This document shows, piece by piece, positions 1 to 38,871 of a DNA stretch of 38,871 bases. This DNA is from Candidatus Desulfobacula maris. Its GTDB lineage: Bacteria > Desulfobacterota > Desulfobacteria > Desulfobacterales > Desulfobacteraceae. The stretch covers positions 1 to 38,871 of the forward strand of contig JACNHV010000193.1 in the NCBI GenBank assembly GCA_014383445.1, given 5' to 3'. Position 1 is the stretch's first letter. Every line of letters begins with the position of its first letter. Below the pieces are notes generated by a model. The model was given only the letters and a program-made list of their open reading frames with translations. It did no database searches and was not told where the DNA came from. The translations under genes were made by a program, and so were the position numbers.

Positions 1-180
1 AGGCAGATTATAAAAGAGCTTAAAAAAGCGGGATTTGTATTGGTTAAAGTATCTGGTGATCATCACAAATTCAAGCATGAAAATGGCAAGATAGTAATTG
101 TTCCCCATCCCCAAAAAGATCTGCCTATTGGGACAGCCAGGAATATTTATCAAATGGCAGGATTGAAATGGAGAAAGTAA
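1..180 (+). CDS. hicA: HicA-type mRNA interferase toxin (5' end cut by window)
   Basis: The reading frame is open from base 1 to the TAA at 178-180 and gives the last 59 residues of a HicA toxin; only the first few residues are missing. HicA proteins are small dsRBD-like ribonucleases that cleave mRNA. The diagnostic segment is visible: a lysine-rich helix, GFVLVKVSGDHHKF with the family's conserved catalytic histidine region, a strand ending in VPHP, and a C-terminal helix with IGTARNIYQMAG, as in typical HicA proteins of about 60-80 residues. One base separates the stop from the ATG of the downstream hicB, the usual toxin-antitoxin order. The promoter lies outside the window. Confidence 0.9.
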   Translation, partial: RQIIKELKKAGFVLVKVSGDHHKFKHENGKIVIVPHPQKDLPIGTARNIYQMAGLKWRK

Positions 181-181
181 A

Positions 182-673
182 ATGAAATATCCGGTAATTA
201 TTCATAAAGACGAGGATACAGGGTACGGGGTGACCATTCCTGATATACCAGGATGTTTTGCCTATGGCGATACCCAGGAGGAAGCCATTCTCAATATACA
301 AGAAGCGGTAGAATTATATTATCACGGAGAAGATATATCTGACCCCCCAGCTCCTTCTCAAATGGAAGATCTTTTAAATTCTGATCTGTATACCAGAGAC
401 AGCTTTTTGTATCTTGCTGATATTGATTTCGCCTTCATAGCCCCCAAAACACAGAGGATCAATATCACGGTGCCTGAGTATAAACTTATCAGGATTGACA
501 GGGCTGTAAAAGCCAGGGGGATTTCCAGGTCTGCTTTTTTTGTGGATTCTGCTGAACAATACATCAGAAATTTGGGTGTCTCGAAAACAATTGGAAGAGG
601 GCAAAAAAAGAGTGTGCTCTCACATCAGACTCAACAGCGTTCAGACAGATCCGGCGAGCACTTTACAGATTAA
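182..673 (+). CDS. hicB: HicB-type antitoxin with C-terminal ribbon-helix-helix domain
   Basis: The 163-residue protein starts one base after the hicA stop. Residues about 1-50 form the partly degraded RNase-H-like HicB fold: YPVIIHKDEDTGYGVTIPD, then PGCFAYGDTQEEA and a helix with IQEAVELY, all family hallmarks. Residues about 95-130 (INITVPEYKLIRIDRAVK, then GISRSAFF) look like a ribbon-helix-helix DNA-binding domain. HicB proteins of this type neutralise HicA and repress their own operon. The tail after about residue 135 is polar and looks unstructured. HicAB pairs are frequent on mobile or accessory DNA, which fits the decayed genes that follow. Confidence 0.9.
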   Translation: MKYPVIIHKDEDTGYGVTIPDIPGCFAYGDTQEEAILNIQEAVELYYHGEDISDPPAPSQMEDLLNSDLYTRDSFLYLADIDFAFIAPKTQRINITVPEYKLIRIDRAVKARGISRSAFFVDSAEQYIRNLGVSKTIGRGQKKSVLSHQTQQRSDRSGEHFTD

Positions 674-1306
674 AATAAGCCAAAAGACAGGAATTTAAAT
701 GGCGTGATTAAATCACTTTTGAATTGCACTTACAGGGAAAATTCACAGTATTCTGGAATTCGGAAATCACCAGACACCATAGGCTAAATGAGGAATCGGG
801 ACTTCCGAATGGTGGCAATGCTGTAAAAAAATCAGCAAATCAGATGTATCTTTTTGGAGATAAATGGCAAGCCCCGTGGAGATTGACAACATTATCTTTA
901 ATATTTTTCACTGAGGACTTTATCAAAAACTAAATCTCCCAAATGCAGGCTATAGAAGCCCAGACTATTAAAAGTCCGGGGATTATTAAATTGTAGCCAA
1001 AACTTTTTGCGATGGCGGGAACTTCATCCATCGATAGCGATCATGACTAATTATCCTTAACCATTAGTCCTTGATTAGGGAAAAATCCTTTGTCTGGGTT
1101 AAACAGGTCACCCAATGGGTGACCAATTGCTCCAAATTGCGATACCAGACAATTCGTGCAATGCCCCAACAATTTGCAGTCCTTTCTCCATGAAGAAGAA
1201 TCATAATTCCAAATCCCTTGCCATTTTTCAGATTGTATTATATCCGATACGCTGTTCTGATCGATGGTGTAAACAAAAATTGATATTGCGTTTGTTATAA
1301 AAAAAT
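674..1306. other. 633-base region without a convincing gene
   Basis: No reading frame on either strand has family motifs, a good ribosome-binding site and sensible composition. A minus-strand frame of 89 codons (1047-1316) and a plus-strand frame of 69 codons starting at TTG (724-933) are open, but neither resembles a family I recognise. A short palindrome, gtgat-taa-atcac, followed by TTTT lies just after hicB near 703-720 and could be a weak terminator. A stronger inverted repeat is listed at 1106-1124. The stretch may be degraded coding DNA at the edge of the island. Confidence 0.5.
1106..1124. repeat. Short perfect inverted repeat
   Basis: GGTCACCC, a 3-base AAT centre and GGGTGACC form an 8-base-pair perfect inverted repeat inside the gene-poor stretch. 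No T-run follows on either strand, so it does not look like an intrinsic terminator. It could be an operator or a remnant of a mobile element; nothing else in the sequence decides between these. Confidence 0.4.
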
Positions 1307-2014
1307 ATGATTTCATTAATCTCGCTTGGTATTTTATCCGGCCTGTTTTTCAGCACCACCTTTATCCTGAACCGGATGATGAGTCTGGAAGGCGGTCACT
1401 GGCTGTGGTCGGCCAGCCTTCGGTATGCGTTTATGATCCTGATTCTGACCGGGTTTATTTCTCTGTTTAAGGGATTGGGTACGTTGCAGGGCCTGGTCCG
1501 GGTTTTTTTGAAAAACTGGAAATTCTGGGTCTTGGCGGGCAGTATTGGATTCGGGCTGTTTTATTCGCTCATCTGCTTTAGTGCGGATCACTCGCCCGGC
1601 TGGATCATTGCGGCTACGTGGCAGTTGACCATTATTGCCTCCCTTGTGGTGCTTATGGGATTCGGGCGGTCTTTTCCCAAAAGGGCATGGCTGTTTTCCA
1701 TGGTCGTGTTTATTGGCGTGTTGCTGATCAACCTGAGTCATGCCCAGGTGTCATCCATCAGGGAACTTTTATTCGGGGGGCTGCCCGCCCTTGTTGCTGC
1801 ATTCTGCTACCCCATCGGAAACCAGCTGGTTTGGGAAGCTGTTAACGGGAACCCGTCACTTCCCAATATTAATGATCCCCTGGTGGAAAATCCGTATCAC
1901 AAGGTGCTGCTGCTGTCATGGGGGTCTGTGCCGTTCTGGCTCATACTGGTGGCTGTGGTGCGGCCGCCCATGCCGTTGGTCGGGCAGGTGTTCAACACCA
2001 TTGGCGAGGACTGA
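1307..2014 (+). pseudogene. Truncated multidrug-efflux transporter of the EmrE/DMT type
   Basis: The 235 residues contain hydrophobic helices from the first residues on, with the family-like segments LFFSTTFILNRMM, WLWSASLRY, SIGFGLFYSLICF, PGWIIAATWQLTI and GLPALVAAFCYPIGN. These match multidrug-resistance efflux transporters of the drug/metabolite transporter superfamily, usually about 300 residues long. The frame stops at VGQVFNTIGED, so roughly the last 70 residues (the final helices) are missing. There is no clear ribosome-binding site before the ATG. The gene looks GC-richer than its AT-rich flanks, which suggests acquisition followed by truncation. An active transporter is unlikely. 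I infer truncation from family length as remembered, not from an alignment. Confidence 0.65.
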
Positions 2015-2067
2015 TTCACAAAAGTTCAGACCCGATTGATGATCACACAAGGTAAATGGCAAGGATA

Positions 2068-2238
2068 TCATCGTCGATTTACAAGGTATATCCCTGTCCC
2101 CACCAGAACAAGAGCGCAAAAAAGGTATAGGGTTATCTGCTCGTTTAGAAATACGGCTCCGGCAATTACCCCGAAAATGGGCGTTAAAAAAGTGAATGAA
2201 GCAAGCCTTGATACAGCATAATTGCTGATCAAATAAAT
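2068..2238 (-). pseudogene. C-terminal remnant of an EamA-family (DMT) permease
   Basis: On the minus strand an uninterrupted frame reads ISNYAVSRLASFTFLTP, then IFGVIAGAVFLNEQITL, and ends GTGIYLVNRR before TGA at 2070-2068. This is the classic end of a 10-helix EamA permease (ASFTFLTPIFGVIAG, FLNE, final helix, VNRR). There is no start codon: an in-frame TAA at 2241-2239 lies just upstream, and the neighbouring response-regulator gene ends at 2229, so the first 80% or so of the permease is gone. It is not the missing end of the plus-strand transporter at 1307-2014, because strand and subfamily differ. The two remnants face each other tail to tail. Confidence 0.75.
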
Positions 2239-2726
2239 TTATTGATTTTATTTTTCAAAAATTGTTCTTCCTGTTCCCTCCAGTTTTGCCCCTGGAATTT
2301 CTTATCATAAAACCCGCCCAGCCTATCTAACAGCCTTTCCCACGGATTTTTTTTCTTTTCTATTGCCTCAAGTACATCGGTAACAAAGAGTTCAATATCA
2401 AGCATCTTCTCTTTGGGGGCAAAGTAGGCAGCGCCGTCTTCGATAGATCTCTTAAGGCTTTCTTCTGTTAAAGCATGGGCTGTAAGCATAAGTGCGGGAA
2501 TTCCCTGGTTGTTCGCAACCTTGAGCAGATCAAATCCCTGTACCCCCATGATATCCAGAACAGCCATGTCATAATTCTGGTGTTCCAGCATCTGTCTACC
2601 CTCTTCAAAAGAGGATGCTGTATCTATTTTACACAAACTTAAAAGTTCAATTAAAGATTCAAGCACATCCGGTTCATCATCCACGATGAGAATTTTTTTC
2701 CCTTCAAGTAACTTTTTTGATTTCAC
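2229..2726 (-). CDS. Response regulator (receiver domain plus short C-terminal tail)
   Basis: The 165-residue protein starts at GTG (2726), preceded by AAGGAG at a good distance. Residues about 10-125 are a complete CheY-like receiver: the acidic pair in LIVDDEP (Asp16-Asp17), phospho-acceptor Asp58 in AVLDIMG, Thr82 in LTAH and Lys105 in PKEK. The last 40 residues are charged and helical, with no recognisable DNA-binding or enzymatic domain, so output is probably by protein contact. It lies 115 bases downstream of dctM on the same strand. No histidine kinase is in the window, so its partner is elsewhere. It could be co-transcribed with the TRAP genes or use its own promoter in the AT-rich gap. 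Confidence 0.85.
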   Translation of the reverse strand: MKSKKLLEGKKILIVDDEPDVLESLIELLSLCKIDTASSFEEGRQMLEHQNYDMAVLDIMGVQGFDLLKVANNQGIPALMLTAHALTEESLKRSIEDGAAYFAPKEKMLDIELFVTDVLEAIEKKKNPWERLLDRLGGFYDKKFQGQNWREQEEQFLKNKINKFI

Positions 2727-2841
2727 TGGGTATCTCCTTCTTATAGTGAAAAATTATAATTTTATAGTATAAGAAATTTATTCACTATTTAAAAGTGCAA
2801 AATCATAAATGCACTGGGATTAAAATATTATTTGTGCAACT

Positions 2842-4158
2842 TTAATCTGCCAGTTTCATCATTAACTCGGGAAGCCACAAAGCAATCTGGGGAAACAACA
2901 TGAGCAGACCCATGCCGACAACGAGAATCCCAATAAACGGCATAACAGACTTGTAAATATCAGCAGTGGATATTTCCGGCGGTGCAACGGATTTGAGATA
3001 AAACAGCTGATATCCGAAAGGTGGAGTAACATACCCCATTTGCATATTGATTACAAAAAGAATTCCAAACCATACCGGATCAAACCCCAGACTCTTAACA
3101 ATGGGAAAACAGATGGGGGCAAGAATAAAAATGATTGCAAAAGGATCAACAAACATTCCCATTAAAAAGGACAATCCCATCATTGACAGGAGGACAAGCC
3201 AGCGGTTCATCCCCGCTCCCATCACCAGATCACCCAGAAAGATGGACCCTCCGGCCCTTGCATATACGGCACTGAAAAACATGGCCCCGTAAAAAATCCA
3301 CATGGTCAGACCGGTAATCCTGAAAGTCTCCACAGTGACTTCTTTTATCAGTTTCCAGTTAAAGCGTTTATGAATTGCAACAGAAATTAGAACCGCCACC
3401 ACACCAAGCGCACCTGCTTCGGTGGGCGTTGCAATGCCGAAAAAAATGGATCCAAGAACCGACATTACAATCAATAAAGGAAGGATGACCATTTTAAGAG
3501 ACGCAAATTTCTCCTTAAGGGTAAATTTCTCAGGGTGAGCCGGGCATAAGTTGGGGTTTATCCATCCCCTTATACCGATATAGGCGATAAAAAGGCCGGC
3601 AAGAAGGATCCCCGGTCCGATCCCGGCCATGAATAACTTGCCCACGGAGATATTACCTACCATGGCCAGCAAAATACTGATAATACTGGGCGGGATCAAT
3701 ATCCCAAGGGTCCCTGGGCCGGCTATGGATCCCAGTGCAATTCCCTTGTCATAGCCCCGTTTGAGCATGGCCGGAAGGGCTACGACTCCCATGGTCAGTG
3801 TTGCAGCAGCACTTACACCTGTCATTGCTGCAAAAAGTACACAGATAACAACCACGCCCATGGCAATGCCGCCTCTTAATGAACCCGACCAACGGTGTAT
3901 GGTCTCAAAAAGGGCTTCGGCAATACCGGACTTTTCCATCAAAAGTCCCATGGCCATAAAAAGCGGGATCGCCACAAGCACAATGCTCCACATGCAGCCA
4001 AATGTGTTGTAAACAACCATCATCAAACTGTTGGGACCCCACAGGATAAAAGAAACCAGGACCGAAACCCCCCCTAAACTCCAGGCAAGTGGTATTCCCA
4101 ATAGCAGACAAACAATAAGACCACCAAACATTATCAAAGTTACTAATTCAATACTCAT
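2842..4158 (-). CDS. dctM: TRAP transporter large membrane subunit (DctM), system 1
   Basis: A 438-residue, very hydrophobic protein with about 12 membrane segments, the expected length for DctM (about 430). Family hallmarks include the N-terminal LLLGIPLAWSLGGVSV, VAIPLFMAMGLLMEKSG, AMTGVSAAATLTMG, GSIAGPGTLGILIPPS and FFGIATPTEAGALG, and near the end MGYVTPPFGYQLFYLKS. DctM is the ion-coupled (usually Na+) transport channel of tripartite ATP-independent periplasmic transporters. It overlaps the end of the upstream dctQ by 11 bases, indicating translational coupling. Its closest match in the window is the system 2 DctM at 35929-37236, which has the same motifs, so the two transporters are likely paralogous. 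The substrate cannot be read from this subunit. Confidence 0.95.
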   Translation of the reverse strand: MSIELVTLIMFGGLIVCLLLGIPLAWSLGGVSVLVSFILWGPNSLMMVVYNTFGCMWSIVLVAIPLFMAMGLLMEKSGIAEALFETIHRWSGSLRGGIAMGVVVICVLFAAMTGVSAAATLTMGVVALPAMLKRGYDKGIALGSIAGPGTLGILIPPSIISILLAMVGNISVGKLFMAGIGPGILLAGLFIAYIGIRGWINPNLCPAHPEKFTLKEKFASLKMVILPLLIVMSVLGSIFFGIATPTEAGALGVVAVLISVAIHKRFNWKLIKEVTVETFRITGLTMWIFYGAMFFSAVYARAGGSIFLGDLVMGAGMNRWLVLLSMMGLSFLMGMFVDPFAIIFILAPICFPIVKSLGFDPVWFGILFVINMQMGYVTPPFGYQLFYLKSVAPPEISTADIYKSVMPFIGILVVGMGLLMLFPQIALWLPELMMKLAD

Positions 4159-4663
4159 ACTTTTTCCCTGTAATAACGATGTAAAAACTGCGCCATAAAT
4201 TCGCCAGTTCCTGGAGTATGATCAATAAAGCCCCTATGGGAATCATCATTTTAATCGGGTAAAGGGGAGCACGAAACGGTGTATTGCACGGTTCCAGCCT
4301 CATCATGGACGACCAGGCATAACGGGACCCGTACCATAACAATGCGCCGCAGAAAAAAAAGAAAAACACAAACCCGATAATATCCAGCACCGCCTGTGTC
4401 CGCATGGAAAAGCGAGTGTAAATCAAGTCCATGGAGATATGGTCCCTGTTAAGGCTTACATATGCCCCGCATATAAAATAATAAATTGCAAAGATACGCT
4501 GAGTTGTCCCGTGGGCCCAAATGGTAGGGGCATCAAAAAAATGTCTTGCCACGATTTCATATACCAGTACCGCCACACCGGGCCATAATAGGTAAGCAAA
4601 GATTACCCCCGACCACTTACTGATGCCATCAATGATTTTAAACAAGCGTTTCATTATTCCCAT
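4148..4663 (-). CDS. dctQ: TRAP transporter small membrane subunit (DctQ), system 1
   Basis: A 171-residue membrane protein with four predicted helices, typical of DctQ. The N-terminal helix (ISKWSGVIFAYLLWPGVAVL), an extracytoplasmic WAHGTTQRIFA segment and the RDHISMDLIYTRFS loop are shared almost residue for residue with the system 2 copy at 35420-35932. DctQ binds DctM and helps dock the substrate-loaded DctP. The predicted start at 4663 has a weak ribosome-binding site; a second ATG three codons in (MKRLFK) aligns better with the paralogue's start and is equally possible. A strong stem-loop sits just upstream, between it and dctP. Confidence 0.92.
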   Translation of the reverse strand: MGIMKRLFKIIDGISKWSGVIFAYLLWPGVAVLVYEIVARHFFDAPTIWAHGTTQRIFAIYYFICGAYVSLNRDHISMDLIYTRFSMRTQAVLDIIGFVFFFFFCGALLWYGSRYAWSSMMRLEPCNTPFRAPLYPIKMMIPIGALLIILQELANLWRSFYIVITGKKYEY

Positions 4664-4685
4664 CTGCTTTTATATTTTATGATCG

Positions 4686-4722
4686 GACCCAGGACAGGAA
4701 CGCGCTGTCCCTGCCCTGGGTC
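4686..4722 (-). promoter_or_regulatory. Stem-loop between dctP and dctQ (system 1)
   Basis: A 13-base arm (4686-4698, starting GACCCAGG) pairs with 4710-4722 (ending CCCTGGGTC) around an 11-base loop. The single mismatch on the plus strand becomes a G-U pair in the minus-strand transcript, so the RNA stem is continuous. No strong U-run follows. Such a structure after the binding-protein gene usually stabilises its mRNA or partly attenuates read-through, which would give more DctP than membrane subunits. A comparable structure occurs at the same place in system 2. Confidence 0.6.
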
Positions 4723-4764
4723 TGGATTGTTATGAAAATAGTATAACCTTTTTGAATAAAAGAA

Positions 4765-5805
4765 CTAATCTAAAAGTCCAAGATCTGCCATGTATTTTTT
4801 GAGTATTTTTGTAGCTTCTGCAAAATCAGGGTCTTTTGCCGAATACTTGTCAAGAACGGCCAATGAGTGTTTTCTCATTACCTGTTGATCTGCTTCAGAC
4901 AACTTTGTAAAGGTGAAACCTTTTTTAGCGAGCTGTTCCCTGTACTGGACATCATGCACAAAATAGGAGCCTGTGAATATGTCTGAGGCATAGGAAGTGC
5001 TCTGGATGAGAAGCTGCTGCAGATCTTCGGGAAGGGATTTCCAGGCATCCATGTTTACATGCAAACTCCAGGCATCCACCGGAGTTATAGGAGTTTCTAA
5101 AAGATACTTTGTGGGTTCATGAAACCCGGAATCAGCCTGGCTGCTTAAAGGCCCGGCAATGACACCGTCGATCACACCTTTTTCCAATGATCCGTAAATC
5201 TCTCCCCAGGGGAAATAGACTGCAGATGCACCCGCCTCTGCTGCCACTTCGGCATAAACGCCTGTAGCTCTCAGTTTCTTGCCCTTGAAGTCTACAGCGG
5301 TATTAAGTGGGAACTTGCTTAACAGGACAGCGTTATTTGAAGGAACAGCACCGACGTAGAAAATATTATGCTTTGCATAGGCCTTTCGAACAATATCTTT
5401 AAGTCCCAGCTCATGATAAAGGACCTTGAAATTCTCCAGGGTCGGTAAGGTAAAAGGCGGGAGGCCGCTGGCATAAATCGCCATGGGCAGCTTGCCTATC
5501 CAATATGGACCATAGCTGAAATCTATCTTCAGCGTTCCTGTGGAAACAGCATCAAATGTTTCCATTACCGGCATGATTTCCCCACCGGCCATGGGGGTGA
5601 TGACAAGCCTTCCCCCGCTTGCTGTCTTAAGATCGGCACACCACTTTTCAAGGATCTTCCAATCCCAGGTTCCTCGGTAAAGCGGATAGGTCATATCCCA
5701 CTTGTATACCTTGTCTTTGTCACTGGCCTCAACAGTGTTAAATCCAGTAGTTAAGAAGACAACCATTACGGAAAACAATAAAGCAATTGTACAAAATTTC
5801 TTCAT
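4765..5805 (-). CDS. dctP: TRAP transporter substrate-binding protein (DctP), system 1
   Basis: A 346-residue periplasmic protein. Residues 1-27 form a Sec signal peptide (MKKFCTIALLF and a hydrophobic stretch, with likely cleavage after VEA). The mature part has the DctP fold signatures GRLVITPMAGGEI, IDFSYGPYWIGKLP, FKGKKLRATG and GEIYGSLEKGVIDG. The latter two surround the family's conserved arginine that normally binds a carboxylate of the ligand, so the substrate is probably an organic acid. The start has GGGAG upstream of ATG. It shares clear similarity with the system 2 DctP (34298-35344) but differs in the pocket segments, suggesting related rather than identical ligands. Confidence 0.94.
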   Translation of the reverse strand: MKKFCTIALLFSVMVVFLTTGFNTVEASDKDKVYKWDMTYPLYRGTWDWKILEKWCADLKTASGGRLVITPMAGGEIMPVMETFDAVSTGTLKIDFSYGPYWIGKLPMAIYASGLPPFTLPTLENFKVLYHELGLKDIVRKAYAKHNIFYVGAVPSNNAVLLSKFPLNTAVDFKGKKLRATGVYAEVAAEAGASAVYFPWGEIYGSLEKGVIDGVIAGPLSSQADSGFHEPTKYLLETPITPVDAWSLHVNMDAWKSLPEDLQQLLIQSTSYASDIFTGSYFVHDVQYREQLAKKGFTFTKLSEADQQVMRKHSLAVLDKYSAKDPDFAEATKILKKYMADLGLLD

Positions 5806-5924
5806 TTTAAGCTCCCTTTAATTAATATTGATTATGTTTGAACTTCCCCCTGACTCTAAAGTATTACAAAAAATATAAAAAACAGATTAAAACAGCTGTT
5901 CTCCATTCCATTTCTTAGTTTGGA

Positions 5925-7367
5925 TTAACCATCAGCATTTTCTACGATTTCCTGGATTTTTCTTTGGACATCCGGTTCAAGAGGCTTTGGCCTGTGTGTT
6001 GCCAGAATTTGCTTTAACCTGTCCTTTGCTTTTGCCTGAATATCCTTGGATCCTTCTTGCTCCCATGCTTCTCTTCTTATCCTGGTTCCCAGAGTCGCAT
6101 CCCATTGTTCACCCTTGAAATGTTTCATGGTATGGGGATGGGAGAGAAATTCTCCGCCTGCACCGACCTGTCTGATAACATCAAGGGCCAGGGTCTCCTG
6201 GTTGACCTCGATACCCTTTAACAGCCGGTTGATAAAACTGCATATTTCATTACCGATAATTGCCTGTTCAGGATATGAGGTTTCCGTGTTTTCAAGGGCT
6301 GAGGAGGTCGCTTCGATAACAATGTCAGTGCCGGACAATGCAGAAAACAAGTTTAACATGCCTGTCTCATATCCCACCTGGGCATCCAAAGCATTGGACC
6401 GTGTTGTGGATCCATGGACTGCATGGGGAACACCGTATCCTTGAAGCATCTGGGCAAGTGCACTGGCCATTAATGCTGTTTCCGGTGAGGCAAATGTAAA
6501 ATCGCCAGACCTCATATCCGAAGACCCTGCATACCCCATCAGCCTGACAGGTGCACCCGGGTTGACGAGCTGGGTTAATACCAGTCCTGATAAAAGCTCT
6601 GCCACTGAAAGTGCCAGGGTGCCGGCAAGGGTCACCGGAGCTGATGTGCCTGCTCCTGGTATCGTATAGATCTGGAAAGGGATGTTGGAACGGCACATTT
6701 CCATCAAACAATCAATTCGAGCAGGTTCAAATACAAAGGGACTTATCATACCGAAGCTACAGGTGAACATAGGTCTTGCCTTTAACGCTTCGCGGCTTCC
6801 GGCAATGGCGATTCCCATCTGAATAAGATCCCTTGCGCCGGCGCCATCATAGGCGGTTGCAATAACGGGCTTCAGCGTGTTGCTTAGCAGGGCCTGGGAT
6901 ATATGTCGGTCCAGTGATTTTTCAGGGACATCCTGAGGATAAATTTCAGGGTAAATCATATGGGAGTTCTCAAGGGCATCATGGATTAAAACATTGTTTT
7001 CCAGATCCTTTTTTACAGCAGGTCTTCTTTTTCCAGTCTCAATATCCATGATAAAAGTAGCGCCGTGGCCACCGCTGAAATGAACTCCATTGTAAGATTT
7101 AAGATCATATTTGAGCTCCCTTCCGCACACCGTTATAAAACGGGGAGCACTATTCAGAGCCTTTTCCACAAGCCACCTAGGAATCTGAACCATCTGTTTT
7201 TTAAAGTCCACGTCCGCACCGGCCTGCTGAAATATATTCAATGCTTCCTCATGCTGAACCTTAAGGCCTGGATCTTTCAGAATTTCCATGGCTGTCTCAT
7301 CCACCATCTGAATATCCTTTTTGCTTAGAACTTTAAGGGTCCTTCCTCCCAATGGTTTTATACCCAT
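5925..7367 (-). CDS. MttB-family (COG5598) methyltransferase-like protein, non-pyrrolysine
   Basis: A 480-residue protein of the trimethylamine-methyltransferase family with a TIM-barrel fold. Family features are the N-terminal MEILKDPGLKVQHEEAL, FSGGHGATFIMD and, near residues 300-345, FASPETALMASALAQ followed by RSNALDAQVGYETG. The frame has no internal TAG, so unlike true MttB it does not use pyrrolysine; known non-Pyl relatives such as MtgB demethylate quaternary amines like glycine betaine onto a corrinoid protein. No corrinoid protein or MtgA-like partner is in the window, so the substrate and even the methyl-transfer activity are uncertain. ATG 7367 follows AGGAG. It is the first gene behind the minus-strand sigma-54 promoter and precedes the TRAP genes, suggesting action on an imported compound. 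Confidence 0.88.
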   Translation of the reverse strand: MGIKPLGGRTLKVLSKKDIQMVDETAMEILKDPGLKVQHEEALNIFQQAGADVDFKKQMVQIPRWLVEKALNSAPRFITVCGRELKYDLKSYNGVHFSGGHGATFIMDIETGKRRPAVKKDLENNVLIHDALENSHMIYPEIYPQDVPEKSLDRHISQALLSNTLKPVIATAYDGAGARDLIQMGIAIAGSREALKARPMFTCSFGMISPFVFEPARIDCLMEMCRSNIPFQIYTIPGAGTSAPVTLAGTLALSVAELLSGLVLTQLVNPGAPVRLMGYAGSSDMRSGDFTFASPETALMASALAQMLQGYGVPHAVHGSTTRSNALDAQVGYETGMLNLFSALSGTDIVIEATSSALENTETSYPEQAIIGNEICSFINRLLKGIEVNQETLALDVIRQVGAGGEFLSHPHTMKHFKGEQWDATLGTRIRREAWEQEGSKDIQAKAKDRLKQILATHRPKPLEPDVQRKIQEIVENADG

Positions 7368-7487
7368 AATGTCATCTCCTGTTTGTTTGTATTTTAGTCC
7401 ACCGATAAAACATATTCATATAAATTCGGTTTAACGCTGTTTGTATTGTTTCGGGGAAATTAATTCTAACCGCCAGACCTAAATATA

Positions 7488-7503
7488 TGCAATTCTGATG
7501 CCA
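7488..7503 (-). promoter_or_regulatory. Sigma-54 (-24/-12) promoter for the MttB-TRAP operon
   Basis: Read on the minus strand the sequence is TGGCATCAGAATTGCA. It matches the sigma-54 consensus TGGCAYRNNNNTTGCA at every position but one, with the required 10 bases between the GG and GC cores. It lies 121 bases upstream of the ATG at 7367 in a non-coding gap, in the right orientation. Confidence 0.85.
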
Positions 7504-7617
7504 ATATCTTTGAAGATTGAAGCAGCTGTGAGATGTAGGGCTTTTCCTTTTTGGACAAGGCCTGGTAGCGAAAATTGTATATATAGTAAACAGCTTTTAA
7601 TATTACATTTAATTTTA

Positions 7618-7636
7618 GTCTAATTATTAAACAAAA
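7618..7636 (-). promoter_or_regulatory. Candidate activator-binding site (UAS) for the minus-strand sigma-54 promoter
   Basis: On the minus strand this reads TTTTGTTTAATAATTAGAC. It is identical at 17 of 19 positions to the element at 10211-10229, which lies upstream of the other sigma-54 promoter. It sits 115 bases upstream of the -24/-12 site, within the usual enhancer range. The plus-strand copy contains the complete inverted repeat TGTTTA-N5-TAAACA, of which this copy keeps one full half. Confidence 0.6.
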
Positions 7637-7681
7637 CTTAAAAAATATCCTGGATCATGCTGCTGATCAATTCAATTTAGG

Positions 7682-8629
7682 TCAGTTTAGGGCTAAGGCA
7701 TTGGGGAAATTGGAGGGCACAAATGCCTTCCTTGCTTTAAGCAGATGCCCTGACAATTCACGACCGGCAATCTTTTGTGCCAATTTGGCCGTTTCTGCAA
7801 TTGCATCAATGTCGATACCGGTATTCACTCCAAGTTGCTCAAACATGTAAACCAGATCCTCTGTCGGCACATTCCAGGACCCGACTTCCATGGTAGGCGC
7901 CCCGTAAGGCGTGCCACTTAATCCGCATATGGCTGTATCAAAAATACGGATACCTGCTTCATAGGCAGCAAGACTGTTTACCAATCCCAGCCCTGTGGTG
8001 TTATGAAAATGAACTGCCAGATTTGTCCCAAGCTTAAGTTCCTGCAATGCAAAAACAGTTTCCTTGACCTGATTGGGATTGACCATTCCAGGTGTATCCA
8101 CAAGAGAAATTTCATTTACACCCAGAAAGGAAAGTTTACTGACAAGTTCCACAAGATCATTTATTGCAACTCTTCCCTCAAATTGACACCAAAACGCAGA
8201 AGTCAGAAAAGCCCTGATGGTCTTCCCTCTTTCCTTACATGCCTGGATAATGGCCGGAATGGTTTTGAAAAGCGCTTTTTTGATGCTGATACCCAGAAGG
8301 GCCTTGTTAAATGACTCACTTCCGGCAATCATAACCCCGATTTCATCCACATTGGTGTCTAAAGCCCGGCGGCAGGCAATTTCATTGGGCGCTAAGCCTA
8401 GTATGGTAACCCCGGGCCTTTTATCAATGGAATTGACAACTTTTTCCGCATCTGCATATTCAGGCCTGATACGGGGATGGGTAAAACCGACACAGTCAAT
8501 TTTGGTCACGCCGCTTTCCATAAGGCTATTTGCAAGAGCGATTTTCTCGACCGTACGTATTTTTGGCAACGCCACAGGTCCGTCCCTGGGACTGGAATCA
8601 ACAATTGTAATTTCTGCTACTGATTTCAC
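7682..8629 (-). CDS. HMG-CoA-lyase-like (DRE-TIM) enzyme
   Basis: A 315-residue TIM-barrel protein of the HMG-CoA lyase/isopropylmalate synthase superfamily. The N-terminal SPRDGP (Arg15-Asp16) corresponds to the catalytic Arg-Asp of lyases; LVDTPGM and the metal-binding VHFHNTTG (His207, His209) are present. The glycine loop, which in HMG-CoA lyase carries the catalytic cysteine (GGCPY), reads SGTPYGAP here, so Thr240 replaces Cys. It may therefore cleave or condense a different acyl-CoA or hydroxy-acid. The start is GTG at 8629 with a poor ribosome-binding site, since no in-frame ATG lies nearby. It sits between the sigma-54 regulator and the MttB gene, all on the same strand. Confidence 0.85.
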   Translation of the reverse strand: MKSVAEITIVDSSPRDGPVALPKIRTVEKIALANSLMESGVTKIDCVGFTHPRIRPEYADAEKVVNSIDKRPGVTILGLAPNEIACRRALDTNVDEIGVMIAGSESFNKALLGISIKKALFKTIPAIIQACKERGKTIRAFLTSAFWCQFEGRVAINDLVELVSKLSFLGVNEISLVDTPGMVNPNQVKETVFALQELKLGTNLAVHFHNTTGLGLVNSLAAYEAGIRIFDTAICGLSGTPYGAPTMEVGSWNVPTEDLVYMFEQLGVNTGIDIDAIAETAKLAQKIAGRELSGHLLKARKAFVPSNFPNALALN

Positions 8630-8706
8630 CTTAAAGCACCCATAAAATTAGTTATTTATTTGAGTTTTGGCTGCTTGTACTTTGATCGATTTTCTTATAC
8701 AGCTTT

Positions 8707-8769
8707 TTACCTTTTGTCATATAACCTAAGCATAAATTGTGCCAGTGCATCAATATCCATTTCCATCAT
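8707..8769 (-). CDS. Possible 20-residue small ORF
   Basis: On the minus strand ATG-ATG-GAA starts 6-7 bases after AAGGA and encodes MMEMDIDALAQFMLRLYDKR before TAA. If one A were removed from the AAAA run near 8712-8715, the frame would continue as KGKKLYKKIDQ and on to a stop near 8655, giving a lysine-rich helical protein of about 38 residues. It may be a genuine microprotein, a frameshifted small gene or a sequencing indel. It lies between the sigma-54 activator and the HMG-lyase-like gene. No family is recognised. Confidence 0.35.
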   Translation of the reverse strand: MMEMDIDALAQFMLRLYDKR

Positions 8770-8814
8770 ATTTTTTCCTTTTGAACCGGTCTTTGAAGTT
8801 TATAAAATAAGCAG

Positions 8815-10179
8815 TTACTCCATATTATACAGTTTCAGTTTTGAATAAAATGTTCGCCTGCTGGTCCCAAGAATTTTAATCGCTTTGGATTTATTTTTTG
8901 CACGATGCAATACATCCTTGATAATTTGTTTTTCCGCATATTGAACTGCTTTGGAGAGCAGATCAGAATCTTTTTCATCCTTGAAATGAAAGTATTGGGG
9001 TCCAGTCTTTTCATGGACAGCATCTTTTTGATGCAGTAGGAAATCAGGAAAATGGTTCGGGGTTATCACCGTTCCCGATGCCATGGTTACCATATAGTCT
9101 ATCACGCCTTTCAATTCACGAACGTTTCCGGGCCAATGATAAGAGTTAAGACCTTCAAGGCAATTGGCAGAGAATATTAAGGTTTGCTCCGTTTTTTTAG
9201 AATGCATTTTCAGAAAAAAATTTGCCAGCAAAGGGATGTCCCCAGGGCGCTCCCGCAATGAAGGCAGGTTGATCGTAATCGTATTCAACCGATAAATCAA
9301 GTCCTGGCGGAAATGACTTTCTTCTATCATCTGCAAAAGATCCTTATTGGTTGCAGAGATAATCCGGACATCAACTTCAATGTTTTTCATGCTTCCAACC
9401 CGTTTGAAATGCCCTTCGTTTAATACTCTCAAAAGTTTAGCCTGGGTAGGCAAAGATGCGTCCGCAATTTCATCCAGAAAAAGTGTCCCATGATTTGCTT
9501 CGACAAAGAGGCCATGGCGCCCGCCGGGCAATGCCCCTGTAAACGCACCTTTTTCATAGCCGAACAATTCACTGTCAATGAGCTGGTCCGGAATAGCCGC
9601 ACAGTTGATGTCCACAAATTTCTTACTCCTGCGGCGGCTGGCATTGTGAATCGTGCTTGCCAGTATTTCTTTGCCAGTGCCACTTTCCCCGTTTATAAGT
9701 ATGGGATAGTCGCTTTGGGCGGCTTTTTGGGCCTTAAATAGAACTGCTTTAAATTTGAAATCTTCACCAATGAGCCGCGAAAATGCTGGCGAGAGTTCCA
9801 GTTTGGGAGAGTTGTCAAAATCCACGGCCCGCCCGGGATTAAAGTATGGAAAATCTCCGACAGATTCTTCCTGGTCGGCCACCAGGAGCAAGCTGTTCTC
9901 CTTAGATCCGGATTTGTTTAATAAGTATACAATAACTTTTGTTTTTTTATGGTTAGTAATCAGTCCTATCTGTTTTTGAATAACCTTTTTGTCTGACCGT
10001 ATAAGCTCGGAATTCAACCGGGACAGTAATTGCCTGATTTTCTTTTTATCTTCTTTTTTTAAAGGGTTATACAGTTTTTCAAAGGCAGTGTTGGCATAGG
10101 TGATACTCCCATTGTTGAATATGGCAATGGGACTCGGATCATTGCAGTTTAAGTTGAAGGGAAGAATATTTTTTTTCAT
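8815..10179 (-). CDS. Sigma-54-dependent transcriptional activator (PAS-like, AAA+, Fis HTH)
   Basis: A 454-residue enhancer-binding protein. Residues about 10-105 look like a divergent PAS sensor (SPIAIFNNGSITYAN). Residues about 130-370 are the AAA+ domain, with Walker A GESGTGKE (164-171), the sigma-54-contacting GAFTGA loop (211-216), Walker B GTLFLDE (231-237) and the LRERPGDIP and WPGNVREL motifs. Residues about 405-454 are a Fis-type helix-turn-helix (KSKAIKILGTSRRTFYSKL). There is no receiver domain, so a small ligand rather than phosphorylation probably controls it. It is divergent from the 27 kb plus-strand cluster and flanked by two sigma-54 promoters with a shared upstream element, so it is the obvious candidate activator of both and may control itself. 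Confidence 0.95.
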   Translation of the reverse strand: MKKNILPFNLNCNDPSPIAIFNNGSITYANTAFEKLYNPLKKEDKKKIRQLLSRLNSELIRSDKKVIQKQIGLITNHKKTKVIVYLLNKSGSKENSLLLVADQEESVGDFPYFNPGRAVDFDNSPKLELSPAFSRLIGEDFKFKAVLFKAQKAAQSDYPILINGESGTGKEILASTIHNASRRRSKKFVDINCAAIPDQLIDSELFGYEKGAFTGALPGGRHGLFVEANHGTLFLDEIADASLPTQAKLLRVLNEGHFKRVGSMKNIEVDVRIISATNKDLLQMIEESHFRQDLIYRLNTITINLPSLRERPGDIPLLANFFLKMHSKKTEQTLIFSANCLEGLNSYHWPGNVRELKGVIDYMVTMASGTVITPNHFPDFLLHQKDAVHEKTGPQYFHFKDEKDSDLLSKAVQYAEKQIIKDVLHRAKNKSKAIKILGTSRRTFYSKLKLYNME

Positions 10180-10210
10180 TGTTGACCGCCCCGCTGAAAA
10201 ATTATCTTTT

Positions 10211-10229
10211 TTTTGTTTAATAACTAAAC
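10211..10229 (+). promoter_or_regulatory. Candidate activator-binding site (UAS) between the regulator and the catabolic cluster
   Basis: TTTTGTTTAATAACTAAAC; with the next base it contains the perfect inverted repeat TGTTTA-N5-TAAACA. It lies 75 bases upstream of the sigma-54 promoter at 10304 and only about 30 bases from the activator's start codon, so occupancy could activate the cluster and also repress the activator gene. A near-identical copy stands upstream of the other sigma-54 promoter. Confidence 0.6.
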
Positions 10230-10303
10230 ATATACAATTGAAGAATTCAAGTGAAAAAATAAAACTTATTGAAATTTATACTGATTTTCATAAAATTCAA
10301 TAA

Positions 10304-10319
10304 TGGCATAAGATTTGCA
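10304..10319 (+). promoter_or_regulatory. Sigma-54 (-24/-12) promoter for the 27 kb catabolic cluster
   Basis: TGGCATAAGATTTGCA fits the consensus TGGCAYRNNNNTTGCA at every defined base, with correct GG-N10-GC spacing. It lies 216 bases before the ATG at 10535, on the same strand. No comparable site was found in the later gaps of the cluster, so much of it may be read from here. Confidence 0.88.
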
Positions 10320-10534
10320 ACTTTATTTATTCCTGATTCTTAAGTCAGAATTAGTGTTACATTAAAAAGGTGAAAAAAGAACTTTTTCTTGCCGGATCAA
10401 GGGTGTCGGAAGCGGGAAGGTTGGACCAAATTTATTTTAAAGGTGTTTAAAACAAAAAATCCATATAATTAGCAAGTTGTATGTGAAATGCCCGTGTAAT
10501 CAACAGGGCGGAGCCATAAAACGGAGGGTACCTT

Positions 10535-12688
10535 ATGACATCTGCGTTATCAAAATTATTAGCACCTGAATCTGTAGCTATTATCGGGGTTTCTGAAAGC
10601 CCGACACGAATTGGAGGGCGGTTATTCAAGTATCTGACCAAACATGGATATAAAGGGGAGCTGGCCCTGGTGAATCCAAAATATAAAGAACTCAACAATG
10701 TTAAATGTTATCCAACTATTTCAGATGTCCCCATGAAAATTGATTGTGCCCTTGTTGCAGTTCCGGGCAAATTTGTTCTATCTGTATTAAATGAATGTGC
10801 CGATAACAATGTGGGTTCTGCTGTTATTTTCAGCTCCGGGTTTGCCGAAATGGGTAATGATGGGAAAAAAGCCCAGGATAAACTAAAAGAACTGGCCAAA
10901 ACAAAAAACATGAAAATCTGCGGACCAAACTGCATCGGGCTGGTTAATTTCAATGATAATATTGTGCTTTCTTTTTCCCAATTTTTGGAAGTTGATACTC
11001 TTATCCCGGGGAATATAGGATTTATTTCCCAAAGCGGGGCGTTGGGCGGGTCTATGGCTAACCGTGCCCAGGATAACTGCATTGGCTTGAGCTATTTTAT
11101 TTCCAGCGGTAATGAAGCAGACCTTGAAGTATCCGATTATATAAAGCACCTGGTTCTCCATGATGAAAAAACAACTGTTATTGCTACAGTCATAGAAGGA
11201 TTCAAGGATGGTGCAAAATTTATAGAAGCTGCGGAACTTGCCCTTGAGCATGGCAAACCCATCATTGTTTTAAAAATCGGAGAAACCGAAGTCGGTAAAA
11301 AGGCTGCTGCTTCCCATACAGGTTCCCTTACGGGTTCTGACTCTGTTATTGATGCTGTGTTGAACCAGAAAGGTGTTATCAGGGTTCGCAATTATGATGA
11401 ATTATTTCAAACTGCTTCATTATTTTCCAAAGGTAAAATACCAAAAGGAAATAGACTCGGAATCATCAGCAGTTCGGGCGGGGCTGGTATCATTATGGCG
11501 GATCATTATACTAAACTGGGTCTGGTCGTTCCAGAACCGTCCCAAAAGACGATTGACCTTGCATCAAAAGAGATGGCCTCTTTTGGTCAGGTGGCAAATC
11601 CTCTAGATTTAACCGGTCAGATCTTCAGTGACCCAACGATGTTCAAGCGATGCATGAGCCTTTTTATTGAAGAGGACAATTTTGATATTATTCAAGTAAA
11701 CATGTCCATGGTTGCAGGGCAGGGAAGCGTTGACAGGGCTCAACAACTGTTGGAATCTGTGAGAGGCAGCTCAAAACCTGTTGTTGCCTGGTGGGCGGCA
11801 GGAAGCTTGTCTGACCCGGGAATCAAGATATTAAATAACAGTAGCATTGCATCGTTCAGATCTCCTGACAGGTGTGCCATAGCAGTTAAATCTCTTGTCA
11901 AGTATCACCAACAGGCAGAAAGAACTGCAGGAATCATTGACAAAAGTCATACTCCAGATGATTCAATCGATTTAAATCATGCAAAGGCAATATTAGAGAC
12001 TAATGATACAAGCTTGAGCGAACATCAAAGCAAAGAGCTATTGAAACTATACGGCATTCCGGTTACAATAGAAAAATTGGTAAATTCACCTCAAGAAGCA
12101 ATTAGTGTTGCCGAAGAAATTGGATTCCCTGTAGTATTAAAAATTGATTCTCCCGATATACTCCATAAGTCAGAGGCTGATGTCATCAGACTTGGAGTCA
12201 GTTCTATAGAAGAAATAGTCTCATGCTATGAAGAACTTATTGAAAACGCAGTCCGGTATAATTCTCAGGCAAGAATCAACGGTGTTGTTGTTCAGGAAAT
12301 GATACAAGGAGGAACTGAGGTGATTGCCGGCATGTCCTTAGATCCACAGTTTGGACCGACAATTGCTTTTGGATTGGGGGGTATTTTTGTAGAAGTTCTA
12401 AAAGACATATCCTTGCGGGTGACACCTTTATCTGAGCCAGATGCAAAGTCTATGGTGCAAGAAATAAAAGGCTATCCAATACTAAAAGGAATCCGCGGCA
12501 GGGCTCGTGCTGACATTGAAGCTGTTGAAGATTTATTATTAAAACTTTCCCAATTGGCCGAAGACTGGAAAGATTATATTGCTGAGATTGATATCAACCC
12601 GTTGATTGTTCTTGATGAAGGACAAGGAGTAAAAGCATTGGACGCACTGGTTGTTCTAAAAAATAAAGATAAGGAGTCATTATGCTGA
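10535..12688 (+). CDS. ADP-forming acyl-CoA (acetyl-CoA) synthetase, fused alpha-beta
   Basis: A 717-residue protein with the standard fused layout. The CoA-binding domain (about 1-130, SVAIIGVSESPTRIGG) is followed by CoA-ligase domains (about 150-450) and an ATP-grasp beta part (about 490-710, FPVVLKIDSPDILHKSEADV, then FGLGGIFVEVLKD). His261 in AAASHTGSLTGS is the phospho-histidine site. These enzymes convert acyl-CoA, ADP and phosphate into free acid, CoA and ATP, a common energy-conserving last step in anaerobes; the acyl group cannot be predicted. GGAGG precedes the ATG. It is the first gene behind the sigma-54 promoter and overlaps the next gene by 7 bases. By eye it is more AT-rich than the genes after 17 kb. 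Confidence 0.92.
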   Translation: MTSALSKLLAPESVAIIGVSESPTRIGGRLFKYLTKHGYKGELALVNPKYKELNNVKCYPTISDVPMKIDCALVAVPGKFVLSVLNECADNNVGSAVIFSSGFAEMGNDGKKAQDKLKELAKTKNMKICGPNCIGLVNFNDNIVLSFSQFLEVDTLIPGNIGFISQSGALGGSMANRAQDNCIGLSYFISSGNEADLEVSDYIKHLVLHDEKTTVIATVIEGFKDGAKFIEAAELALEHGKPIIVLKIGETEVGKKAAASHTGSLTGSDSVIDAVLNQKGVIRVRNYDELFQTASLFSKGKIPKGNRLGIISSSGGAGIIMADHYTKLGLVVPEPSQKTIDLASKEMASFGQVANPLDLTGQIFSDPTMFKRCMSLFIEEDNFDIIQVNMSMVAGQGSVDRAQQLLESVRGSSKPVVAWWAAGSLSDPGIKILNNSSIASFRSPDRCAIAVKSLVKYHQQAERTAGIIDKSHTPDDSIDLNHAKAILETNDTSLSEHQSKELLKLYGIPVTIEKLVNSPQEAISVAEEIGFPVVLKIDSPDILHKSEADVIRLGVSSIEEIVSCYEELIENAVRYNSQARINGVVVQEMIQGGTEVIAGMSLDPQFGPTIAFGLGGIFVEVLKDISLRVTPLSEPDAKSMVQEIKGYPILKGIRGRARADIEAVEDLLLKLSQLAEDWKDYIAEIDINPLIVLDEGQGVKALDALVVLKNKDKESLC

Positions 12689-13281
12689 TTACAGAGACAT
12701 TTATAGTTGATATAGCCATTCAGAAATTATATAATTTTTTTTTAGATGCCGAAACAGTTGGGACTTGTGTCCCAGGATGTGAAAGTGTGGAAATAGTTGG
12801 TGAGAATGAATATGATAGTATCATCCAGACAAAAGTTGGTATTATTTCTGCAAAATTTAAAATCCGGACCCAGATATCTGAGACAGTCCCTTTTAACTTG
12901 ATCCGTACCATAGGACATGGCAAAGAACTTAGAAATCTGGGGCACTTCAAGCAGAAAACCGAAATAACTCTCAAAGAACTGTCTGAGAACCAAACCGAGG
13001 TATCCTACCAGGCCGAGGTGTCCATTGTCGGCCGGCTGGCAACCTTCGGCGATAGAATTATGAAATCAAAAGCAAAAACCATGAGGAAAGAATTCGCCGA
13101 CTCAGTTAGGGCCAAATTGAATCCCGGACACCCGTCAGATGCGGAGAATACCCAGCAAATTGAATTGTCCGAACAGGCAGAAAGTATATGGAGGCAGGTC
13201 ATCACAACCATTATTGGCAAAATTGGCCAGGCCTTTAAATGGGTCTTTCACTTATGCAGATGCTCTAAAAAATCAACTTAA
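12682..13281 (+). CDS. CoxG-like SRPBCC protein
   Basis: A 199-residue protein. Residues about 1-145 match the CO-dehydrogenase subunit G / polyketide-cyclase-like SRPBCC fold: a beta-rich start (ITETFIVDIAIQKLYNFF), VPGCESVEIVGENEY and VSIVGRLATFGDRI. CoxG-type proteins accompany molybdenum hydroxylases and can anchor them to the membrane. The C-terminal helix (TTIIGKIGQAFKWVFHLC) is amphipathic to hydrophobic and could serve that role. An AAGGAG stands before the ATG, which overlaps the preceding stop, so translation is coupled. It lies directly before the hydroxylase 1 genes, supporting a role with that enzyme. Confidence 0.85.
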   Translation: MLITETFIVDIAIQKLYNFFLDAETVGTCVPGCESVEIVGENEYDSIIQTKVGIISAKFKIRTQISETVPFNLIRTIGHGKELRNLGHFKQKTEITLKELSENQTEVSYQAEVSIVGRLATFGDRIMKSKAKTMRKEFADSVRAKLNPGHPSDAENTQQIELSEQAESIWRQVITTIIGKIGQAFKWVFHLCRCSKKST

Positions 13282-13296
13282 AGCATTGGAGAATCG

Positions 13297-13313
13297 GTAA
13301 GGAGAGACCTTAC
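13297..13313 (+). repeat. Small intergenic hairpin
   Basis: GTAAGG-AGAGA-CCTTAC is a perfect 6-base-pair stem with a 5-base loop in the 119-base gap between the CoxG-like gene and the hydroxylase 1 FAD subunit. No T-run follows. It could be an mRNA processing or stability element; support is weak. Confidence 0.3.
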
Positions 13314-13400
13314 AAAATAAACATTCAAAAAGATAAGCAGTGAACTTTAGATCTGGAATACTATAAACTAAGGATACTTAATTCAGGAGAACTTAAAATT

Positions 13401-14273
13401 ATGGATAACTTTAAATACTTTCCTGCAAAAGATGTAACAGAAGCTTGTGCATTACTTGCTCGGTATGGAGAAGAAGCCAAGGCCCTTTCAGGCGGCCAGT
13501 CATTGGTCAGCATGATGAAAGAGAAATTTATCAGTCCGTCTTATATTATTGACATAAAAGGGATTTCAGATCTGGATTATATCCGTTACACAAAAGATGA
13601 CGGGCTTCGGATTGGAGGGCTTACAACGCACAGATCCGTAGAAAAGTCAGACATTATCAGAGAAAAGTTCTTTATGCTGGCCGAGATGGAGTACACCCTT
13701 GCATCCGTCGCAGTCAGAAACTGGGGAACCGTTGGCGGAAACCTGTGCAGTGCTGATCCTGCATCAGATCTTGCGCCAACACTCATTGCCCTTGGAGCAC
13801 AGGTGACGTTAACCGGAGTTGACACAGAACGGGTGGTAAGACTTGAGGAATTTTTTGTTGATTCGTTTGAAACAATATTAAATGAAGATGAAATACTAAC
13901 CGAGATACATATTCCCAATGCTATTATGAGTGGTGGAATCCATACAAAATTTGCTCGCAGAGCAACGGATCTGGCTGTTGTAAGTGTTGCTACATATCTA
14001 ACTCTTGACGTATCCAACCATGATTTGTGTAAAGATATCCGCATTGTTATGGGATCGGTGAACCCAATTCCTTCTAGATCTAAAAGAGCTGAGGAACTTA
14101 TAAAGGGACAAAAAATTAATGACGTTCTTATTGAAAAAGCGGCACAGATTGCATCTGAAGATATTCAGCCAACTGCTGACTTAAATGGAACAGAAGAATT
14201 CAAAAGAGATATTGCCCGGGTTCTGGTACAAAGAACTATTAAAGAAGCTGCGGTTCGTGCTCGCACACTATAA
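13401..14273 (+). CDS. Molybdenum hydroxylase 1, FAD-binding subunit
   Basis: A 290-residue medium subunit of the xanthine dehydrogenase/CO dehydrogenase family, of normal length. The two FAD-binding motifs are clear: ALSGGQSL near residue 32 and TVGGNLCSADPASD near residue 112. The C-terminal CO-dehydrogenase flavoprotein domain follows (residues about 180-285, with VMGSVNPIPSRSKRAEELI). This subunit passes electrons from the 2Fe-2S clusters to an acceptor. ATG 13401 has GGAGA upstream. The order FAD, 2Fe-2S, Mo subunit is repeated in set 2 at 25703-29384, but the two FAD subunits are clearly different proteins, not a recent duplication. Confidence 0.95.
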   Translation: MDNFKYFPAKDVTEACALLARYGEEAKALSGGQSLVSMMKEKFISPSYIIDIKGISDLDYIRYTKDDGLRIGGLTTHRSVEKSDIIREKFFMLAEMEYTLASVAVRNWGTVGGNLCSADPASDLAPTLIALGAQVTLTGVDTERVVRLEEFFVDSFETILNEDEILTEIHIPNAIMSGGIHTKFARRATDLAVVSVATYLTLDVSNHDLCKDIRIVMGSVNPIPSRSKRAEELIKGQKINDVLIEKAAQIASEDIQPTADLNGTEEFKRDIARVLVQRTIKEAAVRARTL

Positions 14274-14361
14274 CCTTTTTTGTTTTTAGGCAATTGCAGG
14301 CAAAACGATACTTTGGTGAACATTTTTGAAATGCAAGATATGGTAGGATAGGAGACTCATT

Positions 14362-14841
14362 ATGGAAAATTTAAGTTTAACGGTCAATGGTGAGCATATT
14401 ACGGCTGAAATCAATCCAGGAACGACTTTACAGAAGTTTCTGTATGATAACCTGGGGTTAACCGGCACCAAGGAAGGTTGCGGCGAAGGATTGTGCGGAT
14501 GCTGCACCGTAAGGGTAGATGGAAAAGCAGTTAAGTCATGTATAATTCTTGCCCTTCAAGCAAGAGGGAAGAATGTTCAAACTATTGAAGGCCTGGCCGA
14601 GGGAGAGAAGTTGGATCTGCTTCAAGAAGCGTTTCTTGATAATGGCGCTTTTCAATGCGGTTATTGTACACCTGGTATGATAATGGCGGGAAAAGCTCAT
14701 TTGGATGAAAATCCAAAACCATCGGAAAAGGATGTAAGACACGCCCTTTCAGGAAACCTTTGTCGTTGCACTGGATACCATAAGATCGTAAAGGCAATCC
14801 TCAGTGTTGATCAAAAAAAAGTAATGGATTTTAAGAAATAG
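14362..14841 (+). CDS. Molybdenum hydroxylase 1, 2Fe-2S subunit
   Basis: A 159-residue small subunit carrying two 2Fe-2S clusters. The plant-ferredoxin-like domain has GCGEGLCGCCTVRVDGKAV followed by the fourth cysteine; the C-terminal helical domain has CGYCTPG and CRCTGY. These relay electrons from the molybdenum site to the FAD subunit. GGAG stands before the ATG at 14362. Only 12 bases separate its stop from the large-subunit start, so the two are co-translated. All eight expected cluster cysteines are present. Confidence 0.96.
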   Translation: MENLSLTVNGEHITAEINPGTTLQKFLYDNLGLTGTKEGCGEGLCGCCTVRVDGKAVKSCIILALQARGKNVQTIEGLAEGEKLDLLQEAFLDNGAFQCGYCTPGMIMAGKAHLDENPKPSEKDVRHALSGNLCRCTGYHKIVKAILSVDQKKVMDFKK

Positions 14842-14853
14842 GGGGTCTGCCAC

Positions 14854-17229
14854 ATGGAAACAAATAATAAATATGAATATATTGGAAAGTCTGAGCGCAA
14901 TGTAAACGGGATAGAAAAAGTTACAGGGGCGGCAAAATATTGTTCGGATATGGAACTTTCCAGAATGCTTTATGGTAAAGTTAAAAGAAGCCCATATCCC
15001 CATGCCAGGATTATTTCCATTGATACATCCAAGGCAAAAGAGTTGCCTGGTGTTAAAGTTGTGATAGTGGGTGACGAAAAGACATGCCCGCATCGCTTCG
15101 GGGCTGGAGTTGCTGATGAATATGTGCTGGCCCGGGACAAGGTTTTGTATGTTGGAGATGCGGTTGCTGCAGTTGCTGCGGAAACCGAGGATATTGCTCA
15201 GGATGCTGTGGATCTTATTGAAGTCGAATATGAAGAGCTTGAGCCAGTGTTTGATGGAGACCAGGCATTCAGTAAAAATCCACCTGCCATTCTTCATGAA
15301 GACTTGAAAAGCTATAAGACGATTCGATCTGTGCCACCCAGATTTGATGAGAATCGCCCCAATGTTTTCAATTACTTCAGGATCAGAAGAAACAACGCTG
15401 AAGAAGCATTTAAAGAAGCAGACATTGTTTTGGAGAACCGGTTTGAGGTGGCAATGATACATCATGTCCAGATGGAGCCACACTGTGGTGTTGCCAAAGT
15501 TGATGGTACTGGAAGACTTATAGTCTGGGGTACTACCTCGAAACCTTATGGTATGCATAAGGATATATCAGAATCAAGGGGAATGGCATCATCTGCAGTA
15601 AGAGTGATCGTTCCCACTCATGTGGGAGGCGCCTTTGGGGGAAGGGAGCCAAAGGCAGAGCAGATTGCCGCCTCACTCGTCCTAGCCCAGAAGGGGCACC
15701 CTAAAAGACCGGTCAAAATGAGATTCACAAGGGAAGAACAACTGAGCACCACAACAACACGTGCAAGGTATATTGTGGAAATCAAGACAGGTGCAAAAAA
15801 AGACGGGACTTTAGTAGCCAATGCGATGAGGACTATTCTTGTGGGAGGCGCTTACGCAGGAACCGGATACTTGACTGCAAGAAACGGTTCTTTTGGACCC
15901 GCAGCAAATTATAAGATACCCAACTTTAGTCTGGATGCCTATGGTGTGTATACCAACCAGCGAATGGCTGGGGCATTCCGTGGATTCGGTAATGCTGAAA
16001 CTCTTTGGGGTATGGAATCTAATATGGATATGTTGGCCGAGGCCTTGAACATTGATCCTTTGGAATTCAGACTCATGAATTGCATAGATGAGGGAGATTT
16101 GAACGCTTTCCAGGAAAAGATGCACAGCGTTGGGGCAAAAGAGTGTCTACAGGCTGCGGCCAGGGACATTGAATGGGGAAAGAAACCCGAAAAGCCAAAA
16201 GAACCCCACTTGAAAATGGGTAAAGGCATAGCCCTTGGCAACAAATATAGTCTTGTGCCGACAGCCTCGGCCTGCTTTATTAAAGTCCACCCGGACGGCT
16301 TGGTTGAATTGAGGACAAGCACAGTAGAACTGGGACAGGGATCAAATACGATTTTTTCCCAGATGATTTCAGAAGAATTCAAGATTCCGGTTTCAATGGT
16401 CAGGGTATTGAATCCCGATACCGATATTACCCCGTTTGATCTGGGCACGGCTTCCAGTCGATCAACCTTTAATATGGGCAATGCAATTCGCAAGGCATGC
16501 GCAGATGCAAAAAAACAATTATTTGAACTTGCAGCCACGGAGTTAGGAGTTGCTGAAGATGTTCTTGAAACAGCTGATTCAAGAGTTTTTGTAAAAGATT
16601 TTCCAGAAAAAAGTCTCCACATCAAAGATCTATTCATACCCATGGTCATAGGAGGTTATACCCTGAAGGAAGGTGCAGAAATCCTTGGTAAAGCAACTTA
16701 TTACCTTCCTGGCGTAATGCCTGATCCTGAGACAGGTGCCTCGGAAAGACCGGCTTCTTTCTATATGTTTGTTGCCCAGGCAGCTGAGGTTGAAGTTGAT
16801 ACGCAAACAGGCAAAATCCGGGTAACAAAAATGGTAACTGCAAATGACTGCGGAAAGGCCATAAATCCGATGATGGTAGAAGGACAACAGGATGGGGGCG
16901 TTCTTAGCATGGGAATTGGAAGTGCCCTGCTTGAAGAGGTAATTACAGATAATGGTGTCATGCTCAACCCGCAGTTTGCTGATTATAAGATACCTACAAC
17001 ACTGGATTGTCCTGATTGTGATAATTACAAGTCCGCTATTATTGAGACAGCCCACAGGGAAGGTCCATGGGGGGCTAAAGGTGTTGGAGAAGGTACAATG
17101 GTATCAAGTGCTCCTGCCATTGCCAATGCCATATATGATGCCATTGGGATAAGATTTCATGAGATTCCCATTACACCTGAAAAAGTTTTAAGAGCATTAA
17201 AGGAAAAAAACCAGGAAAGCCTGGGCTGA
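14854..17229 (+). CDS. Molybdenum hydroxylase 1, molybdopterin-binding catalytic subunit
   Basis: A 791-residue large subunit. It has the N-terminal hammerhead domain (about 20-135, GIEKVTGAAKYCSDM) and molybdopterin regions with VGGAFGGREPKAEQ, GAFRGFGNAE, VELGQGSNTIFSQ and the active-site GAKGVGEGTMV, in which Glu746 corresponds to the catalytic base of xanthine dehydrogenase. The CO-dehydrogenase loop with the Cu-binding cysteine (AYRCSFR) is absent, so this is a hydroxylase acting on an organic substrate, not a CODH. The enzyme inserts oxygen from water into a C-H bond, typically next to a ring nitrogen or on an aldehyde. The substrate is unknown. No XdhC-type maturation gene is in the window. 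Confidence 0.94.
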   Translation: METNNKYEYIGKSERNVNGIEKVTGAAKYCSDMELSRMLYGKVKRSPYPHARIISIDTSKAKELPGVKVVIVGDEKTCPHRFGAGVADEYVLARDKVLYVGDAVAAVAAETEDIAQDAVDLIEVEYEELEPVFDGDQAFSKNPPAILHEDLKSYKTIRSVPPRFDENRPNVFNYFRIRRNNAEEAFKEADIVLENRFEVAMIHHVQMEPHCGVAKVDGTGRLIVWGTTSKPYGMHKDISESRGMASSAVRVIVPTHVGGAFGGREPKAEQIAASLVLAQKGHPKRPVKMRFTREEQLSTTTTRARYIVEIKTGAKKDGTLVANAMRTILVGGAYAGTGYLTARNGSFGPAANYKIPNFSLDAYGVYTNQRMAGAFRGFGNAETLWGMESNMDMLAEALNIDPLEFRLMNCIDEGDLNAFQEKMHSVGAKECLQAAARDIEWGKKPEKPKEPHLKMGKGIALGNKYSLVPTASACFIKVHPDGLVELRTSTVELGQGSNTIFSQMISEEFKIPVSMVRVLNPDTDITPFDLGTASSRSTFNMGNAIRKACADAKKQLFELAATELGVAEDVLETADSRVFVKDFPEKSLHIKDLFIPMVIGGYTLKEGAEILGKATYYLPGVMPDPETGASERPASFYMFVAQAAEVEVDTQTGKIRVTKMVTANDCGKAINPMMVEGQQDGGVLSMGIGSALLEEVITDNGVMLNPQFADYKIPTTLDCPDCDNYKSAIIETAHREGPWGAKGVGEGTMVSSAPAIANAIYDAIGIRFHEIPITPEKVLRALKEKNQESLG

Positions 17230-17306
17230 TTTGTTGGGCCAAAGTGCCTGCAATAAATGATCAACCCATTTAATAAGGATCGAACCTTTTTACTAAGGAA
17301 CAAATA

Positions 17307-18194
17307 ATGGAATACCGGGAAACAGTCTCAGTCGCCTGTGTTAATTTTTGCCCCGAATGGGGAGACAAGGCAGCTAATTTGTCAAAAATTAAGGCCTTTT
17401 CAAAACAGGCGGCAGATCAGGGCAATAATATTATCATTTTCCCGGAACTTGCCCTTACCGGCTATGAATGCGGTGAGATGACTGATCCAGATGGCAAATC
17501 CTGTGGTATGCATAAAAAAATGGCTGAGACGATTCCAGGACCTATCACTTGCGAAATCAAAGATCTGGCCCGAAAACTGGATGTTTATATTATTTTTGGA
17601 ATGCCGGAAAAAGATATAACCCACCCGGACATCCTTTATATTTCATCGGTTATTGTTGGTCCTGAAGGGCTGTTGGGTACCTATAGAAAACTGCACCTTG
17701 CACCTCTGCCCCGGTTTACAGAGAGTCTTTGCTTTACACCGGGAAATGAAATCCCGGTCTTTGAAACCCGGTACGGGACCATTGGTATTCTCATCTGTTT
17801 TGATTTTTACTTTTACCCTGAACTGGCACGGATTATGGCCCTGAAAGGGGCGGATTTGCTTGTAAATACCTCGGCCAGCGCCACAGGTCCCGGCAAACCT
17901 TACTTCATCGTACAGCAGACCGGAAGCCGGGCAACGGAAAACTGTGTCTATGCCGCCAGTGCAAACCTGGTCGGAAAGGAGCGGTCAAACTCTTATTATG
18001 GACACAGCGTTATTGCAGGCCCCCTTACCCCCAGGCCAGCCTTTATTTTTGCCGAGGGTGGGGAAACCGAAGAAATCGTCAGTGCCACACTCAGTTTAAA
18101 AAAACTTCGTGTCCGAAAAGAACAGCTCAATTGGCAAAAAGACCGTCAAACTGAATTGATTAACGCAGAACTTGCCCGTTTAAAGAATAATTGA
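17307..18194 (+). CDS. Carbon-nitrogen hydrolase (nitrilase superfamily amidase)
   Basis: A 295-residue enzyme with the complete Glu-Lys-Cys triad: Glu47 in FPELALTGYE, Lys128 in YRKLHLAPLP and Cys164 in ILICFDFYFYPE. Members hydrolyse amides, N-carbamoyl amino acids or, rarely, nitriles; the motif context fits an amidase or carbamoylase better than a true nitrilase. AAGGA stands before the ATG. It sits between hydroxylase 1 and the CoA-transferase-like gene, and a hydantoinase-like gene is 5 kb downstream. A sequential ring-opening then deamidating pair, as in reductive pyrimidine breakdown (dihydropyrimidinase then beta-ureidopropionase), is a reasonable inference. Confidence 0.9.
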   Translation: MEYRETVSVACVNFCPEWGDKAANLSKIKAFSKQAADQGNNIIIFPELALTGYECGEMTDPDGKSCGMHKKMAETIPGPITCEIKDLARKLDVYIIFGMPEKDITHPDILYISSVIVGPEGLLGTYRKLHLAPLPRFTESLCFTPGNEIPVFETRYGTIGILICFDFYFYPELARIMALKGADLLVNTSASATGPGKPYFIVQQTGSRATENCVYAASANLVGKERSNSYYGHSVIAGPLTPRPAFIFAEGGETEEIVSATLSLKKLRVRKEQLNWQKDRQTELINAELARLKNN

Positions 18195-18278
18195 ATTGGT
18201 TTAATTGATTTTGAAACCTTAAACCGCTTACCAAAGATAAAATGACATAGTAACCGTCATAAATAAGGTTGTTTAAAC

Positions 18279-19988
18279 ATGAAAAACAAAGTTGTCAGTA
18301 TATGCCAGGCGATTGAGGAAAATATAACACCTGGAATGACCCTGCACATAGGTCTTGAGGCAGGAGCCTCAGCCCGCGAGCTTGCCAGGACATTCTGGGG
18401 CAAAAAAACTGATTTCACACTGATCATGAACATGGTCGGCGGGCACCATGCACTGAGTCTGATTCACGGTCAACTTGTGAAAAAACTGATTTTTGCCACC
18501 TGTGCTGATATTTTCCCGCGACCCTATCCCAATCCTGTTATCCAGAGGGCTTTTAAGGAAAAAACCATTGAACTGGAAAACTGGTCCATGCTCTCTTTGA
18601 TCCAGTCTCTGCAGGCAGGCGCCTTAAACCTTCCCTATGCAGTGACACGTTCTATTATCGGCAGCAGCCTGGCCGAGGAGAACAGCCATTCCTTCAAAGT
18701 TGCGGATGATCCTTTTGGAACCGGTGAAAAAATAGGTCTTATTAAAGCTTTGAACCCGGATATTTCTATCATTCACGGATGGGCTGCAGACCCCCAGGGC
18801 AATTTGATCATGGCGGCTCCACCCAGGGACGCATGGGGGGCTAAGGCAAGCCGCAAAGGTATCATCGTCACTGTGGAAAAACTGGTGTCTGAAGATTTTA
18901 TCCGGGAGCATTCCCTGCTGGTAAAAATCCCGGGTAGCCTTGTCAATGCTGTGTGCGTAGCTCCCAGGGGAGCTCATCCCCAAAACCTGAATGCCCAGAG
19001 CCTGCCTGAATTTGAAGGGTATGGCCTGGACAAAGAATTTCTTAAAACGCTTAGAAAGGCAAGTGAAAATGCAGAAACCCTTGAGCAATGGGTACAAGAG
19101 TGGGTCCTTGAAGGAGGCACCCATGAAGAATACCTGGCCAAGCTGGAATTGCAGACCAATAGTTCACCACCCAATTCTCTTAAGGACAATCCGGCCATAG
19201 CGATTGAAACCAATGGAATAATTAAAAACAGGGAAAAACAACCTCCCACACCAAGCGAGCACGCGATTATCGCAGGCGCCCGGGAAATCAGGGATCTGGT
19301 TTTAAAAAACAATTATAAAACCATGTTTGCAGGAATAGGTATATCAGGTCTGGCAGGCTGGTGCGCCTATTATTTATTAAAAGAACAAGACTACCACATT
19401 GATCTGATTGCAGGCGGTATCGGCTATGAGCCTTGTCCGGGAGATCCCCTGCTCATAAGTCCTGCCAACATGGCCACGGCAAAAATGATTTCCGACAGTT
19501 TTGACGTGCACGGTGTCAGTGCCGGCGGAATCAACAGCGGCTGCATAGGAGTCCTCGGGGCCGGTCAACTGGACAAGAAAGGGAATATCAATTCCACCAT
19601 TATCCGGACCTCGTCCAAGGGAGATATTTATCTTGCAGGCGCAGGTGGGGGCAATGACATTGCAAGCGTAACCAGGGAAGTCGTGATCGTCGCCGTCCAG
19701 AGGGCCAACCGCCTGGTTGAAAAGGTGTCTTATATCACCTGCCCGGGTACGCGGGTTGGCACCCTTGTTACAAATGAAGGTGTCTATGTAAAAAATGGCA
19801 CGGATTTTGTGCTTAAGGGATATTTTTCAACACCAGGCTCTTCTTTTGAAAAAAGAATCAATGAAATTAAAGAAACCTGCGGATGGGCGCTTCAAACCTT
19901 ACCGCGAATGGAAATACTGGCTTCTCCGACCCCGGAGGAACTGAAACTGGTACGATCTTTTGATCCTGAAAAAGTGTTTATAAAATAA
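18279..19988 (+). CDS. Fused class I CoA-transferase-fold protein, catalytic Glu missing (IpdAB-like?)
   Basis: A 569-residue fusion of the alpha-type (about 1-290, GMTLHIGLEAGASARELA) and beta-type (about 325-569) halves of class I CoA-transferases. The beta half follows glutaconate CoA-transferase subunit B, with GQLDKKGNINST, GAGGGNDIAS and ITCPGTRVG. The GctB segment with the CoA-thioester-forming Glu54 (HIIVESG) corresponds to HIDLIAGG here, so Ile377 occupies the catalytic position. CoA transfer by the usual route is doubtful. The best-known relatives without standard chemistry are IpdAB, ring-cleaving hydrolases of steroid catabolism, so hydrolytic opening of a cyclic CoA-ester is a plausible alternative. 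The alignment is by eye from remembered GctB sequence. Confidence 0.75.
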   Translation: MKNKVVSICQAIEENITPGMTLHIGLEAGASARELARTFWGKKTDFTLIMNMVGGHHALSLIHGQLVKKLIFATCADIFPRPYPNPVIQRAFKEKTIELENWSMLSLIQSLQAGALNLPYAVTRSIIGSSLAEENSHSFKVADDPFGTGEKIGLIKALNPDISIIHGWAADPQGNLIMAAPPRDAWGAKASRKGIIVTVEKLVSEDFIREHSLLVKIPGSLVNAVCVAPRGAHPQNLNAQSLPEFEGYGLDKEFLKTLRKASENAETLEQWVQEWVLEGGTHEEYLAKLELQTNSSPPNSLKDNPAIAIETNGIIKNREKQPPTPSEHAIIAGAREIRDLVLKNNYKTMFAGIGISGLAGWCAYYLLKEQDYHIDLIAGGIGYEPCPGDPLLISPANMATAKMISDSFDVHGVSAGGINSGCIGVLGAGQLDKKGNINSTIIRTSSKGDIYLAGAGGGNDIASVTREVVIVAVQRANRLVEKVSYITCPGTRVGTLVTNEGVYVKNGTDFVLKGYFSTPGSSFEKRINEIKETCGWALQTLPRMEILASPTPEELKLVRSFDPEKVFIK

Positions 19989-20001
19989 TAAGGAGATCTA
20001 C

Positions 20002-21957
20002 ATGTCAAAGACACACTTCCCGCATCTTTTTAAAAAAGGAAAAATAGGAAACTTTACCACCAAAAATCGTATCGTTATGCTTCCCATGGCCAGACAGTTC
20101 CAAGGTATGAATGGTGAAGTCACCCAGAAAACCATTGATTATTTTGCTGAAAGGGCAAAGGGCGGCGTGGGATTGATCATCATTGGTTCCACAAGGGTTT
20201 TCCCACCGGGACATAAATTCTATACTCCAGCCTCCTTAAATTTGAGTGCCCCCCAGTTTATTCCCGGTCATTGTGAGCTTGTCCAGGCCCTGCATGCCCA
20301 TGGAGCTAAAGTCAGCATCCAGTTTGGCCATATCGGCGGGCAGACACATCTGCAGAGTGTGGCGGCTTCCAATGTTCAGCAGTTATTTTGTGATGGGACC
20401 CCATATACCAAACCCATTCCCATTACAAGAAGTGAGATCTGGGATACCATTGATCTGTTTGCCAAAGGTGCTGTCATGGCAAAAACAGCCGGCTATGACA
20501 TGGTTGAAATCCATGCAGCCCACGGATATCTGCTTGGCAGCTTCCTTTCCCCCTTTCTCAATACCCGGAAAGATGAATTTGGTGGATCCCTTGAAAACCG
20601 AACCCGGTTCCATGTAGAAATGCTAAAGGCGATTAAAACCCAGGCCGGTGATGATTTCCCTGTTACCGTTCGCATCAGTGCCCTTGATTACCTGGACAAT
20701 AGTATTAACCTGGCTGAATCCTGCCAGGTTGCAAAAATCCTGGAAGCTGCCGGTGCGGATGTTATAAGTGTTTCTGCCGGATGTCATGAAACACAGCATC
20801 TATCCAACGACACCATGCGAATGGAAGAAGATTTTAAACGGCCGCTTTTTGAAGCCATTAAAAAAGCGGTAAAAATTCCTATTATCGTTGCCGGTGGATA
20901 TCGAAACCCGGACGTAAGTGAGAAAATTGTCTCTGACGGGATAGCTGATTTCCTTGGAATAGCAAGACCCCTTCTGGCTGATCCCCAATGGCCCCAAAAA
21001 GCAGCTCAGGGCAAAGTGGATGACATCAGAAAATGCCTGTCATGCGGAGAGTGTCTGTACATCAGAGGAGGGGCCTTTAATTATCCCCAGAGCTGTGCCG
21101 TCAATGCGGTTTTTGGCAGGGAGAAGGACTGGACCGAGATTGTACCTGCACAGAGAAAAAAGAAAGTCATGGTTATCGGCGGTGGTCCGGCCGGTATGGA
21201 AGCGGCAAGGGTGGCATCTTTGAGGGGGCATTCCGTGTCCTTATATGAAAAGGGAGAGGAACTTGGCGGACAACTCCTGCTGGCATCAAAGCCTCCCGGG
21301 AAAAAGAGAATGCTCTGGCTGCGGGACTATCTTGCAAACCAGATTGAAAAAACAGGCGTGAACATCAAGTTCGGTGTTGAAGTCACACAAGAACTCATTG
21401 CCGCTGAGAACCCTGATGAAATTATCATGGCTACAGGTGCCATACCCAAACAGATCGACATACCCGGAAGCGAGACCAACAATGTTGTGCTTGCCTGGGA
21501 TGTTCTTCGTGGGGAAGTCCCGATAAAAAACCAGAAGGTCGCAGTTATCGGAGGCAGTATGCTTGCCTGTGAAACAGCTGAACTTATCGCATCCTGGGAC
21601 AATGAAGTGGCTGTGGTCAAAATGCGCCCCGGATCTTATATGGCAGAAGACTGTGAGCCTACCAACAGAAGGGGCATAATGGAATTTATGCAGGAGCATA
21701 AGGTCAGGGAGATTACCGATCATAAACTTGAAAAAATTACCAGCACTGGTGTTGACCTTATAGATAATGAATCGGGTAAAACCATTTGTGTTGAAGCTGA
21801 GGTCATCGTTCTGGCCCTTGGTTCAACACCTGTACAGGGTCTTGCAGATGTCTTGGAAAAACAAGAGATATCCTTCACCATGATCGGTGACTGCACCACG
21901 CCTAAAAATATTAAACAGGCGATTTATCAAGGGGCACTTATCGGACGTCAGGTATGA
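20002..21957 (+). CDS. 2,4-dienoyl-CoA reductase-like flavin/FeS oxidoreductase (Old Yellow Enzyme family)
   Basis: A 651-residue protein with the FadH/trimethylamine-dehydrogenase layout. An FMN TIM barrel (about 1-330, with VEIHAAHGYLLGSFLSP and the FGGSLENRTRF motif) is followed by a 4Fe-4S cluster region (Cys345, Cys348, Cys351, Cys365) and FAD/NAD(P)-binding domains (VMVIGGGPAGMEAAR near 393, VAVIGGSMLACETAEL near 515). Such enzymes reduce activated C=C bonds. The cluster spacing C-x2-C-x2-C-x13-C is slightly unlike the usual C-x2-C-x3-C-x11/12-C. AAGGAG precedes the ATG, 13 bases after the previous stop, so the two are probably co-transcribed. Reduction of a hydroxylated ring or unsaturated acyl-CoA is the likely role. 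Confidence 0.9.
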   Translation: MSKTHFPHLFKKGKIGNFTTKNRIVMLPMARQFQGMNGEVTQKTIDYFAERAKGGVGLIIIGSTRVFPPGHKFYTPASLNLSAPQFIPGHCELVQALHAHGAKVSIQFGHIGGQTHLQSVAASNVQQLFCDGTPYTKPIPITRSEIWDTIDLFAKGAVMAKTAGYDMVEIHAAHGYLLGSFLSPFLNTRKDEFGGSLENRTRFHVEMLKAIKTQAGDDFPVTVRISALDYLDNSINLAESCQVAKILEAAGADVISVSAGCHETQHLSNDTMRMEEDFKRPLFEAIKKAVKIPIIVAGGYRNPDVSEKIVSDGIADFLGIARPLLADPQWPQKAAQGKVDDIRKCLSCGECLYIRGGAFNYPQSCAVNAVFGREKDWTEIVPAQRKKKVMVIGGGPAGMEAARVASLRGHSVSLYEKGEELGGQLLLASKPPGKKRMLWLRDYLANQIEKTGVNIKFGVEVTQELIAAENPDEIIMATGAIPKQIDIPGSETNNVVLAWDVLRGEVPIKNQKVAVIGGSMLACETAELIASWDNEVAVVKMRPGSYMAEDCEPTNRRGIMEFMQEHKVREITDHKLEKITSTGVDLIDNESGKTICVEAEVIVLALGSTPVQGLADVLEKQEISFTMIGDCTTPKNIKQAIYQGALIGRQV

Positions 21958-21980
21958 TGTTTAACAACGACTGACTGGCG

Positions 21981-22029
21981 CTATTGAAAACAAAAAACAA
22001 TAGTCGGGGGGAAAAACATGTTTACCCCG
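21981..22029 (+). repeat. Two small hairpins in the gap before the first CaiB/BaiF gene
   Basis: CTATTG (21981-21986) pairs with CAATAG (21998-22003). A second imperfect stem, CGGGG (22005-22009) with CCCCG (22025-22029), encloses the palindrome AAACATGTTT. Neither is followed by a clear T-run. They may mark an mRNA processing point inside the long operon; evidence is structural only. Confidence 0.3.
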
Positions 22030-22063
22030 GCCAAAAAAGACAAGACATTATTGGAGATAAATT

Positions 22064-23272
22064 ATGGGTGACTTACCACTTGAAGGATACCGGGTAATTG
22101 ATTTTGGCTGGGCTGCTGCCGCACCACGGGCAACCTGTCTCTTGGCAGACATGGGCGCCCAGGTTATTAAGGTGGAAACACGCAAGCGCCTTGACCCTGT
22201 CCGGTTCGGCCCCGACAATATAGAACGGGACCCGGAAAAGGACCCGCTGTTTCACAGTATAAACAGGAATAAGCTGGGTATCCTTTTAGACCTGACCCGA
22301 CCTGAAGGCAAAACACTCATCCGGGACTTGATAAAAAAAAGTGATGTCGTGGTAGAAAACTTCTCCCCGGGCGTGATGAAAAGACTCTCTTTAGATTATG
22401 ATGAATTAAAGAAACTGAAAAAAGACATTATCATGATTTCTTTTCCAGGTGTGGGCAGCGAGGGGCCTTTGTCGGATGTGGTCACTTACGGCCCGTCACT
22501 TGCTGCACTTTCAGGTCTGGACAATCTGATCGGATATGAAGGCGAACGGGTCTTAGGAATGCAGCAGGCCTATGCTGATATTAATTCTTCCCTTTTCGGT
22601 GCTTTTGCCGTTCAAATTGCATTATATCATCGTGAAAAATATAAAGAAGGCCAGCACATAGAGGTTGCCCAGATGGAATCCCTGTTGAGCACCATGCCGG
22701 AACCGATGATGGAATACAGTTTTAATAATCGCAATTTAACCTCCGTGGGCAATAACAACACTATGATGGCTGTTCACAACAATTACCCCTGCATGGGAGA
22801 AGACAAGTGGGTATCCATCGCCATTCTGACGGATGTGGAATGGAAATCTTTTTGTTCGGCCTTAGGTGATCCCTCCTGGACACAGGAAGATGATTTTGCA
22901 GATAACCACAAAAGAAGAGGGAACCGCAAAAAACTCGATCAACTCATTGGCGAATGGACCCTGACAAAGACGTCTTATGAAGTCATGGGAATTCTCCAGA
23001 ATGCAGGTGTTGCCGCAACTCCCTGTGCCGATACGGAAGACCGGTTTTCAGACCCTCATCTTCAGGAACGTCAGAATATTGTCAATATTGAACACCCGGT
23101 AACAGGACTTGACTTTGTTCCCAACGTTGTATGCAATTTGAGTGAAACCCCCGGCCAGATCAGAAGACCTGCACCCATGCTCGGAGAGCATAATTATTAT
23201 GTTTACGGAGAAATTCTGGGACTTCCCAAAGAAAAAATTGAACAATATATAGAAGAAAAAATTATTTATTAA
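22064..23272 (+). CDS. CaiB/BaiF (class III) CoA-transferase 1
   Basis: A 402-residue protein of the expected length for family III CoA-transferases. The N-terminal Rossmann part reads LEGYRVIDFGWAAAAPRATC and LADMGAQVIKVET; LLDLTRPEGK, VVVENFSPGVM and HIEVAQMESLLS follow. Asp172 in AYADINSS aligns with the catalytic aspartate (Asp169 of formyl-CoA transferase), so the enzyme looks competent to move CoA between carboxylic acids. GGAG precedes the ATG. It lies next to the hydantoinase-like gene, whose product would be a carboxylic acid needing activation. The acid pair cannot be predicted. Confidence 0.92.
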   Translation: MGDLPLEGYRVIDFGWAAAAPRATCLLADMGAQVIKVETRKRLDPVRFGPDNIERDPEKDPLFHSINRNKLGILLDLTRPEGKTLIRDLIKKSDVVVENFSPGVMKRLSLDYDELKKLKKDIIMISFPGVGSEGPLSDVVTYGPSLAALSGLDNLIGYEGERVLGMQQAYADINSSLFGAFAVQIALYHREKYKEGQHIEVAQMESLLSTMPEPMMEYSFNNRNLTSVGNNNTMMAVHNNYPCMGEDKWVSIAILTDVEWKSFCSALGDPSWTQEDDFADNHKRRGNRKKLDQLIGEWTLTKTSYEVMGILQNAGVAATPCADTEDRFSDPHLQERQNIVNIEHPVTGLDFVPNVVCNLSETPGQIRRPAPMLGEHNYYVYGEILGLPKEKIEQYIEEKIIY

Positions 23273-23288
23273 TAAACAAGAGGGCCTA

Positions 23289-24656
23289 ATGCAAGTTGAT
23301 ACTATTATAAAAAACTGTAAGATTGTCAGGCATGACGGGATCCTGGATGCCGGATTAGCCATTGACCGTGGGAAAATAGTTGCCCTGGCAAAGGAATCTG
23401 AACTGCCGGATGCCAAAACTATGATAGATGGCAAGGGAAACTTTGTCATTCCCGGAATCGTGGATGCCCATGTTCATCTTCAGTATCCACCGGGTATTGA
23501 TCCTGAATCAAATATCCGGGCTGAAACCCGGGCCTGTGCGGCTGGCGGATGCACCACCCTTATACACTTGCTGGCGCCAGCAGACAATATTAAAGACCAG
23601 GCAAAGGAATTTGTCGGACTCTATGAAAAAAATGCCTATGTCGACCTTGCTTTAAGTGCACGGATTTATACCAGGGAAAATATAAGTCAAATCAGTGAAA
23701 TATATGATTACGGGATTAACAGTGTCAAACTTTTGCTCCCTTACAAGGGAAGTGAAGCCGTCTGGAAAGGACGTGCCGGCGGTATAGATGACGGCATTGT
23801 TTATCTGACCTTTAAAGAGGTCGCAAGGCTGGCAAAACAGGGACGTGACATATTTGTCAGGGTCCACTGTGAAAACGTGGAAATCTTTCTTGCGATGAAA
23901 AACGAATTCTTAGACCAGGGTAAGGAACCAGGCTCATGGAATGAGGTAAGAACAAGGGTTTGTGAACAGGAATCCATGCAGAAATGCCTATATCTGGCCG
24001 AAATAACCGGATGCCCTATCTATGTTGTCCATATGACCATTAAAGAAGGCCTGCAGCTTTTGACAAAAGCCAAAGCCCAGTGCGTAAATGTGATGACTGA
24101 AACCTGTGTCCAATATTTAACGCAGAACACGGATAATGTTGATCCAATCCTTTCCAAGGTCAACCCGCCCATCCGTGAGTCCGAAGATAATGAAAAACTT
24201 TGGGAGGCGTTAAGAAACGGCAGCATTGATGTGGTTGCCACAGACCACGCCCCAGTACCAAAATCAATGAAGCAAAATTTCTGGGATGCCACACCCGGCA
24301 TGCCCGGTTCAGAAACCTTTCTGCCCCTGATGCTCAGTGAAGGGGTAAACAAAGGACGAATTTCTCTTGAACGACTTGTTGATGTCTGCTGCTACAGCCC
24401 GGCTCGAAAATTCGGCCTTGCCCCCCGAAAAGGAGTTCTGGATATCGGTTCTGATGCAGACCTTTCGTTAATAGATCTTGAAAAAGAGGATATTGCCCCT
24501 GAAAATCCGATGTATTCCAACAGCGATTTTTCAACAGTGGCAGGGAAAAAAATCAAAGGGTGGCCGACTCTGACCATGCTGAGGGGAAAAATTGTTGTCA
24601 AGGATCAAAAAATAACAGGTGAAAGCGGATATGGCAGGTATGTACCGGGCCAATAG
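23289..24656 (+). CDS. Hydantoinase/dihydropyrimidinase-like cyclic amidohydrolase
   Basis: A 455-residue amidohydrolase of the dihydroorotase/dihydropyrimidinase group. All metal-site residues are visible: His61 and His63 in VDAHVHLQ, Lys147 in INSVKLLLPY (the lysine that is carbamylated in this family), His193 in RVHCEN, His248 in YVVHMT and Asp319 in ATDHAP. These enzymes hydrolyse cyclic amides, imides or hydantoins. It starts 16 bases after the CoA-transferase stop, with AGAGGG upstream. In this cluster it is the best candidate for opening a hydroxylated, reduced nitrogen ring. Allantoinase or dihydroorotase are possible alternatives, but no purine or pyrimidine genes are nearby. Confidence 0.9.
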   Translation: MQVDTIIKNCKIVRHDGILDAGLAIDRGKIVALAKESELPDAKTMIDGKGNFVIPGIVDAHVHLQYPPGIDPESNIRAETRACAAGGCTTLIHLLAPADNIKDQAKEFVGLYEKNAYVDLALSARIYTRENISQISEIYDYGINSVKLLLPYKGSEAVWKGRAGGIDDGIVYLTFKEVARLAKQGRDIFVRVHCENVEIFLAMKNEFLDQGKEPGSWNEVRTRVCEQESMQKCLYLAEITGCPIYVVHMTIKEGLQLLTKAKAQCVNVMTETCVQYLTQNTDNVDPILSKVNPPIRESEDNEKLWEALRNGSIDVVATDHAPVPKSMKQNFWDATPGMPGSETFLPLMLSEGVNKGRISLERLVDVCCYSPARKFGLAPRKGVLDIGSDADLSLIDLEKEDIAPENPMYSNSDFSTVAGKKIKGWPTLTMLRGKIVVKDQKITGESGYGRYVPGQ

Positions 24657-24740
24657 AGAAGGCCATATCCTGTTAATTTCGATAACTATGAATAATAAAT
24701 GTTTTAGATCATTAATTAAGATAAACCTAAGGAGATAGTG

Positions 24741-25637
24741 ATGAGTTCAGACACAATTACATCAGAAACACTGATTTATGAAAAAAAAGATTATAAAGAG
24801 GGGTCGGTTGCTACCCTGCAATTTAACAAACCGCATACCATGAATGCATTGAATATTGAATTCAGCAAGGAAATCGATGCTGCCCTGGATCAAATTGAAC
24901 AGGATGATGATGTCAAGGCCGTCGTTTTTAAAGGTTCTGGAAATGCCTTCTCTTCCGGATATGATCTCGGGCGTGTTTATTTTGTTTACGGTGGTGGCTC
25001 TGGAAAACCCAAAGACGACACCCGGCGCCCCAGTCAGAGAGCCCGGCTGGCATATGACAAATGGCGTGCGGAAAGTCTTCGCAGAATATTCTTCATGGAC
25101 AAGATCACCATTGCACAGGTTCATGGATATTGTATCGGCGGCGGTCTATACATGTCCCTTTGCTGTGATATGACTGTGTGTTCCGAAGATGCCAAGATCG
25201 GCCATGTTGAACAGAGACTCGGTTTTGCAGGATCCATGTATGTGTTTCCGATTCTCATGAGCCTTATCGGCCAGAAAAAAGCAAGGGAAATGCTGCTCAC
25301 AGGAAAGCTGATGGACGGTATAGAAGCGGAAAGAATCGGTCTTGTTAATACAGTTGTACCGCTGGACCAGCTTGACGAGGAGGTCAGAAAACTGGCTGAA
25401 TCCATGACCCTTCTCCCCCGTGATGGTATTGCCATAGGCAAGGCCTGTGCGAGACTGGCATATGATTCCATGGGACTGACCTCCGCCTTTGGACAGGGAT
25501 ATCTTGGACATACCATGTTCACCAATACAAGATTTGAGGAAGGCGAGTACAATTTCCTCAGACGACGAAGGGATGTCGGGGTGAAAGAGGCCATCAAGGA
25601 AAGGGACGCCCGTTATAATAGAATTTTTGATAAATAG
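24741..25637 (+). CDS. Enoyl-CoA hydratase/isomerase-family protein (crotonase 1)
   Basis: A 298-residue crotonase, longer than the usual 255-265 because of inserts near residues 80-105 (a glycine-rich GGGSGK segment) and a C-terminal arginine-rich extension. ATG 24741 is preferred over GTG 24738 because AAGGAG lies 6 bases before it. The oxyanion-hole helix reads GYCIGGGLYMSLCCD, in which the first catalytic glutamate of hydratases (GGGCEL) is a tyrosine; the second is kept in GHVEQRLG. It may be a hydrolase, isomerase or lyase rather than a simple hydratase. It lies between the hydantoinase-like gene and hydroxylase 2. Confidence 0.88.
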   Translation: MSSDTITSETLIYEKKDYKEGSVATLQFNKPHTMNALNIEFSKEIDAALDQIEQDDDVKAVVFKGSGNAFSSGYDLGRVYFVYGGGSGKPKDDTRRPSQRARLAYDKWRAESLRRIFFMDKITIAQVHGYCIGGGLYMSLCCDMTVCSEDAKIGHVEQRLGFAGSMYVFPILMSLIGQKKAREMLLTGKLMDGIEAERIGLVNTVVPLDQLDEEVRKLAESMTLLPRDGIAIGKACARLAYDSMGLTSAFGQGYLGHTMFTNTRFEEGEYNFLRRRRDVGVKEAIKERDARYNRIFDK

Positions 25638-25702
25638 TGTTTAAAATTTAAGACAAGAGCTATAAATGCAGGCCCTGAAACTAAATAATTAGGAGAAGGT
25701 TA

Positions 25703-26560
25703 ATGGAAACTTTTGAATATATCAAACCCAAAAGTATGGATGATGCCATGAATGCGTTAAATACATATGAAAATGCCTTTTTGCTGGCCGGAGGAACTGA
25801 TCTTTTGGTGGGCATGAAATACAATTCCATTAAACCTGAGTGCATCGTAGACATAAAAGAAATACCCCGGATGAATACGTTTGAATTCAATGACGGGTGG
25901 CGGTTTGGGGCTTTGGTTACCGTCCGGGATATCGAGGTCTCAGACAGGCTCAAACAAACAATGCCCTTTCTTAACCAGACTGCAAAAGCGCTGGGGTCAA
26001 TTCAAATCAGAAACAGGGCCACCATTGGTGGAAACCTGTCCAATGCGTCTCCCTGTTCAAATTTCGGAGCAATGTTCCTGGCAATGGATGCAATGCTCAA
26101 AATTATTTCAAAGGATGGGGAACGGCAGATAGCTTTGCAGGACTTTTTTTGCGGCCCGAACCAGACCGTCTTGAAAAAAGGTGAAATATTGACCGAGATC
26201 AGGGTCCCGGAAGATGCAGGCAAGGCTGAAGGAATATTTTTAAAACATTCTGCAGGCAAATCCAATGATCTGGGCCTGGTGAATATTGCTATCACCCTGC
26301 ACAGAGAGCCTGGCACTAACTTGTGTAAGAAAATAACCATTGCCATGGGAGCTGTTGCTCCGACACCCATACGGGCAAAAAAGGCTGAAGCAGTTTTGAA
26401 CAATAATATTTTAACACCTGATTTGATTATAAGAGCAGCAAAAAAAGCATCAAACGAGGCAACTCCCATTTCAGATTTCCGAGCTTCGGCAGACTATAGA
26501 AGATCTTTGGTTGCAACAATGGTTGCAAAGGGAATCAATACGCTTATTAAAGCTTCGTGA
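25703..26560 (+). CDS. Molybdenum hydroxylase 2, FAD-binding subunit
   Basis: A 285-residue FAD subunit of the xanthine dehydrogenase family. FAD motifs are LLAGGTDLLVGMK near residue 30 and TIGGNLSNASPCSNFG near residue 109; the C-terminal flavoprotein domain (about 170-280) carries MGAVAPTPIRAKKAE. AGGAG lies before ATG 25703. It is only distantly similar to the set 1 subunit (13401-14273), so the two hydroxylases probably act on different intermediates. It begins the second FAD, 2Fe-2S, Mo block. Confidence 0.95.
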   Translation: METFEYIKPKSMDDAMNALNTYENAFLLAGGTDLLVGMKYNSIKPECIVDIKEIPRMNTFEFNDGWRFGALVTVRDIEVSDRLKQTMPFLNQTAKALGSIQIRNRATIGGNLSNASPCSNFGAMFLAMDAMLKIISKDGERQIALQDFFCGPNQTVLKKGEILTEIRVPEDAGKAEGIFLKHSAGKSNDLGLVNIAITLHREPGTNLCKKITIAMGAVAPTPIRAKKAEAVLNNNILTPDLIIRAAKKASNEATPISDFRASADYRRSLVATMVAKGINTLIKAS

Positions 26561-26614
26561 TGTATTTAGACTTAAAACGAACTCAATTATTGCAAATAAA
26601 GGGAGAACGTTAAC

Positions 26615-27094
26615 ATGGTAAAAAAATATCCGGTCCGGGTCAATGTAAACGGTGACGATTATGAAGCTCTGGTTGACCCGAGAAAGACATTGCTCCAATT
26701 TTTACGGGAGGACCTTGATTTAACAGGAACCAAGGAAGGTTGTGATGAAGGAGATTGCGGGGCCTGTTCCGTCATTCTCAACAACAGGGTCGTCAGTTCC
26801 TGCCTGGTTTTGGCCGTGGAAGTTGATAATGCCGTAATCGAGACCATTGAAGGGGTAAAAACAGGGGAAGAACTGCATCCGGTCCAGCAGGCCTTTGTGG
26901 ACAGCGGAGCTATCCAGTGCGGTTTTTGTACACCCGGAATGGTCATCACAACAAAAGCCATGCTCCAGGAGATGCCGAATCCCTCAACAAAGGAGGTTAA
27001 AGAGTATTTAGCAGGAAATCTGTGCCGGTGCACCGGCTATGTTAAAATTCTTGATGCCGTTGAAAACGCCAAAGAAAAATTAAAAAATGGATAA
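26615..27094 (+). CDS. Molybdenum hydroxylase 2, 2Fe-2S subunit
   Basis: A 159-residue small subunit, the same length as in set 1. The ferredoxin-type cluster motif is GCDEGDCGACSVILNNRVV plus a following cysteine; the second cluster uses CGFCTPG and CRCTGY. It carries electrons from the molybdenum subunit to the FAD subunit. GGGAG precedes the ATG. The next gene either overlaps its stop (ATG 27087) or begins 16 bases later (ATG 27111). Confidence 0.96.
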   Translation: MVKKYPVRVNVNGDDYEALVDPRKTLLQFLREDLDLTGTKEGCDEGDCGACSVILNNRVVSSCLVLAVEVDNAVIETIEGVKTGEELHPVQQAFVDSGAIQCGFCTPGMVITTKAMLQEMPNPSTKEVKEYLAGNLCRCTGYVKILDAVENAKEKLKNG

Positions 27095-27110
27095 GAAGGG
27101 GGCACTTACA

Positions 27111-29384
27111 ATGGACAATTACTCTGTGATCGGAAAACGGATCAAAAACAGGGATGCCGTGACCAAGGTTACAGGCAAGGCTGTTTTTGCTGCAGATATA
27201 AAGTTAAAAGGAATGCTCTACGGCAAAATTCTCAGATCCAAGGCGGCCCATGCCAGAATCCTGAGCATTGATGTTTCAGAGGCCCGGCAACTTAAAGGGG
27301 TAAAGGCGGTTATCACCTGTGAGGATACCCCCTTGATAAAATACAGCATTCATCCTTTAATGGCCGACAAACTTGCATTTGAAGATAAGAAAGTCAGATA
27401 TATCGGTGATGAAATAGCCGCAGTAGCAGCTGTGGATGAAGCCACTGCAATCAAAGCATTGTCCTTGATCAAAGTTGACCTGGAAGAACTTGAAGGCTTG
27501 TTTGACCCTGTTGAAGCTATGAAAGAAGGAGCACCCAAAATCCATGACCATCTTGAAACAAATGTTTCCAAACATTTTAAGATGGATTGCGGAGATATTG
27601 AACAAGGGTTTGCAAGGTCAGATTTTATTATCGAAAAAACATTTACCACCCATGCCCAGTCCCATTCCAGCATTGAAACCCATGCCTGTGTCGCAGATTG
27701 TGGTCTGGACAACCAGGTCACTATGTGGGTCAATACCCAGGCACCTCACCCATTAAAGCATAGAATCTCCCAGGTCCTTGCCATTGAACCGGAAAAAATT
27801 CGTGTCATCCCACCCTATATTGGCGGCGGTTTCGGCAGCAAAATCGACCTGGATACCACCCATATCGCCTGTGTATTGCTTTCTAAAAAAACGGGTCGAC
27901 CGGTTAAAATAATCAACACACGTGAAGAGCAGTTCACTGCAACAAGGATGCGGCACCCATCCATTACTGAATTAAAGTTCGGGTTCAATCATGACGGAAC
28001 CATTGTTGCAAAACAGGCAAGGGCAATCATTGACAATGGTGCCTATAACAGCCATGGACCATCCGTCATGGGCTACCATAACGTCATGTTTTCTTCACTT
28101 TATCGTGTTGAGAACATATCATACGAAGGCTCTCTGGTTTATACAAACAAGAATTACGGAGGAGCATGCAGGGGCTATGGCGATCCCCAGGCAACATTTG
28201 CCCAGGAAACAATGATGGACATGATTGCCGAAAAATTGGATATGGACCCCATAGAATTAAGACTGAAAAATTCTAATCATCCGGATGAAAAGACGGCAAA
28301 CGCCGTAGAAATAACAAGCTGCGGTCTGACTGAGACCCTTGAAGCTGTTAAAAAAGCGTCCAACTGGTCCGAAAAAAAGAAGACCAAGAAAAAATATAGA
28401 GGCCTGGGCGTTGCATCCATGATCTATACCGGGGGGGGCAGCAGGGGGTCCGGGTTTAATTACTCTGGAGCCACTATGAAAATGGATGCTTCCGGAACCA
28501 TCTTTTTGAATACTGGAGCAACCGATATCGGCCAGGGATCAAATACAACGCTTACTATGATAGCGGCCGAAATACTCGGGATGGAGCCGGAACAGATCCG
28601 ACTTATAACATCTGATACAGATACCACATTGCCCTGCATGGGCACTTTTGGTTCACGGGTGACATTCTGTGCTGGAAATGCAGTGTCCCAGGCCGCCCTT
28701 AATCTCAAAGAGAAAATTATAGCCCGGGCCGCCGATATATTGGGGGAACCGGTTGTGCGCCTGGAGATCAAAGCGCGTAATGTCTGTGTCGCACAAGAAC
28801 CCGAAAAAGGAATCGCTTTTTCACAGATCGGTGCTGTTTCTTATTCCCAAAAGCAAGAGGTATTGACAGGAGCAGGATATTATGACGGACCCGAGATCGC
28901 CAAGGATTTTGATCCGAAAAGCTATTATGCTTACCCCGGACCTGCCATGTCCTTTGCCACCCACCTGGCCGAAGTAGAAGTTGATCCTGAAAGCGGCAGG
29001 GTGGAATTAATCAATTTTTATGCTGCCCATGATTCAGGCAAAGTGATCAACCCGCTTTTGGCAGAAGGACAGATAGAAGGAGGTGCAGTCATGGGTTTTG
29101 GCTGGGCCTTAACTGAAGAGTTAAAATTTGAAAACGGCAGAATACTGAACCCGAATTTTCATGATTATAAGCTTTTTTCCATCAAAGACATCCCTCAGAT
29201 TACCCCGATACTGGTGGAAACCATCGACCCTAACGGTCCTTTCGGGGCAAAAGGGTTGGGAGAATGTGCCATGGTTTCAACAGCACCGGCAATTTTAAAC
29301 GCCATCTGTGATGCTGTAGGGGTAAGGATTTGTGACCTTCCTGCCACATCGGAAAAAGTTTTTAACCATATTAAATTAAAATAA
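27111..29384 (+). CDS. Molybdenum hydroxylase 2, molybdopterin-binding catalytic subunit
   Basis: A 757-residue large subunit from ATG 27111, which follows the purine run AAGAAGGGGG. An upstream ATG at 27087 would add eight residues, but the protein aligned from MDNYSVIGKR matches the start of its set 1 counterpart better. It has the hammerhead domain (DAVTKVTGKAVFAAD), IGGGFGSKIDLDTTH, GGACRGYGDPQATFAQE, TDIGQGSNTTLT and GAKGLGECAMV, with catalytic Glu718. The substrate-pocket segment differs from set 1 (ACRGYGDPQ against AFRGFGNAE), so a different substrate or ring position is likely. It lacks the CODH signature loop. Confidence 0.94.
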   Translation: MDNYSVIGKRIKNRDAVTKVTGKAVFAADIKLKGMLYGKILRSKAAHARILSIDVSEARQLKGVKAVITCEDTPLIKYSIHPLMADKLAFEDKKVRYIGDEIAAVAAVDEATAIKALSLIKVDLEELEGLFDPVEAMKEGAPKIHDHLETNVSKHFKMDCGDIEQGFARSDFIIEKTFTTHAQSHSSIETHACVADCGLDNQVTMWVNTQAPHPLKHRISQVLAIEPEKIRVIPPYIGGGFGSKIDLDTTHIACVLLSKKTGRPVKIINTREEQFTATRMRHPSITELKFGFNHDGTIVAKQARAIIDNGAYNSHGPSVMGYHNVMFSSLYRVENISYEGSLVYTNKNYGGACRGYGDPQATFAQETMMDMIAEKLDMDPIELRLKNSNHPDEKTANAVEITSCGLTETLEAVKKASNWSEKKKTKKKYRGLGVASMIYTGGGSRGSGFNYSGATMKMDASGTIFLNTGATDIGQGSNTTLTMIAAEILGMEPEQIRLITSDTDTTLPCMGTFGSRVTFCAGNAVSQAALNLKEKIIARAADILGEPVVRLEIKARNVCVAQEPEKGIAFSQIGAVSYSQKQEVLTGAGYYDGPEIAKDFDPKSYYAYPGPAMSFATHLAEVEVDPESGRVELINFYAAHDSGKVINPLLAEGQIEGGAVMGFGWALTEELKFENGRILNPNFHDYKLFSIKDIPQITPILVETIDPNGPFGAKGLGECAMVSTAPAILNAICDAVGVRICDLPATSEKVFNHIKLK

Positions 29385-29444
29385 ACCCAAATGAAACAGC
29401 CTGTCCAACAGCTGTAAATTATAGGGAAGTTTAGGAGAATAACC

Positions 29445-30665
29445 ATGAACAAAACACTGGGAAACATTAAAGTCATCGAACTGGCCCAATATATTTCAGG
29501 GCCTTTCTGCGGGATGCTTCTTGCAGGCCTGGGTGCAAATGTAACTAAAATAGAACCCCCTGAAGCCGGAGATATCTCCAGGAGATGCGGCCCTTTTCCC
29601 GATGACATTCCCCATACGGACAGGAGTGGATTATTTCACTATTTAAACCGGAATAAAAAAGGAATTACCCTCGACATCAGGAAGCCGACCGGCAGACAAA
29701 TTTTCATAGAACTGCTCAAGGATGCCGATGTTTTGATAGAAGATCTGCCACCAAACCTTGCAAAGGAGCTGAAACTTGATTTCGCAACCTTGCGTGAAAT
29801 CAACCCGAAACTAAACGTGATTTCCATCACGCCCTTTGGCCAGACAGGTCCTTACAGGGACTATAAGGCCTATGCAATCAATGCCAGTGCCCTGGGCGGA
29901 ATGAGTTCCATTGTGGGTGATCCTAAAAGAGAACCTTTAACCCCTCCTTTCTCCATGGGTAATTTCCAGACAGGGGTCATTGCATCCAATGCCATCATTT
30001 CTGCCCTGATGGCCGGTATGAAAATAAACAGGGGCCAGCAAATTGATATTTCAGAGGCAGAGTCCTGGTCCATTTTTCATACGGGCAACGTGGTTTCCGC
30101 ATTTGTATATGGCGGGCGGAAAAGAACCAGGTCCGGCCACAGAACATTTGCCCCTTACCCCTATACTTTGCTTCCCTGCAAGGACGGCTATATTTCTATG
30201 ATTGCCCTTCGGGGATCTGAATGGAAAAGGTTTCTGGAGATTATGGGAGACGGAAAGATACCGGAATGGTATGCATCGGACGAGCGGTTCAAGGACAGGG
30301 CCAAGGCGGGAAGAGAACACAGTGAAGTCCTTGACAATCTTTTGTCCCCCTGGCTCATGTCTCATACAAGGGAAGAAATTTTCAACAAATGCCGGGAAAA
30401 ACATGTACCGTTTATGCCGGTAAGAAACATGGATGAAGTTGTTAATTGTGAGCACTTAAATAAACGGGAATACTTTGATACCATAAAATTGACCGGCACC
30501 AACGGGTTTAAATGTCCGGGCGCCCCCGTGAGATTTTCCCAAAGCCACTGGGAATTAAATGATACAGCCCCCTCTTTATCAGCGCACAACCATGAGGTAT
30601 TTTGCGAAGAATTAGAGTACTCAAAAGAGGAACTGGTTCAACTGAGAAGGACCGGTACTATTTAA
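29445..30665 (+). CDS. CaiB/BaiF (class III) CoA-transferase 2, catalytic Asp replaced by Asn
   Basis: A 406-residue family III CoA-transferase-like protein with GNIKVIELAQYISGPFCG, LAGLGANVTKIEPPEAGD, RNKKGITLDIRKPTGR and the C-terminal SAHNHEVFCEEL. The catalytic segment, GDxxxG in the family, reads SMGNFQTGV here, so Asn173 replaces the aspartate that forms the acyl anhydride and CoA thioester. The codon is AAT, unambiguous in this sequence. It might be inactive as a transferase, work after deamidation, or act as a lyase, racemase or structural partner. AGGAG precedes the ATG. It begins the CoA section of the cluster (two crotonases and a ligase follow). Confidence 0.88.
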   Translation: MNKTLGNIKVIELAQYISGPFCGMLLAGLGANVTKIEPPEAGDISRRCGPFPDDIPHTDRSGLFHYLNRNKKGITLDIRKPTGRQIFIELLKDADVLIEDLPPNLAKELKLDFATLREINPKLNVISITPFGQTGPYRDYKAYAINASALGGMSSIVGDPKREPLTPPFSMGNFQTGVIASNAIISALMAGMKINRGQQIDISEAESWSIFHTGNVVSAFVYGGRKRTRSGHRTFAPYPYTLLPCKDGYISMIALRGSEWKRFLEIMGDGKIPEWYASDERFKDRAKAGREHSEVLDNLLSPWLMSHTREEIFNKCREKHVPFMPVRNMDEVVNCEHLNKREYFDTIKLTGTNGFKCPGAPVRFSQSHWELNDTAPSLSAHNHEVFCEELEYSKEELVQLRRTGTI

Positions 30666-30731
30666 TTGGGGCCATATTGGAAAATAAATAAACAACTGTG
30701 GCGCGCACCCCTAAAACCAGGAACATGAACA

Positions 30732-31499
30732 ATGCGTTATGAGATTTTGTCATTTCACAGGGAAAACAGGGTGATGGTAATCCAGTTGCATGGCAATGGA
30801 ACCTGTTATGGGGAACCGGTCCAAATTGCCAACGAACTCAATGAACTTTGCAATACCATTTATCCTGACCCGGAAATCCAGGTGGTCATCATCAATCTGG
30901 AACAGACCGGGTGGCAGAATAAACTTACTTTGAGTCAAACCATTTTGAACACTGATCCGGCAAGAGATAACCCCATGTCCTGGGCTGAGCCTGTGTCAAA
31001 GCTTGAAATTCCGGTTATCATGTCCATCAACGGATATGCCCTGGGCCAGGCCCTGGAGCTGGCCCTTGCCTGTGACATGAGAGTTGCCTCCCATGCTTCT
31101 TTTTTCGGGCTGCCCCATATCAATGACGACATAATCCCATGGGACGGGGGTACACAGCGATTATCCAGGTTGATTGGAAAAAGCAATGCCATGGAAATGC
31201 TCTTTACCGGACAAACCATAAACGGGGAAGAGGCCCTTCGAATGGGGCTGGTAAATCAGCTTATTGAAGGCAAGGCGCTTTTGTCCAAGGTCATGGAAAC
31301 AGCACAGAAAATAGCCGGCAAAGGCCCCATTGCCTTGAAATATACAAAGGAAGCGGTCAACAAAGGGATGGATTTAACCATGGATCAGGCTCTGAACCTG
31401 GAAGCCGACCTTTATTTTTTACTGCACACCAGCCATGACCGGACCGAGGGAATCAAAGCATTTCAGGAAAAGAGAAAAGCCCGGTTCAGTGGAGAATAA
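30732..31499 (+). CDS. Enoyl-CoA hydratase/isomerase-family protein (crotonase 2)
   Basis: A 255-residue crotonase of normal length. The oxyanion-hole segment INGYALGQALELALACD keeps the first catalytic glutamate (in LEL). At the second position, usually PE, it has FGLPHIN, so histidine replaces glutamate. The N-terminal beta-strand region is divergent: the usual RP/KP N-A-L motif is not evident. Isomerase, hydrolase or decarboxylase activity is possible. It is followed after 11 bases by crotonase 3, with AAGGAGG between, so the two are co-translated and may act in sequence or as a pair. Confidence 0.85.
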   Translation: MRYEILSFHRENRVMVIQLHGNGTCYGEPVQIANELNELCNTIYPDPEIQVVIINLEQTGWQNKLTLSQTILNTDPARDNPMSWAEPVSKLEIPVIMSINGYALGQALELALACDMRVASHASFFGLPHINDDIIPWDGGTQRLSRLIGKSNAMEMLFTGQTINGEEALRMGLVNQLIEGKALLSKVMETAQKIAGKGPIALKYTKEAVNKGMDLTMDQALNLEADLYFLLHTSHDRTEGIKAFQEKRKARFSGE

Positions 31500-31510
31500 A
31501 GGAGGGGCAT

Positions 31511-32248
31511 ATGAGTGGATTTGAGACATTAATCTATGAAAAAACAGACAGGATAGCCTATGTGACAATTAACCGTCCCAAGGCAATGAATGCATATAAT
31601 ATACAGATGCGCGATGATCTCTACCAAATTTTGAGTGCCATCAAGGATGACCCTGACGTATATGTTGTTATTTTTAAAGGAACCGGAGAAAAGGCATTTT
31701 GCGCAGGTGCGGATTTAAGTGAGTTTCTCACTGCCCCCTCTCCCATTGCCGCCCGTAAGGTTCGCTTCGAAAGAGATGTCTGGGGGCTTTTTTTAAGCAT
31801 ACCCCAGCCTATAATCGCCGCCCTTCACGGCTATGTCCTGGGTTCCGGAATCGAGATAGCCCTGTGCTGTGATATTCGAATCGCTTCAAGAAATACCAGA
31901 TTTGGTCTTCCTGAGGTTGGCCTGGGGATGATTCCTGCTGCCGGCGGAACCCAGACCCTTCCGCGTACTGTGGGGAAATCAAAGGCCCTTGAAATGCTTC
32001 TCACGGACGAGTGGATCGACGGGGAGGAAGCTTTCAGGATCGGGCTGGTTAACCATGTGGTATCTGATGATACACTTTATGACCATGCTAATGAGATGGC
32101 CCGGAAGATTGCTTCCCATGATCCGGCTGCTGTCAGGGCTGCCAAACAGGCAGTGGTCCGGGGCATGGATGTCAGGCTTTCAGAAGGCCTTTTCCTTGAA
32201 AAGAGCCTTGCCTCACATCTTTCAGCAATCAAAAACAAACAACCTTAA
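31511..32248 (+). CDS. Enoyl-CoA hydratase (crotonase 3)
   Basis: A 245-residue crotonase with every hydratase landmark: VTINRPKAMNAYN, AFCAGADLSEF, the oxyanion hole, and both catalytic glutamates, in LGSGIEIALCCD and GLPEVGLGMIPAAGG. It is the only one of the three crotonases in the cluster with both glutamates, so it is the best candidate for a conventional 2-enoyl-CoA hydratase. A strong AAGGAGG lies before the ATG. Its end is 25 bases from the acyl-CoA ligase start. Confidence 0.92.
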   Translation: MSGFETLIYEKTDRIAYVTINRPKAMNAYNIQMRDDLYQILSAIKDDPDVYVVIFKGTGEKAFCAGADLSEFLTAPSPIAARKVRFERDVWGLFLSIPQPIIAALHGYVLGSGIEIALCCDIRIASRNTRFGLPEVGLGMIPAAGGTQTLPRTVGKSKALEMLLTDEWIDGEEAFRIGLVNHVVSDDTLYDHANEMARKIASHDPAAVRAAKQAVVRGMDVRLSEGLFLEKSLASHLSAIKNKQP

Positions 32249-32273
32249 ATATTAATATCCAGATGAGGTAAAT

Positions 32274-33839
32274 ATGAATACAACCGTTTTTCTAAATATT
32301 GCCACCGCAATCTGTCCGGACCGGGACATAATCTCCTTTGAAGGGAAGCATTATAGTTTCGCCCTGCTGAATGAACGAAGCAACAGACTGGCCAATGCTT
32401 TGGCAGGGTTAGGCGTTAAGCATGGTGACCGAGTCGGCATGCTGGAGGTGAACTGCAACCAGCATATCGAAGTTTATTTTGCAACGGCCAAACTAGGGGC
32501 TATCTTTGTTCCTATCAATTTCAGGGCCAAGGCAGATGAGGTTTCCTACATGCTGGATAATGCGAAGATAAAGGTATTGTTTGCCGGAAGCCGGTATATC
32601 CAGATGCTGGATACCATCCTGCCAAAGCTTTCCTTTATTGAAAACTGCGTATCAACAGACAAAAAACTTGACGGAACACTCGCCTATGAGACACTGGTCA
32701 GCTCTTCTGTACCCGATGAAGTTGCTGCCGACATCGGGGATGAAGATATCACCATTTTAATGTATACAGCAGGAACTACTGGACGTCCGAAAGGTGTGCC
32801 GTTAAGGCATAGTGCTTTTGCCGGCTATGTGATAGGCAATGTAGAGCCTGCTAACCCGATTGTTGAAGAACGAAATCTGCTCAGCGTACCTCTGTACCAT
32901 ATTGCAGGTATTCAGGCCATGCTGGCGGCTGTTTACGGAGGGCGAACCCTGGTTCTCATACGTCAGTTTGAAGTCAAAGAATGGATGAGAATTATTCAGG
33001 AAGAAAAGGTCTCCCGGACCATGCTCGTCCCGACCATGTTAAAATGGGTACTGGATGACCCTGATTTTGATCATGCCGACCTGTCCAGTCTTAAAGTTAT
33101 CACTTACGGCTCGGCTTCCATGCCTTTTGCGGTCATCAAATCAGCCATTGAAAAAATGCCCTGGGTCAAATTTATAAATGCCTTTGGCCAGACTGAAACC
33201 GCATCTACCATAACGGTCCTGGGCCCGGATGACCATGTAATAGAAGGCACTGAAGAAGAAAAGGAAAAAAAGCTCAAACGGCTGTCGGCATCCATAGGTA
33301 AGCCGCTGTCTGATGTACAAATAAAAATTGTTGATGAAAGCGGCCAATCCCTGCCTTACAACGCGGTCGGTGAAATTCTGGCAAAGGGTGCCAGGATTAT
33401 GTCCGGGTACTGGAAGGATGATGAAAAAACAGCCCGGGCCAAGACCAAAGACGGCTGGTTGAAAACAGGAGACAAAGGCTGGGTTGACGAGGACGGTTAT
33501 GTCTTTCTTGCCGGCCGGGGTGATGACATGATCATCCGGGGCGGGGAGAACATTTCCCCTGAAGAGGTGGAGGATGTACTGCATTCCCACCCTGATATAG
33601 AGGAAACCGCAGTCATCGGGATACCTGACCCTGAATGGGGGCAGGAGCCCTGTGCCGTGGTGACGTTGAAAAATGGGAAGACAACCACAGCCGAAGAGAT
33701 CATGGAATATTGCCGTTCAAGGCTGGCCGGGTTTAAACGGCCCAGACAAGTAATTTTTGTGGAAAGTCTGCCCCGCAATACCATGGGAAAGGTACTTAGG
33801 AAAGAACTTAGAACTAATTATGAACAACTGTCAAAATAG
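32274..33839 (+). CDS. AMP-forming acyl-CoA ligase
   Basis: A 521-residue ANL-superfamily ligase. The ATP-binding loop is MYTAGTTGRPKGVP; other motifs are YGSASMP, NAFGQTETAS, GWLKTGDKGWVDEDG and the hinge LAGRGDDMIIRGGENI. The C-terminal catalytic lysine is in NTMGKVLRKEL. It activates a carboxylic acid to an acyl-CoA at the cost of ATP to AMP. The substrate may be an aryl, alicyclic or fatty acid, and the pocket residues do not decide. It may activate the imported compound or the ring-opened acid, while the ADP-forming synthetase at the start of the cluster would work in the ATP-yielding direction. Confidence 0.93.
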   Translation: MNTTVFLNIATAICPDRDIISFEGKHYSFALLNERSNRLANALAGLGVKHGDRVGMLEVNCNQHIEVYFATAKLGAIFVPINFRAKADEVSYMLDNAKIKVLFAGSRYIQMLDTILPKLSFIENCVSTDKKLDGTLAYETLVSSSVPDEVAADIGDEDITILMYTAGTTGRPKGVPLRHSAFAGYVIGNVEPANPIVEERNLLSVPLYHIAGIQAMLAAVYGGRTLVLIRQFEVKEWMRIIQEEKVSRTMLVPTMLKWVLDDPDFDHADLSSLKVITYGSASMPFAVIKSAIEKMPWVKFINAFGQTETASTITVLGPDDHVIEGTEEEKEKKLKRLSASIGKPLSDVQIKIVDESGQSLPYNAVGEILAKGARIMSGYWKDDEKTARAKTKDGWLKTGDKGWVDEDGYVFLAGRGDDMIIRGGENISPEEVEDVLHSHPDIEETAVIGIPDPEWGQEPCAVVTLKNGKTTTAEEIMEYCRSRLAGFKRPRQVIFVESLPRNTMGKVLRKELRTNYEQLSK

Positions 33840-33855
33840 AGAAGGAGTGTTAAAA

Positions 33856-33972
33856 ATGGCAAACGAAATCGGAAAACAATACACCTGTAAAAAATGTGGC
33901 ATCATGCTTGTTGTTACCAAGGGTGGCAAAGGCCAGATAAAGTGCTGTGGCCAACCAATGGAAACAAAATAA
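33856..33972 (+). CDS. Desulforedoxin-like small iron protein 1
   Basis: A 38-residue protein starting at ATG 33856, nine bases after AAGGAG. It has Cys11-x2-Cys14 and the adjacent pair Cys30-Cys31, with 15 residues between the pairs. This is exactly the spacing in Desulfovibrio desulforedoxin, whose four cysteines bind a single Fe. The N-terminus MANEIGKQYTCKKCG and the end CCGQPM also resemble desulforedoxin. It is a stand-alone domain, not the N-terminus of a desulfoferrodoxin. Directly behind the acyl-CoA ligase, it is probably translated from the same mRNA and could carry single electrons for one of the redox enzymes of the cluster (inference). Confidence 0.88.
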   Translation: MANEIGKQYTCKKCGIMLVVTKGGKGQIKCCGQPMETK

Positions 33973-33991
33973 TTAAAGAAAGGAGTGAAAA

Positions 33992-34132
33992 ATGGTCCAA
34001 ATGGGAAAAAGATATAAATGTGAGGAATGTGGTACGGAAGCACTGTGTACAAAAGTCGGTGAAGGCCAGCCGATCTGTTGTGAAAAGGAGATGGAAGTTT
34101 TAGAGCCAAAAGCTCTCCCCTCTTCTGATTGA
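33992..34132 (+). CDS. Desulforedoxin-like small iron protein 2
   Basis: A 46-residue protein starting at ATG 33992 after AAGGAGTG, 19 bases behind the first small protein. Cysteines are at 10, 13, 29 and 30, the same 15-residue spacing as its neighbour and as desulforedoxin. After the CC pair it has a longer acidic, proline-containing tail instead of the usual CGxxM end. The two proteins are clearly related but diverged, so an old tandem duplication or a heterodimeric pair is possible. Desulforedoxin is a dimer, which makes the second idea reasonable. It ends 165 bases before the second TRAP operon. Confidence 0.85.
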   Translation: MVQMGKRYKCEECGTEALCTKVGEGQPICCEKEMEVLEPKALPSSD

Positions 34133-34297
34133 TAAACAGATATCAATTCATAAATCAAGAAGATATGGGATCTTTCTATTAACATAGTTTGTTAAACCTG
34201 AACTATTTATAAGGAGGTGATAGCGGATTAGAAATCCTTGGCAACGGGCCTTGGAAAAATAGAAGTTATTGTAATTTATGATTAAAAGGAGTTCACC

Positions 34298-35344
34298 ATG
34301 AGAAATAATCAATTGATAAATTTACTATTTGGAATGTTTTACATTGTTTTTACTACTTTAATTTTTACAACAATCTATTCAGGGACTGCTGAGGCAGAGC
34401 CCAAAGTATTCCGATGGCGGGCACAGCACTTTTTACCAAGCCAGATGGAGGGATATAAGGAGTTTGCCAAATGGTGTGATAAGGTAAAAAAAGCAAGCGA
34501 TGGAAGACTTATCATCAAACCCTTCCCGCCGGGAGCGGCAGTACCGGGTGCTGAACAATGGGAGGCAGTAGGAAAAGGCGTGATTGAGATGGGACTTTCC
34601 TATGGAGCCTACTGGGTTGGAAAGACGCCTATGGCAGGCTTTTCTGTTGGAGTACCCTTTACCCTGCGTGATCTTCCGGATCAATATGTTCTTTTCCAGC
34701 AACTCGGATTGGAAGACTTGGTTAGAGCCAATTATGCCAAACAGAATATCTATTTCCTTCGCCATCTCCCATGTCTTGATACCGTTATGACTTCGAAAAG
34801 ATCCATTACCAGCGTGGCTGATCTTAAAGGCCTTAAAGTCCGGGCTACCGGGTTAATAGGAGAGATGCTTGCAGAAGCGGGCGCTACCGTGGCGTACTTC
34901 CCAGGGCCGGAAATATATGGAGCATTGGAAAAAGGTATTGTTGACGCTGCAGTGTACGGTCCCCTTGCAACACAATATGAACTGGGATTTCATGAAGTAA
35001 CCAAATACATTGCCATGCCTCCAATGGCATCTGAAGGTGATGAAGTCATTATCAATATGGAGGCATGGAATAAATTACCTGCTGATTTGCAAATGATTCT
35101 CCAACTCAGCGCTGCCGAGCATGGTGAAAGGCTGGCTGCCATTTACCGGCACGAGAGTGAAATAGCCCTTGAAAAATTTGCACAAAAAGGGGTCAAGGTC
35201 TCTATCATGCCGGAATCAGAAAGATTAAAACTCACGGCTCTAGGATGGAAAGTTGTTGAGAAGTATGCTGCAAAAGATCCTGATTTTGCCAAAGGATCAG
35301 AAATATTGAAAAATTATCTCAAACTTACAGGTAAAATAAAATAA
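34298..35344 (+). CDS. dctP: TRAP transporter substrate-binding protein (DctP), system 2
   Basis: A 348-residue periplasmic protein. The signal peptide covers about residues 1-33 (hydrophobic IVFTTLIFTTIYSG, likely cleaved after AEA). Mature-protein motifs are GRLIIKPFPPGA, MGLSYGAYWVGKTP, LKGLKVRATG and PEIYGALEKGIVDA, matching system 1 DctP segment by segment. The conserved arginine of KVRATG is present, so a carboxylate-bearing ligand is likely. AAGGAG precedes the ATG. A 165-base gap with no clear promoter separates it from the desulforedoxin-like genes, so it may be read from the cluster promoter or its own. Confidence 0.94.
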   Translation: MRNNQLINLLFGMFYIVFTTLIFTTIYSGTAEAEPKVFRWRAQHFLPSQMEGYKEFAKWCDKVKKASDGRLIIKPFPPGAAVPGAEQWEAVGKGVIEMGLSYGAYWVGKTPMAGFSVGVPFTLRDLPDQYVLFQQLGLEDLVRANYAKQNIYFLRHLPCLDTVMTSKRSITSVADLKGLKVRATGLIGEMLAEAGATVAYFPGPEIYGALEKGIVDAAVYGPLATQYELGFHEVTKYIAMPPMASEGDEVIINMEAWNKLPADLQMILQLSAAEHGERLAAIYRHESEIALEKFAQKGVKVSIMPESERLKLTALGWKVVEKYAAKDPDFAKGSEILKNYLKLTGKIK

Positions 35345-35346
35345 AG

Positions 35347-35394
35347 AAAATTTAACGGGTATTGGCGCGTTGTTGCGCATACCCGTTAATTTTG
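35347..35394 (+). promoter_or_regulatory. Stem-loop between dctP and dctQ (system 2)
   Basis: AACGGGTAT (35354-35362) pairs with ATACCCGTT (35379-35387). The stem extends outward through A/T pairs and is topped by a GCGC/GCGC inner stem with a 6-base loop; the right arm runs into AATTTTGTTTATT, which is U-rich in RNA. It resembles an intrinsic terminator or attenuator placed after the binding-protein gene, likely lowering expression of the membrane subunits relative to DctP. Confidence 0.7.
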
Positions 35395-35419
35395 TTTATT
35401 GCAATTTGGAGATACGCGT

Positions 35420-35932
35420 ATGAAGAAATTAAAAACCTTTCTTAAATATATTGATGCCATTAGTGAGTGGTCGGGCAAAGGGGTCGCTTACTTGATTTTG
35501 CCCGGAATTCTCATCCTGTCATGGGAGGTGGTTTCAAGATATGTTTTTAATAATCCCACCATGTGGGCCCATGGAACTTCTCAACGTATTTTCGCTACCT
35601 ATTATATTCTGGCCGGGGCATACGTTCTTCGGCATGATCAGCACGTTACAGTAGATATTGTCTATAATCGCTTCTCGTTGAGAACACAAGCGATATTGAG
35701 TCTGATCGGCAGTATTTTTTTCTTCATTTTTTGCGGAGTTCTTTTGTGGAAGGGAATGGACTTTGCCTGGACATCCATGAGTCAGTTGGAACCTGACGAA
35801 ACTCCGTGGCGTGCTCCTCTCTATCCTTTTAAGATGATGATACCCCTGGGGGCCTTTCTGATTTTGATGCAGGGTTTGGCAAAATTTATTCGTAATCTTG
35901 CAACTGCCATTACCGGGAGGAAAGAACTATGA
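35420..35932 (+). CDS. dctQ: TRAP transporter small membrane subunit (DctQ), system 2
   Basis: A 170-residue protein with four membrane helices. ATG 35420 is chosen because GGAG lies 8 bases upstream and MKKLKTFLKYIDAISEW aligns with the start of the system 1 subunit; a TTG at 35399 is less likely. Shared segments with system 1 include NPTMWAHGTSQRIFATYY, the RFSLRTQAILSLIGSIFFF helix and APLYPFKMMIPLGAFLI. The stop overlaps the dctM start by 4 bases (ATGA), so the two are translationally coupled. Confidence 0.94.
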   Translation: MKKLKTFLKYIDAISEWSGKGVAYLILPGILILSWEVVSRYVFNNPTMWAHGTSQRIFATYYILAGAYVLRHDQHVTVDIVYNRFSLRTQAILSLIGSIFFFIFCGVLLWKGMDFAWTSMSQLEPDETPWRAPLYPFKMMIPLGAFLILMQGLAKFIRNLATAITGRKEL

Positions 35933-37236
35933 GTATTGAGATGATTATTCTGGTAATGTTTGGTTCTCTTTTGGTATTATTAATATCCGGTGTCCCTATT
36001 GCCTTTGCCCTGGGCGGTGTTTCCGTTTGCATTGTTTATTTTCTACAAGGGCCGAATGTTCTGATAACGATGGTATACAGCACCTTTGCCTTGATGTGGC
36101 AGATTTTGTTTGTGACCATTCCCTTGTTTGTTTTTATGGGTGCGGTTTTGCAGCGGTCGGGTATTGCCGGTGGCCTTTATGAGGCAGCACACCGCTGGAC
36201 TGGTTCCATGAGAGGCGGTTTGTCCATTGGAACTGTTCTTGTCGGTGTTTTTTTTGCTGCTATGACAGGAATCACTGGTGCTTCAACTGTTACCATGGGA
36301 ATCATAGCCATTCCATCCATGTTAAGCCGCGGATACAATAAGCGATTGGCAGTAGGATGTGTTGCAGGTGCCGGGTCTTTGGCGATTCTTATTCCGCCAA
36401 GCATACCAATGGTTTTGCTTGCCCTGTTTACCCGGCAGTCCGTGGGTAAAATGCTCATGGGTGGAATCCTTCCAGGGATTCTCATAGCATCTCTTTTTAT
36501 CATTTACATTATAATAACCGGGATATTGAAACCTGAAGCCTGCCCTCCCCATCCTGAACAATTTACCCTAAAAGAAAAAATAATTTCAAGCAAAGGAATG
36601 ATTCTTCCCCTGGGGCTCATCTCTCTGGTCTTAGGATCCATGTTTTTTGGACTGGCTACCCCCACAGAATCAGCAGCGCTTGGTGCATTTGGAACGATTA
36701 TTTGTTGTATTATTCAGAAAAAATTCAGCTGGAAACTTATTCAGGAAGCAACCTTTGACACGTTCAGGCTTACTGGTATTGTCATGTGGATAGGATTTGG
36801 TGCGGCATGCTTTAGCGGGACATTTACGAGTTTAGGAGGCATAGACTTTATCAGTGAGCTCATACTGGGACTTGGCGTCAATCGCTGGTTTGTTTTTACA
36901 ATAATAGTTTTCATTATTTTGCTTTTGGGTTCTTTTCTTGACCCGACTTCCATCATAATGATTGCCGGACCCATAACTTTTTCTGTCCTTGTTCCCCTTG
37001 GTTTTGATCCCATCTGGCTGGGTGTTGTTTTTGTCATTCTGCTTGAGTGCGGATACCTGACACCGCCTTTTGGTTTCAATCTTTTTTATCTTAAATCAAT
37101 TGTTCCCAAAGAGATTACCATGGTAGATATTATCAGTTCCATCTGGCCATGGCTCATCATGTTATTAATGGGAGTAATTATTATTTCAATTTTTCCCCAG
37201 ATCGTCACCTGGCTTCCCTATGCCATGATGCACTAG
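35929..37236 (+). CDS. dctM: TRAP transporter large membrane subunit (DctM), system 2
   Basis: A 435-residue protein with about 12 hydrophobic segments and the DctM hallmarks: LLISGVPIAFALGGVSV, VTIPLFVFMGAVLQRSG, AMTGITGASTVTMG, AGAGSLAILIPPSIPM, FFGLATPTESAALG and CGYLTPPFGFNLFYLKS. It is the transport channel partner of dctQ, overlapping it by 4 bases. It is the last gene of the plus-strand cluster; a strong hairpin (37292-37335) follows. System 1 and system 2 genes are co-linear paralogues on opposite strands at the two ends of the cluster. Confidence 0.95.
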   Translation: MSIEMIILVMFGSLLVLLISGVPIAFALGGVSVCIVYFLQGPNVLITMVYSTFALMWQILFVTIPLFVFMGAVLQRSGIAGGLYEAAHRWTGSMRGGLSIGTVLVGVFFAAMTGITGASTVTMGIIAIPSMLSRGYNKRLAVGCVAGAGSLAILIPPSIPMVLLALFTRQSVGKMLMGGILPGILIASLFIIYIIITGILKPEACPPHPEQFTLKEKIISSKGMILPLGLISLVLGSMFFGLATPTESAALGAFGTIICCIIQKKFSWKLIQEATFDTFRLTGIVMWIGFGAACFSGTFTSLGGIDFISELILGLGVNRWFVFTIIVFIILLLGSFLDPTSIIMIAGPITFSVLVPLGFDPIWLGVVFVILLECGYLTPPFGFNLFYLKSIVPKEITMVDIISSIWPWLIMLLMGVIIISIFPQIVTWLPYAMMH

Positions 37237-37607
37237 TCTTTGATGTGAAAAAAACAAGGCTATGTCATCTTTTGGAAATAGACCCCCCCTTCTATTTGTG
37301 CGGAAATGCCAGGATTGGCATTTCCGCACAAATAGCGACTTATCAAAATATTTCTAACTTTGCACATCGCTCAAATCAGCGCCTGGCAACGGTGGAAATC
37401 TCTTGAGATCAAATTTTATCAGTGTACATTTTATCGAACAAATAGCGTATCTGACATACAACAGGAAAGGTAAAAAGGATAAAAACATGTAATTTTATTG
37501 ACTCACAAATCAAGATATATACAAAAAATTAGAATTCGTGTAACAATAAAAAATGAATCCTGCCAGAGTTTGTTTACTAATTTTTTCAAGAGGGGGACTG
37601 TCACTAT
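37237..37607. other. 371-base gap after the cluster
   Basis: No gene is seen. The gap holds the perfect hairpin at 37292-37335 and two copies of a short repeat, CGMACAAATAGCG (the first overlaps the right arm of the hairpin and ends at 37337; the second ends at 37447). The remainder is AT-rich and presumably contains the promoter of the ParB/methyltransferase gene, whose ribosome-binding region AGAGGGGG lies near 37589-37596. Confidence 0.5.
37292..37335 (+). terminator. 19-base-pair perfect hairpin after dctM
   Basis: CTATTTGTGCGGAAATGCC, a 6-base AGGATT loop and GGCATTTCCGCACAAATAG form a 19-base-pair perfect stem 56 bases after the dctM stop. Neither side has a proper T-run, so it is not a textbook intrinsic terminator. 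It may still end or protect the long transcript, or be a palindromic repeat element. Confidence 0.55.
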
Positions 37608-38871
37608 ATGAAAGATACTATAGTCGAAATTCAGATGTCGGATATTGTTCTTGATGACACGATTTATCCAAGGGAAAATATTGATCATAAACGGGTTCTT
37701 ATTTTTGTGGAAAATCTAAGGGATGGGTTTGAGTTTGATCCCATCCAGATTCAACTTTGTCCGAATCCGGACCTGTCGGAAAAAAAGGCCGGGTATCGAA
37801 TATTAGATGGTGCGCATCGGTGGAGTGCATATAAAAAAACGGGACAAACTGTCATCCCTGCCATTGTTAAAACCTTAAACGACATTGATCCCCTGCTCTA
37901 TGCGGCAAAACAGGCAATCGGTCCAAAGCAGCTTACTGAAGCTGAAACACGGCATACGGCCAGGCGTGCGTTTAAAAACAATTCCCAGTTAAGATCATCT
38001 GAAATCGGCAAGGCCATTGGCAGATCAAGGCAGGCCGTTGATACATATATTGCTGATTTAAGAGCAGCAAGCATTTTGGCGCTTGATCTTAAAATTTTTT
38101 GTTTAAACCGGCTGGGTATTCCACAGGACAGGATAGCAAACCGGCTGGGGCTTCCCAGAAGGACCTTATTAGACCATTTGACCAAAATGCCTGGATTGGC
38201 CAACCCACTATATAGTGATCTGGCAAAGGGGTTTACAATTTCACAGGTTGCCAAAAAGCATGGCTGGCCTGAACCCCTGGTGTGGTCGCTGGCATTAACT
38301 GAAAAAAATGATCAAGCAAGGTTTAAGGCACTCCAATGGGGGCTCAGAACCTGGGATTTATGGAATTTTATAGAGTGTGACAAACGATTCGGAGATGAAT
38401 GGCCCGGACGTATCCCTGCACAATTGGCAGCTCATATTCTCTATTTTTTTTCTGAACAGAACGATCTGGTTCTGGACCCCATGGCAGGGGGCGGTGTGTG
38501 TGCAGATACCTGTCTTGCCATGGGCAGAAGATGCTGGAGTCTGGACATGGATGACAGGCCCGATACAAGGCCTGAAATTGAACCCTATCACTGGGATCTG
38601 GAAAGCAAATGGGATGATTTACCAATTATGAATTCCAAGGACAAGCCGGATCTGATTATCTGTGACCCGCCCTATTTTGACAAAAAAGCCCGGGAGTATG
38701 CAGAACAAAGTATTTCAGGACTTTCAAGAGAAAACTATTTAAAGTTTCTGGAAAGATTTTTTCTTTTTTTAAAAAAGATATCCAAGAAGAAAACCCGCCT
38801 TGCCTTTATCAATTCGGACTGGCGGGATTTTCAAAACTGCCCTGCCGGCAAAGAAGATCCACACCAGGCTA
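37608..38871 (+). CDS. ParB-domain / DNA methyltransferase fusion (3' end outside window)
   Basis: An open frame of 421 codons runs from ATG 37608 to the window end. Residues about 1-90 are a ParB-like N-terminal domain (ILDGAHRWSAYKKTG, the equivalent of the GERR-type box). Residues about 100-235 contain helix-turn-helix segments (SEIGKAIGRSRQAVDTYI, DRIANRLGLPRRTLLDHL). From about 285 comes a SAM-dependent DNA methyltransferase: LDPMAGGG (motif I), then IICDPPYF (the DPPY catalytic motif of N4-cytosine/N6-adenine enzymes), in motif I-first order. Such fusions are common on phages, plasmids and integrative elements. The stop and any partner endonuclease lie beyond the window. Confidence 0.88.
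   Translation, partial: MKDTIVEIQMSDIVLDDTIYPRENIDHKRVLIFVENLRDGFEFDPIQIQLCPNPDLSEKKAGYRILDGAHRWSAYKKTGQTVIPAIVKTLNDIDPLLYAAKQAIGPKQLTEAETRHTARRAFKNNSQLRSSEIGKAIGRSRQAVDTYIADLRAASILALDLKIFCLNRLGIPQDRIANRLGLPRRTLLDHLTKMPGLANPLYSDLAKGFTISQVAKKHGWPEPLVWSLALTEKNDQARFKALQWGLRTWDLWNFIECDKRFGDEWPGRIPAQLAAHILYFFSEQNDLVLDPMAGGGVCADTCLAMGRRCWSLDMDDRPDTRPEIEPYHWDLESKWDDLPIMNSKDKPDLIICDPPYFDKKAREYAEQSISGLSRENYLKFLERFFLFLKKISKKKTRLAFINSDWRDFQNCPAGKEDPHQA

What the first reader, a model, noticed from the sequence alone, without database searches (positions are those of the whole stretch)
10535..34132. Candidate anaerobic N-heterocycle (or cyclic amide) degradation cluster
One strand carries two complete molybdenum hydroxylases, an ene-reductase-like flavoenzyme, a hydantoinase-like amidohydrolase with its full metal site, a nitrilase-family amidase, a CoA-transferase-fold protein, two CaiB/BaiF proteins, three crotonases, a CoA ligase and an ADP-forming acyl-CoA synthetase. 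From family knowledge this order of chemistry (hydroxylate, reduce, hydrolyse C-N, activate, beta-oxidise, recover ATP) fits ring nitrogen compounds such as nicotinate, quinoline or indole types. Sulfate reducers are known to degrade these, but the full gene sets are poorly described. I recognise no characterised pathway with this exact combination. The substrate is inference.
Basis: partly seen in the sequence, partly recalled or inferred. Interest (0 to 1): 0.8.

Follow-up and report, generated by a model that had tools for sequence, protein, structure and literature searches.

The report
Anaerobic N-methyl heterocycle breakdown gene cluster
A bacterium related to marine anaerobes carries a large, apparently jointly controlled set of genes that looks built to strip methyl groups from a nitrogen-containing ring compound, open the ring without oxygen and harvest the pieces; the exact compound is not known and nothing has been tested in the laboratory.

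Summary
The unit is larger than reported. Upstream, on the other strand, lie a sigma-54 activator, an HMG-CoA-lyase-like protein, a non-pyrrolysine MttB methyltransferase and a TRAP transporter. Sigma-54-type promoters precede the operon, mttB and the lyase; an activator palindrome accompanies the first two. The motif pair recurs in the same genome before an acyl-CoA dehydrogenase and a second mttB, which in a sister species lie on the cluster's contig. Modules recur in other families. Best reading: a regulon for an N-methylated N-heterocyclic carboxylate (homarine/trigonelline class): corrinoid demethylation, hydroxylation, reduction, hydrolytic ring opening, CoA-bound breakdown. Five enzymes lack a signature catalytic residue of their family, so 'activate, beta-oxidise' is not secure. 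Defining features of the nicotinate, indoleacetate and reductive pyrimidine gene sets are missing. Substrate and reactions are inference.

The parts
2842..4158 (-). TRAP large permease DctM1
   Evidence: Pfam PF06808; syntenic in G054, 98%, and G039
4148..4663 (-). TRAP small permease DctQ1
   Evidence: Pfam PF04290
4765..5805 (-). TRAP solute-binding protein DctP1
   Evidence: Pfam PF03480
5925..7367 (-). MttB1: non-pyrrolysine MttB-superfamily corrinoid methyltransferase (no in-frame TAG)
   Evidence: Pfam PF06253; translation; best solved relatives glycine betaine methyltransferase 9yce/2qne; TIGR02369 427.9 bits, below its cut-off 525
7488..7503 (-). sigma-54-type promoter upstream of mttB1 (TGGCATCAGAATTGCA)
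   Evidence: 10 of 11 positions
7576..7592 (.). activator palindrome TGTATATATAGTAAACA upstream of mttB1
   Evidence: 11 of 12 positions
7682..8629 (-). HMG-CoA-lyase-like protein; metal-site HxH kept, loop Cys absent
   Evidence: Pfam PF00682; alignment of 8 sequences
8729..8744 (-). sigma-54-type promoter upstream of hmgl (TGGCACAATTTATGCT)
   Evidence: 10 of 11 positions; same in G038, 9 of 11 in G054 and G039
8815..10179 (-). sigma-54 dependent activator
   Evidence: Pfam PF00158, PF02954
10214..10230 (.). activator palindrome TGTTTAATAACTAAACA
   Evidence: 12 of 12; 12 of 12 in G054 and G038, 11 of 12 in G678 and G714
10304..10319 (+). sigma-54-type promoter of the operon (TGGCATAAGATTTGCA)
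   Evidence: identical in G054 and G038; TGGCATAGGGATTGCA in G678 and G714
10535..12688 (+). NDP-forming acyl-CoA synthetase (fused)
12682..13281 (+). CoxG-like protein (Mo-hydroxylase maturation type)
   Evidence: Pfam PF06240
13401..14273 (+). Mo-hydroxylase 1, FAD subunit
14362..14841 (+). Mo-hydroxylase 1, [2Fe-2S] subunit
14854..17229 (+). Mo-hydroxylase 1, Mo subunit (GVGEG motif)
17307..18194 (+). nitrilase-fold amidase, triad E47 K128 C164
   Evidence: Pfam PF00795
18279..19988 (+). fused glutaconate-CoA-transferase-fold protein without the presumed catalytic Glu
20002..21957 (+). OYE/BaiCD-type Fe-S flavoenzyme (ene-reductase-like)
   Evidence: CxxCxxC at residue 345
22064..23272 (+). 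CaiB1 (family III CoA-transferase, Asp kept)
23289..24656 (+). hydantoinase/dihydropyrimidinase-type amidohydrolase
24738..25637 (+). crotonase 1 (first catalytic Glu replaced by Tyr, 6 of 6 aligned)
25703..26560 (+). Mo-hydroxylase 2, FAD subunit
26615..27094 (+). Mo-hydroxylase 2, [2Fe-2S] subunit
27087..29384 (+). Mo-hydroxylase 2, Mo subunit (GLGEC motif)
29445..30665 (+). CaiB2 (family III fold, Asn in place of Asp)
30732..31499 (+). crotonase 2 (second catalytic Glu replaced by His, 2 of 2 aligned)
31511..32248 (+). crotonase 3 (both catalytic Glu; ordinary enoyl-CoA hydratase type)
32274..33839 (+). AMP-forming acyl-CoA ligase
34298..37236 (+). second TRAP transporter DctPQM2 (458 bp gap before it)
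   Evidence: orthologues (62-69%) beside hmgl in G678

Best explanation
It is one sigma-54-controlled catabolic regulon for an N-methylated N-heterocyclic carboxylate, most likely of the N-methylpyridinium type (homarine or trigonelline class). Proposed order, every step inferred from family chemistry: TRAP uptake of the acid; removal of the N-methyl group by MttB1 (and MttB2) with a corrinoid protein; activation to a CoA thioester by the CoA ligase or the CaiB1/CaiB2 pair; hydroxylation of ring carbons next to N by the two Mo-hydroxylases; reduction of a ring double bond by the OYE-type enzyme; hydrolytic opening of the resulting cyclic amide or imide by the hydantoinase; release of ammonia by the nitrilase-fold amidase; carbon-chain cleavage by the altered crotonases, the GCT-fold protein and the lyase-like protein, then ordinary beta-oxidation (crotonase 3, acyl-CoA dehydrogenase, 3-hydroxyacyl-CoA dehydrogenase); ATP gain through the NDP-forming acyl-CoA synthetase. 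Shown: gene content, conservation, shared motifs, residue losses. Not shown: any substrate, reaction or protein-DNA binding.
For: Same promoter and activator motifs before the operon and mttB1, promoter also before hmgl. In the own genome, of 25 palindrome sites examined (of 27 with at most 1 mismatch), the five with a sigma-54 site of at least 10 of 11 at 60-200 bp all lie in the window or on contig C395: before the operon, mttB1, an acyl-CoA dehydrogenase and mttB2. The C395 genes are on the cluster's contig in G054. Activator orthologue in 4 of 26 genus genomes; in a class-wide sample of 389 the lyase was found in those same four of the genus; all four have mttB1. Outside the genus, G678 and G714 carry hmgl (72-74%), the activator (64-65%) and mttB1 (71%; partial in G714), with both motifs before mttB1; in G714 a corrinoid protein follows hmgl directly and the acyl-CoA dehydrogenase (81%) is divergent from mttB1. 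The order ctfI-oye-caiB1-hyd-ech1-xdh2 is kept in whole or part in G054, G678, L012, L013, L014. Cyclic imidase followed by amidase is a known nicotinate route in a fungus (PMC9304392, passages). Homarine was up to 3% of particulate carbon in ocean samples (PMC8269262, abstract and passages).
Against: mttB1, nit and Mo-hydroxylase 1 orthologues were not found in G480, G481 and G482, which carry part of the core; these bins look fragmentary, so the absence is weak. The promoter count alone is not decisive: 3 sites seen, mean 1.1, 19 of 200 dinucleotide shuffles reach 3. The palindrome with up to 1 mismatch is not enriched genome-wide (27 against 42 for the reversed control), and before hmgl in the window only a weak 10 of 12 match exists, a score expected 2.5 times by chance. 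No gene identifies pyridine rather than imidazole or another ring. The Mo subunits score best against 4-hydroxybenzoyl-CoA reductase among solved structures, which would fit a CoA thioester but no particular ring. The route does not explain why ctfI, caiB2, ech1, ech2 and hmgl lack signature residues.
Confidence: 0.45

Rival explanations
1. The operon degrades a non-methylated N-heterocycle; mttB is a co-regulated but separate route for a co-occurring betaine.
For: G480-G482 carry core genes without detectable mttB1. The chemistry of the core does not need a methyl transfer.
Against: Shared motifs and conserved adjacency or co-occurrence of mttB1, hmgl and activator in six genomes of three genera.
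Confidence: 0.22
2. The substrate is an imidazole betaine (hercynine/ergothioneine or a methylimidazole acid): the two Mo-hydroxylases oxidise two ring carbons to a hydantoin, the hydantoinase opens it and the nitrilase-fold enzyme removes the carbamoyl group.
For: The hydantoinase is closest to hydantoinases/dihydropyrimidinases, with a hit to a hydantoin-5-propionate amidohydrolase model (241.9 bits, cut-off 650); the amidase is closest to an archaeal nitrilase, also called beta-ureidopropionase, and N-carbamoylputrescine amidase models. L016 has a distantly similar hydantoinase-amidase pair (45% and 33%).
Against: Does not call for two CaiB pairs, several crotonases, an acyl-CoA dehydrogenase and a lyase; the amidase is not in the most widely shared core (none found in the 441 bp before ctfI in L013).
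Confidence: 0.15
3. An aliphatic quaternary amine (carnitine-like) pathway: CaiB, crotonase, acyl-CoA dehydrogenase, ligase and MttB handle the betaine, and the Mo-hydroxylases oxidise aldehydes.
For: MttB, CaiB, crotonase and acyl-CoA dehydrogenase types occur in known carnitine systems (recalled); the acyl-CoA dehydrogenase has a below-cut-off hit to crotonobetainyl-CoA dehydrogenase (207.8 bits, cut-off 540), though acryloyl-CoA reductase scores higher (353, cut-off 640).
Against: Does not explain the hydantoinase, the amidase and the OYE enzyme.
Confidence: 0.08
4. A composite of two or more pathways brought together by transfer, without one substrate.
For: Window and G054 proteins are 93-99% identical from nit to acs (xdhA2 89-95%, in two pieces), but 68-90% from acd to xdhA1, so the parts have different histories. 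The cluster is sporadic in the genus. Core genes occur without the other module in G480-G482 as far as found.
Against: One set of promoter/activator motifs, near-continuous gene spacing, and recurrence of both modules in G678.
Confidence: 0.1

Closest known systems
Nicotinate fermentation of Eubacterium barkeri (and the related Azorhizobium route)
   Same: Mo-hydroxylase, partial saturation of the ring, then hydrolytic C-N opening (PMC9304392, passages; gene details recalled).
   Different: No B12 mutase seen in the window ORFs scanned; CoA enzymes, an amidase, a second Mo-hydroxylase and MttB are added; the reductase is of OYE type.
Fungal nicotinate (hxn) pathway
   Same: Cyclic imidase followed by an amide hydrolase (PMC9304392, passages).
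   Different: The imidase there is related to peptidoglycan deacetylase/PuuE proteins and the amidase to FAAH (same passages); not an anaerobic CoA route.
Anaerobic indoleacetate pathway (iaa)
   Same: Mo-hydroxylase, lactam opening and CoA enzymes (recalled).
   Different: Its lactamase belongs to the ATP-dependent hydantoinases (PMC5214803, passages) and it uses a mutase (recalled); neither is among the window ORFs scanned. A separate locus in this genus carries those gene types (L088).
Reductive pyrimidine degradation
   Same: Ene reduction, dihydropyrimidinase, ureidopropionase-like amidase (recalled).
   Different: The reductase is OYE type, not PreTA; Mo-hydroxylases and CoA enzymes are added.
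Non-pyrrolysine MttB betaine demethylases (MtgB, MtcB, MtyB)
   Same: MttB domain, no in-frame TAG; MtgC/MtbC-like corrinoid protein next to hmgl in G714.
   Different: Only distantly similar to the solved ones (239 bits at best); here tied to a ring-degrading gene set.

Membership tests
E. barkeri-type nicotinate pathway | Mo-hydroxylase for the ring | tested here: met
   Two complete hydroxylases by family; activity not tested
E. barkeri-type nicotinate pathway | hydrolytic ring opening by an amidohydrolase (enamidase) | tested here: inconclusive
   Amidohydrolase present but closest to hydantoinases
E. barkeri-type nicotinate pathway | coenzyme B12 mutase in the cluster (recalled) | tested here: not met
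   No such domain in the 31 window ORFs scanned by Pfam
Anaerobic indoleacetate pathway | ATP-dependent hydantoinase HyuA/HyuB | tested here: not met
   The hydantoinase here matches PF01979; PF01968/PF02538 were found at L088 instead
Reductive pyrimidine pathway | PreTA-type dihydropyrimidine dehydrogenase | tested here: not met
   The ene-reductase-like gene is PF00724/PF07992; no PreTA-type match in the window ORFs scanned
Hydantoinase/dihydropyrimidinase family | binuclear metal site with carbamylated Lys | tested here: met
   H61 H63 K147 H193 H248 D319, 9 of 9 rows
MttB superfamily, non-pyrrolysine | MttB domain without in-frame TAG | tested here: met
MttB superfamily, non-pyrrolysine | methyl transfer from a quaternary amine to a corrinoid protein | not testable with these tools
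   Needs an assay
Family I CoA-transferase (glutaconate CoA-transferase type) | catalytic Glu in the beta half (role recalled) | tested here: not met
   Two-residue deletion removes it in 4 of 4 cluster orthologues; kept in 16 of 18 distant homologues aligned
Family III CoA-transferase (CaiB/BaiF) | catalytic Asp (role recalled) | tested here: inconclusive
   Met in CaiB1 (6 of 6), not met in CaiB2 (Asn in the window, His in L013)
HMG-CoA lyase | catalytic Cys in the flexible loop (recalled) | tested here: not met
   Absent at that place in 8 of 8 aligned; metal HxH kept
Sigma-54 regulon | -24/-12 promoter with upstream palindrome and a sigma-54 activator gene | tested here: met
   by sequence only, and the promoter count alone is within chance

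The most novel reading that the evidence does not exclude
This is the first gene set for oxygen-free breakdown of homarine or trigonelline: B12-dependent N-demethylation followed by a CoA-bound version of pyridine ring hydroxylation, reduction and hydrolytic opening, in which a glutaconate-CoA-transferase fold that lost its catalytic glutamate, two altered crotonases and a cysteine-less HMG-CoA-lyase relative carry out new C-C or C-N cleavages.
Probability: 0.22. Interest if true: 0.82.

Novelty: new variant of a known kind. Interest (0 to 1): 0.6.

Why it matters
Homarine is reported as up to 3% of particulate carbon in ocean samples (PMC8269262, abstract and passages), and my searches (listings of open-licence papers only) showed no paper on its fate without oxygen. 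If this regulon serves such compounds it would give a marker for their turnover in anoxic sediment, and would link methyl-group metabolism with ring degradation in one organism. It also offers several members of known enzyme families that lack signature residues as candidates for new chemistry.

Tried and rejected
Quinoline/indole types: not favoured, because genes of the ATP-dependent lactamase and mutase types are at a different locus in the genus (L088).

Plasmid relatives: of the hydantoinase, 41 records, none at 60% identity or more; of crotonase 1, 4 records, none at 60% or more. I mapped window proteins on three of these places (L022-L024): no Mo-hydroxylase match in any; L023 has CaiB, crotonase and ligase relatives (27-34%) beside the crotonase, L022 one CaiB relative, L024 only the hydantoinase.

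Structure of the GCT-fold protein: model too poor to use (mean pLDDT 40.4, 3-sequence alignment); no fold search was run and the second structure job was not used.

At first I read the Mo subunit of hydroxylase 1 in G678 as truncated and its modules as scattered over the chromosome; one search showed 100-N scaffold gaps, so both ideas, and a claim of regulation in trans in G678, were dropped.

Rfam at gathering scores: no match. Neighbours of GCT-fold homologues (19 stretches): acyl-CoA ligase relatives in several; L067 has it beside hmgl and activator homologues (47%); no other stretch showed a Mo-hydroxylase or hydantoinase match.


Full report
What is there. The window is the whole of contig C6 of a 4.85 Mb genome in 400 contigs, 94.2% complete. 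From 10535 to 33839 eighteen + strand genes run with gaps of -8 to 119 bp: acd, coxG, xdhBCA1, nit, ctfI, oye, caiB1, hyd, ech1, xdhBCA2, caiB2, ech2, ech3, acs; after 458 bp a TRAP transporter follows.

The unit is larger. On the other strand, upstream, are a sigma-54 activator, an HMG-CoA-lyase-like gene (hmgl), an MttB-type methyltransferase gene (mttB1) and a TRAP transporter. Scanning both strands for -24/-12 promoters gives three sites of 10 or more of 11: before acd, hmgl and mttB1, each in the right direction. By number alone this is not remarkable (0.7 expected at score 10 in 20 base shuffles; mean 1.1 in 200 dinucleotide shuffles, 19 of which reach three). Position and conservation carry the weight: the acd promoter is identical in G054 and G038 and similar in G678 and G714; the mttB1 promoter is conserved in G054 and G039. 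A palindrome TGTTTA-N5-TAAACA stands about 90 bp before the acd and mttB1 promoters. Before hmgl the window has only a weak 10 of 12 match; G714 has a 12 of 12 palindrome there; in G678 the nearest pair (palindrome 11 of 12, promoter 9 of 11) stands before the genes that precede hmgl on its strand.

In the own genome 27 palindrome sites have at most one mismatch, against 42 for the reversed control, so the motif alone is not enriched. I examined 25 of the 27 (3 in the window; 22 others; C3 and C372 were not examined). Five have a promoter of 10 or more of 11 at 60-200 bp: two in the window, and three on contig C395, where two share the promoter of an acyl-CoA dehydrogenase gene and one stands before a second mttB. 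One more (C180) has a weak promoter (9 of 11); the other 19 have none at that threshold.

C395 carries caiB3, caiB4, a nitroreductase, an amidohydrolase, the acyl-CoA dehydrogenase, mttB2, a crotonase and a small ORF (the DUF2889 match of the small ORF's relative was made on the G054 copy). In G054 the same genes, plus a 3-hydroxyacyl-CoA dehydrogenase, follow acs on the cluster's own 43 kb contig. In the window's genome the link between C6 and C395 is inferred.

Distribution. Hydantoinase at E up to 1e-90: 3 of 86 family genomes (own, 99%, 97%). At E up to 1e-100: 2 of 395 sampled phylum genomes, the own one and a 45% relative without cluster genes in the 4.3 kb seen. A scan of named genome contigs gave 12 loci: five with 64% or more identity and cluster neighbours (L010-L014; L010 and L011 match the G039 and G054 contigs in length and content), and seven with 45% or less and no cluster, of which L016 has an adjacent amidase relative and L020 distant lyase and CaiB relatives. 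L014 is labelled Chromatiales; no hydroxylase 2 Mo subunit was found in its bin, so mis-binning is possible.

Activator: 4 of 26 genus genomes. hmgl at E up to 1e-70: 7 of 389 class genomes, those four plus G714 (74%), G678 (72%) and G721 (46%). Eight genomes were searched for mttB1 at E up to 1e-80: G038, G678 and G714 have it (92%, 71%, 71%), G721, G335, G480, G481, G482 do not. G038 has mttB1-hmgl-activator divergent from acd-coxG-xdh1, where its contig ends. G678 has nitroreductase (54%), hmgl, TRAP2, a molybdopterin oxidoreductase, activator, acd, coxG and hydroxylase 1 on one gap-free piece, and nit-ctfI-oye-caiB1-hyd-ech1-xdhB2 (52-79%) on another. G678 is a gap-joined scaffold, so order between pieces means nothing. 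Hydroxylase 1 and amidase orthologues were not found in G480-G482, and no amidase match lies in the 441 bp before ctfI in L013. The most widely shared core is thus ctfI-oye-caiB1-hyd-ech1-xdh2; amidase, hydroxylase 1, mttB and lyase are associated parts.

Residues. Hydantoinase ligands and the amidase triad are intact. In the GCT-fold protein the segment with the presumed catalytic Glu is kept in 16 of 18 distant homologues aligned (of 20 places fetched) but shortened by two residues in 4 of 4 cluster orthologues. Its solved relatives include glutaconate CoA-transferase (1poi), 5mzw and 6coj; the last two are recalled as a decarboxylase and a ring-cleaving hydrolase that do not work as transferases. 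The lyase-like protein lacks the loop Cys in 8 of 8. Crotonase 1 lacks the first Glu (6 of 6), crotonase 2 the second (2 of 2), crotonase 3 has both; CaiB1 and CaiB4 have Asp, CaiB2 (Asn; His in L013) and CaiB3 (Tyr) do not, which recalls heterodimeric family III transferases. Names from family models therefore overstate what is known.

Mechanism. Family chemistry (recalled): Mo-hydroxylases put oxygen from water next to ring N; OYE enzymes reduce conjugated C=C; hydantoinase-fold enzymes hydrolyse cyclic amides, imides and ureides; MttB proteins move methyl groups from amines to corrinoids. With the shared motifs, the best reading is an N-methylated ring acid. An amidase after the hydantoinase would fit an imide (two hydroxylations flanking N), as in the fungal nicotinate route with imidase and amidase (PMC9304392, passages). 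That suits trigonelline (both alpha carbons free) better than homarine, while abundance in the sea favours homarine (PMC8269262, abstract and passages: homarine 0.6-67 nM in particles, trigonelline 1-300 pM in transect samples). A hydantoin reading with carbamoyl release is the main chemical rival. I cannot choose between rings from sequence.

Known systems. At least one defining feature each of the E. barkeri nicotinate, indoleacetate and reductive pyrimidine gene sets was tested and not met in the window. A different locus with two Mo-hydroxylase Mo subunits on one contig was listed for 11 of 26 genus genomes; in G053, the one run through Pfam, it has the indoleacetate-type genes. Ten paper searches listed no description of the present combination; I saw listings, and passages of three papers; only open-licence papers are covered, so this is not proof of novelty.

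Noticed in passing
L088 (G053:C79:5000-24999); pairs also on contigs of ten other genus genomes: A second locus with two Mo-hydroxylases; in G053 it carries a methylmalonyl-CoA-mutase-type mutase with a B12-binding protein, hydantoinase A and B, a CoA ligase and a TRAP transporter, i.e. an indoleacetate-like gene set with an extra Mo-hydroxylase.
   Followed up: partly
window 10535-17229 against L007: Protein identity to G054 is 68-90% over acd-xdhA1 but 93-99% over most of nit-acs, as if the first module had been exchanged or evolves faster.
   Followed up: no
L011 13868-16164 (G054 xdhA2): The Mo subunit of hydroxylase 2 is split over two overlapping frames in G054 (frameshift or assembly error).
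   Followed up: no
L014 3185-3982: A YqeB gene (selenium-dependent Mo cofactor maturation, 359.5 bits, cut-off 220) lies between caiB1 and hyd, hinting at a selenium-containing cofactor in that version.
   Followed up: no
L147 (G000:C99:12000-24000): A separate set of mttB (29%), corrinoid protein, sigma-54 activator and TRAP relatives, with a pterin-binding-type ORF named by eye; the perfect palindrome there lies inside a permease ORF without a promoter at the threshold used.
   Followed up: partly
L067 (G335:C21:20000-38000): Distant GCT-fold, hmgl and activator homologues beside 3-hydroxyacyl-CoA dehydrogenase and acyl-CoA dehydrogenase relatives and, by eye, thiolase and succinyl-CoA synthetase ORFs; the association may be older than the ring pathway.
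   Followed up: no
window 182-673 and 37608-38870: HicB-like antitoxin gene near one contig end; an ORF with ParB-like and DNA-methylase domains, cut by the contig end, at the other.
   Followed up: no
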